From Kingdonia uniflora (taxonomy: Eukaryota > Streptophyta > Magnoliopsida > Ranunculales > Circaeasteraceae), in assembly GCA_014058105.1 (NCBI GenBank), contig JACGCM010001798.1, forward strand, positions 1,991,001-2,055,000: DNA of 64,000 nt, read 5' to 3'. Below the pieces are notes generated by a model. The model ran no database searches. It was not told where the DNA came from and saw only the letters and a program-made list of their open reading frames with translations. Shown piece by piece: positions 1-64,000 of this stretch. Every line of letters begins with the position of its first letter. Within the stretch, counting starts at the first letter, position 1. Position numbers and translations under genes: made by a program.

Positions 1-8
1 TATTAAGT

Positions 9-1324
9 ACGGTTGTACAAAGAAATCGCGAAACTGTAAAACTGAACCGAACCGGGCCGAGTTGATAATTTTTTCCAGTTTCTAACAAGTCCGGTTCAGT
101 TTTCAGTTCAAAAAATGAGGAACCTGGCTAGCCCAGTTCGATTACTGGTTACCCACCCCAGTTAACCGAGCAAACTGAACCGGACCAGTTACAACTTAAC
201 CTGAGAATAATATAGGCTTACAGTCTGATCTCTCTATATTTTTGCTCTCTAGTCTGATGTCTCTCTCTCTCTCTCTACCACAGTTTCACTCCACCTTCGA
301 AGAACTTTAGAGAAAAAGTAGACTTTGGGGATGATCTGATCTCTGCCACAATTCCAGTCCACCACCTTCACTCTATGTCTCTACAACAGTTCCACCATCT
401 TCACTCTACCACAGTTCCAACCACAATTCCAAACTTTGGAGAATAAGAAAATTGTGGTAATTATGGCTTGGGTATTTCTTTGCTTATGGAGAAAAAATAT
501 AGTAAGAGGGTAGAAGGTTTTGGGGATTTGTTTTCTTGAGTTGTTGTTATTATTGTTATTGTTTGTGGTTGTGAAATGAGAGAAGCAAATGAAGTTGGAG
601 GAGATGGGTTTATGAGAGATCTATTACAGAGATTCACACCCATTAGATCATAATTAATATCTACAACTGTTACAAATGAAGTTATAACCTTTGAGGAGAT
701 GGGTTTATAAAGTAAATGAAGTTGTGAGATTCACACCCATGAGATTGAGCTCAATTTGGGGGTCTCATTAGGTGGTCGTTTTGGGGTCGATCCGAAATCG
801 ACTAGGCTCGCTCGCCTTCTCGACGACGTTGTTGCGAGACGATGAGGTTATGGCGACAATGACAGCGACAACGTCAATTACCAGGACTAGTTCGTTACAT
901 GTGGAGATAGAGGAGGAGATTAGGAGAAGGAAAGAGGAGTAGTGTTTGAGGAGGATGAAGGCGAAGAGAAAATGATCTGAGAAACATAAAAATTTAAGAG
1001 CAGGGAAAGATCGGGCGAGTTTGGAAAGAATTAGCGAGGAAGATAAACTGGTAGATAGAGGTGGGGAAGGTTTAACAATGGCCATGACGCTTAAGAGAAA
1101 AACAGAGTGAGAGGAATTGGGTTTTGCTTTGCTTAAGCAAATTATTCCTAGTCGTTCGAACGATAATACTAAAAACCAAATAAAAACCGGACCGGCCGGT
1201 TCGGTTTTGGCCCGGTTATTTCTGAGGCCGATTAGGTTTCGGTTCCTTGTTGCCATAAACTGGGGTACCGCAGTTCGCAGTTTATGGTCAAAACCGGACC
1301 GAATCGGACTGTGTACAACCCTAG
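9..1324. mobile_element. Non-autonomous hAT-type DNA transposon
   Basis: The 8-bp word TATTAAGT occurs at 1-8 and again at 1325-1332, flanking a 1316-bp segment whose ends are imperfect inverted repeats sharing GGTTGTACA (left 11-19, right as its complement near 1313-1321). An 8-bp target duplication with this kind of end is typical of hAT elements. The interior is rich in CCGG/AACCG words near both ends and has a CT-rich stretch at 230-420. No transposase is readable. Short open frames on both strands inside look like chance frames of biased composition. Boundaries are seen directly; the family is inferred. Confidence 0.7.
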
Positions 1325-1332
1325 TATTAAGT

Positions 1333-2503
1333 TATAAAGAATTGGGCGTACAGTCTTTTTTTATGAATTTAAGAACTGCATTGGTGAAGATTGAGAAAAC
1401 TTAGGAGGTACAAATGTATCTAGATGGTGTAGAGCAACAGTGTAATAGTATGTTAGTTTTAAGGAGACGAAGGGTTCAGGACTTCGAGAAGAGACGTGCT
1501 AAACGTTATGTTAGGCGAGTAACCGAAGGATCTCGAAGGGGTGTGATGAACAGTCGCGTTGGGCCTATAAATACCTCATCGGGTGACGATTGTTCATACT
1601 CTACTTTCTAAAAAAAAATAACTTTCCTCTAATTTTTCATGTTCTTCTCTTGTAATATCTGATACCATATGGACTTGAGGATATATCAATTCTGATTGAG
1701 AGGGCTAAGCTTGCCAAGGATAAAGATTTAGAAGCTGCAGGAATCCAAGTTTTGTATTTATGATTTGAGAATTTTTCTTTGATTCACCGTTTGTTTTATG
1801 TTTGTATTATGATTTGGTGAAAACCCATTGTAGATAATACCTGCATGAATGATATGTACGAAGGAATTTGAGTAATGGTTAGGATGTGTTTGATAAATAG
1901 TAAAAAACATTGCTTAGGGTTTTTCTATTTTTGTGGGATGAAATTGGGATGTTGTTGATGTGTGTAAGGTGTCGTGGATGTTATTGGAATGTTGTGATTA
2001 ATGGGCTTGATAAGATTTTGGGTGATGTGGGAAAAGAATGGATTATTGTTACCGTAAGTAATACGATGCAAGTTTTTATAGTTATGGAGTAAATGGGTGT
2101 GTTGGGGGATGAAGGAGTTTGGGGGAAATACTCTGCCGGATTATACCCTGTATTTTACCTTATTTGGCGCCAGAGAGAACGGGTAATCAAAAATTTTGGA
2201 TTTGGTCTCTTTTGGTGGAAATATGGAACGTTTTCGAGAAGTTTTGTATATTATGTTTTAACAAACTTTGAGATAGATTAGTAGGAAATTGATATAGTTT
2301 CGATTGAAATAATATCGATGTTATAACTTAGGAAAATTGATTTTATGATTTGATCGAGAACTAATGTAATGATGTCGAAGTAATCGAATTCGAAAATGTC
2401 GAGAATTATATAGTAAGAGATAAAATAATATTTATACTAATAAGCAGGAATATATATATATAGTGTATAAGATATGATATATTACTAACTTAAAAAAAGA
2501 ATT
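1333..2503. other. Non-coding stretch with possible LTR-like promoter
   Basis: No convincing gene. A TATAAATA box lies near 1566, within sequence that could be the start of an LTR belonging to the decayed element downstream, but I found no matching second copy, so the LTR status is unproven. The rest is AT-rich with only short chance frames. Confidence 0.3.
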
Positions 2504-4620
2504 ATGATTTTCAGGGTAAAAATGGATGAGCTAGTTCAAAATGTTAATTGTTCTGATGTTGATGTAGAAGGAAATTTTGAAAATCTTGTCGATGTAAAAC
2601 TGATAATAATTGATGTAACTACCTATGTACAGGGCCTGGGTTGGAACTACAGGGTTGGGAAGAGTAGTGTTGATATGGCTTATGAGAATCGAGCAAGGTT
2701 GGAGATAGGGGTTACTGATATTTATGATGGGGAGAGAACAAAAATGGATGTGGAACATGATCCCCAGAGCAGTGACCGAGAAGAGTGTTATGGTGGGGGT
2801 GGAGAAGAAGGTAAGGCAGAGGTAGAGTTGAATGATGATATGAAGTGTTATGGGGAGGCCCCAAAAACTAATAAAATTTTAAATTTCAAGTTGAAGTATG
2901 ACATCCCTGAAGACATTAGGCTGGAGGAGTATCATTGGGAGATGACTGACTAAGACCTCCCAATGGATGGTATTCTCGTCTATCGAGAACATATAAAGAA
3001 GGGGTTAAAGCTGCCTCTTCGAGGTGACCAGAAGAAAATTATAAATTTCTTTGATGTTGCCTCTGGTCAGTTCAATCCCAATGTGTATGACCTTTTGAGG
3101 GTTGTTACAGTAATAAATGGTCGATTAAAGGAGAGGGGGGAGTAGTTGATCTCTGTTGATGATTTGTGTGTATACTACATACTAAAGCATAATCCTCAGA
3201 AAGTGGGCTATAGGTATCTAGCCAGGTTTCTGAAGAGTCCCTTGTTTTATGAGTTAGTGTCGACAGGAGGGCAATACTTTGCCGATTATCTCCTTTTTTT
3301 GGGGAACTATGAGTTTGACCCTAAAGACCCAGGGGAGCCTCTAAAAAGGAAGAGTTTTCATCTAGGTTTGTCGACAGGGCAAAATGAGCTTCTTGTTCAT
3401 TTTGACTATGTGCTAACTGACTTCTTTCTTCGTGCAGCTCTAAAGGAGACTGGCAGGGAGTCTAAGGTTAGGGAGCCTGAGAACCAATTACTTCGGGCAA
3501 ATCGACTCTCTAGTTGAAGATCAAGATAAGGTCGAAGAACTTTTTCAAGAAGTTGGTTTGAAAAGATCTCGAACTAAGGGTGCTAAAGTCCCAGTTATCG
3601 ACGGGAAAATGTTGGCAAAAAATATGAGATCCTCTTACTCAAGTATCCCCCTCGATAAACCTGCACTCAGTGGGTATACCACTGACTCTGCTGCTGTAGA
3701 GATAAAGGCCCTATTGAGTGGGGTTTTTGGAAAACGTAAAAGAAAAAGAGCTGCCAAACCTCATGTCGCCCCTGCGCAACCATCGAAGAGGATATCTCGA
3801 CAATCTCCAGTGGAGAAGGGGGGAAATGTGGAGGTTGTGGGATTGGAGACTGCAAATGTCCTAGAAGGTCGACAACCAAAGTCAGCTACTGTCACGCAGT
3901 AGAAGGCTGTAACTGTGAAGAAGGGTTCCCTCGACGTGCTTAAGTCGAAGGCTGTTGGGAATCTTCGTAGCTTCGAAGATGAGACCCAATGGACTGTCGA
4001 GTTCTTTGCTATTGGGACAAACTCTTTAGAAGCTGACTTCGCTAACTGCATTGTTGGAGCTGACAGCTTGCCTACCTTCTTCATTGAAGGTTATCGTACG
4101 ATGAACCAGGTTAGAAACTTTCGTGCCTTAACCCGTTTAATGACTTTGGTTCCCTCTTCGAGATCTCATGTTTGTGCTATAAAATGTAGATCAAGAAGCT
4201 TCTTCTCGATGTGAAGCCTCAGATGCTTGGTGGGCAAAGCCTGGCCAATGAGCTCCTTGTCTCAAAAAATACTGAGAAAGAGCTGATGGCCGATAAGGAG
4301 GATCTAGAGGCCAAGTTGGAGAAATTAAAGCTTGGTGCAGCGAAGTCCAAAGAGGCAACCATCCGAGAGACCAAGAAGATGTGATTGGGGGAGAAAAAGA
4401 AAGAGATTGAGCAGATCAAGCTGATCTAGCCAAGGAGAGGGAAGATGCCTTGGCTCTACAGAAATTTACCTTCGAGGACGATGTTCACGAACATATTTTA
4501 TCTGTGCGAAGGTCGATGGAGGCAGAGATGGCCAAGGCTCTTGCCAAAGTTAAAGAAGAAGCTAATCTTCATCTTCTCGATTCTTTGAAGCGTATGAAGT
4601 CAAATTTTTCGGACTAGTTT
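2504..4620 (+). pseudogene. Decayed retroelement gag-like protein (plant 'putative gypsy type transposon' domain)
   Basis: One frame runs from about 2504 to 3515 with stops at 2951-2953 and 3143-3145, then shifts frame near 3520-3560 and continues with further stops to about 4620. The middle part (2963-3450) reads like the plant protein family built around [25 protein letters not shown]-like and LSTGQN.LLV.F.YVLTD motifs, known from gag-like proteins of large plant retroelements. The 3' part (4220-4600) is Lys/Glu-rich and would form a coiled coil. Nuclear-signal-like KRKRKR is at about 3735. This is a dead copy; the family assignment is from recalled motifs. Confidence 0.55.
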
Positions 4621-4799
4621 GATGTCGTGGATGAAAGGAAACACTTTTACAAAGGTCTTGCTGGACGGTGACTGGAACGTACTCATTGTTTCTTTGGGTA
4701 CTGGAGGCATTTCTCAGGTTCATGTTGGTCATGGAAATAATTGTATAAAACGAGATTTGGTAAAAAAAAAGTAGATTTCCCACAGACGTTTCCAATTGT

Positions 4800-5340
4800 A
4801 ATAGTTAATTTTCCGGTTGGTAAACTTCGTCAATACTTTTAGTAAAGAAGTTATGAGAAGTTTGCATATAAGCTTAGAACACACTAGATTTTACGTGGAA
4901 ACTCGGTAAATTCTGAGAAAAACTACAACCTCGAGGAGGATTTGAAGGTATAAATCCAATGTGTTATATTATTATAATTACAAAGATATTTGACTAGAAA
5001 AACTAAGAATGATAAAAAAAGTTGAATGCCCAGTTGACATAAGCTCTGCGTGTATTTATAATGGATACAGACAGTTACAAATAGTTGGTCTTTTGATTTC
5101 ATGGGTGGTGGCGAACTTCACGGATAATGTGCACCGACTCTATTTGACCAAGTGTAACGGCTACTGTAGAGGGTCGAGATCTGTAGACGTGAACTTGACA
5201 TCTTCTCGAATGATCGCCTACCTTCGACGTGATTCTACTGGCTTTTCTTTATCGAATCTGGGGAATATGTTATTACTAGTGTATCCTTTGGTTTGGGAGG
5301 ATGAGTTGCTGGAGTGATACCGGCGCAATTTTTTTGAAGG
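4800..5340. repeat. LTR-like remnant
   Basis: AT-rich sequence downstream of the decayed gag-like gene. It includes a TATTTATAA promoter-like box near 5053 and a short frame (5009-5317) with no recognisable domain. The composition resembles the LTR-like stretch in intron 3 of the next gene (7780-8440), including TTCGA-rich words after the TATA box. Termini and target duplication were not found. Confidence 0.25.
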
Positions 5341-5834
5341 GCAATGTGCCTCTCTTTCTCTGAGATTTGAGAGAGCTTTCCTAGTTGGTACTAGGGCGTT
5401 GAAGGGCTAAGAGCATGTCTAGTCTCCACCAGTCCTTGGTGATTGAAGCTTAGTGATTAGCACCAACACAAATGGTTCAGTATTGCTTCATGGTTGGGGC
5501 CAAAACTTAGTGGTGAAACTCTTCATGTTTCTTTTTAATTTTAAAGGATACACATATTGTCCCAACTCTGTCCAGCTCCAAGCTGACGAAGGGAGTTAAG
5601 AGTTCGTCGAAGAAGCTCCAAATCAACCATCTTGAAATGTCATAAAAGTCTAACATGGAGCTCTCAACTTAATCACTAGCAAACAATATATGTTCATCTG
5701 TCAGTTACTAGTTACTACTGATAAGTGCCATTTAACACACAGTCTTTTCCGAATCTCGAGAAATTTTAACACCCACTCCTCGGCTAGAGCCATCACAGAA
5801 CACCCACAATTTAACTCCTTCCTAAAACCCTCTA

Positions 5835-8800
5835 ATGGAGATAGCTTCAGCAACGCTTAATTCATCATTTTATCTCTCAAACCTAACTCGTCGCTCTTTT
5901 GGAGATTCTTCAATCCCACTGTGTTCTAAGAGGAATTCAACTCATACCCTTTCTTTCTCCTGCAAAATTAAAGGTCAGTAGCTCTAGTTTTTAATAAATT
6001 AAAGACTAATAATATCAGATAATTAAGTTTGGGTTGGAAAGATTTTTAGGAAAAAACAAGAAAACCCCATTGTGGAAAGATGGGTTTTAGTTGAACTGGT
6101 TATAGTTGCAGGGCGTCGAGCATTTACGGCAAGAGGGTCTGTTAGTGATAACTCTACTGTACTAAGCGAGTCTACGTCGGAGGAGGAGGTTACGTTCTAT
6201 GATGCGTCTGATGAAACGAATTCTGATGCGGAAACTGCGGAGAGAAATGGGAACAAGTCGGCGGATTTGGAATCCATGGATGATCATAAGATGGTAAAAG
6301 TTTGCAACAAGTTAATAGAAGTTTTCATGGTTGATAAGCCAATGCCGAAAGACTGGAGAAGGTTATTAGCTTTTAGTAGGGAGTGGAGTACTATTAGGCC
6401 TCATTTTTATAAGCGTTGTCAGAGACTGGCAGATGGTGAGGAGAATCCTGATATGAAGCATAAGTTACTAAGGCTTGCAAGGAAGCTTAAGGAGGTATCT
6501 TTTGAATTGCATTCATTTCTTGCAATGTGTATGTAATGTTTTTGAGTTGGTATTCAGTTCTAGTTGTGCGACTAAGGCTGCTTTTTGTATAGTTTATAGC
6601 TTCTCTGTTTGAGGACTCAATAGTACTTTTTTGTTTGTGTGGAAGGGTTTAACATGAATATTTAAAGACTACAGAGAAACGGAGCAGAATTAACTTCTCC
6701 TAAGTTATGTATAAGTAAATTACACGGACTATATTTATAGAGATGGGGCAGTTCTAGTTTAAATCGGACACTGCAAATTACTTAAATGTATTATAATACA
6801 AAACTGAGTACACCGTACTTTCTCATACTTATACTTTAGCATGCGAATAAACTAGATATACGTAGAAGGTGGATTATATTCACTTAAATGAATGGCTATG
6901 AGATAGGATTATTCTAGTGTAACCTCCACAGCAAGTTACCTATTACGATGTGACGGGGTACACTGTAGTGTTGAGATATATAGTCTCACATTGCACCTCA
7001 AAATATAAGATCCTGGGACTACTTCTTGCCAATTGGTTTTGAGATGGAACCTCCAGTTCTAATACGTAGCACTGTGTTTTGCACCATACTCTCTCATAAT
7101 TATAGTGTCCATTCTTCTGCTTTCCACTGCTACAGGTTCTATTCCGCCTAAGTTGGTGTAACTACATATCAAGTATTCACTTTGAGCTTTTTTTCGCAGG
7201 TTGATGACGATGTTCAGCGACATAGTGAGCTTCTTGAAGTGATCAGAGGAGTGACATCTGAGATCTCTGGAGTTGTTGCTAGGCGACGTAAGGATTTTAC
7301 GAAGGAGTTCTTTCTCCATCTTCACACCGTTGCAGAATCCCATTATGATAATCCAACGGAGCAAAATGGTAGGATATCTTATCTTTATGATTATACCTTT
7401 TTCTGTAACATATATTTTTCTTCTAGTAATATGTAAAACTATATTATTTATACAAGAAGCTGCTCGAGAGGCCCCGAAAGGGAGACACATTTGTACGCAG
7501 GAGAAACTCACAGAATAAGAAAATAGTAGTAAAAGGTGAACTACCAAAAATATTACATCAGGAGCAAAATTTTGATAGTGGTGAAGAGCCTTGTAGGGGT
7601 TAGTCGCGCAAATGGTGATAATTTATGAACCCAGACCACCCTTAGTTTGCAAAAAGAAAAAAAGAGAAGTAAGGAAGCAGAGCCTTGAGTCTGACATAAA
7701 GCTTGAATCGCCCTATATCTGTCTCTTACAAACGAAATGGGGTTTAAGTTGTAGGGACCTAACTTCGTTTGGAGGGGAAGTTGGTTCTTACAACATAGAA
7801 TCAATCTTCAATCAAAGGGGTGCAAGTAATTGGTCCAAAGTAAAGATTAACTACAGACAAACACTTGCGTAGAGGCCCGAATGTGACTCTCTACGACCTC
7901 TGATGAGAATTTTTAAGTTAGACTGTATTACTGAAGAGTAAATGGTGGGTTCGAGTACAGTGTACACTGTGTGGTCGAAGGTAAAATGCAAAAGGCCGGA
8001 GATGATTCTTCTAACCCCCGCTTGGTTTCCCCTCTCCTCTATTTATAAAGATACAGGGAACTGAGTCACCAAGTGTGAGTCAGGATTACATGATTACTTG
8101 TCAGGAAATCCCGGCGAGTTATTGGTGATGTCTTTGAACGACGCGGTGGTTGGACCTGTCACTGTAGCTGCACGGGCCAATCAATGCGCCGTCTTATCTG
8201 ATGAGGTGGTTGTTTGTCTTGTCTTGCTTCGATCATGTGTTAGTATTGTCGAAAGATTTCTACTGTAGTATGTTAGTCCGTCCTCGAAGATTTGTCTGAT
8301 GTCGAAGCTTCGTCTTCGGGGGATCTCTGGGGAGTCTTTTTTAGAGATTGAGTGGGCTTCGATACGTTCGAGTAGGCTGTGAAGTGGGCTTCGACTGCTG
8401 TCGAAGGCTACGAGTAGGCTACTACATAAGTTGTGATCTGCAGAGGTACATATAGCTTAAGAGATTGAAAATGGTGAATGTGAAGAAGAGGCATAGTGAA
8501 TAGAAGGGGAAGAGCCAAATCTCCTCTATTGCTGTATTTATGAAAGTTGTTTTCCTTATCTAACATTGGGATAAAGACAATAATTAATGAAGTAGTAAGC
8601 GACATTCGAATCCTACAAGATTTTTTTGTTCCTTGTTCGTCTCCCATGTTTATATTGCTGTATTTATGAAAGTTGTCTTCCTCAAGTGTTCTTATTGTAT
8701 ATTCAGTCCTCTGATTTGTATGATTCGTAAGGGTCGTACAATATGTACCCAAAGTCCCGCTTCACATGACATCTCCTGGTATTCGTTATCTTCTTCTTAC

Positions 8801-11463
8801 CACTCGTGTAGAAACCTACAATTTTGTATTTTGGCTAGCAGAGTAAATGTATCACATACCATATGAAATGGATGCTCTGGACTTTGGACCAGAATCAGAA
8901 GTTTGATATAGTTGATCTCCTGGTGAATTTCTGAAGCCTCATGGTGTTTGGCTTTACTTGTAGTTTCTGTCTTTTGGTCTTCTGTATTCTAGGTCCACAA
9001 ATGGTAGCGTGCGTGAAAACCTCCCTCTCCCCTCACTTTTGTCTTGAGCAAGTTGTACTTCCTACAATATTTCATAGTTTTTTTTTCCAAAGACAATCTT
9101 GTGAATAGTGCTAGGATACCCGGATCTCCCACCCGGGGAACTATTATTTAGTTCAATTTCCGGATAAAACTTGCAAACCACGTCTCTCTGTTGTATTTTT
9201 CAACTTTATTCGGTATAGTAACATTAAATTCCACTCTGCTACATGTTGGAGTAAATTTTGCCTTCACCTGGATTATGATTCAAAATTTTACACCTACTAA
9301 CTCCTGGGGAAAAACGGGATCTCACTTTATACGTTCCACTTGGTATCCTGGGAATAGCTCCGTAAATCAAGTATTCTCGGGTATTTCGAATGTGTACGTG
9401 TTCTAAATATTTGTAGTAAAATGCAAATTCTCGATTTGTGGAGCTATTCCCGGGATACCAAGCGGAGACATAGTCTAATTTGTATATGTATGTTGTTTTG
9501 TGAGAGCATTCTACTGATCTCGATACTATTATTTAACTAGCTGTGGCAAAGCTTGGGAACACATGTTTGGCTGCAGTTGAAGCATATGATGCTGCATCTG
9601 AAAGTAATGAAGCACTCATTACTGCAGAATTGAAGTTCCAAGACATCATTAATTCCCCCACATTAGATGCTGCTTGTAGGAAGATTGATAATTTAGCCGA
9701 CAAGAACCAACTTGATTCTGCTTTGGTTATGATGATATCGAAAGCTTGGTCAGCTGCCAAGGATTCTAACATGGTGAAAGATGAGGTAAATAGTGATTTA
9801 TGTAAGAGCATAGCCAGTCCAAATAAACTCTCTAATTGTGTGTATGTAGATCAAAAGATTTTAAAAACCAGATTTATGAGCAAGTTAACCCTTCGCTGTG
9901 TAGTCGTATGGTTAGTATTGAGCATATTGGCCAAGTCATAAACATTAAAACGAGAAGTTGCATGCCTGTGTCAGATGTGCAGTCTGTCTAGTACATTGGT
10001 ATATGACCTTTCCGTTTTACCCACGAGCAAATACTGGTATTTTGTATTTGAGAATAACTACTGGTATGACATATCCACCATTTGGTTTATCATGTCACTG
10101 GAGTCTGGAGATGCTCTAGTGTATATTTTTTCGCTTCCCGTATCGACGAGCTGAAAATTTATATTTAACACAAATTGCATGTATACACTAATTAAGCTTC
10201 AAAAGTATAATTATTAGTAACCGTTTCTTTTCTCTTGCAGGCAAAGGATATTATGTATCACCTTTACAAGAATGCAATAGGTAATCTCCAGAGGCTTATG
10301 CCAAAAGAGATTAGGATAATCAAATATCTTCTCACAGTTGAGGATCCCCAGCAACAGCTCTCCGCACTAAACGATGCATTTACCCCGGGAAATGAACTTG
10401 AAGGGAAGGATGTTGACCTCCTTTACACGTATGTTTTCATCCATTAGTGCGTTAGTTTATTATTTACTTAAGAATACAATGAAACAGCTCAAAGAAGAAA
10501 TCTTGAAAGACAACAAGCAGTTTCCTAGAAGTCAAAAAAAAAAAAAAACAAGGTATAGAAATTAGGAGAAACCAAAAGAACTATAAAACCATTTTACAGC
10601 TCAGCAGTAATATCCTCGCACCTCGCTCAAGTCTCCACTTTACTGATGTCGGGAGCTAAAATTCAGCTCATAAGCCTTTATTCAGAATAGCTTGGATTTA
10701 GCTTATGCTACTTATACTCTCTCTGCATATCAAACTAGTAGCCAGAAGTACATCTGACGATACTCTTTCAAAGTACAATGGATATTGAAAGAGTCCAAAC
10801 AGTTATTTCTTAATTATATTTCTTCATTATTTTGTCACAAATTGCTGTAGACTTTAAAAAGGCTTCTATACATAAGCTCCAGAACCTCTCAAAAGGTGCA
10901 GTAAATTTATTCTCCCCCATGATAGAAATGTAAATCTATCCTAGTAAATAATACGCAGATGCTCCAGTGAACATTTTGTCGAAAATAGATTCAGGTACAG
11001 GCATACACGATTTCAAATGCCTATGTGCATTTATAGCGGTAAATTTAGTGACTTTTCCTAGGGCATACAAAAGTTGTATTTCGAGTAATATGTGATTCAG
11101 AACGAGGGATGGTAATTTGAAGGATTCCTCCCTTTTTTGTTTGAGTGCCAATAAGTTGATTTTCTTACAAAACAACATTTACGCATAATATAGAGCTCAT
11201 TCGAAGCTTTCAGTTTTTTTCCCTAATTGCTTTGATAGCAAATTATATTCCAAGTTCTATATATGTGACCTGATTTGAAGCTGGCTTGCATGTTTTTTCA
11301 CAGAACCCCAGAGAAGCTGCATACATGGATAAAAACAGTGTTGGATGCTTACAATTTTAGCAAAGAAGGCACTCTCATGAAGGAAGTTAGGGATTTAATG
11401 AACCCAAGGATCATCAGAAAACTGGAGGAACTGAACAAGATAGTGGAGAGAAATTTTATGTAA
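5835..11463 (+). CDS. At4g37920-family putative chloroplast protein, 6 exons, intact
   Basis: Exons are 5835-5973, 6112-6494, 7200-7368, 9541-9785, 10241-10428 and 11304-11463 (TAA). All five introns are GT-AG and the phases join to an open frame of 427 codons, the length I recall for the Arabidopsis family member. The first ~46 residues (exon 1) are Ser/Thr/Arg-rich with almost no acidic residues, as in a plastid transit peptide. An acidic linker follows (about residues 55-90), then a conserved, mostly helical region: KVCNKLIEVFMVDKP in exon 2, DDDVQRH in exon 3, LDAACRKIDNLA in exon 4, NAIGNLQRL in exon 5 and LHTWIKTVLDAY in exon 6. Biochemical function is unknown to me. The start at 5835 is the first ATG in the frame and opens the transit peptide. 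Introns 2 and 3 hold transposon remnants. No defect was seen, so it is probably expressed. Confidence 0.9.
6969..7065. mobile_element. Possible solo LTR of a small (TRIM-type) element in intron 2
   Basis: The ~97-bp block begins TGTTGAGATATATAG and ends CTCCAGTTCTAATA. It contains CCAATTGGTTTTGAGATGG, a wording common near the 3' end of short plant LTRs that precede a TGGTATCAGAGC primer site. The flanks TGTAG and CGTAG differ by one base and may be the target duplication. No primer site follows, so a solo LTR is the reading. Confidence 0.4.
7780..8440. repeat. LTR-like remnant in intron 3 of the At4g37920-family gene
   Basis: Non-coding block with a TATTTATAAAG promoter-like box near 8040 and TCGA-rich sequence behind it (8190-8420), similar in style to 5050-5240. 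It explains most of the unusual length (2.17 kb) of intron 3. Ends were not resolved. A-rich sequence at 7651-7672, preceded by GGGGTTAGTCGCGCAAA, might mark the tail of a separate short element. Confidence 0.3.
8528..8676. repeat. Short direct repeat pair in intron 3
   Basis: ATTGCTGTATTTATGAAAG followed by TTGT occurs at 8528 and again at 8654, 126 bp apart. It may be the trace of a small tandem duplication. Confidence 0.5.
9317..9490. repeat. Foldback (MITE-like) inverted repeat in intron 3
   Basis: CTTGGTATCCTGGGAATAGC at about 9340 is matched, with one mismatch, by its reverse complement at about 9443-9463. The similarity extends weakly both inward and outward, giving a stem of 25-40 bp around a ~80-bp loop. 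It looks like a small foldback transposon 50 bp upstream of exon 4. The target duplication was not identified. Confidence 0.5.
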
Positions 11464-12646
11464 ACATCATGATTAACACTTCAACCTCTTTCAAGGAAAT
11501 CCTAAAATACAGTACCCAAGATACACTCTTCAAAATCCTAGATTACAGTCCCACACTTCAACGTCAGGTCTTCAAACCTGCAACAACGGGAAAGATCATA
11601 GATGTTTCTGATGGTGAGATCCGGTTGATGATATTGTAGGTATGTAACAACATCTTGTGTAAATTTCCCTAGGAATATAATTTGATTGTAAACCAATGTT
11701 TTATGTTATTAGTTGATTATATACTCGTGCTGTTTGATTCACCCGGTGGTTGTTTATTGGCCATTTTTACATTACTGGTTATATCCCTTGACGATTAGAC
11801 CCCATGTCCTTGAGAACTATAAAAGATCCAGCGACTCTTCATGGTCAGGGCTCTTGCATAAAATATTTCCTTTTCTCACTGGTCACTGGTCACTGTTAAG
11901 ATTTTGTTTGCTCTCATCCGTGTCTCTGTCTCTTTCTATCCGCCAGTCTATGAACCAGTCTTTCAGGGATAACACGGTTCATTGAGTTCTGCTCTTCGTA
12001 TTTACTCAAGTGATTGATAATTGCACAAGAAAGGAATCAAATCCCATGGTTGATGGACAAATCAAAACCCATACCAAACAGAGACTATAAATAAGTTCAA
12101 CATCTCATCTACTATATTTTTTAAATGCCTACTATTAAGAACACTGTCCTTCAGAAATTATAAAATCTCTCCATGTGGTGCTCTTTATTTTTTCTAATAT
12201 TACTGTTGGATCTCCAATCTCCATACCAATGTCTGTTGTTAAAGAAAAATCCACGCCAAACAAATAATTTTGGGGCTTCCAAGATTATTTTTTTGGATAT
12301 GACCCTCAAAGTCCGAAATAGCATTTTTATTGGAAACACGAAAGTACCCGTCATTAGACGAAAGTACCCTCAAAGTCCGAAATAGCATTTTTGGATATGA
12401 CCAGTTTAAGTAATAAATAAAAAATGTTGGGTGAAAATCCAATGATTAAGAAAATGGTATATAGATTCCATGTCACACTTAAACATGGAATAATAACTAG
12501 TAACAAGAACTGTATCTTTGCGTAGGATATTCCATAGTCATGGTTTATTCAAGTAAAAAAAAAAAAAAAAACCTTAGACGGAAGTTTGGGAACCCAAATC
12601 TCTTAAATGGGGAATTTTGGGTGAGGTTTCACTCGAATGGACCTTA
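11464..12646. other. 3' flank of the plastid-protein gene; start of duplicated block, with short direct repeats
   Basis: No gene. From about 11470 this flank matches 49040 onward (for example the stretch around ATATTGTAGGTATGTAACA at 11632 and near 49212), marking one edge of the duplicated bHLH block. ACCCTCAAAGTCCGAAATAG with a short extension is repeated at 12302 and 12366. A run of about 19 A residues lies near 12555. Confidence 0.5.
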
Positions 12647-13174
12647 GAGCATCTGCAACAGCTAGGTGAAGGATGACATAACAAGATGGATTGATGAATT
12701 CACATTATTTTGGCTCAAATTCACCCACATCGGTTAGGTCAATTGGCTGACGTGTCCACCCAAAATCCACCTTGAAGGTGAGGTGGATTTTTATTTTATT
12801 GATGCTCGCAATTCAGTATTTTATTGATGCCCCGCAGTTCTAAACTGCGCGGCATCAATAACCAATTATATTATGACACTTGTCAAGATTTAAGTGGCTC
12901 TCATGCCTCGCAGTTCTGCGGGGCATTAAAAATCATTTATTAAATGAAACATGTGGCGTTGTTTGATTCGTTTGGATACCCCACACTTCTGAACTGTGGG
13001 GCATCTAAAGCGTTGTGATCTTGACACATGGCTAAATCTTAGGCATTATTTTTTCCCCGCAGTTCTGAACTGCGATGAGTAATATTCACCTTGTTTTTGA
13101 GGCGAACTGTTGTGGGGTGGATTGAGTTTGGGTAGATTTAGGTGAATTCGCCCACCTAGCTGCTGTAGAAACTC
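12647..13174. mobile_element. PIF/Harbinger (Tourist-like) MITE, copy 1 of a tandem pair
   Basis: The ends are inverted: GAGCATCTGCAACAGCTAGG on the left, and the complement of GAGTTTCTACAGCAGCTAGG on the right. The 3-bp word TTA flanks the element at 12644-12646 and 13175-13177, as expected for the Harbinger class. The interior contains a series of hairpins of the type CCCCGCAGTTCTGAACTGCG near 12829, 12905, 12978 and 13054. No coding capacity. Confidence 0.75.
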
Positions 13175-13177
13175 TTA

Positions 13178-13553
13178 GCCAACAACTAGGTGAAGGATAA
13201 CATGGCAAGGTGAAAACCATCATTCATCTTATTTGATCACCAATCCACCCGCATCAACTAGGTAAATTTGCTGAGGTGTCCACCCAAAACCCACATTGAG
13301 GAGGGTCTCTACCATCGGGGTAGATTTTTGGTGGATTGATGCCCCACAGTTCTGAACTGCGCGTAGGCTATAAAGCAATTACATGATAATACTTGTCAAG
13401 ATTTAAATGACTCTCATGCCCCGCAGTTCAGAACTGCGGGGAATCAAAAACCATTTAAATAAAACACGTGGTGTTGTTTGATTTGTTTGGATGCCCCACA
13501 TGTTTTAGACGGATTTGGGTGGGTTTGGTGAATTCACCCACCTGGCCATGCTC
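13178..13553. mobile_element. PIF/Harbinger (Tourist-like) MITE, copy 2 of a tandem pair
   Basis: Starts directly after the TTA at 13175-13177 that ends copy 1, and is followed by TTA at 13554-13556. It repeats the left-end wording AACTAGGTGAAGGATAACAT and ends with CACCTGGCCATGCTC. It holds two further CCCCGCAGTTCWGAACTGCG hairpins (13342, 13419) and a truncated one near 13491. It sits immediately downstream of the bHLH gene that ends at 13778. Confidence 0.7.
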
Positions 13554-13777
13554 TTATAGAATATTGCACATTAAATGTTTTCCAATCAACCCAATCTTTT
13601 TTATTATACTAACATCATGTGACAGCTTGAGAAAGTTGTTTTTAAACGTTGGAAACCAGTATGTCCTACAATCTTTAAAGCTCAATAATTTGTAGAGATA
13701 AATACTACAATCTTTGCTTACAAGTTACTGAAATCAAAGATCTGAAGGAGGGGTAGCAATAAATCTTGAATCCATCT

Positions 13778-15322
13778 TCAAGATATAAGGATTCCTAGTT
13801 TGGTTGCAGTTGCTTTCACTCTCTCCATCACTTGTTTTTGTGTCAGCACTCCCTTTTTAGTTACCTGCATCAACCAAATCCAACTCATTCATACACAACA
13901 ATACTTTCTGTTAGAGCTTAAGGTCTGTACAAATTTGTACCCACAACCACAGAGAATTGGCCGCGAATTTGACCCTTTATCCTTTTTACCTTTGACGATC
14001 AATCTAGAATGTCAAAGGTGAAAGAGACAGAGTGATCACGCCAGGTTCGACCGTGTGCAGCATTGTTCTCCATTAATGTGACAAGTTCAAAACTGGATTG
14101 TTTTGTTTTTGTTTTTTTTGAATCCGGAAGTTCGTGGGGTTCATCATTTTTCACCATTCTCCTAACTAGTCTCCCGGGGCTCGCCACGGTACCTCCGCAA
14201 GCCGCACGCCCCATTTTAAGTCAAGATAAATCTTGGCAGACCCCGGTGTTGGGTTTCGAATTGGTGACCTCTTTCTACTCTCTCCAAGAAGTGGTCCCAA
14301 ACCATTAGCCCAACACCACCCTGGGATTGTAGAAACTTACGTGGAGGAAGTTCACGATTGTCATGTGATGCTCGTCCAATGGGTTTACAGAAGTAGATGT
14401 TACATCCATGCCTAGTGACTCGATCATTTGTTGCACACGACGTAACACTCCCCTTTCCTTGCTGCAACTCATCTTCAAAATAAAATGCTCCCTATCTGCC
14501 ATATCAACCTCTATCTGATCTCACAATAAGAAGAAATCTCTTTGAGTATTTTATTTTTCAAGAGAAACAAACAATGTAGTTATACAATAAAGTGTTGGTC
14601 AAACCTGCGATATCTCTGGACGTTCACGTTGTCTACATTGCTCTATTACTTCCCGGGTTTCATTGATACCAGGGATCAAATACTGATCTTTTGTTGCTAA
14701 TGCGGCGAGTTTCTCTTCTTCCTTCTTAGTTTCTTCTATAATACCCTTTAAGTACACAATTGCATCGGATAATATTGTTTTCTTATTCATCTGTAAACAT
14801 CAAAGTTTGGATTAACTGAAGTACCCTAAAGACATACAAATGATGTTAATAGTACTAACAAAAAAGGCTTACCTTGGTGACATGGGGTACTAGTGACCTT
14901 AAAGCACAGAGTTGCTCATTCAACCTCTTCCTCCTGTTTCTCTCAGAAACCAAGTTTCTAGTAAGCGACTTTTCTTCAGCTTTCTCTTCTTCCTCATCAT
15001 CTTCTTCGTCCTCCTCATGTTCTTCGTCCTCCTCTTCATCAACATTAATAATGTTCACGGTCTCTTGTTGTTGTTCTTGGGGTTGATTTGGAATGTGGGG
15101 AGATTCAACCATTGTAGTAGGGAGAGAGTCATGAAACACTTCATGAGAAGGCAAAGGTGACAAGAGGTTCCAATCCAAAGCGTCTTGTAAGTTAGAGAGA
15201 TAGATATCTCTCCATTGATCTCCATCAACACTCGAGCTTTGATCTTGGTTTCCTCCTCTAAATGGACCTGACCAAAAATCACTCTCTTCAATCAAACAGT
15301 AGTTTCCTGGATATCCTTCCAT
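13778..15322 (-). CDS. bHLH transcription factor with ACT-like C-terminal region, copy A
   Basis: Exons on the minus strand: 15322-14873, 14790-14605, 14514-14341 and 13864-13778 (TGA), 298 residues, all introns GT-AG. The ATG at 15322 was chosen because copy B starts with the same MEGYPG and the codons before it are not conserved. Layout: an N-terminal region with WSGPF and DALDW motifs, a run of about 25 mostly acidic residues ending near residue 110, the bHLH domain at about 120-180 (basic part RNLVSERNRR, carrying the E-x-x-R-R residues that contact an E-box; helix 2 MNKKTILSDAIVYLKGI), and a C-terminal regulatory fold at 213-298 (DREHFILKMSCSKERGVLRR) like the ACT-type domains of plant bHLH proteins. 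It probably acts in the nucleus as a dimer. The domain resembles the AMS/DYT1-like plant bHLHs, but I would not name an orthologue. Intron 3 carries a SINE absent from copy B. Confidence 0.88.
14101..14320 (-). mobile_element. tRNA-derived SINE inside intron 3 of bHLH copy A
   Basis: Read on the minus strand it opens with GGTGGTGTTGGGCTAATGG (A-box-like), followed about 50 bp later by GGTCACCAATTCGAAACC (B-box-like), the internal RNA polymerase III promoter of tRNA-derived SINEs. It ends in an A-rich tail of A runs broken by single C residues (14101-14119). Near-identical flanks, CTGGATTG at 14093-14100 and CTGGGATTG at 14321-14329, look like the target duplication. The matching intron in copy B (49956-50205) lacks it. 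Confidence 0.75.
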
Positions 15323-17312
15323 TTTCTTTCTCACCACAAAAATGTGTTTCTCTACTTTGAGCTTGTACTCTGCAGGGGTCTAAATACTTGTACTGTTGCG
15401 GTTAAAGTCCCCATGCTTAAGAGTGCGTATTTCCAGCACATCATGGATCCCGATATGCTTTAACACGTTATACTCGAAGTTTGAATTTTTGCCTAACATG
15501 GTTTCTGTCAAAAATGCATATATTTAAATGTTTTGGGTGACTTTTTATTGCATGATTTATATTTAAGTAGTTAGGAAGAATCTAGGAATAGATTACGGAG
15601 TTTCCATGTGACGCACTGTGCGCTCAAAACTAAACATTTTCAAGTAATTTGTTTTTACTCTGCAATAAAATAATTTACAAACCCCCTAACTAATGCATGT
15701 GAATCCTCTGAGTGTTACTCTAGTTTCTGCCCTCTCTGGGTCAGCACAAACTCCTCTGACATAACCTGCAGAAACAACGATCCCTTCATCCACCCTAAAT
15801 TATTTCTCGCCGTATGCTGAGGCAATTACGAAAAAAAAATATTGAAATGAAATCTTGTAATCTTCTCAGACGAAAAATAACTCGCATGATGGAGAACCAA
15901 TTTGGTTGTTGGCCAATATCTTGACCCCTTACAGATTATTGATCCATATTGTGCTCCCGTATCCTGCAAAACTAAAAATCAACTCATCACGGTTTTCATT
16001 TATTTATCAGGACCTACATACAACTACCATTTCCAGAAATATAATGAATTGGCATGAAGTTATGTTTATATGTGGAATTTTGTTAGTTTGTCTTAAACGC
16101 GGCATTATTCGAGGGCGAGCGGTGACGCCCAAAATAAAGCAGGTGGTCTGCTTTCAACCACAGCTTGCCTTGCAAAAGTAAATATCCAAGATTCTGGTGG
16201 CGTTCAATATTTCTTGCAATGGTTTATATCATACAATAAAAAACACCCTGCACATATAGTAATAACCTCTCTGACAGAAAAAGTTTGCTATAAATGGCTA
16301 TAATGTAATTAGAGTCATTTTGCTTTGTCTATACAACAAATTACTGCACCAAAAGGCGAATTGTCCGTAAATCTTGTGTTTCACTTCCTCCTAAACCCCC
16401 CTTATCTCTCTTGTATTTGCATCTTCTCCATAAAAAAAAACCTTGATCCCTCTTCATAACTCATTTGGAGCACAAGTCTGTGCCCCAACTTCTATAGTAA
16501 TAATGATGTGACACGGGTCACATGGTCGTCTCTCACCCGCGGTGGAATCTAGCCTATTTTAGTTTGGGCAATACTGGAATTGTTTTACAATTTTGTTTCC
16601 TCTATTGTTGGGTTAGTAGGATTGGGAGAGATGAGAAATTCTAGGGAGAGATAACTAGGGGATTAGAAGAATAAATGCAAGGAGGTGGTGTAATTGTTTG
16701 GAAGTTGTTGAAGTTGAACTCAAGTTTTGAGATTAAGTTTATGTTAATTTAATTTATTTTTGTCGTTAGTTTTGTTATTAATTGGCGTATAATTAAAACG
16801 GTTCCGCTTCGGCCGCATTCTTGTCAACTAACCTCCTTATGGTAATATTGTCGAGGTAGTCTCAACATTATTTATTAATATATGTAGATTTTACTATTCA
16901 AAGTTTCATGTTATTGAAGGTGAATTACGTGATTACCTACCTCGACTCCGAACAACTTCAAGCATTGCTGGCAATCTTGTATATTCGTGCTGCCATTCGA
17001 AAAAATGGTTTTTTTTTGTTCAATCTACCATCTACATTTTTTTAACTTTGCAGGAGATAGTGCTTTACGTTTTCTTATGATTTTATTGGCCGTACTATAC
17101 ACATGAGTTTGTTTAAGAAGGTACGTGACATTTAAGTTGGATTCGGGGAAAACAACACAGTATGTTCGAGGTTGCCCAACACATTAGAAGTAACATTTGA
17201 TATTGATTTAGTTGTGTATTTATGATGTGAATTTTAACTATAAATTTAGATGTTATTACTTTAAAGTCCACAATGTCAATTTTAACTATAAATTTAGTTT
17301 TAGATATTGTGT
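15323..17312. other. Upstream region of bHLH copy A; outer part of the duplicated block
   Basis: No gene seen. 15368-15490 matches the sequence upstream of copy B near 51423-51540 (GGGGTCTAAATACTTG in both), so this is the ancestral promoter region. 15690-16030 is a single copy of a non-coding unit (CATAACCTGCAGAAA...GGACCTACATACAACTA) that occurs twice near copy B. From 16500 to 17312 there is plain AT-rich sequence with nothing I can assign. Confidence 0.5.
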
Positions 17313-17317
17313 ACTTA

Positions 17318-17707
17318 TGATGTGAATCGTCGTCTAATAGTCGTTTTCATCGTCAACGCATTATCTTTATTTATGTTATTTTGATTCAAGCATCTCTATT
17401 GTTGGAGATGCTAAGTAGATTTTAGGGACTTGCTTTTTTAACCAACACAACACAACACGGTTAAAGGAGAAAGTTTTCGCAATTTAAGTATAATTTTATT
17501 TAGATTAAAATTAGGGTTGCTAATTCTAATTCTCCTTGTGTTCTATAAAATGGAAGATCTAGGTTATTTGTTCTTCAGTAGTTAGTAGAGTTGTTTTGTT
17601 TATGAAAGAGTTGAGTTTTTCTCTGAATTAACCCTAGTAGAGATCTAGTTCAAACTTAGTGTTAAATCAAATATAAATTAAGCTTCCGCGTTCGTAGATT
17701 TACACTA
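17318..17707 (+). repeat. 5' LTR of the outer element
   Basis: About 390 bp, TGATG...CACTA. It contains a TATAAAATGG box near 17545 and the downstream R/U5-like part TTGTTCTTCAGTAGTTAGTAG shared with the 3' LTR. It is slightly longer than the 3' LTR (366 bp) because of an indel-rich stretch near 17440-17500. Confidence 0.85.
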
Positions 17708-18008
17708 ATTGGCATCAGAGCAGCGCTCATATCCCCGGTGTAGCAAGTTTCAAGAGCAATATACCTCGTGGAAAACCCACGATGAAGAAACCTACACTCG
17801 CCGCCGGTAATGAAGATTTCGATGCTAATTTTGAAAAGGTTTTCGATAGAGAACTCTTGTGAAGCTTTCCTAGAGTCCAAGGAGAACTTAAGATCAATGT
17901 TTTAATCAAAAAAATAGTTGATTCAACATAGCCAGAAAATCGAGTTACAGTTCTCGCGATGAAGAAGAGAGACTTCACGTTTGAGAGAGAAGAAGAGGCA
18001 ACACGTGA
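17708..18008 (+). other. Left interior of the outer LTR element
   Basis: Follows the primer binding site and runs to the target duplication of the inner element (18009-18013). It contains ATG and short frames with stops and no domain I recognise. Confidence 0.5.
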
Positions 18009-18013
18009 CCCAC

Positions 18014-18579
18014 TAATCCACAATATGATAGAGAAACTCTAGTTAGCTAAAAAGTACGAAGAACACCAATTGATTGGGAAAAATAAAAGCTTAAATTGCT
18101 TAAAAATGAAGTAATAACAATGAATCACTCCAAAACCCTAGGCTTCTTCCTCATAACTCTTTCCAGATCCAACATAACCCTAGAAAATAACTTAAGTTCC
18201 CTTTATATACTAGGGAAACCGAAATAATAAAAGAACGGATCTCGAGGCAAAACAACGCCTAAAAATCACAAATACCGCCAAAGTCGTTAGGACGAAATAG
18301 GGAGTCGTTCGAACGACTTTATGCCTAATTGGTCTAAAACCCTAGAAAGTTGCCAACTTGTTCGAACGAAATCTCAACTCGTTCGAACGAAATATGGCTC
18401 TAGGCCAAATTTCTAGTGAGGTAAACTTTGGTCGTTCGAACGAAAATATAAGTCGTTCGAACGACTTTGGGTTATTGGGCTAAATTCTAGAGAGGTAGAA
18501 TTTGGTCGTTCGAACGACTCTCAACCTCGTTCGAACGACTTTGGCTAATTTCCAAATTACTCTAGATCCTCCTAGATCA
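18014..18579 (-). repeat. 3' LTR of the gypsy element, with a 74-bp minisatellite
   Basis: 566 bp, matching 47073-47628 closely. It contains eight copies of the palindromic core CGTTCGAACG (one decayed, at 18283) arranged as four pairs. Pair members are 21 bp apart and pairs start at 18283, 18357, 18431 and 18505, exactly 74 bp apart. The block ends ~40 bp before the LTR edge. Confidence 0.85.
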
Positions 18580-18599
18580 TGGCTCCCCCCTTTAGGAGC

Positions 18600-21500
18600 C
18601 TTGAGCTTCTGCTCAAGCTAGAACTAGAGATGTGGGAACGCGGCGATGCCCAATTCACTGTTGTACCACTTCGACTTACTAGGTTGCTGACCCTTCTTCC
18701 CAACTCAGAACGATTCAATACCACCCCGTCTTGTAGTATGGACCTTCATCTCTAGAATACCATCCTCCTACAACAGATCTTCTCTTTCCATTCATAAGTC
18801 ATCAACTGACGGTAGACGAGTGTCGATTGTAGAGTCTTCATCTAAAAGAGACGACTCAAGCAACTTCAAATTAATATTTGACATTAATCACCGAATACAT
18901 CTTCATGAAAGGTGGCAAATCCAACTGGAATGCATTGCCACCAATCTTCTTAAGTATCAAAAACGGACCATAACGGATAAGTTTAAGCTTATTACCTTCC
19001 CCCTTAAGCCGTTCATTACCTAAATAAAACCAAACTAGGTCGCCTTCTTGAAAAGTACACTCAACCCGATGCTTGTCGTGGCGAACCTTATACTTCGCTT
19101 GAGTCTTCGTCAACTGTGCTTCAACTTGTTTATGAACCTTGCTTATCTTCTCAATGAAATGCTGAGCTTTAACATGCTTCTCTTCCTCCTTCCCTGACAC
19201 CGTCTTGTCGTCAAGACTAAATGCCAAATCAAAAGGGCTTTACAGCAAGTACCCCAAACAAACTTCAAAAGGAGACTTCAAAGTGGAACCATGAATTTCC
19301 CGGTTGAACGCAAATTAAAGATATGGTAAACTCTCATCCCAAGTCTTAGGATGCTTAAAATGGAATCCCCGTAATAAATGTATCAAAGTGTGATTAACTA
19401 CCTCTGTTTGCCTGTCAGTCTGCGGATGAAAATCGGTACTTCTCTTCAACTTAGTGTCCATCATCCCTCATAACGATCTCCAGAAATTCCCCAAAAAGCG
19501 GCTATCCCTATCAGAAATAATATAAAAAGGAAGCCCGAAATACCTCCAGACGCATCTGAAAAACAATCGCGCTGCTCCTTCCCCTATGACCATTTTCCGA
19601 CATGGAATAAGAACAATCATCTTACTGAATCAATCTAGCACCACAAACAAATAGTCATTCTTACACCTGGTCATGGGAAAACCACCCGTAAAATCTACCG
19701 AAATGTTCTCCCAAGGTCGATTAGGAACTGGTAATGGTAAGTACAGTCCTATCTTCCTATTGGAAGGCTTCGATGTGTTCCATAACACGTAACCATGAAC
19801 CACACGAGCAACATCCACCTACATCTTCGCCCAATAGACATAACTCCGCAAATTCAAAAGAGTCTTCTCAACCCTGAAATGACCTGCCACCCGGGAATAA
19901 TGTACTTCTCGAATCTACTACAAACGGTCTCTACCCACGGGAATACATAGTAGACTGCTCTTGTAAATCAAACTATCCTTCAAAGCATACTCGCACGTCT
20001 TGCCTTACAGCAACTTCTCGTGAATCACACTGAGCTCTTTATCGTCGTCATACCCTGAAACGTACTAAGAAGGAACAATAGGCTGGATCTACATAGCTAC
20101 CAACAAAAAGAAAATAGTTGGTAATGGGGGTCGAGATAACATATCAGCCATCTTGTTGTCCACTCATTTCTTATACTTAATTAATAAGGTAAACTGCTGA
20201 AGGTACGACATCCACTTCATATGGCGCGCTTGCTAAAGCTTGGACTACGTAGATAAGAACTGTAATAGTTTGTGATTGGAATGTACCACAACTTCCTTTC
20301 CCAATAAGTAACTCCGCCAATATTTCACTGATTGATATAACGCGTAGAACTCCTTATCATAGGTAGGATAGTTGTGTACTGTTCTTGTAAACATCTCAGA
20401 ATGGTAAACAACCGGCCTTCTATCCTGTTAAAAGATTGCCCCCAATGCATAGTATGACGTATCTATCTCAACCTTAAAAGGCCACTGCAAATTGGGAAAT
20501 GCTAACACTAGTGCATCCGTAATCTTCCGCTTTAGTAATAGAAAAGTCTTCTTATGGTGCTCCTCCCACACAAACTGTACCCCAGTATTTGTCAAAGAAT
20601 GTAACGGTACGGCAATTTATGAAAAATGCTGAATAAACTTTCGTAAGTACTGACAAAAACCCATAAAACTCCTCACCTCCGTCACTGTACGGGGTCTAGG
20701 CCAATTAGTAATGACCGAGACCTTCTTTGGATCGACCTTAAGCTCGCCGCCACCAACAATAAATCCCAAATAGACCAGCTCTCTCTTCCCAAACTTGCAC
20801 TTCTTCCCATTTAGAAAAAGTTATTGTGATCGCAAATCGCCCAACACTTTGCGTAAATGCCCAAGGTGCTCCTCCCATGTACGACTATATATCAAGATAT
20901 CATCTAAATACACAATCACAAAATCATCAATAAAAACACGAAATACCTCATTTATTAGCCGCATAAACGTCACCCGAGCATTGCTTAACCCAAAAGGCAT
21001 CACCAACCACTCAAATAAGCCATGTTTGGTCTTGAACGCTGTCTTCCAAGTATTTTCTTCCCGGATTTGAATTCGATGGTAACCCTACTTAAGATCTAAC
21101 TTTGTAAAAAACTGAGCCGTCTGCAACTCATCCAAAAGCTTATCAATCCGTGGAAGCGAATATCGATTCTTCACTGTGATCTTGTTCAACGCCCGATAAT
21201 CCACACCCATCCTCCAAGACCCATCCTTCTTCAGTATCTGTAACATCGGGGAACCACAAGGTTAGAAACTTGGATTAATAGCTCCTTGCTTCAGGATTTC
21301 ATGTACCTGTTTCTTGATCTCATAAGACTCTGCAACAGAAATCTGATAAAAACCAATATTGGGTAGTGGCTCACCATTCACAAAGGTAATGTCATGCTCC
21401 ACATCCCTCTTATACGGCATCCCTTCTATGCCCAGAAATGAGTCTTCATACTCCTCTTGCAACTCTCCCATATCGGTTTGTTGCTTAGGAGACATTGTCA

Positions 21501-22166
21501 AAGTAGACAAAATTGTAGCCGACGGACCCTCGTGAACTGGTCGTACCAACAACAATATAAATTTGTCACTCGTATTAACCAACCTCTTTGCGTGAGTCGC
21601 CGTTACCAAATTACTGTTAGTGATATGTCCATTGCACGTATTAATATGAAACTCTGTCCCATCCTTCTCCAGACGATACTTGCAAGCTCGATGGTAAATG
21701 ATTGCATCTCGGTCCCAAAGATAAGGCTACCCAAGATGACTTGACACACGTCCAACGGAACCACCTTACATGTCACTTCGTCAATAAACATATCAGTAAT
21801 CGCAAACTTGAACGTACACTGCTTAGTGATCTTTAACTCCGCATATTTCTGAATCCAATCCAACCCAAACTATACGGCTTATGGTTAGCCACAGTAGCCA
21901 AACCCATCTTCTTCACCACCGCCTCAGAAATTAAATTCTTCTGACTACTTAGATCAATGATAGCCTCAACTAAGCTCTGCTTTACTTGAATGCTGACATA
22001 GAAAAACTCTTTCTGACTCGCCTCATCGATAGCTAGAGGTTGTTTGAACATTAGAGTAAGCTTAGGATTTGGCTTATCTAAATTCGGAAGATCCACAATC
22101 ATTGCGGCTAGTGCACGTTTCTCTTTTTTGCTCTTCTCCTCCTTCGGCCGAAGCTCTGGGTAAAGT
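18600..22166 (-). pseudogene. Gypsy pol remnant (protease, reverse transcriptase, integrase)
   Basis: Minus-strand frames separated by stops and shifts. 22192-21833 holds the protease-like part (SEAVVKKMGL; active-site Gly lost). 21609-21262 is the linker into reverse transcriptase. 21006-20821 has VMPFGLSNA and the catalytic YLDD followed by ILIYS. 19818-19630 has the integrase core start (ISVDFTGGFP). 19227-18871 has the integrase C-terminus (KYKVRHDKHR, GDLVW). Downstream 18860-18610 contains a TRRG-type stretch that could be a chromodomain relict. It encoded the enzymes for element replication and is now non-functional. Confidence 0.85.
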
Positions 22167-22169
22167 TTC

Positions 22170-23950
22170 ACTACTAGAAAATGAACCAACAACCACGGTC
22201 TATATTAGTTTTAGCCACGGTGACAATACTAACAAAATTCTACAAACCTAAACAGTGGCCAAACCCCAAAATTCGTGGCTAAAGCCATGTACCTTTGCCC
22301 ATGCTTATCTATACACCTAAGAGAATAACTCATCAACCATTTTTCGATCTCAGCCGTTTGTTACCCATCTCTCGTGAGTCGAGGATTATTTAGGCCGCTC
22401 GAATCTATCTCATTCTTTAAAATTAAGTAAGAAATTTTAAACTTAGATCAAACTTGAAAACTGCCCAATTATCTGCCGATTTAGCCTATATTTTCAGTCA
22501 ACCAACGTTAGTTTTAAGCATTAAAGCCAAATCAAATGGCAAACATCAGTATTTGGTCATCATCACTGCTCCCTCCCCCGAGTCCGAATCCCTCTTCTCA
22601 AATCTTCTGAAATCAATCCTTGTAAAGTGGTCTCCCCTTCTTCAACCCGTGAATAACTCGATGATGATACATCAAGCGTAGAGGAATTCTGTAAAATTTA
22701 ATTGTGAAGCTATGTCTGTATCATCTTATTTTTGATTAAAGGTTTTGATTTGGTTTAATTCGATTGAAGGTCCTGATTTGGTTTTAATTTCAACCTAAGG
22801 GGATTGAGTTTAATTCTCCAGTAATTCTGTTTTTGAGGCAACGAAGAACCATTGTCGTGGAGGGGCCTTAAGTTGAGTGTAGTTTTTGAACTAGGGGATT
22901 TGTTGGCGAGTCGATGGGGGCGATTAACGGGTTGGTCAGAGTGATCAGGGTTTAAGGGAGCTTTCAATGTGTTGATGCTCATATTTATTTTCAACATCAA
23001 TATAATACATATCCATATGTTGGAAGCATGATATCTCTCAAACACATCTATACAAAGAAGTGATGGAATACTGTATGTGTGCAATTTCTTGGATTTAGCG
23101 CTTTCAAAGTTTATGATTATTTCATGATTAAATGTTGTGATTATTAGCATATATTGTTGCATGAGAAACTGTTATTCAAATCATAGATAACAATGAAAGG
23201 TAGAAGCTCCTAGTTCATGTTTGTTAAATTTTTCGTTACATTGTAAATCTATAAAGTACATGTATGCAAAAAACTGAACTTGTTATATTTAATCACTCAA
23301 AAGTGATTTCTTAACTATTATGAATACATACATTTGAAAGTATATCGAATATGTATAAACCTCCAACCTCAAACATCCCCAAAACCCAGACTTGAAGTAA
23401 AACCCAAAGTTGATGAATTTGATGATTGTAGTGTGAATTAGTTTAGGTTTAACTTCGTGATCTCGGATTCAAGTTGAAACTAAAGTTTAGAGTAGAAGCT
23501 CTTATGTTGATGAGAAATTTGGGGGAAATAAGACTAAGAGAAGTTTCGGTCTGAACTATAACAGTGTAACTTTAGGGATCAAAGGTATAAATTTGCAACG
23601 ATGATTTTTACGTGTTTTCATTTCCTAATTTTAGTTATCGTAAGCTTCAAAGTAGAAAATGTACTATTCTTTGTTCCATTTCCTAATTTTGTTACTTTTG
23701 GCATGCATGTTATATGTAATTAAGTTTGACAAAAATCGGTTTTCTGGTACCTCAGTTTTGCATTTTGAATTGTTCAGTAGGTATCCATATGTGAAAAACT
23801 ATTTATATAAGAACATGATTTTAGTAATAAAAAGTGGTAATGTATAGGCGAGATGGACGAGTACTAGAAAGCAAAATGTGAGTTGTTCTGATTGGAAGTC
23901 TTTAACGTATTTATCGATAAATTTGGATTTATTAAGAAAAAATTCTTTAA
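22170..23950. other. Left terminal region of the CACTA-like element
   Basis: Terminal repeat and subterminal GCCACGG/GTGGC motifs within the first ~120 bp, then AT-rich non-coding sequence with only short chance frames. Nothing else recognised. Confidence 0.5.
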
Positions 23951-26097
23951 TGCTAATTTATCAATACTTGCAAAAAAGTGCTCTGGTTCCTTATGAAGAT
24001 GGAGATGTAAAGGTAAAGAGACCTGATGGATCTGAGGAAAAGAGGGAAAAGAGAAGTTTGGATGCAATCCAGTTTGAGACACCTGAGCTGAATTTCATCT
24101 TGGTAATGAGTAGGGTTTGCTTTGAGAAAGTACATATTTTGTTACAGACGATAACTCTTTTATTAGCTCTAATTTACTTTGTGTTTATCCTTTTTTCGCT
24201 TCTCGTAGGAGGAGCAAGACGTTAATGTCTTTGACGATGAGCAACAACAAGTTCTCTCTGGCATACCTCAGTTGGAACTTCCGCTGGTAAAATTTGAAGG
24301 AATATCTTTGATTTTATTTTCTTATAAGTAATGCATATTTTTTATGAAGTAAATGTTATTTCTAAAATATATTGCGTATTTTAAAAGAGTTCGTGTTCGT
24401 GAAAATCATTGTTTCTTTCTTTTTGGTAGTGATGCTAAATATATCTAATGCTCCATTATATTCAAATAAAAATTCCATTTTCATCTGATTTTATTACTGA
24501 AAAGTAAAAGTTTGCCTAGGAATCTCCTTTCTTATATATCTTATTTGCTTGCGGCTAACAAAAATTTGGTTGCTATTTTATTTATTTCTCTTATTTTGTG
24601 GTAACCAAAAAATTTTACTGCTGAAAATTGGGAATCTCATCTCTAATCTAACCTCGTCACTTGATGCATTAATAAAGTTGCGAAGTTAAGGCTACCACAT
24701 AACTTGAATTGGACTCATTTTTCTGTGTATATGTGGTATTTGATACTGTTTCTAGGTGGACCGGTGTATCAACTTTTATATATTTGTATTCATAATTCTT
24801 ACAATGGTCTGGGTCAAAATCCGATTGATTGGCTCTTGTATGTACTTAGTCGTAAGAATATTTTAGATTGGAAGCCATTGATCTTGGGCGTGAATTTTTG
24901 TCTGCAGGGTATTCAAAACGACAATCTCAGTGACATGATTCCATACCCTTATTCAGTTTCAGAATCAGTTTATTCAGTCCAAGACATAAATTTGGACTGC
25001 CATATTCGGGAAGATTCTGGTTCCGCGAAGGAGAAAACATGTGTCCATGCTAGTAAATGGTCTATTTTGGAAGTCAATGAGATTGGATTAAAAATTTACA
25101 TTGGGCCATCCATTGAAGAAGCCCTCCACTTACTTCTTGAAGTTGTTCAATGCCAATAATGTACCGAAAATGATCACTTAATAATAGCTGATGGAAATGA
25201 GCTTGTGGGTTCTATAGATCCCAACTCTTTGTAGTTGCTGCCAAAACATTATCCATTACTGCCTGAGCAGGTTGAACCCACACTGATGCGTCTTAATGCA
25301 GTCTTAGAAATGGAATTTAGAGGCCCTAAGAAGATCACTCAAGTTATTGCAGGGAATTCAAAGGAGAAATCAGAAGGTGTTTATTTTTCACAGATTAGCC
25401 CAGTTCATTTTCAGGAGGTCCACACCCTTGATGTAGATACCTGTCACTCCTTCGAAGTTTTCTTCGGCATACAGACTACAAAGGAATCAGAAACATGTGA
25501 ACAAATGCTTCCAGAAGGCATGGAGAGTTTTTACGAGTCAATTATAAGTCACGAGCCAGCTCATGTGGACGGTTCATTTAAATCCTTACCTATACCTCAT
25601 CTCCCAAATGACAATGAAATATGGTTATTATCTTCCGTTGTGGAGGGGATTCTATCTGATCTGAAGCCGCACCCTCCATCTGCATCTGATGGCATATATT
25701 TAGATTGGCATCTTTTGCAGGAAGATAGATGCAGCAATGAAAATTGTTCCACTTATTGGAACATTTTTGAGGAGATAGATTATATCACTGTTAGATGTCT
25801 CTTAGCAATGATATGTTGGTAATTGACTTCGTTTTCTGGAATGATACACTTAATGGATTATCAAAAAATTTAGAAAGCAAGGAACTACTGAAGTGCCCTC
25901 TTCCTGATCTTTGTCGAAGTCAGTTGTTAATTGACGAAAGCCGAAAAACTGGGAAGATGAAAACTGCTGACAAGGCTCCAGACATACTCAAATGTATTCC
26001 ACAGTTGAATGATCTTGACTTATTCTTAAATCCCCTGAAAGGAACTGCCAGAAAACATAGTACTGAAGCTGAACTTCCAGTTGATTCATTCCCAAAA
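23950..26097 (+). pseudogene. SHOC1: SHOC1-like meiotic crossover gene, captured 5'/middle part
   Basis: Exons: to 24102 (starting about 23950-23966), 24208-24286, and a long exon from 24908. Readable pieces include IQFETPELNFIL, EEQDVNVFDDEQQQ, LHLLLEVVQ, EIWLLSSVVEGILSDLKP, GIYLDWHLLQEDR and LNDLDLFLNPLKG, which match my memory of SHOC1 (SHORTAGE IN CHIASMATA 1), the plant Zip2/XPF-like protein needed for class I crossovers with PTD. Defects: in-frame stops at 25157-25159 and 25232-25234 in the long exon and a frameshift near 25790. At about 26098 the coding sequence is broken by an LRR gene and resumes at 28994. Lies inside the CACTA-like element. Confidence 0.75.
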
Positions 26098-28560
26098 GTT
26101 TGCAATATCTTAATCTTTCTTATGAGGGTTTCGGTGGTAAGCTTCCTCATCAACTAGGTAATCTTTCTAATCTCCATTACCTTAGCCTTAGTGGACTTGA
26201 CATGGTGGAGGCGGTTGACAATCTTGAATGGCTTTCTCATCTTTCTCACCTAGAACATCTTGACATGAGTGGCATAGACCTCAGCAAGGCATCCAATTGG
26301 CTACAGGTGATTAACATGCTTCCTTCTTTATTAGAATTGCGTCTATCATCCTGTTATCTCAATTACTTTCCCTCTCTTCCGTATTATAACTTTACTGCTC
26401 TTGAGGTACTCGATCTGAGTGACAACAACTTCAATTCTCCTCTTCCGGACTGGTTCTCTAGTCTCAACAATCTTCTTTCACTTAGTCTGAGAAGAAATTC
26501 CTTTCAAGGTTCGATTCCTCGTGTTCTTCAGAATTTAACTGCTCTTAGAGTCCTTGACCTTTCTTTCAACTCCTATTTTAACTCAACAATACCCGACTGG
26601 TTTGATAACCTGACTTCGGTCACAAGCCTCAACCTCGGTTACAACTACCTTGAAGGCGAGATACCCAATTTCTTCAGAAATCTTTGCAGATTCGTAGATC
26701 TTGATCTGTTTGATAACAATTTCAAAGGGGACATAACTGGGTTTTTAACAAGTTTATCCCTATGCGTCCCTTCCAGCTTAGAGTCTATCGATTTGGGAAG
26801 GAACAAACTTCTTTCAGGTTCTTTACCAAGTCAGCTCGGAAATCTTATAAATCTCAAGGAACTTAGTCTAGGAGGCAACTCATTTTCTGGTCCTATTCCG
26901 GTGTCCATAGGAGGATTGAGATCATTAAGATTCTTATATCTTAGTAATAATAATTTCAACGGTGTCATCGGTGAAACACACTTTGCCAATTTGACAAGAT
27001 TACAAATTTTATACTTATCCACAAACTCACTGGCTCTCAATGTTAGCTCCGCCTGGATTCCGAAATTTCAACTTACAGAACTAGATCTATCATCCTGTAA
27101 ATTGAAATACCCACAATTCCCCGCATGGCTTCGCACACAAAACTCTCTTCGGAAGATAAGCTTATCTAATGCAAGTATTTCAGATAACGTCCCCACTTGG
27201 GTTTGGAGTTTCTCTTCACAACTCATCTTCTTAGATCTTTCCAACAACCAGATTAAGTGGGAGTTGCCAAATATGTTGCCACGTTATTCTTTTTTGGGTT
27301 CCAACAACTTCCAAGGCCTCCTATCACGTCTAACTTCTAATGTCTATGAACTAACCTCTCCAACAATTCTGTTTCAGGGAATATGTCATTCTTCTTTTGC
27401 AATCCTTTGAATGAAACATATCGACTCTCAGCTCTTGATCTCTCGGACAACCTTCTGGTAGGAGAAATTCCAAACTGTTGGATGCATTTGACGTCTTTAC
27501 GGTTGGTAAATCTGGATAACAATAATCTATCTGGGAATATTCCGAGCTCCATGGGTTCTTTAATTTCATTGAAATCGTTCCACGTGCGCAATAATTCAAT
27601 ATCCGGAGAGCTGCCGTCAAGTTTGCAAAATTGCACACGGTTACGAACCATGGAACTTGGCGACAATGAATTGTCTGGTAGCATACCAGCATGGATCGGA
27701 AAAAACCTGCCAAATCTCGCGGCCCTTGGCTTACGTTCTAATAAATTTAAGGGTGAGATTCCACGTGAACTCTGCGATCTCACTTCTCTCCAAACATTAG
27801 ATGTTGCACATAACAATCTATCAGGAGCCATACCTCGATGTTTTAGCAATCTTAACGCCATGGCTACCATGATAGGCACAAGTTTTGAGCTATATACTCC
27901 ACGTTTTAATGAAAAGATTCTACTGGGTTCGAAAGGATTGTTACTTGAATACACCCGCAGCACTCTTGAACTTGTAACAAGCATGGATCTTTCATATAAC
28001 AGTTTATCCGGAGAGATTCCACAAGAGATAACAAGTCTTTTGAGATTGTGATACTTGCTATTATCCAATAACCATTTCACAGGAAATCCAGAGAAGATTG
28101 GCAACATGGTATTACTTGAAAATCTCAATCTCTCAAGAAACCAACTTGCGGGGAAAATTCCTCGTAGTATCTCAAGGTTAACTTCTTTGAATCAATTGAA
28201 CTTATCATATAACAACTTATCTGGAGAAATTCCAACAGGTTCTCAGCTCCAAACCTTTACCGAGTCGAGCTATGTCAGTAACGACGCCCTTTGTGGGACT
28301 CCCCTTCTGAAGAAGTGCAAAGGAAATGGTTCTGGTGAAACTCCTAATACACAAGCTCAAGATAGTGATGAGTATGACATGATGGAATAGTTTTATGTGA
28401 CTGTTGGACCAGGATTTGTAGTAGGCCTTGCAGGTTTTTGTGCAGCTCTAGTATTTATGGACAAATGGAGGTTAGGTTATTTTCGATTCGTAGAAGATAT
28501 GAAAGACATTTCTGAGGGGCAAACTGGGGAATTTTTGTGTTCCCGGTGCACTTTGTGCTG
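26098..28560 (+). pseudogene. LRR receptor-like protein (EIX/Cf type) inserted in the SHOC1 copy
   Basis: Intronless run of about 25-30 leucine-rich repeats of the plant extracellular type (LxxLxxLxLxxNxLxGxIP), e.g. LRVLDLSFNS, LDLSNNQI, MDLSYNSLSGEIP, NLSYNNLSGEIPTGSQLQTF. It ends with the LCGTPL cap, an acidic spacer, a membrane segment (GPGFVVGLAGFCAALVF, about 28405-28455) and a short cytoplasmic tail at WRLGYFRFVEDMKD. This is the architecture of kinase-less receptor-like proteins that sense pathogen or symbiont molecules at the cell surface. The N-terminal signal peptide and first repeats are missing. Defects: frameshift near 27380, TGA at 28049-28051, TAG replacing the conserved Trp at 28388-28390. 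Pseudogene. Confidence 0.85.
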
Positions 28561-28993
28561 GTGCCGATGTACCTAAGGATACACAGTTGAAAGTGGTAAT
28601 TCTCTTTTCTTTGCATGAACATATATACCATAATTAATCATTTTTGGTAGGATTTGAAGCATTGACTTCAAGGAATGATCAATGAGTTATAGGTTTTTTG
28701 TTTCTTTTTTCAACTTTATCCACTGTACAAATTATTGGTTCTATAATGATATACGCAATTATCCCAGACATAAAGCCATAGTGACATACGCATTAAATTC
28801 TGATGCTTCCTGGTAACTTTTGCGGACTAAGACCCACAAATGATAGATAGCTTTGTGCAGTGTACAAGCGAGATTTGTGGAGGGTCTGAAACTTATTCAT
28901 CCAAACACTAGTTTAAATTCAGTAAAATTTATAGCAAAGCTGGATTTTACTGTAATTTTTTAACCATGGTTTACTTTTGTAACAGTCTTGCAG

Positions 28994-31822
28994 AATAGAA
29001 TGTCTAAGAATGTTAATGATCAAGAGTTTGAAGAACTACTTAGATTTCGTCCCATTGAGGAAAAACAAAAGTCCGCAGTATCTTCGGAACCTGCACATAA
29101 TGTGAAAGCCCGCAGAGTGCCTATTTCAGTTTCTAATATGCCATTTTCCATGAGGTCGGAATGTAGTCAGACCAGAATGCCTTCTTTTCCTAATATAGTT
29201 GTTATTGTGAACACTTTTGGTAAAGAAATGCTAATATCTCGAAGAAGCTCTTATCAAAAGATCTTAGCAATAGATAAAGGAGGAGCTCAAGTTGTGGAAC
29301 GCGAAATTGATTTGCCTGTGGATCTTATCTTTAGTGCCGCAATTTGCTTAGTATGGCATAATTGCATAAACATTGGGGAGAATACGACTACTAAAGAAGC
29401 TTCTTCATGTTTTCCCTTATGCGTTGAGAATATTGCCATAAACATTTTGACGTCACTGAGTTTTGCTTTCAGCAACTGCATTATGGTAATTTGTCTTTCT
29501 GTCTATTAAATCCTTGATTCTGAACTATTTGTTTCCAAATAAAAGGAAGTTATTGAGATTGGCTTTATTGCTCACTTTCTCTGCCTTATCCATCTATCTA
29601 TAAACGATCAACTTCTATATGATAAAAATGACATTCAAATCTGTAAAAGGTAAACCGGCGAAGGCACTGAGACATTAATAGATAGTCTCTCCATGAACAA
29701 ACAATGATGTTTGGTGAAGTGAAAATTTCATTTTCTCTTAATGTAATTGCACTAGAAATCAGAAAGGAAATAATGGTCCAAAGATCAAATTCATGAGATA
29801 CCATAGTGGCCAAGGAACAATAATTTAAATATATAAAGAGAGCTTGAGAAATGTGAAAATCCTAGGTTTATATTCTCAGATAGGACAAAATATCAGACTT
29901 CTTATTTTTTGTATCAAAGTGTACAGTACAAAGATTTGCATTTACAATTTGAATTCAAAATATGTTATTTCTTGCACCTATTACAGTACAAAGATTTTAA
30001 TTCTCTATATCAGTTGCTGAAAGAATAAAGTCAACAAAATTTGTAACCCTGTTTATCTCCTGTTTCTCTTCTAGATCTTCGAAGGGGAAAGCAAATTTCT
30101 CTATTCCATAATGGAATTATCAGATGAACTTTACGCTGCTGCAGCTAGTTTGGGAATAGATTTACAGCTCTCCTGCTCATACTCACCTGAGTTTACTGAT
30201 GAAATTATTCTGAGCTGTATCAATTACAGCATAAAGTTAAATAGAGGTCTCTATCCCAAAATGCTTGACTCGGAATATCTTGCCGAGACTTTTCTTACCA
30301 AGTTTCCATCAATTAGTCCACTCTTAGCTCATGCAATATTATCTTCTGGAAGCAGGCTTGTAGAATTCTTAGAGTGGTCACGTGACCGCAAAATTCAGGC
30401 AATATGAAAGTATAGGGTTTCAGATGAAAGTATTGCTCTGTTTAATGCTCTATGCAAATATGGAGAACAGGAATATTCTAAATCTGGAATGATAGATTGC
30501 TCTTCAGGATCTTCTGTGCCTGACTCAGGAAACAGTAGTTCGAATCTAGAGTTCCCAAGAAAAAAACAAAAGTGTATAGGAAGACCTCCCTCAGCTAAGG
30601 TACCTAGAGTGTACCAGCCACTTGAGTCGTGGATTTCTTCCAAAAGTCACGGCGTCTTGGACGAGAATCACGAGATTGAGATGTTCAAATTTACTCTTAA
30701 TGATGAATTTTTTGAACACATACCTGGGTTAGCTGACGGTATGGTTAATGATTTGGGTTGGAATGGCAAAGCTAAATCTGAGAAGGCAGACTTCATAGGT
30801 GAAGTTATTGACCTTGGTAACACTTCCTTTTTGGGTGAAGATTTCTCACCCATTCCAAGTAATGCATGTTTTTCACCAGAATTCGGAAGAGGTATGTCAT
30901 TTGGAGGCTCTTTAAGTAAAAGAGTTTCACCACCAATACCTTCAAGTAATTGTCCTTCCTACCCGACCTCGGCAGGGATCACTTCGAACTCAGAGAAATC
31001 TTCAAAGGATCATAATCAAATGTTTAATGAAGATTTCTGGGCTGATATGCATATAAAAGATGACAACAAAGATGATATGCCCCTACAGTTGGGAAGACAG
31101 TTTTTACAGGAGGAGATTACTCCAAGGTCTACAAGTTCTTATGGTGGAACACCGTTATCAAATGCTATTCATTCATCAAAGCTACAACGAGGGTCACCCT
31201 GGACAGTTGAGTTTCTTAACAAAATCAAGGAGAAGAGCAGAATGCATCAGAAATCACGTTTATCTGACACTACTGACTCTTGTTACGGGTATCCTAATAG
31301 CGTTGAAAGAATTGCCAAAAGAAAAAGTCCATCTACGCTTGATTGTTACAGATATCAAGGAGGAGGGAGAAATTCCAAGAGGATATTCAAACAAAAGTGT
31401 CAAAAGCAACAACTCATACCACAACTCTTTGGCTCATACAAAAGTGAGAAGGCTTCATGTTCCCTTACTCCTGCATACACCCCCATGGACAAAAGAGCTA
31501 GTCAGGTTTGTCTCAGCTCAACTCTTATTTATTAAACATCTCTAGAGACGTCAAAACACGAACGCCAGCGAGATACAAATAATAAACCTATGATGCATTT
31601 CTCAATGGCATTTGACCACAATGCGTAGGACGTTTATGTGTTTTTTCTTTTGTCTCTAGAGATGTTTAAATTTTTGGTTACAAGCAGTAAGGTAACTGCA
31701 TGAAATTCTAAAGCTTAACGCAGAAATTGCCTTTTGCGAGGATGGGAAAGGAAAAGCAAAGTAAACTGATATGGAGTGTTGGAAAATATCCAGGGTCGTT
31801 GTGGGAAGAGAGACTTAAATGA
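28994..31822 (+). pseudogene. SHOC1: SHOC1-like meiotic crossover gene, captured 3' part to its natural stop
   Basis: Exons 28994-29485, 30075-31505 and 31724-31822, all with GT-AG edges. Motifs: RRSSYQKILAIDKGGAQVVEREI and CVENIAINILTSLSFAFSNCIMIFEGESKFL across the first splice (XPF-nuclease-like core). Then SLGIDLQLSCSYS, TFLTKFPSISPLLAHAILSS (helix-hairpin-helix-like) and EFLEWS, a Ser-rich tail, and a last exon ending WSVG...ERLK. One in-frame TGA at 30405-30407 interrupts an otherwise open 1.4-kb exon; CGA to TGA by C deamination is the likely cause. Reading frame is otherwise well kept, suggesting fairly recent capture. Confidence 0.8.
31534..31667. repeat. Small MITE with perfect 16-bp terminal inverted repeat
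   Basis: AAACATCTCTAGAGAC at 31534-31549 is repeated as its exact complement at 31652-31667, separated by ~100 bp of non-coding DNA. It sits in the last intron of the SHOC1 copy. TA/TTA at both edges could be the target duplication but cannot be separated from the repeat. Confidence 0.6.
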
Positions 31823-31910
31823 AGTTCAGGATGTTAATTTTTTTACTGGTAAAAACCCTAACATTGTACTTATTGTATTTCCAAGTTCATGTTACTTTAT
31901 TACGTATTAA

Positions 31911-31982
31911 GAGCATCTCCAAAGCCTTGCTATCCAAAATGCGGGCGAAGGTCTTAATTTGAAGTTAGAATTTGAGATGCTC
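31911..31982. mobile_element. Very short (72-bp) Harbinger-type MITE
   Basis: Starts GAGCATCTCCAAAG and ends TTTGAGATGCTC (10-bp perfect terminal inversion), flanked by TAA at 31908-31910 and 31983-31985. The same end sequence is used by the elements at 12647 and 53374. Confidence 0.6.
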
Positions 31983-32524
31983 TAACCAGTTCCGTCTTTT
32001 TTGCTACAGTATACCCGGCATTATTCTCACTGCTTGGCGAGCTCTTGTAATTTGTAACTTTGTATATCATACAAATATATCATGTCACAAATCCTAGCTT
32101 TAGCAAGGTTTTTCTTCAACATATCTTTACAAGTCATTACATTTTCGATAAAGTTGCTGCAACCTCTATATTGCATCCATGACCTATTGACCTGTCACTT
32201 ATCTCCTGTTTTAGAACTACAATTGAAGAAATTTGGTCCTAGAGTAGATGTTTCATAACTTTTATAGCTCCTACTATTATTAGGTAGATTTATGATGTAG
32301 AGTAAAATCAATTAGGTAGTAAAGAAAATATGAGAATTCTAAGTAATGTCCTACTTTTTAAACCTTGACGAAATATGAGAATTCTAAGTAATCAATTAGG
32401 TTTACTATGCATTAGGGGCAATCCTACTCTTTTCTTTACTTTCCTACTTTTATAAATCTAATTGAATTAGAATTCTAAATAATGTCCGTAAGAAAATATA
32501 AGAGCAGCTAATGATATAAATCAC

Positions 32525-33337
32525 TCCGAGTTTTTACTAAAAGTTGGTAATGGTGAATGTAACGTTGCTCCCGACGATGGAATGACTCGCATGCCTGACG
32601 AGATGGTTTTAAATTTTGAAGATGGAAATTCAATACACAATTTGATTGACTTTACTTTCCCAAAACTGACTAAGATGGCCAATGATAGAGATTATATGAC
32701 AAACTGGCTATTCTAACACCTTTAAACGAGCATGTGGATTTAGTTAATAATCACATAATTAGATCTTTTCCTGGTATGCCAGTTATTTATTATTCAATTG
32801 ATACTGTTGAGAATGGTCCCCATAACTTATATACATCAGAATTTCTAAACTCAACTATTCCTGGTGGTTTACCTCCACTTAAATTGACCCTAAAGATAGG
32901 TGCGCCAATTATGTTGTTACGAAATATCAGTTCAAAACATGGATTGTGTAATGGCACTAGATTGGTATGCAAAAGATTTGATAAAAACGTAATAGTGGCA
33001 ACAATAATTACTGGACATAATAAAGATCAAGATGTCTTCATACCACGTATATCATTAAGACCTTCAGAAAACGTTAACCTTCCTTTCGTTCTTGTTCGTC
33101 GACAATTTCCTATACGTTTATGTTTTACACTTACAATAAACAAATCACAAGAACAAACAATCCCTAGAACTGCCATTTTCTTACCAGAACGGGTATTCAG
33201 CCATGGACAATTATACGTTGCTCTGTCTAGAGGTGTATCAAGAAATACGACTAGACATTTAATACAAAATGGTAAATTAAATAGAGAACCAGAGTACACA
33301 CTCTCAATGTTGTGTATAAAGAAGTTTTTAAACTAAA
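32525..33337 (+). pseudogene. Helitron helicase, C-terminal fragment
   Basis: Coding from about 32530 with one frame break near 32715. The main frame from 32734 (ATG-like codon within a longer frame) encodes about 200 residues ending with TAA at 33335-33337. It carries late helicase motifs of the PIF1-like domain of Helitron transposases: LLRNISSKHGLCNGTRLVCK, QFPIRLCFTLTINKSQEQT and SHGQLYVALSRG. The Rep nuclease and N-terminal helicase motifs are absent. Host PIF1 helicases lack the GLCNGTRL-style wording, so a Helitron origin is preferred. An A-rich stretch follows at 33336-33361. Confidence 0.85.
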
Positions 33338-33849
33338 AAAAAAAAAAAATAAAAAAAAAAAATGATTATAGTAGTTTTCATGTTAATTAGGTATAATAAA
33401 TCAATAAATAATCTTATTTATATAACTATATACATTATTTACTCGTATGTTTAAGCCAGAATGCACTAATTGCCAAGGAATATGTTGCCAGTAATTTTAG
33501 TATGGATTTTGTTTGCTCAATAAAAGGTACCTTAAATGTTACAAAGGAATAGTTGCAGTACAACTCATGCTATTAATTGATCTGCAACTTTTCGCTACCT
33601 TATTTGTGGTTATTTGTGGTTATTTGGTACATTAATAACAGTAACTATTTTCATGTTTATTATAAGGTTCTCAATATTATGCCTTTTAATCATACATGTG
33701 TATGTGAATATCCTTTATGAGCTTTCATTTGGTTGGTACGTTCAGCATTGAATCCATAGAATCACTGAACAAAAGGTACTATTCTTATTTTGTTATGTCA
33801 ATTACCCTTTGTCTCATTTTGTCTATCTTTTATTTTATATCATTCTTCT

Positions 33850-34014
33850 CTATTTAAAGAGGGTACTTACCAGTCTCCGAGGACATTGAACTTGTTTGAT
33901 ATTTTGAATTCTGATAAGTTGGTGCTTATGAAGCCAACACTGGATTACTTGAACGAGAGGTACGGGGTTCAAGTTGGGGATGATGAAGAGGAAGAAGTAG
34001 TTGTTGAAGGTTAG
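33850..34014 (+). pseudogene. Plastid ribosomal protein L4, C-terminal fragment
   Basis: Reads SPRTLNLFDILNSDKLVL, then DYLNERYGVQV and an acidic tail ending at a stop (34012-34014). This matches the end of the nuclear-encoded chloroplast 50S protein L4 as I recall it. Only the last exon is present; no start or transit peptide. Probably carried by the Helitron whose helicase lies just upstream. Confidence 0.6.
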
Positions 34015-34187
34015 TTTTACTAACTTTTCGTTATGCATTCTATAATCAAAGCTAGCTAAACCAAGCTAAAACACTGAGCATAGGGATTTATTAGATTTTG
34101 AAGTTGCTCAAAATTGAAACAGAATATGAGGTTCGGGATGATATCGATGATAGCATGATACTTCATTAGGTTTTGGGAGGAATTAAA

Positions 34188-35474
34188 GACATGAAAAGTT
34201 CTCTGTTGAAAACTGAGGATCAGAAACAACAATTATTGGTATTTGAGAAGTCAGTTCTCATTGTTTTTTTTGGAGCAATTGAAATCAGAAGCCGTTGAAC
34301 TTGAATTGGAGAGAAACATCTTTGACCAGGAACTCATGATGAAGAATCAAAAGATACTAATGCTGCAAAACGAGAAACATGAATTCATGGGTGCGATCGA
34401 ACAGTTGAGATTAAAAGTGATAATCCATGATGCGCGAGAGGAAGTATTAAAGGCAGAAATGGAAAGTCAATACGCAAGGTTGTCAGATTTGCAAGAGACA
34501 TACCTGGTTTCACAAAATGAAAACTCTAAGTTACTCCAAGAACACGGTTCATTGGTGAAAGCTTTCTCCTGTTCAAATGTCAAAAACAACATGCTAGAAG
34601 AGAAAAATGATGTTATTCTTGGGGAAACCCTGGCTCTAGACATTCGTTCTTTAATTTTCAAGAGTTTTGGTGCTGAGAAAGCTTTGGAAGTAAAATATTT
34701 TGACGAAGAAATGGATCATCTTCAAGGGGTAATTGGAGGTCTTGAGAAGGGGATTAGGTCAATGGTGGAGATGTTGGAAGTGGTACAGATGGAAAAGTTA
34801 AAAATGGAGGAGTCAGTTGAGCTTATGAAGAATGAGCTGAACAGAGAAAAGATTGAAAATGACCAATTGAATGCTAAAGTTGGAACAGTAATTGGTTTGT
34901 TGTGTCTAAAAGAAGTGGAGTTGTTGGAAGCTGGGCAGATGTTTAAGGATACCGAAAACGAGAACGTGAAGTTGGAAAAAAAATGTAAGGGTCTGATCAT
35001 GGAAGCTGATGGGGCCAATGTGATAAGAGAAGTATTGGCGAAGCAAAATGTCAGGCTTTCGGAAGATAACACTCATCACAACATGGAAATCGCGTGTCTT
35101 CCTGAACTAATGAGAAGTTTGAATTACAGCTGACCAAGTTACGTGAAGAAGTTGAAGAACGAAAAAGCGTAGAAGATGAGGTGTTGTCTGAGATCCAAGA
35201 AAAAGGAAATGAGGTTAGCCAATGGGAGACTAGGGCTTCAACATATTATGAAGACCTTCAAATCTCCAACATTTGTGTAGTTTTGTTCGAAGAGAAGGTG
35301 CATGAATATGCTGAAGCATGTGAAAGCTTTGAAGGTGAATTTTTTTCAAAAGATGCAGAGATTGAACAATTGAAAGAAAGACTCATCTTCTTGGAAGGTG
35401 AAAATGAAGGAATGTTAATAATAAAGTCGATAAAAAGGAAACAATTCACCAAACAACCGTCCGAAGATAAGGTT
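34188..35474 (+). pseudogene. NETWORKED1 (NET1/KIP1-like) coiled-coil protein fragment
   Basis: Intronless coiled-coil reading SLLKTEDQKQQLL, SEAVELELERNIF, LQETYLVSQNENSKLL, ILGETLALDIRSLIFKSFG, ALEV, and after a shift YYEDLQIS, EEKVHEYAEACES and EIEQLKERLIFLEGEN. This order matches the long central coiled coil of plant NET1 actin-membrane adaptor proteins. Frameshifts lie in the T run at 34263-34270 and near 35110; a donor-like GT follows 35471. The actin-binding N-terminus is missing. Likely a captured exon fragment. Confidence 0.75.
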
Positions 35475-35570
35475 AATTGCATTTTACCTATTAATATAAT
35501 TTAAATTTATTATTAACAAAATAATTATATATCATAAACGTTTTATTTTTATTTATTATTATTTTTGCAG

Positions 35571-36022
35571 TCTCTAGAAGATGAACTTGATAGTCCTAGA
35601 TCCCCAACTATACCAACTTTGGAAGGCATTCTTACTAAGGTATACAATATAAATAATACACAATATGATACAATTTGTTGCTTACAATTTTATAACACTA
35701 CTAACTGCTATATCTATATGTAAATTTTTACTAGGAAATGCTTGAAAATGACACAACCACTGTTGCTTCAGAGAGAGAACCTACAAATGAAAACCCTATC
35801 TTACAAAAGCATGTGAATCGTAAACTTTTTAGCGTTACCGAAAAGTCTGGTAGAACTGCGTTTGATAACATGGAAGATGTTGAAGATATCAATGATGATA
35901 CCTCAAACGATAGATCCAACAATAATGTTGAAATGGATGATAAGGAAGAAAACATAAACGAAGAAGAGGACAAACTAAATATTATTTTTATTGTAATTCA
36001 ATATTTTATGATTTTCAGATAA
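35571..36022 (+). other. Two exon-like frames, possibly the tail of a Helitron-associated protein
   Basis: 35571-35638 (between AG and GT) reads SLEDELDSPRSPTIPTLEGI and is followed after a short intron-like gap by a frame from 35738 reading HVNRKLFSVTEKSGR with a very acidic end. The style resembles C-terminal tails of the RPA-like proteins encoded by plant Helitrons, but this is only a resemblance. Confidence 0.3.
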
Positions 36023-36270
36023 TCTATATATTTTTCCAACAAAGATTGACTATATTTCTTTCATGTTCTATATTACACCAATTCTTATTTAATAATAATG
36101 TTTCTCATGTAAAAATTAATATATTATACAATCCTTTATATTTTGTTTAGATAAAAAATTAAAAACCAAAACCAACTTCAAATATACCTTCGACACTTAT
36201 TGCCATTTTCCAATAAATACAAATACTATTCACACTTAAAGTCTAAATATTTTTTGAGTATAACGGTCTA

Positions 36271-36290
36271 GCATGCGCGTTAGCGCGTGC
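36271..36290 (+). repeat. Helitron-like terminal hairpin candidate
   Basis: GCATGCGCGTTAGCGCGTGC can form an 8-bp stem with one mismatch and a 4-base loop, and is followed at once by CTAA, which fits the CTRR end of Helitrons. A near copy, in the opposite orientation with similar outer flank (TGCTCGTA), is at 54046-54063. If real, the Helitron would run from before 32525 to about 36294 and enclose the L4 and NET1 fragments. Confidence 0.4.
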
Positions 36291-36603
36291 CTAAGTGCTC
36301 GTAGTTCGTGGCCAAATAACTAGCTAAAACGCGGGATACAAAATTTCATATTTCTATTTCCCTCGTTTCTAAACTCTTTCATCCCCCGTTGTGCTTTAAG
36401 ATTTGTGAAGCAAATTTCTCCCAAAAATCTTCTATCATTTCTCTCTCCGAATCTCTAATCTCATAAGTTTCAATTTATGATTTCTAATCTTCATCTAATA
36501 AGTTTCAATTTCTGATTTCCAATCTTCGAATCTCCAACTTCAGATCATCCACTTTGGGTTTTAAGATCCATGACATCTCTCTCTTGGGAGCAACTACCTA
36601 ATC

Positions 36604-36738
36604 TCTGTGAGAGCAGTTAAAGCAGTTGCACCAAGACCTATTGAGAAAGCCCCAAAATTTTACCCAGCTGATGATGTGAAGAAACCATTGGTGAACAAGA
36701 GGAAACACAAACCCACCAAGCTCGATCAGGTTCGATTT
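36604..36738 (+). pseudogene. RPL6: Cytosolic ribosomal protein L6 exon fragment
   Basis: Reads RAVKAVAPRPIEKAPKFYP then ADDVKKPLVNKRKHKPTKL, the N-terminal half-domain of eukaryotic 60S protein L6, and ends at a donor-like GT (36739). Upstream CT-rich sequence (36310-36600) may be its 5' flank. Only this exon is present. Confidence 0.75.
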
Positions 36739-37225
36739 TTGAGAGATTTAGTTGTTACTCCAATTAGGGTTTCAAATTCATCGTTAGGGTTTATTGTAGT
36801 ATTTATTTATGATAAAATTCATGTTGGTGAAACTCAAATTGAATTGAAATTGAATTTTGTGTTTTTTTTTGGGGCTCTGGAACATTTTGTGTTGACTACA
36901 TAGATACTTAGTGAATGCTTGTTCAGGTTTGGGATTTGTATATTTTGGTTGAAAATTAGGTTCTTATAATAAAAAATCGATCTTTTTGTTACACATTTCA
37001 CTGTGAGGAAAGTTAGATGAAATTTTAGTAATGGGGTTTATGATAATTTTTTTTAGATATTTACCTAGCAATTTTGTTAGTAATTGTATTGCAGAGTGAA
37101 ATTTTAGCAATGGGGTGTTCATACTGATGATTTAGTGTAGAAATGTATAGTTTCGTTAATGATGATAAGTAGTGACTAACTGAGAGCTTACAACTACTGA
37201 AACCATACTTATCTTCTCTTGGCAG

Positions 37226-37430
37226 TTGAGTACACATGGCGCAAAATCGCAGAACAAAACCGAAGATTTTAGTGACTGGTACTCCAGGAACGGGGAAAAC
37301 CACCATGTCGTCTCTGCTTGCTGATGCTGCTCAGCTTCGCCACATTAATGTCGGAGATGTAGTAAAGGAGAAGAACTTATACGATGGTTGGGATAAAAAT
37401 TTAGAGTGTCACTTCATCAACGAAGACCTG
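37226..37430 (+). pseudogene. Adenylate kinase isoenzyme 6 (AK6/Fap7-like), first coding exon
   Basis: Acceptor AG at 37224-37225, ATG at 37236, donor GT at 37431. It encodes 65 residues with the P-loop GTPGTGKTT (residues 15-23), then NVGDVVKEK and [15 protein letters not shown], the signature of the small nuclear/nucleolar adenylate kinase-ATPase used in 18S rRNA maturation. The exon itself has no defect, but no later AK6 exon (zinc-free lid, C-terminal helices) follows before unrelated fragments, so it is a truncated capture. Confidence 0.8.
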
Positions 37431-38103
37431 GTTTGTACTCGTTAAAAAACCTAATCCTTGCCTTTTCCCTATTTTCTTTTTATCAGTGTTTTAAGTTTTG
37501 TTTGTATTGTATTTTCGATTTTACTTCGTGTTACTTGATATAGAATATTAGTGTACGCAGTTAAGTTTTATCGAATATAATTCAAGAGTAAATTGAATAG
37601 TTTGCTTATTAGTTTATAGTTTTGGGATATCAATATGCGGTAGGCGGAGGATAAATTATATTTAACATTTAGTAGAAAGTAAACAAGTCTCAGAAATCTT
37701 TCTCCCATATATCTGAGATGCAGTCAACTTCTCAGTGCACTATCAGCGAGTCTGGAAACAGAACAGGTAAATATATTTCATATGAACTTAACCTCTTATT
37801 AGTAACTTTGATAGTTTACTAAGTCGTCATCAATGTGAAGCAATCATGAGGGAAGTCAATAGAAGGGAGAAGCAAGCTGGAAGATTTTGACACTTACATG
37901 AAGGTAACAATTCTTAAAACAACCATAGTATATACATAAGTATCTCATTAGCTGATTTGACACTGTGTAATAACAAGCCGTTTTCATTAAAGGACTAGAG
38001 GGGACACTTCAACCAGATTTCATTATGAAGGTAATGATTACTTCCACCAAAGATGAAATTTGGGATACCTTATCTGTTTTGAGTCATTTTATATCATAAT
38101 TAA

Positions 38104-38476
38104 CCATGGACTCAGATCCTTTTTACGCTCTCTTAGAAGCTTTTCGTTTCGAGGCACATTGGTTACCATTTTGCAAGATATTCAACATGGAGCCTAGAGC
38201 GCCAAAAGTTTATTTTGCCGAGAAATCTGAACCCTGTAATGACCGTTAATGGCTAGCCATGAAGGTATGTGTTATTCAGCCTAAAAAAAATACACTAGTA
38301 CAAAATTACGTTATTCTTTGAATGTTCTTTTTCAGAAACTATATGAAGAAATGAAACAAAGGTTCGAAGCAGAAGTCAAACGTGGTACGATTTCTGAAGA
38401 ACTAAGGAAATCACATAAAAGATTCTCTGAATGGAGCTCCAGAGTTAGAAAAGGCGATCATCAAACAATTTTTCAG
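38104..38476 (+). pseudogene. Cellulose-synthase-like (CslE/G-type) exon fragments
   Basis: Two exons, about 38104-38264 and 38336-38476, with GT-AG edges. They read LLEAFRFEAHWLPFCKIFN, MEPRAPKVYFAEKSEP and KLYEEMKQRFEAEVKRG, then ELRKSHKRFSEWSSRV and DHQTIFQ, matching the plant-specific region between the first and second catalytic aspartates of CslE/CslG glycosyltransferases. TAA at about 38248 interrupts the first exon. Membrane segments and catalytic domain are absent. Confidence 0.65.
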
Positions 38477-38669
38477 GTACTTATTTTGTAATTCGAGTTA
38501 AAAGCTTAGAATTTGAGTTCATGGACTTAATTACCTATGTGGTATTTTATGGTTTTACTTGTTGTACTTGTTGTATCAATGGGATTTCAGGACATATTTG
38601 CTCTTATGTGGCTCTTATGTTGTACATATTCGAGCTTTGGCAGTGGTTGCTCTTATGTGGCTTATTTCG

Positions 38670-39051
38670 AATAAACCTCCTGGCCTAAATCAAACATTAT
38701 GGTCTGCCCCTCCGGCGACACCGCTGAGGGGTATATTAGAGTTAAGGTCCGGGAAGATGGGTATGTCAGCAATACCCTGTAAGGCGTGACACGGGGTTTA
38801 AGCTTATAGGAAACAAACATGGAGTAAACATAAGCCGCGGCCTCGGCGTTAGCCGATGAGCCAGCGACATGGGGTCTAAGGGTGAGGGTGTAGAGATGGT
38901 TTGAGATTGTGGTGTTATCAGTGAAGGATGTGTAGAGGTGGTAGTGATAGTTGGAGTTTGGAGAGTGTGTTATGGTGATGGTGGTGTAGATGATGATGAA
39001 GAAGAGAGAAGTGGCTATGATTAGAGTGGTTGTTTGGGTTTGTTTAGACAT
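38670..39051 (-). pseudogene. AMP1-like glutamate carboxypeptidase II, N-terminal fragment
   Basis: The minus-strand frame from ATG at 39051 reads MSKQTQTTTLIIA, a signal-anchor (LIIATSLFFIIIYTTITI), then NHLYTLTLRPHVAGSSANAE, YVYSMFVSYKLKP and VLLTYPSSRTLTL, to the edge of the retrocopy insert. The anchor plus RPHVAGS region is that of plant membrane carboxypeptidases of the AMP1/NAALADase-like family (shoot meristem, cytokinin-related in Arabidopsis). Only ~127 residues of ~700 remain and the catalytic domain is missing. It is the only captured gene on the minus strand. Confidence 0.7.
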
Positions 39052-39817
39052 GGGTGCTTGTTGGGGTTTGAAGGTTGGGCTCATGGAGTTTGGTAACTTT
39101 GGTGTAAGTTTTATTTTAAAAATTGGAGAAAACAAGAAGATAAAGCTTGGACATTTGAATATTTGATTAAATGTCTCTGAGAAATAAGACTTAGTTTTAG
39201 TCATACTAGCACTAGTGAACCCAAAGGGTGTCAATGGGTTCACTGGCTTTTTAACTTTGAGTCCCATGGGGATGGCGGTGCCGGTGGTGGTGGCAGTGGC
39301 GATGGGGTGATTACTAGGCGGGGTTTTTTTGTAGTACCAAACATTTAAATCGAACTTAATAATAGGTATTCGTTTTTTTTTTTTCAGTTTGAGGACTGGG
39401 CAATTTTGGATATTTGGGTACTCATTCATTGTGAATTTTGGGAAGTCTCTGAAATGTAGAGATCAAAATTGACTGCCTGGTGATGGACTGATGGGGGTGG
39501 AACATCGGGGGAAACCAGTAGAGTACGTTAGGATGATGGGTCACGGCACGAGTTTGTTTCTGTCTCTGGGACTCTATACTTCATTTCTACCTTAAATAAT
39601 GGTATCCGCCTGCTACTGGGCACTGGCCTGCCGCATCCTACCTGAGCTACCTCTGTTGCAATGCCTCATGTTCAAGTTGAGATCACAAAATGTCACGAGT
39701 AACAGATCACGCGTGAAACGTCTAGGGGTCGATCCTATACTAATAGTATGGGCATCATTTCATTGGCATTCGAGTACATTTTCACTGGGCCTATCTATGT
39801 ATGGGAAAACATCTTAG

Positions 39818-40684
39818 GTGAGGAGTGCCATGAGGCCAATGACATGTTCCAGTTCTCCTCTTGCCTTGCCGGCCTGGAAATTGTTCCATATGAGTATTTA
39901 CAGGGAGAAGGTAAATATACTACCATTAAAAGGTTTTATAACCATAGAAGGGGCAGGAGTTGATAAAACAATTGTACAATGGGGTGACACAGCTAAAACA
40001 TTTGGAGCTACAGGCCAACCAATTGGAACTTTCAATTCTGCAACTTTCGCTATTAATTCTGCTTATTTCATAGTAAAGAACATCACATTCAAGAATACAA
40101 CATATCTTCCAGTAAAAGGAGCTAGTGGAAAGCAAGCAGTGGCATTTAGGATATCAGGGGATACAGCAGCTTTCTTGGGTTGTAGAATTTTAGGTGCTCA
40201 GGATACACTGTATGATCATCTTGGAAGGCATTATTACAAAGATTGCTAGATTGAGGGCTCTGTGGATTTCATTTTTGGTAACGGGCTTTCACTTTTTGAG
40301 GGATGCCATGTACATGCAATTGCGCAGAACGCGGGGGCCCTAACAGCCCAAGGGAGGGAGAGTCTCTTAGATGACACAGGGTTTTCGTTTGTGAATTGTA
40401 AGGTGACAGGGTCTGGTGCTCTTTATCTTGGCAGAGCTTGGGGAACCTTTTCTAGAGTGATCTTTGCTTACACATATATGGATAACATTATCATTTCAAA
40501 AGGCTGGTATAATTGGGGTGATTCTAATAGAGAAGTGACTGTGTTTTATAGACAATACAAATGCACTGGTCCTGGAGCAAACTATGCTGGAAGAGTCTCA
40601 TGGGCAAGAGAACTAACTGATGAAGAAGCCATACCTTTTATTTCATTGAGCTTCATTAACGGATCAGAGTGGATTAAATTCTAA
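39818..40684 (+). pseudogene. Pectin methylesterase (pectinesterase) retrocopy
   Basis: The frame reads [57 protein letters not shown], a TAG at 40247-40249 where Tyr is expected, then [38 protein letters not shown] and [20 protein letters not shown], ending TAA at 40682-40684. Catalytic elements [13 protein letters not shown] and LGRAW are all present. No introns, although plant genes of this class have several, so this is a processed copy. The 5' end (signal peptide and first ~80 residues) is scrambled. A 3' UTR and poly(A) follow. Broken by at least one stop. Confidence 0.85.
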
Positions 40685-40816
40685 TTGGTTCACCTCATTA
40701 ACTAATCTTTGTAAAGTTTATGTTAATAAGATTTCTGATTTACGACGATCTTTTTCAAAAAAAAAAAAAAAAAGTGGCTTATTTCGCTAGTTTTCGTGCA
40801 TGTATTCCCTTCCCAG

Positions 40817-41020
40817 CAGAGGAAAGTAAAAGGAACTCAATGGAAATCAGGTCAGCAATATTTCTTTCCAGGCTCTTCTTATAACTTTTGTTTCAGTCAA
40901 TCTAGTTTCTAGTGTTTACTCCAAATGTTATGTAAGGCCAAGTCTTAAGTTTTTCATTTCAGGTTTTCACAAACTCCAGCTGACGTTCCTTTACAAATAA
41001 ACAACAAGGCCAACTCCAAC
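40817..41020 (+). other. Two unassigned exon-like pieces
   Basis: Between AG and GT, 40817-40850 reads AEESKRNSMEIR across the splice into about 40962-41021 (FSQTPADVPLQINNKANSNK). The frame stays open over both. I do not recognise the gene. It may belong to the same captured fragment as the Csl exons or to yet another gene. Confidence 0.3.
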
Positions 41021-41939
41021 AAGGTAAGTCTGGATTGTAGCTATGACTACTTTGAAAAGGGTTATGACTCATGAGACAATTGAACAATGATCCTTAATAT
41101 GTTCCTGTTAAAATAAATTTACCTGTTTCGGATGACTCCAAATTTTTTTCTTTCTTTCTTTTTTGTATTTTTTTTTGGGGAAATAGTAATTTATTGATGG
41201 ATCTTAAACAGTACAAGGGGAGGACATGCACCTGAGCCCCATGAAAAAGTCTTTTAACACTGGCCAACTGCATGAAATCAGTTTCAAGCGGCTGAGTTTT
41301 TTTTTTTTACATATGTTAGGTTCTATTTTGCAGTATTTCTCGGCTTTTGGGCTGCTTACTTTCTGTCTGTTTTGATTTGGTACATTTTTTTAATTATTAT
41401 TAATGTAGCCAGAGCAATTGAACAAGATATTTGAGCTATGTGGAGCTCCTAATGAGGAGAACTGGCCTGGGGTTTCCAGGATACCTTGGTATAATAATTT
41501 CAAGCCAACAAGGCCACTGAAAAGGCGTGTGTGGGAGTTTTTCAAACAGTGAGTAGTCCATTCCCTTCTTTCCCCCAAGCAATTGTTTGTGGGCACGGCT
41601 TTTGGACATGACATTGAATGGATACGTATTCTTTGTGCCTGGTTAGTTTGATGACCACTTATGTTTTGCATCACAGTTTTGACCGCCATGCTTTGGAGTT
41701 GTTGGATAAAATTCTGACCCTTGATCCATCTCAGGTATCTCATTTGTGAAATAGACATAGTTTCTTTATTATGTTTATAAGACTCAATGTGTTTGTTACG
41801 TTGATAGGATTAAATATCTTTGCGCCCTATTATTGGTGGTTTAATATACACTACTTCTAGTTTAGTATTTGTTGACTAAGCAGATTTCATAACATAGACT
41901 AGCAAAAACGAAAAAGAAAAAGATTTAAATGCATAACAC

Positions 41940-42387
41940 CTATGTAACATGGACACTCCATATTCCAAAAAATATCCGTGTCCAAACGTGTCGGACACTC
42001 GGACACACCGACAATCGTGTCGACACTCCAACGGACACTTCTTACTTAGATCATAACATTTTTGACATAGCTTTTAGAAAGTTTTCAATTCTTATACATG
42101 TTATTCAACCATACTAACTAGTATCATGGTTTTTTGTTTGTTATTAGTCGTAAATTAACCCATAAGTTAATATAACCCATAAGTGTTGGGACTTGTTTGT
42201 TATTAGTCGTAAAAATATGTCGTAAATTAACCCATAAGTGTGTTAGATAGGTTAAGTAACCAATAGAAAATAAGAAATAAATTTTTTACAGCCGTGTCCC
42301 CGTTTTTACATATTTTTGGGTCGCCGTGTCCGACACCCCGTACCCGTGTCCGACATCGACACCCGTATCCGTGTCATTGTTACCTAG
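41940..42387. mobile_element. hAT-type MITE, copy 1
   Basis: 448 bp with inverted ends CTATGTAACATGGACACTCC (left) and the complement of CTAGGTAACAATGACACGGA (right), flanked by the perfect 8-bp duplication CATAACAC (41932-41939, 42388-42395). The interior is rich in GTGTCCGACAC-type words near both ends. It is the same family as 60679-61074, in opposite orientation. Confidence 0.85.
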
Positions 42388-42395
42388 CATAACAC

Positions 42396-44235
42396 ACTCG
42401 TATCGGCCCTCTTTTTAATGAACAGCCATCCAATGGATACAAATAATTTAGAATTTTTGGTTTTGGGCCAAAACATATTGATGAGCTCTAGTTTCTCAAG
42501 TAACATATAATTAGTACGGGACAAATCAAGGACTTTAACCATATCAATCCTTGCACGTTCTTTCTGTTGTGGACATTACTGTGATAATGGATGTTAAGGA
42601 CACTTTATTGAATAGGTAGAGTTTGTTAATTGGTTGCTTATGCATGCATAAGCCTCATAGAGAGATATAGCGTCCAATTCAGATCCGTGCAATAAGCCAT
42701 GCATGCAGTCAACATTGGCCTTTAATAGGTATTTCAGTGGGGTTTTGTAGGCAAAAGCTCCATTCGATACTTCCCAACACACTCATATTTGGCTTCTTAT
42801 GCACTTGCGTTGTATATTAGGCCTAAGAATCTAATCCTCAGTTGAATATTTCAAGCCAATATTTCCAACTCTTAATGCAATTATATCTCCATGCGGAGTA
42901 TGTAAATAACAACACATTTTCTATGTTAATGTTACTTTAATTAAGGCTTTTGCATTAAAAAATAAAAGATGCTTTCAAAACCACATCGGAACATGAAATT
43001 TAAGCTAGGATTGGCTAAGAATCACAGCTGTGAATAATTTTTATATTGTTATCTTTATCAGATCACAAAAATTTGGCCATTTAATGGGAAATTATTTGAT
43101 ATCAAAGAAGCTAATTATTTATTAAATTAAATGTTAAATGAAAAAAATACTACCGGTCATGACGTCACCCTATGCATTGTAGAGTAATCCAGTGCATAGC
43201 CTAATCGAATATTCTTGCTGAGTTTTTATGGCATTCACATTCAACAAGGCTATGGCATTTCTCTTAGAGATGGAAGGATGAATCCTTGTCAGGAATGCAA
43301 CCATTCATGCTTCACTTTATCCTCTGACATCTTATTTGAATGAGTATGTAGTTCTTTGAAGGCAGGAATATGAGAAGGAATATAATAAAAAGAACCTGGT
43401 GAGTTGGAGACTGGCATATATTGTTATGCCTTAGAGGTCTTCTTTTTTGGAAACTATACTTGAATTCAACGCCGTAGTCACTTTAGCGTGATGCTAAGTT
43501 ACGACCGCCTCCAACCTTTCTGATTCTTTCTACTCCCAACTGAAACCTTTGTCTCCGAAGAATTACACTCTTATTCACCAATCGAGTCATGTACAGATAG
43601 AAAACCAAGCAATAATGGTTTCACGCTCAGGCCAACGTTTGTCCTTCAAATTCCTCGAGAATTGTGGATGATGCTGTAACAAAGGATCTAAGGTGCATTT
43701 TTGAATTGGCTTAACAGGGGATTATTGCAGGTTGGTGTCACTGGTATTCGATGTCTTCATCGATAAATTTAATTTCGTATATATAGCTTCTTTGTTTTTT
43801 AGTCATTTTCCATTAAAGGCCAGACACTACTTTTTGGATATTTCCTGGACAGATACTCAAACCAATAGGAGCAGCTAGGGTCAAATTCTTAATCTCAAGA
43901 GTTAATGTCATGTTAGAATTACTAAAACTATTTTATATTCTGCATTCATGTTTCTTTTAGGCATTAAAATCATAAAGTCATTCTCTACCCGTTCTTTTTT
44001 CATAATTTTATGCTTTTGTCCAAAAGTTCTAGTCTTCCAAGTTCCAAGTGAACATTATATTCACTTTATTCCCATGCAAGCTAGGTTGTTGCACTTTAAG
44101 ATATTCCTAGGATTTTCTGTCCTATATCATAGTTGTAATTTTATATTTTTGTAGTACTGGTATTCACTGGTTTCCCTGTTACTCTTTCTGCATAAATTTA
44201 TGTTTTCTTTTTTTGTTTTTGTGCCCTATCTTCAG
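42396..44235. other. Remainder of the CDKC fragment intron
   Basis: AT-rich non-coding sequence; a minus-strand frame at 42594-42782 and a plus-strand frame at 43948-44154 show no domain. Nothing else recognised. Confidence 0.4.
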
Positions 44236-44778
44236 AGAATATCTGCAAAGGACGCACTTGATGTAGAGTACTTCTGGGATGACCCCTTGCCTTGTGACCC
44301 CAAGAGGTATGATCTATACTATTAAATGGCTCTATGTATTCTTTTGAGTCCGGCTTATGGCATTTTTAACATGTAGGTTCAACTTTTGACCTTTTGTGAG
44401 AGATTAAGATGCAAAAATCTGGGCCCTAACCGTGGTAGTGTCATCGAGATGGACATTCATGACACATCTCATGATCTCAATGACAATCACTTGAGATTTG
44501 AATCTTGATCTCTTTTGAGATGTTTAAATCACTTTTTTTTCGATTTTTAACAATTGTTGATTCTACAATATAACTTTGCACCACAGCTTACCAAAATATG
44601 AATCGTCTCACGAGTTCCAGACAAAGAAAAAGAGTCAACAACAGCGTCAGCATGAAGAAATGGCAAAGAGGCAGAAACTACAACACCCTCCACAGCATGC
44701 ACGCTTTCCTCCTATACCCGCATGTTACAATGGTTGTTGTTGTAATGTGAATCAAGTGATATTTTTACCATTTGATAG

Positions 44779-45453
44779 GTGTTGAATCACTTAACATATG
44801 CATCTCCTATGTCCTACTTGAGAAGGTTAAACTCACCCATAGGCCGTGAAGGTAAAATCTCTTTTACTCACATGATATCTTGTTTCAGTAAGTTTTGTTT
44901 TGCACATTCACTGCCCTATTTTACTTTTTTTCTTTTTCCTCTTCGACTAGGGAAATTGGCAAAACCTCGTCAGCTGCATAATTCACAGTGGGGAATGATG
45001 TACCCTGCGGGGACACCAGAAGGACAAGTACTATTCTGCATAATATGTACATATGTGGTTACCTTTACTTTTTATATGTTTCTATTAACCTTTCTGCTCT
45101 CTTTGTTTCTTTTATAATGATAGGCTTGTGGATTGGTGAAGAACCTTGCTTTGATGGTCTATGTAACAGTAGGATCAGCAGCAAATCCAATTTTGGAATT
45201 CTTAGAAGAGTGGAGTACTGAAAATTTTGAGGTACTTTCTTCAAAGATATACGCATATTGATTTAATTATTTCTTGTTCTTTATTATATACTCTTTTTTA
45301 TTTTATTTTATCAACATTCTTTCTTTTTCCATCTAGAAAATTTCCCCTGCAGTTATTGATCAAGCGATCAAATTTTTTGTCAATGGTTGCTGGGTTGGCA
45401 TTCATCGCAGTCCTGATCTTTTGGTGAAGACCTTGAGGTAGCTGAGGCGACAG
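44779..45453 (+). pseudogene. NRPB2: RNA polymerase II second-largest subunit (NRPB2) fragment
   Basis: Exons 44779-44851, 44951-45027, 45124-45231 and 45337-45453, GT-AG edges with frame preserved. They read [20 protein letters not shown] then [55 protein letters not shown] and [20 protein letters not shown]. This is the fork-loop region of the RPB2 subunit, about 10 percent of the protein. TAG at 45439-45441 stands where Arg is expected. It ends ~180 bp before the right subterminal repeats of the CACTA-like element. Confidence 0.88.
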
Positions 45454-45619
45454 GTTTTATTCTCAATCCTTGGGAATTTTGGTCTATCACTTACCAACTA
45501 GACTAGTTTCATTTTTAAGAGGTTTATCTTATGTATGGTGTATTTGGAGAGGGCTATTTAAGAGGTTTTGAGTGAGTGTAATGATTGTACAAATGTGAAA
45601 TATATATATACATTTTTTT

Positions 45620-45999
45620 TTTTATAAAATGACTTTAGCCACGGCTAGTTTTGTAGTAAATAGCGAGTATTAGCCACAAATGAAACCATTGTAATTAACA
45701 TGCATTAGCCACAAATATTATGGTGGTGATTGACAGGCATTAGCCACGGGATATTATGTGAGAAATTTCGTAGGCAATGGAGCCATTTGCCACGGTTTAT
45801 AATGTATCCAATGTTCATTAATAGCCACGAAATAGCCACGGTACTACCTGTGGCTATATCTGATTCATTGGCCACGGTCAAGTTCGTGCTTGAGCATTAG
45901 TCACACTACCAGTTGACACGACCCTGGGCACGGGTGTACTCGTGGCGAATGGTATTAGCCACGGCCAGAGCAGTGGCCATTGACGCTTATTCTAGTAGT
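45620..45999. repeat. Right subterminal repeat region of the CACTA-like element
   Basis: At least nine copies of GCCAC(G/A) or its complement, often as TTAGCCACGG, in 380 bp (for example near 45637, 45672, 45707, 45745, 45788, 45832, 45860 and 45957). The terminal ATTCTAGTAGT follows. This spacing and orientation mix is the usual CACTA subterminal array. Confidence 0.75.
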
Positions 46000-46002
46000 T
46001 TC

Positions 46003-47040
46003 CAACATCTATCTGAAGTGTTTCCATTAGCCTTAAAACGACTACCGATAGTCCTCTTGAATGAAAATCTCTCTCCTTTGGACTCCCCTTTCTGATCAAA
46101 CTTTCAATTAGCCTTGTACCCCGACTTGTTCTTGTCGTCTTTCTTGTCGCTCTTCAAGTACTTGCCTTCAATGACAATTGTTTTAACGGTAGCGTCCTCG
46201 ATATTTTCTACATTGAAGAGCTTTAATTCTCTTCTAATGAACTTCGACAAATCCCCCGTATACTTCATGAACATCTCGTACTCATCCACGTCAATATCCA
46301 AAACCAACACTTGGTTATGAAACTCCATAGTGAATTGCTGTACAGATTGCCCAAACCTTTGGTGTAAATTGGCCATTTGTACCATCGCTCATGTTCATAC
46401 CCAATTGGATATAATTGCTTCCTCACCAAAACCTTAAATTCCTTCCAACTCAGACTTTCGACATCATGTCATTTCTGATAGGATTTCCACCACGTTAATG
46501 AGTGAAATTTCAAAGTAGTGAAACAAATTTTCTGAGCGTTAGAATATTCATCAACGAAAAAATTGGACTCTAACCTATCTAACCAATTATCCAAATTCTC
46601 GGCATCGACGGAACCATCGAATACCGGAATCTCAATCTTAAAGCCAATACGAAGATTACGCATAGGATTCAATGACTTACCAAAACCTGGGCGCTTCTTG
46701 ATAGATTCGGCATCACTAGAATCGCTATCTATCCCCGTATTATCGACGTCTCCATCCACCTCCATAACCCCTTTTCTCCTCGAGCGGCCTCGCCGTGTCG
46801 CCGAAGTGGAAGCCTTCGCGAGGTTCGTGAGACGCAACTGTTCTACCAACTCCCCTACAGTAAAAGTTAGGTCGAAAACTGTCGTTTCCAAAATTGTGAG
46901 TCGATCGTTGGCCTCGTCCATCTCCAAATCGTCATTCTTCTTCGAATTAGATTTGCGATGAATCGTCAGCGGACTCACTAGCTTCTCCTTCGTTTGCTTG
47001 AGACGGTCATGTGTAGAGACCATAAACCACAATCAACCCC
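46003..47040 (-). pseudogene. Gypsy gag remnant
   Basis: Two minus-strand frames (47032-46469, 46385-46104) separated by a break near 46440. They contain the gag domain IPVFDGSVDAENLDNWLDRL, LKFHSLTWWKSYQK and FHNQVLVLDIDVDEYE, and a Lys-rich end before the insertion site of the CACTA-like element at 46002. Gag forms the particle of the retroelement. The sequence continues at 22166 beyond the insertion. Confidence 0.85.
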
Positions 47041-47072
47041 CCGAAGATCAAAACTGGAAAACTGGTACCACT

Positions 47073-47628
47073 TAATCCACAATACGATAGAGAAGCTCTA
47101 GTTAGCTGAAAAATACGAAAAACACCAATTGATTGGGAAAAATAAAAACTTCAATTGCTTAAAAACGAAGTAATTACAATGAATCACTCCAAAACCCTAG
47201 ACATCTTCCTCAAAACTCTTTCTAGATCTAACATAACCCTAGAAAATAACCTAAGTTCTTTTAATATACTAGGGAGACCGAAATAATAAAAGAACGGATC
47301 TCGAGGCAAAACAACGCCTAAAAATCATAAACACCGCCAAAGTCGTTCGAACGAAATAAGGAGTTGTTCGAACGACTTTACGCCTTAACCCTAGAAAGTT
47401 GCCAACTCGTTCGAACAAAATCTCAACTCTTTCGAATAAAATATGGCTTTGGGCCAAATTTCCAGTGAGGTAAACTTTGGTCGTTCGAACGAAAATATAA
47501 GTCGTTCAAACGACTTTGGGTTCTTGGGCCAAATTCCAGAGATGTGGAATTTGGTCGTTCGAACGACTCTCAACCTCGTTCGAACGACTTTGGCTAATTT
47601 CCAAATTACCCTAGATCCACTTGGATCA
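47073..47628 (-). repeat. 5' LTR of the gypsy element
   Basis: 556 bp, close match to 18014-18579 with the same paired CGTTCGAACG palindromes (several mutated, e.g. GTTGTTCGAACGAC near 47363). Its minus-strand end is followed after two bases by the primer site TGGTACCAG. Confidence 0.85.
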
Positions 47629-47633
47629 CCCAC

Positions 47634-48346
47634 ACGTGGTTTCTTTAAACCAAATCCAGGCCCAGCTACAAGTCGTCCAAACTAGGCTCAAACCTAAGCC
47701 TAACATAGCCACGTCATCAGGTTATGCTTCAAGCCAACGATCCGGCCTGAGCCGCCCAAGCCGGAACCAGCCAATCCAAGCCATTCAAGTCAAGTCGAAC
47801 TAGCTCCAACTTAAGAATGGATCTTCAACAGTTCTGTTACCAATGGAGCTTCAGCAGTTCAAAATCAAACTAAGTCAAGCCAGTGCCAATAAAACAACTC
47901 CAGTAGTAGCTCTCAATCACTATGCCACACAACATTGGATTCAAGAGACATGTACGCAACACGAGATGCAAATAAACCTTATCCAATAGCTCCGTTCACA
48001 CATTTTAAGTCCGAGGTATCCCAATATTTGATCTATATGAGAGAGATGATGGCCCTAGGCGAAGAATTATTTTCGTATGTTAACCTATTTCGGGAAAGCT
48101 TTGTAGCAGGGTTCGAGGAGCGGACCACAATATTTTTCCAACTTTTAATTTTAGACGTCAATGGACGTAGGGATGTTGGTGACAACATCGCACCCCCGTA
48201 CATGGGTACGACCTCGGTTTACGGTAAATTTCGCAGTAGAATTCGAAGTTTGAAGACGGATATGCCATATCAGAAAGTTTTGAATTCCGTAATGTTTCAA
48301 AAACTTATCGATTTTATGATCGAAATCTTCCGCAGAGGGAGAAATT
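47634..48346 (+). other. Right interior of the outer LTR element
   Basis: Contains an open frame at 47935-48354 (139 codons from an ATG-like start) reading YPIAPFTHFKSEVSQYLIYM and FRSRIRSLKTDMPYQKV, with no domain I recognise. It may be a relict or chance frame of the non-autonomous element. It ends in the purine tract before the 3' LTR. Confidence 0.4.
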
Positions 48347-48712
48347 TGATGTGAATCGTCAGCTAATAATCGTTCTCACCGTCGACACATTATCTTTATT
48401 TTTGTTATTTTGATTCAAGCCTCCTATTGCTGGAGATGCTAAGTAGATTATAGGGACTTGCTTGTTTTACAAGTTAAAAATGAAGTTTTACAAGTAGAAT
48501 TCTATTAAGATTAGAATTAAGGAGTTTTAATTCTAATATACCTTGTGTTCTATAAAAGAAGGTCTAAGTTATTTGTTCTTCAGTAGTTAGTAGAGTTGTT
48601 TTGTTTATAAAAGAGTTGAGTTTTCCGCTGAATTAACCCTAGTCGAGATCTAGTTCAAACTTAGTGTTACATCAAATACGAATTAAGCTTCCGTGCTCGT
48701 ATATTTACATTA
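48347..48712 (+). repeat. 3' LTR of the outer element
   Basis: 366 bp matching 17318-17707; ends ATTTACATTA followed by the target duplication ACTTA at 48713-48717. Confidence 0.85.
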
Positions 48713-48717
48713 ACTTA

Positions 48718-49868
48718 TCTTGTGAAACAAAAAAGTACTTTTTGCGTTTCGTAAAAGTTCAGAATTTTTTTAACCAAATTGTGTAGTGTTGGAAATTCTT
48801 AATCTTCAAAATATCATTTTTATCTAGAAATTTATAGAATTTCTTTTCTTTAACATCAAGAAATATGCAAAAGCCACCGGAAAGTACAGGGTTCTACGGT
48901 TTTAAGCCTTAAAGTTCCAGTCGAACTATCATAATAATTTTGTCTCCCAAACTTAAAAGAGAAAACCCTAATATTATGGTGATGTATTGCGGAATAAATA
49001 TTTATCATGATTTTCACGTGTGGAATTGATAAGGGCACGGACTATGATTAACACTTCAATCTCTTAAAAGAAAATCCTTAATCCTGAATACAGTACTCAC
49101 AATTCATACACTTCAAAATCTTAGATCACAGTCCTACACATCATCATATCTTCAAACCCACGTCAACAGGAAAGCATAAAAAAAAAGCTTCGATGGTGAG
49201 GTCCAGTTGACAATATTGTAGGTATGTAACATCTTATTCAAATTTTTACAGGTATATTATTTGAGTGTAAACCATAAAATTTATGCTATTATAAGATTTT
49301 ATTTTCGCTCGGTTAATGTTTACCAAATTAGCCGGTGATAGCTTATAGACTATTTTCCGCTTACTGGTTATTCCATGACGATTAGACCCGTTGTACCTGA
49401 AACTACAAAGGAACCTTTGCATATATTTTCCTTTTTTTTTTTTTTTTTTGGAAGGCATATATTTTTCTTTCTCTCACTGGTCACTGCTATCTCTGTTAAT
49501 TTGCCGTCCGTCCACTCTCATCGGTGTCATTCTGTCACTATCTATCCACCAGTCTATTAAACACAAAACCAGTCTTTCAAAGATTACATGTTTGTTGAAT
49601 GACTATCTTTTAGTGACGAGGAGGCACGGTAGCACCACACACAATTTATGGATAAACAGATAATATATGGTTGAAACTGGAATTGTTTGAAGTCTGAAAC
49701 TAGTATGTCTTTGAACCTTTGAAGCGCAACAACTCGTGGGGGCAGACATTGAAATCTAAAATCTTTATTATCCTTTATAAGTTCACTCATAGACTTAGCT
49801 TCACTAGTTACAAGTTACTGAAATCAAACATTTCTGCGAAGAGTAGCAAAAAAATCTCAAATCCGCCT
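48718..49868. other. Intergenic; second copy of the gene-1 3' flank
   Basis: From about 49040 this repeats the flank found after the At4g37920-family stop at 11470 (TGATTAACACTTCAA at 49046 and 11471, ATATTGTAGGTATGTAACA in both). No exon of that gene is present, so the duplication did not include its coding part. T-rich run at 49432-49449. Confidence 0.6.
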
Positions 49869-51184
49869 TCAAGATGTAATGATTCCTAGTTTGGCTGCAG
49901 TTGCTTTCACTCTCTCCACCACTTGATTTTGTGTCAGTGTGCTCTTTTTCGTTACCTGCATCCACCACATCGAACTCAATAATACACAACAACACTTTCA
50001 ATTTGGGCTGAATGTATGTATAAATTTGTGCGATAATCACAGAGAGCTGGCGTGACTGTGATCTTTTACTCCATTCTTTCTGACCTTTGACGGTAAATCT
50101 AGAGCATCAAAGGTAAAAAGGGACCGTGTGATTATGCTAAGTTCAACTGTGTGGCTGCGTTCTCTATTAGTATACTGTTTTGAGACATGGACTTTAGACA
50201 CTTACATGGAGAAAGCTCAAGATGGTCATATAGTGCTCGTCCAGCGGGTTTATTGAAGTAGATGTAACATCCATGCCTAATGACTCGATCATTCTTTGCA
50301 CAGAACGTAACACTCCCATTTCCTTGCTGCAGCTCAGCTTTAACATGAAATGCTCTCTATCTACCATATCAACCTCCATCTGATCTCACAAAAAAACTTT
50401 CCTTGAGTATTTAATTCAAGTGAAACAAACAATGCATGTAGTTAAGCAGAAAGAAGTATTGATCAAACCTGCGATATCTCGGGATGTTCACGTTGCCTAC
50501 ATTGCTCCGGTTTATTTACTCTTTGTGCTTCATCGACATCAAGAACAAAGTTTTCATCTTTCGTTGCTATTGTAGTGAGCTTCTCCTCTTCCTTTGCTGT
50601 TTCTTCAAGTATACCCTTTAGATATGTAAACGCATCCGACAAAATCGCTCTCTTATTCATCTGTAAACATCAAAGTTTGGATTAAACTAAATAGACAACA
50701 TGTAACTATACAGTATAAGAAAATTGCTAACCTTAGTGACATGGGGTACTTGTGACCTTAATGCACAGAGTTGTTCATTCAATCTCTTTCTCCTATTTCG
50801 CTCCGAAACCAAGTTTCTACTAAGCAACTTGTCTTCGGCTTTCTCTTCTTCTTCGTCATCATCTTCTTCTTCTTCTTCCTCGCCATCAACATTGATAATG
50901 TTCGCGGGCTCTTGTTGTTGTTGTTGTTGTTGCTGAGGTTGAGTTTGAATGCAGGGAGATTCTACCATTGTAGTAGGGAGAGATTCATGAAACATCGTCT
51001 CAATATTACAAGGCAAAGGTGACAAGAAGTTCCAATCCAAAGCTTCTTGTAAATTACAGAGAGAGATATCTCTCCATTGATCCCCAACAACACACAAGCT
51101 TTGATCTTGGTCTCCTCCTCTAAATGGACCAGACCATAAATCACACTCTTCAACCAAACAAAACTCTCCTGGATATCCTTCCAT
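49869..51184 (-). CDS. bHLH transcription factor with ACT-like C-terminal region, copy B
   Basis: Exons on the minus strand: 51184-50732, 50660-50469, 50379-50206 and 49955-49869 (TGA), 301 residues, same intron positions and phases as copy A. Layout as in copy A: WSGPF and DALDW-like (EALDW) N-terminal motifs, Gln-rich run QPQQQQQQQQEP (copy A has only QPQEQQQET), an acidic stretch, basic region RNLVSERNRR, helix 2 MNKRAILSDAFTYLKGI and a C-terminal domain beginning VDREHFMLKLSCSKEMGVLR. No stop, shift or splice defect seen. It probably binds E-boxes as a dimer; target unknown. The promoter differs from copy A by an insertion (see 51190-51425). Confidence 0.88.
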
Positions 51185-51189
51185 TTTTT

Positions 51190-51425
51190 ATTTTCTCACC
51201 GCAAAAATGTCTCCCTACAAAAATATATGTTTCTCACTTATACTACTTATATAGAAATACAGGTTTAGGTTTTCATTAAGCAATTCTAAATGTGGAAATC
51301 ATTGGTTCATGTGGAAATCGTTGGTTTAGGTTTTCATTAAGCAATTCTAATTGTGAACCAACGATTTCCACATTTTGAATGGGAACCTGGATTAGGTGCC
51401 TCTTTTAAATTTTAAGCTTGCTCTA
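51190..51425. promoter_or_regulatory. Inserted repeat block in the promoter of bHLH copy B
   Basis: In copy A the conserved GGGGTCTAAATACTT lies ~52 bp before the start codon; in copy B it lies ~245 bp before it. The extra ~190 bp contain a minus-strand TATATAA box at 51247-51253, a direct repeat (GGTTTAGGTTTTCATTAAGC, 51262 and 51323) and a perfect 17-bp inverted repeat (ATGTGGAAATCGTTGGT, 51308-51324, against 51357-51373). Copy B may thus use a different core promoter. Seen in sequence; effect inferred. Confidence 0.5.
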
Positions 51426-51939
51426 TGGAGGGGTCTAAATACTTGTTGTACAGTTGTATTATGGCCAGTAGTCCCTACGACTAATTGCATCCCCAGTGCA
51501 TCATGGATCCGAATATGCTCATCATACACATTATACCTAATGTTTAAATTTTTTATTTCAGAAGATATTGGGGACCCTAAAGAAACAAAAGTTAGGAAAT
51601 GTAGCTAAATTTCAGGCAGAACTATCAAATTTTGGGAAATATTGGACAAGAAAAGATGCCGTTTAAACTTACAGCCATTATTTTGGGAAATTTTGAAAAT
51701 GCATATATTTCATTATTTAGGCTGATTTTTTTTCACATGATTTATGCTCATTTCATTTGTATGCAGAATCTCGGTATGGATTTCTGTTTTGGCATGAGAC
51801 ATTGTGCTGCTCAAAAGAAAACCCTTTTTCGAGTAATTCTTTTTTACTTTGCCTGAATAATCTACGTAAAACTCTATTAGAAAACACATGTACTTAAGTC
51901 TTACCGCAAGTAAATCAGACAAAAGCTAATGCCTTTAGC

Positions 51940-52960
51940 TCTCTGGCTATTTTGACTCCTCTTGAGTATTACTCTTGCTTCTGCCCAGCACAAGCTCTTC
52001 TGTCATAACCTGCAGAAATAACGTTCGTCCCTGCGTTCACTGGGATTTTTTTTTCTCACCATACGTAGTGGCAGCTACAATAAGACTTTCATAGGAAACC
52101 TGGCCAATTCTTCCCGTAAGTCAGACTTATTTCCTGTGACATGGGCTCATTTTGGTCGCAGGCCATTATCTTAACCTTTAAAAATTTTTTTGGTCCATAT
52201 AGCTAAATGCGTATCCTGCAAAAGATTTGTGCTATTTAAAATTAGATTCCCCACGGTTTACATTTATTTATAGGACCTACATACAACAATACCAAATTAT
52301 TGCTGACTCTTCGGTCTATGTGTTCACCATTTTCTGAAAGGTTTTTCTAATTTTAAGGATTTGCCTTGCGCTCGCATTATTTGAGGGAGAGCATTGAAGA
52401 TGTTGTTCTTTAGAACATGTAAGCGGCAGAATGTCACCTAAATGTCAAGTTGACGGGCAGGTTCATAATTGATATCGGCTGGACCACTCCCTGTGAGACC
52501 TTCCAAGTCTCTGACAATGGGAGATGATCACGACCCCTGCGTCTCTTTTGATAACCGTGGATAAAATTTTAGTCCCAACAATTTTATAAAGTAATAAGAG
52601 TCATTATATTCACTATACAACAACAGATTACTACACCGAGGGTAATCCGTCCTTAATCTTTTGCCTATGCAATATTTTCCTCTACCATAACCTGCAAAAA
52701 CAACGTTAGTCCTTGCAACCACCAGATATTATTATTTCTCACCGTACACTGCAGTAAAGTTTTCCCAGGAAAACTTTGTCAAATATTACCGTAAATGCTG
52801 AATATTTTTGTTGTTGGACAATACCCTAACCCTTAATAATCATTTGGTCTATAATTAAAATCCATACAGCGGACATATCCTGCAAAAGTAGGTATCAACT
52901 TAAAATCGATTTGTCACGGTATTCATTTATTTATCAGGACCTACTTTTAGCAAATACGTT
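51940..52960. repeat. Tandem non-coding repeat, two copies (one near bHLH copy A)
   Basis: A ~300-bp unit starting at CATAACCTGCA and ending with TTATTTAT(A/C)AGGACCTAC occurs at about 52004-52290 and 52687-52950. A single copy is at 15762-16020 upstream of copy A. The sequence is not coding in any frame I could follow. Confidence 0.6.
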
Positions 52961-53373
52961 AGGCCCCCCCCCCCCCCCCAAAAAAAACAAATTTGTCTTC
53001 TGGTACAAAAAAATCAAAGTTTTTGTGAGATCAACTTAAGGGGAAAAAAAACATCAAAATTAGGTTCTAATTTGATAGGGCTCTACACTTCACCGGTTGA
53101 GCTAACTTTCATTTATGTCATTAGAACAAAGAAAAAAAATACATTTTTTTTTATACCTACCCCCGAAAGAAGATGCGTTTATATTGAGTTTCTTCAAATT
53201 AGGTTTACAACCAGGTTCATGATAAATAACTGCTCAAGGGGTCCAATGAAAGATATATGCACTCTCTCCAGACATAATCCTAACCTCCTTAATGCAGGGT
53301 CGACCCTTTGCATAAATTAAAATGGGGCCTACATTTTTATTGTTGTTGTGAGGGCTTAAACCTCTACCCCTTA

Positions 53374-53824
53374 GAGCATCTCCAACAAAGTGGTATGCTG
53401 TTAAGGTTTTCCCATACTCTTGCAAAAAACCCATCCAACAGGGGTATGGTGTTCAGCATACTCACCCCCATACCTCTCCAAAGTATGCGAAACCTGAACT
53501 TGGCGAGGAGTATGCGCATACAGCTGTCTAGGCGCTGAACCGTTCAGCGCCCAACAACTTTTTTAATACAGCTGTCTAGGCGCTGAACCGTTCAACGCCC
53601 AACAATTTTTTTAATACAGCTGTCTAGGCGCTGAATCGTTCAGCACCAACAATTTTTTAATATAGCTGTCTAAAGGGAAAAGTAATAATTAGCAGACGCT
53701 AGGCGCTGAACCGTTAAGCGCCCAAGAAAAAAAAATGTAATTTGTTGTTGGACCAAAACAGTATGTGATTATGGAATACCGGTATGGTAAACTGGAACAA
53801 CATAATTTTCTGTTGGAAATGCTA
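53374..53824. mobile_element. Harbinger-type MITE containing a 48-bp minisatellite
   Basis: Left end GAGCATCTCCAACAAAG, right end the complement of AGCATTTCCAACAGAAA, with TTA at 53371-53373 and 53825-53827. Inside, a unit beginning CAGCTGTCTAGGCGCTGAAC starts at 53521, 53569 and 53617 (48-bp period), with decayed copies at 53663 and about 53700. Each unit holds the near-perfect palindrome GGCGCTGAACCGTTCAGCGC. Confidence 0.65.
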
Positions 53825-54045
53825 TTACAAACTACAAGTATCAACCAATTAAGCTAAAGTCAATTATATGTAGCATAAACAAATTAATTTTTTTTTCTAG
53901 GCCTTAGGTTTTTTTTTTTTTTTTTTGGTCCCTGTACTGCCGTCGGTCAGTAGCAATCAAAGTTTTTTTTTCCTCCAGAAGTCCCTTCATATATATCATC
54001 CAACTTTTATGATAATAATCTCCTAATAGTATTACGAGCAATGTG

Positions 54046-54063
54046 GCACGCGCTAGCGCGTGC
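54046..54063 (-). repeat. Perfect 18-bp palindrome, Helitron-like end candidate
   Basis: GCACGCGCTAGCGCGTGC is a perfect GC-rich palindrome in AT-rich surroundings. On the minus strand it lies downstream of the frames at 55731-54823 and shares the hairpin and outer flank (TGCTCGTA) with 36271-36298. A Helitron 3' end is a reasonable guess, but no exact CTRR end was fixed. Confidence 0.4.
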
Positions 54064-54822
54064 AAACGCATTATTTGTAAGACTCAAGTTGGGTTTGAGT
54101 GTAATTTTGTGATATATTAAGGTTTACCTTTTCTTTACGTAAGAACACCATATTATGCCTGCCTTTTTAAACAAAATTTTGTGCCGGATAATACTCGTCA
54201 TTGGATCCTATTTATTCATTGCCACAGTTTTTGCAATAAGATGATAACTGGATATTACTCGATTTTGATCAAAGAAACTTACACTCTATTTTTTTTTCTT
54301 GAGGTACCTTGAATGATATTCTCATTTGCTAGTTGTTAAGTTCGTTCTTACTAAGGTTAAAAAATCTTTGAAGGAATTGAACGAAAGTTTACGAATTAGT
54401 GTGAATCACATTTAAAAAAAATTGTTTTCTTTTATGAATAACCAGGCATTAAAATGCAGACATTGTCTTTTTTGGGGGAGGTTATCCCGTTTAAATTTTC
54501 TTTTATCAACATAATTTCGTTTTATGTTATACAAAGATTTTTTTTAGTTATCTCTTGTGTGGTTTTGATATAAACCATTGGAAATGTAATTTCATTAGAA
54601 TACAATTGATTTATCTTTAGGGGTAAAATTTGTTGCATGCATCCATTAGAGAATGATGGATTAACACATGGTTTGGATTGGTTTGAAATTGTATTTGTGT
54701 TTTTATTCTTTTAGCAGGACGGAAATCATGGGCTAAGTTATTATTTGGGTTAACACGTTTGATGCTTGGGTTATTAACTGCATTAAAATGGTTATCAGTA
54801 CTTGTAGAAATCTTATTTGATA

Positions 54823-55731
54823 TTATTTGAGACCTAACAAAGTACTGTTATTAATAATACCATTTAGAGAAGTGAATGACGTACTCGTTTGAAATCGAGA
54901 ACCAACAATAGAAAATTGATATGTAATTAAATTGTTTGAAGCAATAGAACGAATATTCATCGCATTATTTCCATCTATATCCAACATTGTAGCATTTTGC
55001 TTGATATTGTTTATTAAACATTTAGCAGTGATTGTTCGACCTATCCCAATATGATTACTATTTCTATTAACATCCTGTGCATTATACCATTGTTTCTTAT
55101 TAGCTTCAGTAATACCTGTAAGATAAAAAAATGTAATCAAATGGAATGATAAAGGGATATTATTTTTTTGTTATAACCACATGTAAAAGATAACGGTATA
55201 TTCTAACTTTTCAAGTGATTACCTGCTATTGGGACATTCAATATTTGTTTTGATGATTGAGGGGTTTCCTTAGAAATATGCATAGATCTTCTCCTTTCAT
55301 TTCGCTGGAGTCTTCTATATTCAATTTTTTCAGTGGTTAAATATTTTATAGCAACATGAAATTTTTTTTATTAATACTTTAAAGATTTCATTTGCATTTA
55401 TGGTATTTATCAGTTAAATGAAAATGATTATACCAATGAATAAAAATAAAGAAAAAAGAGAGCAAATGTTAATGGCAACATGTATGAAAGATATGTAAAA
55501 GATAATGGTATAACAAATTTTTAATGGATTACCTGTTATTGGTACATTCAATATTTGGTTTGATGGATGAGGAGTTCCCTTACAAATATTGTTGGATCTT
55601 CTCCTTTCATTTCTTTGCAGTCTTCTACGTTTAATTTTTTCAATGTCAATATCTTTTATGGGTACATTTGATTTTTTCATCACAGTACTTTTCATTTTAA
55701 AGACTTGATCTGCATCTGCAGTATTTACCAA
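54823..55731 (-). pseudogene. Unassigned, possibly Helitron-derived gene remnant with a duplicated exon
   Basis: Three exon-like pieces on the minus strand. 55731-55530 encodes KRRRLQRNERRRSN and ends LNVPITG before GT. About 55360-55225 encodes the same pattern (YRRLQRNERRRSM, LNVPIAG) before GT. 55127-54823 runs from an AG to a stop and begins ITEANKKQWYNAQDVN. Arg-rich motifs like RRLQRNERRR are found near the start of some plant Helitron proteins, but I cannot confirm this. No start codon or further domain is evident. Confidence 0.35.
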
Positions 55732-55759
55732 TTAGGTGAGATTATATATTAAAATGAAT

Positions 55760-56800
55760 GAGAAGGTTTAGCAATTCATTTGAATTGTTCGGTATTAATT
55801 AATAGGATATTGAAAGAAATCAATGTTATTGAATTTATACTTAATTAATAGGATGCAGCCAACATTAGTAACTACTAAATAATAATAACTTTAACACTGA
55901 CATTGACTATGATATGATAATCAAATCACTTGATATTAAAAAAATAGTAGTGGAGATTGCTGGCTTGCTTTTGGTGGATGTGTTCCTCCTAGAAATGTTA
56001 TCTAAGCAATTTATTGAGATTTACAAATTGCCCTACAACATCAGATTTTGAACTTACAGGTGTGCACAAATTCTACTTTAATGGTACATTACATTAAAGA
56101 CAATGGGGAGGTGCCATGGGATTGTTATATCATGATCAAGGAGATAAGAAGCTATATTGAGAAGCTCCACAATTTTTTTATTTTTCACCACTTAAGAGCA
56201 ACTAACCAAGGATCTAATTTCTAAGCTTCTTTTTTGATTGAAATAGGAGAAGTGTGTTTACCCCTAGTTCCTTACCTTTAGAACTTTGTATATATAATGA
56301 AAATGATGCTAGAGGAACCAAGTACACTAGATTGTAAATTCTTTGTTTTTTGTATAGATTCTAGTCATGGGGTCCTTGCCTAACCACAGCTTGCCTAGCC
56401 AAAAAAAGAAGAAGATACATTATAATGCTTTGCACCTCATATGTAATATTTTACTGTTCCTATTCATTTCACAACTGGTTTTATTGGCCAGTCCATTTTT
56501 TAACCAAAACAACCTCTGAGGACTTTGCTACCATTTTTAAGGCGTACTAAGGATGACTTTAAGGGTAAGTACGGTATAATGAACTTTCCTTCTTTTATTA
56601 TACATATGCCAGTATTTTTAGAAGCAACGTTTCTTTTTTCTGAATTTACATAGAATCCATAATAGCGTCCTCGATATCCACATAAAGTTTCTACCTAGCC
56701 AAAATATGAACTCTACCGGTAAAGGGTATTCGTTAAGTGCTAAATTTTTTTTTAGTATAATGTCTGTTGGAAGCAGTCTTTGTCATGAGATGGGACAGTC
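55760..56800. other. Intergenic, nothing recognised
   Basis: AT-rich sequence without frames of interest or clear repeats. Confidence 0.4.
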
Positions 56801-57562
56801 TATGTTATGAATCCTCGTAGTGATTGTCTGTCTCATCAAAGATCTCCTCCTACACATGTATAAAACGTACACCCAAAATCAGAACTTAGGATAAAATATG
56901 TGAAAGGAAAATGTAAAAATGATAGTAATCGTAACTACTGGGTTACCTACAAAAGCTCTTCGGTGACATCTTCCATTGTTATGATTCCAACAACTTCCTC
57001 TTCTTCAACAAGCTTTGGGAGTGGGTACTCATCAATTTGTAGAATATCCCTGTCCCACTTCTTGCTTCTTGCCCTGGGAGTTCCCTTATATGAATTCTTA
57101 GAACTGCTTGGGAAACTTTTCCACTTAAGGATTGGTCGTTTGCCAGGTATATATTTCTCCTGGGATCCATCTATGTCCACCCTCACATCTTTCACTGTAT
57201 CTGCAATACATTTGAGCTAACAGAAACACTCTCATGAAAAAAGACATTTAAGGGCAATTTAAAAAATGCATAGAATTTCAGGTCAGTACACATTGCCATG
57301 AGTTTAGTTTTTACCATCGGCGACAGTCTTACTTTCTTGTTGATCTACAGGTGCATCATTGGTCCTTATAACAACAGCCATGTGGCTGTGATCTTTCTAA
57401 AACTCATTTAAGATATCTTGTAATGGCAAGATCTCAGGAACTCTAGCACACCTAAGTAAAGAGACAACAGTTTGTAAGTGCAACCAAACCTGAAGAAATT
57501 TTTTGAGGAATTGCAAGATACTTTCACAGAGAAAACATTATGAACAAACTGACTAGAGGTAA

Positions 57563-57681
57563 GGCCTTGTTTGGTTCGTGACAAGTAAGAATGTATTGAA
57601 TATGTTATCCCTTCAAATATAGATAACTGGTGATCTTAAAATAACTTCTCTCTTCAAAGATATGTCACGAATCAAACTTGG
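57563..57681. mobile_element. Tourist-like MITE in an intron of the DUF21 pseudogene
   Basis: Starts GGCCTTGTTTGGTTCGTGAC and ends with GTCACGAATCAAACTTGG (imperfect inversion, ~20 bp), 119 bp. Flanks TAA and TAC could be a decayed 3-bp duplication. Confidence 0.55.
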
Positions 57682-58619
57682 TACAAATTTCAAGTAAAGA
57701 TTTTTGCGTGTATTTTTGGTTTATAAAGAATTTTTAAAAAGGAGAGCTACATGATTATGTACTAAAAAGAACAAGTATTTTGACACAAATAATATACCTC
57801 AAAATCTTGCGAATAGTGACACTCTTCACAGGTGCCTCATCTGCAGGATGGGTAGTCAACAAATTCTTCACCTATAAATTACATGAAAGCGGTTAATAAA
57901 TATATTACGAAATAAAAAAATAACTTTGCGCAAATTATTTTGATACACTTGCGTAGGTATCCAAGCAGATTTGAAGATACATACTTTAAACAATACAATT
58001 AAGGCATATAAAGTTCATATATAAAATTACCAAAATTAGTCCAATTATGTTTGTAGGTTGATCGTAATAAACTGGCACTCTGCTATGCTCTTTTTCCAAA
58101 ATTAATTTTATCAAATTCCTGTGAAATAAAATGTACTTGCATCCATAAAACAAAGACCAATGCAAGATAATTTGACATTATTGTATCATACCTGTCAAGC
58201 TTTGCATTAATATCAACTACAAATGTATCTGATATAGGAGTCATTGTGTCTTTAGCTATTTTTTGTGTTAGTTAGAGAGCTCTTGCTATGATTGTCGTCT
58301 CATCGTGAGTCAATTCACCACCTTTTCCAGCCTGCTTACAAGTATTCGTGGAAGAGTTACAACATTGATATGAAAGTACAAATTTGGAGTATATATTAGA
58401 TACGAACCCTTAAAGGATGAAATATCAGTGTAACTGTGTACGAAATTCAACGTACATAGTACATATACAAACTATAATTCTAGAAGCTCAAATAAGTTAA
58501 TGGCTACATTACCAACTTGAATAAACTCACCTCATTACCATGAAAATCAACAAGTGTTTGTACTTCGGCTCTACGGAGGAATGCTACATGTCTATTACCC
58601 AAGAAATAGTCTAATAGTT

Positions 58620-59389
58620 AAAAATTATAGAGTATCTATGGTTAAGATAACATGGTATAGTTATAGAAAGAATTTTGCTCAAATAGGTCACGAGATTAAA
58701 TAGTAAATTGTATAAGCCTTTTTCAGCAACTAATGGAACCATTTCATTTTTGATAATGAAAGTTTCATTTCCTAATTTTTTTATGCTCTAATAGAATCAA
58801 TAAATCCCTTTACTCGACAAAGAGTATGTCAGGATTTCAAATTACTCAATTGCCAAGCACACAATTATTTCTAAATTTCACCTGCATTTAAAAGATGGGG
58901 GAAAAATAGTGAGTTGTTCCTAGGAAAAACTTGTGATAAATATTTTTTAATCACTTCAAATATTTATTTGCATTTCACTTTCTTATTTTGAGAAGCTAAA
59001 TATTTTCACTTCTGATTGTTTACATATCAGTTTGTGATGACATTTAAACGGTTATTGGAAAAAAACAACAACTTTGTTTTGCAAATGAAAAACTGCAAAT
59101 TTAGTTGTTATTTTCCACCATTACATATATACCCCTACCTTTCCTTTGTTATTTCATTCACATCATCAATTCCTCTTCCTCTCTAGGCTTTAGAATATTT
59201 CATAGAAAGCCCTCCCTTAACTTGCGTATGCGTAATGCTAATGGTGGTATTGTTGAAATAAATAAAGCAATTTTCTCAACGTTCATTAACCCCCTTGATT
59301 GTTTATGTAAGAGTAAAGATATACCTCACATCTACATATGAAAACAAAAAGAACTAACGGAATTAAGCTCCAAAAATATAGAAGTCCAC
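58620..59389. other. Intron of the DUF21 pseudogene
   Basis: 770 bp of AT-rich sequence between two recognisable exons; a plus-strand frame at 59105-59341 has no domain. Nothing else seen. Confidence 0.4.
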
Positions 59390-60050
59390 CTTGCTTATGG
59401 GATATGTAATAGGAAAGCAGATCCAAACAAGTACACGCACAGCTGGAGCCACCTTTGCCCCAATTGCCAAACCATAGCGCAAACAAACAGATTGTGGCAT
59501 AATTTGTTTTAAAGAGTTCAGAGATCCTTATAAACAGTAATAGTAAGGAAATCATATAACATGATATGGCTGTTAACACGTACAATTGATTAAACAAAAG
59601 TTTGACAGAAAGTAAACTTGTATTTTTTGCAAATTGGCATCTTAGGTTTGGCACACATTAATATCATTTATTTCTTTGATAAATGTATAGTGGTACATAA
59701 CTGGAAAATCTCTAGTTCTGCCTGTGATGTACGCACGACTATGAAATAGGCCTCACTTTCGATATCAACCCAGCATGGGAACAATTACAGGTTGTACAAA
59801 GAAGTTCCTAGCATCCTTCTATAGGTACCCATATTAGTCCAAATTCACTTATAGATGCACAAACGCTAACAAAGATGGAAAATGAAAAAAGGAAAAAAAG
59901 AAAAAAGAAAAAGAAAAAAGAAAAAAGAAGGTAATTAAGTTGATTCACCTCACCAAACAAAATTATTAACGTCACAGAAATCAGCACAACACCCCAAGCA
60001 GTGACTAGACTATCAATGAAAATAGGGAGTGCCTTATCACAAGAACAGAT

Positions 60051-60332
60051 TTGTCATTTGTAAGTTCTTAGTATTCTTACAATTGGTAAATAATATCTCT
60101 CCAAAATATCATTTACCTAACGGATCAGATCATTAACGGATCGGATCGTAGAGGATCAATTATTTTCCAATCTTTATCCTTTGTTAACGGATTGGACTGG
60201 ATCAGATACAGGGTCAAATCCAACCAACCCATTGACAGCCCTCGACTAGTAGGGTATATAGAATGAATGACCAAGGATAAGGAGTAAGCCTAAGAAATAA
60301 ACTAAAACTCCGTTACTTAAGAAAATTTATAG
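60051..60332. other. Junction between two truncated opposing pseudogenes
   Basis: The DUF21 pseudogene loses its N-terminal exons to the right of 60040, and the steroid-dehydrogenase pseudogene loses its N-terminal exons to the left of 60333. The 280 bp between contain GGATC-rich sequence (GGATCAGATC, CGGATCGGATCG, near 60122-60205), probably a transposon relict at a rearrangement point. Confidence 0.4.
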
Positions 60333-61700
60333 CGGATCATCTGGTGAATAATGCTGGGATAGCATCACTGTGCACGTTTGAGGAAGCTCCTGATATCACC
60401 ACCTACCGACCCATCATGGTATTCCCTAACGTTAACTCCCGCTTATTAATCTTGTTTCATACCTTTAGCTTCTTTTGTGATTTAAGTAAACTCTGATACT
60501 TTACGACATGATATAAACTTCTGGGGAACAGTTTACCCAACTTATTATGCGATTCCTCACTTTAGAAAGAGCAAAGGCAAGATTGTGGGTATTTCTTCCA
60601 CTGCAGGATGGTCGCCCATTCCAAGATTGTGCTTTTACTGTGTACAAAGTGAATCAACGTCTATTGATCTGTTTTATGCTAGGTAACAACGACATGGATA
60701 CGGGTGTCGGTGTCGGACACGGGTACGGGGTGTCGGACACGGCGACCCAAAAATATGTAAAAATGGGGACACGGCTGTAAAATTTTTATTTATTATTTTC
60801 TACTATGCTTATGTTGGTTACTTAACCTATCTAACATACTTATGGATTATATTAACTTATGGGTTAATTTACAAATAATAACAAACAAAAATCAATGATA
60901 CTAGTTAGTATGGTTGAATAACATGTATAAGAATTAAAAACTTTTTAAAAGTTATGTCAAAAAGGTTATGATCTAAGCAAGAAGTGCCCGTTGGAGTGTC
61001 GACAAGAGTGTCGGTGTGTCCGACACTTATGGACACATATTTTTTTTGGAATATGGAGTGTCCATGTTACATAGGTTTTATGTTAAGTCATAAGAAGCAT
61101 AACTTAAAGCTGTGACATATTGGTGGTTACAGGCAAGCAAAGCTACGTTGATAAACTTCTATGAGTGCTTGAGAGTAGAACTCAGTCCTGATGTAAGTGT
61201 TACCATTGTAACTTCTGCTGATATCGAGTTGGAAATGTTCAAAGGCAGGGTCCTATCAAAGGATGGAAAAATGATAATGGATCCAGAACTTCAAAATGTA
61301 AGCAACAACTTCAACAATTTGGTATTTTCATCGCGTTAAACCTAGTAGTATTATTAGTTTATTGCGTTAAAAGATCCTGGGCAAATTGGTATATTTGTGA
61401 CCACTCCAGAGACTTCAGGCCTAATAGTTTATGAGATAGCTTTCACAAGATTATTGCAAAAGTTGGGGCAATATAACTGAAGATACGGCCCTCAAATTCT
61501 CTACTTTCTCCCGCCTAGAACATTTTATATTTGTTTGGGGTTGTGGTTGGGCAGGTTCAGGTAGGAATGGGATTTATATATGAGAAATCTGCTGAAGATT
61601 GTGCAAAAGACATAGTGAAGGGGATTTGCGAGGGAAACCGCTACATAAACCCTATTGGTCTGAGATAATTTTTTGGTGGAAGACATTTTTCCCAGAGGCG
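60333..61700 (+). pseudogene. 11-beta-hydroxysteroid dehydrogenase-like (short-chain dehydrogenase) pseudogene
   Basis: Exons 60333-60418 (DHLVNNAGIASLCTFEEAPD), about 60505-60641 (NFWGTVYPTYYAIPHFRKSK, ISSTAGWSPIPR, FYC), 61133-61297 (ASKATLINFYECLRVELSPD) and from 61555 (VQVGMGFIYEKSAEDCAKDI). NNAG, the catalytic Ser (ISSTAGW) and the YxxxK pair joined across the splice (FYC/ASK) are preserved, which is the signature of plant HSD/steroleosin-type enzymes. The N-terminal TGxxxGIG nucleotide-binding part and oil-body anchor are missing. A 1-base frameshift near 61655 puts the FWWKTFFPEALEWSGRMF part out of frame, and GKSQ is followed by a stop. Intron 2 holds hAT MITE copy 2. Confidence 0.85.
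60679..61074. mobile_element. hAT-type MITE, copy 2
   Basis: 396 bp, ends CTAGGTAACA (left) and the complement of CTATGTAACA (right), with a perfect 8-bp target duplication GTTTTATG at 60671-60678 and 61075-61082. Inverted relative to 41940-42387 and the same family. It lies in intron 2 of the steroid-dehydrogenase pseudogene. Confidence 0.88.
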
Positions 61701-61919
61701 CTGGAATGGAGTGGTCGTATGTTTCAAGTACCTAAGGCTGGGAAATCTCAATAAAGAGACTAGTTAAGAAGATTTGGACGACATTGGTGCTAAGACATCA
61801 TGAATCAATTCGAGTATCTGTTCTCAAAGAAAAGCAGATTGAGAAATATACATCACCTAGAACTTCTTATATTAAAAGGTTTGACGATGGATCATGTTAC
61901 CAAGAGCTTTCTTCTTTCA

Positions 61920-62430
61920 TGATGTAAGCAACAACTTCCTATCTAAAGAAGGAAAAATGGTGGTGGATCCAGAACTTCGAGATGTAAGCAACAACTTCAT
62001 TCATATATTAGTATGGGAAACATAAGATGTGCACAGTTTGGTTTTCAACCCCTTTAGTTGTTCATATACACAATGAAGTATTTTCCTGTCTAGAAAGTCT
62101 TATATCTCAGAAGTTGATCTAAGGTTTTGTGGTTTGCAGGCTCAAATAGGATTGACATCCGTTGTATATGTGGAAGGATGTGCAAAAGCGATATTGAACG
62201 GGGTGTGCAGGGGAGACCGGTACATCACTCAACCAGCTTGGTATAAGGCTTTGTTTTAGTGGAAGGTGTTTGTTCCAGAGGCGATAGAATGGACTTCCCG
62301 CCTGTTTCTACTAACTAAACTAAAGTAGGGGATTCTCAAAAGGATACACGGAGTAAGAAGATGCTGCATATCACTGGCACTAAAACTGTCCTCTACCCTG
62401 AAACAATTCAAGAACTTGATCACAAAGCAG
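61920..62430 (+). pseudogene. Second copy of the steroid-dehydrogenase 3' exons
   Basis: 61932-61981 reads FLSKEGKMVVDPELRD, followed by GT. From about 62141 the last exon reads AQIGLTSVVYVEGCAKAILN, GVCRGDRYITQPAWYKALF, a TAG where Trp is expected (about 62260), then KVFVPEAIEWTSRLF. It parallels 61240-61740 but is closer to the usual family sequence, so it comes from a second, tandem gene copy reduced to its 3' end. The splice-site phrase GATGTAAGCAACAACTTC recurs at 61921 and 61981 and, with one base changed, at 61296. Confidence 0.8.
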
Positions 62431-62439
62431 ATTGAGAAA

Positions 62440-63285
62440 AATGTGATACCTACTTTTTCTATATGTTGGTCTAATGACCATCATCCCTTGTATATACGAT
62501 TGTGGAATGTAAGAAAAAATAAGATAATAATATCTGGAGATCTTTGTTTTTAAAGAGACCAAATCGTATTACAGGATTTTTTTTTTTTTTCATTTACTTC
62601 TACACTATCAACATTCAACAGAATCCTTACGCTGAAATACCAATAAGCTTATCCAAATTAAGGTTAAGGCAACTGAAAGTCCCTCTGAGAAATCCTACAA
62701 GAATATAATTTGGTTATGATGGTCCTATATGTTAAATCTCCTTGTCATCCTTATAACGTCAAGTATATGATAAACAATAAGCCGTCTTAAAGTCTCATCA
62801 CCGTCCTTGCAACCTCCAGTATGAGATAAACCATAACCCGTCTCACCATCTTAACCTCTCTTAAAATGTCGTAAGCTCACCTATTATATTAAACCTGTCT
62901 TGATTCACTCCAACCAAAATGTAATTTGCAATGCTATGACACCTTTGTTACCGCATCCACATGTACATATGTAACGTCTGACACCGTAAAGGAAGTAACA
63001 TGTACTAAAAAAGAATTCATATCTTGCATTCAAGTTGGTCTCCATAATCTGAATTCAAGTGCTGGTAAATGAAGCTCTTGATTGTGATTTATGTGATAAT
63101 TCCTATTAAACAACTCCAAGTAAGACGTAGAGCACTTAACAATATAACATGCAAATAAATGCAGCAAAAAATTAAATGAAATTATTTATGAAGTTCATAC
63201 AATAAATAGGAGATGATAGGAAGCTAAGATGATACTCCAACATGTATATAAATAAAATATAGAAGGTGTGAGAGAGAGAGCACAC
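62440..63285. other. Intergenic
   Basis: AT-rich; T run at 62579-62590. 62740-62850 has two rough repeats of a CGTC(A/C)...GATAAAC.ATAA.CCGTCT phrase. No gene seen. Confidence 0.4.
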
Positions 63286-63484
63286 CTATAGAATTATCAG
63301 TAGACCCATTGAAGAAACACTTTCTAAGCTTCATAAAAGTAGACGAAGTGAGCACATTATCAGACCCAGGTTCATGATAAACCCCAAATCCTCTTGACCT
63401 ACAAAAGTTCTAGAAGCTTGTTCCATCCCCTCATCAATTGTTTCATCAAACTGAAACCTTGAATAAACCAACATTTCACCAGAT
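63286..63484 (-). other. Possible exon of an unidentified minus-strand transcript
   Basis: Bounded by TTTTTGCAG on its 5' side and GTGTGC on its 3' side (minus strand). One frame reads MLVYSRFQFDETIDEGMEQA; another, open to the end, reads GVYHEPGSDNVLTSSTFMKL then RKCFFNGSTDNSI. The sequence upstream (63500-63780) is CT/AT-rich like a 5' UTR with intron. Product not recognised. Confidence 0.25.
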
Positions 63485-64000
63485 CTGCAAAAACACCCAA
63501 TTTCACTCGATTAGGTCAATATAAAACCTATAAAACACAAAATCAAACAAACAAACATCAATCTAACTTATATGAAACAGAGATTTGATTACTTTCATGA
63601 TTACTACTTAGCGCAAGGGATTCATATGAAGTAATTAGAAAACAGAGCAAGAAATAATATCTTTTCTAGGAATCGATTTAGGTTTGATCTCTAGAACTAA
63701 AATATGGAGGAGTTATTGATTAATAGAGGAGAATCGGAGAATGATTTGTATAGAGTAGGAGGTTGAAAGAGAAAGAGTTTAAACCCAAAACAACCATCCA
63801 ATTGGGCTATTTAGGGTTGGACGGCCCAAATCATTTCCACTGTACAAAAGTACCATAGAAATAATGCAAGCCTTCCAAAGCATGCCTCGTCGTACGCGTC
63901 GGTGAAATGGACGTCTGAAATAAAGCAAAAAAATGGATTGTTTTTTATATATATTATAAATAGATAGGGAGGTATTGAAAATGGTGTTTTTCAACCCCTA

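Follow-up and report, generated by a model that had tools for sequence, protein, structure and literature searches.

The soybean CACTA element Tgm-Express1, 5.7 kb long, is described in the available excerpt of its report as holding fragments, both exonic and intronic, from five unrelated host genes (PMC1947982), and for the Tpn1 family of Ipomoea nil 339 non-autonomous copies are given in the corresponding part of the literature (PMC5105172). Capture by Pack-CACTA elements has been proposed, in the passages at hand, to proceed via neighbouring insertions and aberrant excision (PMC8903248; review PMC13317346), and the excerpted review also mentions gene-carrying Helitrons (PMC13317346).

Here we examined a 64,000-nucleotide stretch of the Kingdonia uniflora genome (the window), which was compared with the draft assembly of this species (1.0 Gb, 2693 contigs). 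Scores from the genome searches were available for the best candidates, and absences reported below hold within those. The window carries a 23.8-kb insertion made of layers, namely a base CACTA, a Helitron-type element, an LRR patch, a retrocopy and a small element. It is a CACTA-borne composite of nested gene-carrying transposons, a kind already known, assembled by at least four routes. Its base CACTA resembles Tgm-Express1 as excerpted, each carrying five gene pieces (about five here), whereas Tgm-Express1 is one element of five gene fragments and over half of the 23.8 kb consists here of nested mobile elements. Like Tpn1, the Kingdonia family consists of non-autonomous CACTAs whose ends are conserved and whose interiors hold captured host sequence; however, the available part of the Tpn1 account makes no mention of Helitron or retrocopy cargo (PMC5105172), and the Kingdonia family has no transposase-bearing member tied to it. 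Unlike in Pack-CACTA capture, as far as excerpted, a large share of the cargo arrived with other elements that became nested here.

The CACTA insertion and its family

The insertion and its target comprise the following features.

22170-45999, plus strand: whole insertion, non-autonomous CACTA-type, 23.8 kb, with termini ACTACTAGAA and TTCTAGTAGT, a restored empty site and sister copies
22167-22169, unstranded: target duplication TTC, left copy
46000-46002, unstranded: target duplication TTC, right copy
18874-21084, minus strand: remains of the target retrotransposon pol, with reverse transcriptase at 20824-21084 and a Tf2-type SH3 domain in 18874-19239
18010-18579, minus strand: presumed LTR of the gypsy-type target, paired with 47068-47628, ends approximate
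47068-47628, minus strand: presumed partner LTR, paired with 18010-18579

A first-pass annotation had proposed a single CACTA-type insertion with matched ends and a TTC target duplication, and the target site bears this out. The left terminus ACTACTAGAAAAT lies at 22170 and the right terminus ATTCTAGTAGT ends at 45999, with TTC on either side; when the flanks are joined with one TTC, a minus-strand frame stays open over the junction (33 residues, a W at the junction and 111 residues, ...TSDRC-W-KLYPELRPKEEK...). Because joining restores the open frame of the retrotransposon, both ends belong to one insertion, not to different elements. The interrupted element is of gypsy type, with its reverse transcriptase match (20824-21084) and Tf2-type match (18874-19239) on the same strand. 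It has stops outside the restored frame, its gag-side frame gave no match, and the frame beside the junction gave a weak aspartyl protease match under the cut-off. The presumed LTR pair is 92-93% identical in ungapped blocks and 90% with gaps (K2P 0.086).

Sister copies define the family terminus as CACTACTAGA...TCTAGTAGTG, both ends being visible in four of five stitched sisters, and a C precedes ACTAC in seven of the eight sister left ends printed. The window copy has the left C and, at the right, a T in place of the terminal G, such that the duplication can be written as TTC or as TTT with a shortened right end, with an identical empty site either way. The three marks of CACTA elements are present: CACTA...TAGTG terminal inverted repeats, a 3-bp target duplication (TTC/TTC in the window) and subterminal short repeats. 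Target duplications of sisters are exact in one of four (C265, AAA/AAA) and agree at two of three bases in C547, C2412 and C117. GCCACGG occurs eight times exactly in the window versus a shuffle mean of 1.04 (maximum 4), and TAGCCAC 13 times versus 3.88 (maximum 9). Six of the eight GCCACGG copies fall at 45638-45964 and one at 22214, so the array is located at the right end; the left subterminal region is interrupted, 138 bp from the terminus, by a later insertion.

A six-frame Pfam search of 22170-45999 (X at stops, E 0.01) found no CACTA transposase domain, in agreement with the initial reading that none is readable. Lacking a Transposase_21-type domain in all six frames, the element is therefore non-autonomous, its membership of the CACTA superfamily being unaffected. 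The genome has CACTA transposases (PF02992) in abundance at other places, with 1081 candidates of which 150 were scored; despite this, no autonomous CACTA with the family ends was found in the genome search. By eye, none of the listed part of 443 places with the 13-base end lies within 20 kb of the 150 transposase places on shared contigs. No CACTA-like ends turned up in six transposase loci, each about 3.6 kb long; the ends of a full-length element would fall outside them. Searching the genome with the ends, as had been suggested, thus yielded sister copies and no helper transposase tied to the family.

The base CACTA is about 6-8 kb long and is now separated into four stretches.

22170-22307, plus strand: left end, of which 22170-22294 aligns with sisters, separated from the remainder by the Helitron-type insertion
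36302-38669, plus strand: second stretch, with eL6, AK6 and cellulose-synthase pieces
36610-36726, in the second stretch: eL6 piece
37206-37439, in the second stretch: AK6 piece
38085-38249, in the second stretch: cellulose-synthase piece
40774-41939, plus strand: third stretch, with the CDK-like (CDKC) piece
41388-41546: CDK-like (CDKC) piece, weak match (E 4e-4)
42387-45999, plus strand: last stretch, with the NRPB2 piece and the right GCCACGG array (45638-45964)
44749-45456: NRPB2 piece, three GT...AG introns retained

Ten sister loci were examined (C1456, C547, C2318, C2176, C2412, C117, C235, C137, C2442 and C265). All ten are without 22308-36301, the left end passing to 36302-36315 within about 25-60 bp (junction printed for eight of the ten), and nine are seen without 38670-40773, with 38667-38669 passing to 40774-40776, C137 being unmatched on the far side. 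All five stitched sisters are without both segments. The base CACTA family itself carries about five pieces (eL6, AK6, cellulose synthase, CDK and NRPB2) and has family breakpoints within the second stretch at 36843/36881 and 37664-37696. The three introns of NRPB2 accord with the earlier statement that several pieces retain introns. NRPB2 DNA was found at 40 scored places (window included) among 186 candidates, from which the parent is not distinguishable. Intact parents of CACTA-borne and Helitron-borne pieces were not located in the genome (NRPB2 and the SHOC1-like piece were sought), and capture breakpoints of these pieces are consequently undefined. The minus strand of 40774-45999 gave no match to solved structures, and an Rfam search gave no match.

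Elements nested in the CACTA

The largest nested layer sits 138 bp from the left CACTA end.

22308-36301, plus strand: Helitron-type element, 14.0 kb, with its own termini and its own genome-wide family
26090-28505, plus strand: LRR receptor-like gene segment, displacing 38 bp of the Helitron-type element
30075-31535, plus strand: SHOC1-like gene piece, lying in NCBI gene model GIB67_026109 (mapped to 29000-31819)
32695-33234, plus strand: C-terminal remnant of a Helitron helicase, with Helraiser transposase 7lcc as best match (E 8e-48), and a Pif1_2B match
33874-34002, plus strand: plastid ribosomal protein uL4c piece (E 4e-8)
34210-35504, plus strand: coiled-coil piece, putatively NET1-like, with Pfam coiled-coil matches below the cut-off only

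This layer is a separate mobile element with a genome-wide family, and is the source of the SHOC1-like, helicase, uL4c and NET-like pieces. Its 5' end is TCTATACACC, preceded by A, and its 3' end consists of the hairpin GCATGCGC-GTTA-GCGCGTGC followed by CTAAGTGCTCG, with T after it. The TC 5' end with a preceding A recurs in all five copies read (window, L012, L013, L028 and L054). The 3' terminus has 263 genome matches at up to 3 mismatches versus 0 for the control; among 11 copies read there, the 40 upstream bases are 62-100% like the window and those downstream 17-42% (the window itself aside), the next base being T in eight and C in three. C1183 is a second copy with both ends, whose flanks join A|T. 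The element thus has a 5' TC at an A|T site without target duplication, and an 8-bp hairpin stem that stops 11 nt short of the 3' terminus, of modest stability (z -1.73; 8 of 200 shuffles at least as stable). The consensus 3' end of Helitrons is CTRR. Since the window and exact copies end in CTCG instead (variants CTCA, CTTG, CTTA, CTGG and CTCC are listed), we name the element Helitron-type and not canonical Helitron. Pfam found no Rep domain in it, the helicase C-terminal remnant being all that is present. Gene-carrying Helitrons such as those of maize have a TC 5' end, a 3' hairpin, A/T insertion, a helicase remnant and several gene pieces. The Kingdonia element is like them in all these respects, and unlike them in ending in CTCG, not CTRR, and in sitting inside a CACTA.

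The SHOC1-like piece matched 12 unnamed proteins at 29-36% identity plus two from Kingdonia, and is presumed by us to resemble the C-terminal region of plant SHOC1. The coiled-coil piece continues in copies C1183, C1745, C2086 and C2184, and stops at 35414 in the window copy. Ten of the 12 gene pieces originally named were identified by tools (one, CDK, weakly), the SHOC1 name being provisional and the NET1 label having no tool support.

The LRR segment is a later, repair-like patch inside the Helitron-type element. Its left border has a 3-nt filler (TCC) and its right border a 3-bp overlap (ACA); it is missing from four other Helitron-type loci, three of which (C1975, C1183 and C781) have the near-identical 38 bp. 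LRR gene loci C135, C2294, C540 and C863 differ from it at K2P 0.11-0.13. A transposon insertion was dropped as its source, the 38 bp being replaced and the borders showing only filler and a short overlap.

Two further segments interrupt the base CACTA.

38670-40773, plus strand: processed retrocopy of antisense exon 1 of the LAMP1/AMP1 carboxypeptidase gene and its upstream region, spliced pectinesterase and poly(A)
38657-38669, unstranded: 13-bp target duplication GTGGCTTATTTCG, left copy
40774-40786, unstranded: 13-bp target duplication GTGGCTTATTTCG, right copy
41940-42386, plus strand: small inserted element, 447 bp, with 9-bp duplication GCATAACAC

The retrocopy ends in 17 A (40757-40773). 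Its parent locus was found at C1709:284247-289089, five stretches of which are contiguous in the retrocopy, the four GT...AG introns of the parent (1671, 111, 566 and 405 bp) being gone. The removed introns, the poly(A) and the 13-bp target duplication are those of a processed retrocopy. Target duplications of LINE-type retrocopies are about 7-20 bp long. The printed empty sites of four sisters have one copy of GTGGCTTATTTCG each, with substitutions in two. As the segment is a spliced, polyadenylated retrocopy, AMP1 and pectinesterase arrived together through RNA, so that uptake as DNA, the earlier reading, fails here. Alignment to an intact parent, also advised earlier, was achieved for this segment. 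The two parent genes lie head to head, and we propose as source a single read-through RNA that was antisense at its start, within the LAMP1/AMP1 exon, and continued into the neighbouring pectinesterase gene. As the head-to-head genes and one such RNA explain the order, the inverted AMP1 part calls for neither twin priming nor template switching. A Pack-MULE, suggested by the long target duplication, was rejected given the absence of terminal repeats, the poly(A) and the removed introns. Divergence from the parent is 0.038, which does not alone date the retrocopy after the CACTA insertion.

Mutator-like elements have target duplications of 9-11 bp and terminal inverted repeats. The 447-bp element, a candidate for this group, has a 9-bp duplication with weak terminal repeats, empty sites in C547 and C265, and a related copy at 60670-61082 on the opposite strand (89-94% identity in blocks).

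Proposed order of assembly

Stepwise nesting very probably accounts for the locus: a base CACTA entered a gypsy-type element and then received the Helitron-type element, the LRR patch, the retrocopy and the small element. A non-autonomous CACTA of about 8 kb, already holding eL6, AK6, cellulose-synthase, CDK and NRPB2 pieces presumably captured as DNA, would have entered the retrotransposon; the 14-kb Helitron-type element would then have landed 138 bp inside the left end, in this CACTA copy only, delivering the SHOC1-like, helicase, plastid uL4 and NET-like pieces, along with an LRR segment that break repair probably added. The spliced, polyadenylated copy of the antisense LAMP1/AMP1 exon 1-pectinesterase read-through RNA may be the work of a LINE-type reverse transcriptase, and the small element with its 9-bp duplication would have inserted too. 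The presumed LTRs differ by 0.086, about 0.043 each; the terminal branch of the window CACTA is 0.0195, in a tree with mostly weak branch supports; and the Helitron-type copy differs from its nearest scored relative by 0.025, about 0.012 each. Read as clocks, these divergences agree with the proposed order for the three layers.

Read as transduplication, the first proposal of one CACTA taking up the whole dozen as DNA is very improbable. One pair of CACTA ends and one target duplication do enclose everything, NRPB2 keeps its introns, and CACTAs with several captured genes have been published, as the available excerpts indicate (PMC1947982, PMC8903248, PMC5105172). However, the sisters are without the 14-kb and 2.1-kb segments, and each of the two bears the marks of its own mode of movement, Helitron-type termini in the first and spliced exons, poly(A) and a 13-bp duplication in the second. 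For these two segments single-element capture is refuted; it survives for the eL6, AK6, cellulose-synthase, CDK and NRPB2 pieces. An artefact of assembly, by which unrelated repeats were joined, deserves slightly less credence still: the assembly is a draft in 2693 contigs, yet every junction other than the two LRR borders coincides with the end of an element or with a target duplication, and the retrotransposon frame is restored.

We also consider it unlikely, though less so than these, that the composite was built elsewhere and then moved into the gypsy-type element as one 23.8-kb CACTA unit, the nesting being a form of cargo loading. In its favour, the unit has both CACTA ends and its subterminal array, and the divergences set no more than limits on the order: the Helitron-type piece postdates the separation of this CACTA copy from its sisters, which leaves the time of entry into the gypsy element free. 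Against this, the CACTA-Helitron junction has a single exact match across the genome assembly, the Helitron-type element and the retrocopy are absent from all other CACTA copies among those scored, and the right terminal G is missing, a loss that may impair CACTA excision. The sister search, which omitted the window's own locus, is by itself compatible with a second composite. Stepwise nesting at the present site is preferred.

Four proposed routes of gene uptake within one pair of ends

A transposon with pieces of many genes is usually credited to a single capturing element. Here, sister copies of the main layers are present in the genome, which allows the locus to be taken apart and a relative chronology to be read from it. 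Four routes of gene uptake would be united within one pair of ends: some pieces captured as DNA by the CACTA family, some carried in on a Helitron-type element, one patched in during break repair and two reverse-transcribed from a spliced read-through RNA. Counting by terminal repeats alone would credit one CACTA with about 12 captures, about five being closer. Since gene model GIB67_026109 lies inside the Helitron-type layer, part of the genome annotation is transposon cargo. Movement of the whole 23.8-kb composite as a single CACTA unit, actual or potential, is doubtful. If it occurred, CACTAs would grow their gene cargo largely as landing sites for Helitron-type elements and retrocopies, which they would then mobilise, and one transposase would shuffle cargo acquired through RNA and several DNA routes.

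One insertion in a retrotransposon

The 23.8-kb stretch at 22170-45999 is a real, well-preserved composite, and known kinds of elements account for it.

Elements of the composite and its target
18010-18579 and 47068-47628: presumed LTR pair of the target retrotransposon (two repeats taken as LTRs, ends approximate)
22170-45999: CACTA-type insertion; base cargo on the plus strand, consisting of eL6, AK6, cellulose-synthase, CDK (weak match) and NRPB2 pieces
22308-36301: Helitron-type element, starting TCTATACACC after A and ending with an 8-bp hairpin and 11 bases (...CTCG), then T
26090-28505: LRR segment
38670-40773: retrocopy, with a 13-bp flanking duplication and A17 at its end
41940-42386: small element, with a 9-bp duplication; empty sites in contigs C547 and C265

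The matched ends and the TTC target duplication were found as the first-pass annotation had described them, and its statement that no readable transposase is present was borne out by a six-frame Pfam search (X at stops), which found none in 22170-45999. The terminus derived from sister copies, i.e., other loci of the family, is CACTACTAGA...TCTAGTAGTG, whose last G is missing from the window copy; these family ends identify the element as CACTA-type. The 13-base end occurs 443 times in the 1.0-Gb assembly vs 184 times for the reversed control, a large yet noisy signal.

When the flanks were joined (600 bases per side, one TTC retained), a single minus-strand frame was open through the junction, reading ...KANGNTSDRC-W-KLYPELRPKEEK..., where the junction codon follows 33 residues and is followed by 111. 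Stops occur further along this frame, so that the target had itself degenerated. Matches to reverse transcriptase (20824-21084, E 2e-16) and a Tf2-type SH3 domain (18874-19239, E 1e-12) on the strand of the rejoined frame show it to be a gypsy-type retrotransposon; beside the junction the frame yielded nothing above the cut-off, just a weak match to an aspartyl protease, and the gag-side frame had no domain match. Since the flanks restore an open frame inside this retrotransposon, the 23.8 kb are one insertion, which disposes of the possibility, raised in the same annotation, that the two ends belong to different elements.

Around the retrotransposon, a second direct-repeat pair (17318-17708 and 48347-48713, 82% identity) is found beyond the presumed LTRs, and its order is inconsistent with a single simple LTR element. 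Two similar minus-strand genes (13718-15345 and 49808-51210; 79% over the main block, helix-loop-helix Pfam match in both) stand on either side of the retrotransposon and the insertion nested in it, as though the pair were a tandem duplication that these had split. A 48-bp unit is tandemly repeated at 53518-53672, in 3.3 copies with 92% matches.

The base CACTA family and its cargo

The genome search for sister copies that had been proposed, run with 22170-41900 as query, returned ten base CACTA loci among the best 28 of 1660 candidates that were scored (contigs C1456, C547, C2318, C2176, C2412, C117, C235, C137, C2442 and C265). All ten match the left end and resume at about 36302-36315, a junction read out in eight of them; a second jump, from 38667-38669 to 40774-40776, is present in nine, C137 being unmatched on the far side. 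Among the five that were stitched, four have both ends (C547, 8047 bp; C2412, 7510 bp; C265, 7544 bp; C117, 6223 bp) and C1456 is unmatched at the right end. The copies are modular, some stopping or starting at 36843/36881, 37664-37696, 41247 or 44720, which suggests that pieces were gained one by one or swapped within the family.

DNA like the NRPB2 piece (44720-45478) was scored at 40 places out of 186 candidates, window included: 16 others at 87-94%, another 13 at 73-78%, and 10 short matches at 86-91%. These three tiers suggest that mobile NRPB2 pieces belong to two or more families; 10 of the 16 places at 87-94% have a match to the right end of the CACTA as well.

Nested Helitron-type element, LRR segment and retrocopy

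The base preceding the 5' end of the Helitron-type element is A in all five copies read (window and loci L012, L013, L028 and L054), with differing flanks. Its 31-base 3' terminus has 263 genome matches at ≤3 mismatches vs 0 in the control. In 11 copies read at this end (L009 and the first of the exact copies), the sequence is conserved upstream of the terminus but not beyond it; the following base is T in eight and C in three, two of the latter having identical flanks. A second copy with both ends, on C1183, has flanks that join as A|T. The 3' hairpin is modestly more stable than shuffled sequences (8/200 as stable), and since the element ends in CTCG rather than CTRR it is named Helitron-type. 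Its cargo comprises a helicase remnant with Helraiser as the closest match, a plastid uL4 piece, the piece annotated at first as SHOC1 (12 unnamed relatives at 29-36%) and a coiled-coil piece, the putative NET1, which continues in C1183, C1745, C2086 and C2184 past 35414, the point of the jump in the window copy. The NCBI protein GIB67_026109 (634 aa, 29000-31819) is a gene model built on this cargo. Nine of the ten tool-identified pieces, in both CACTA and Helitron-type layers, lie on the plus strand, the exception being the carboxypeptidase.

The LRR segment is absent from four other Helitron-type loci: C1975, C1183 and C781 show a near-identical 38 bp instead, and in C2086 the start of these 38 bp is present together with a further deletion. 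With three filler bases on the left and a three-base overlap on the right, the segment looks like a piece of a gene copied in to repair a break. K2P distances to the LRR gene loci used for comparison are 0.11-0.13, so that the true donor may not be among them.

The retrocopy, whose empty site is seen in four sister CACTAs read out, matches a locus at which two genes, for a LAMP1/AMP1-type carboxypeptidase and a pectinesterase, are arranged head to head (C1709:283901-289600, loci L045 and L046). The carboxypeptidase gene GIB67_027895 is 92% identical to the window piece and matches C1709 at 100%. Five C1709 stretches are contiguous in the window, four GT...AG introns (1671, 111, 566 and 405 bp) being gone. 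The source RNA would have started inside the first carboxypeptidase exon, on the antisense strand, then run through the shared upstream region and been spliced through the pectinesterase. A single spliced read-through RNA makes both pieces one RNA-borne event, and they are thus one retrocopy, not the two captures listed initially. The view that fragments kept introns and were taken up as DNA stands for NRPB2, with three introns retained (GT and AG ends), and fails for this pair. The small element is related to 60670-61082, with three blocks at 89-94%.

Order of insertions and published comparisons

The presumed LTRs differ by K2P 0.086 (about 0.043 each), the terminal branch of the window CACTA measures 0.0195 in a tree of 10 sequences that is star-like and weakly resolved, and the Helitron-type copy differs from its nearest scored relative, C1459, by 0.025 (about 0.012 each); these divergences agree with the order gypsy-type, CACTA, Helitron-type. 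The retrocopy differs from its parent, part of which is under constraint, by 0.038. The 19-base CACTA-Helitron junction has one exact genome match, the window; at ≤2 mismatches there are 13 more vs 8 for the reversed control, and three of these 13, inspected by eye, proved not to be CACTA borders (two unrelated sequences, one Helitron-type copy).

In published work, five gene fragments occur in Tgm-Express1 (PMC1947982), the Tpn1 family provides a CACTA comparison (PMC5105172), Pack-CACTA elements are described with multiple loci (PMC8903248), a Chenopodium CACTA study warns that nested elements can pass for a new element (PMC8978399), and capture mechanisms are reviewed (PMC13317346). Judged by titles and abstract openings, with most subscription literature outside the search, we found no published work on the Kingdonia CACTA family and no published CACTA/Helitron gene-fragment composite of this kind. 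The composite at 22170-45999 is a good case for taking capture routes apart, and not a new kind of system.
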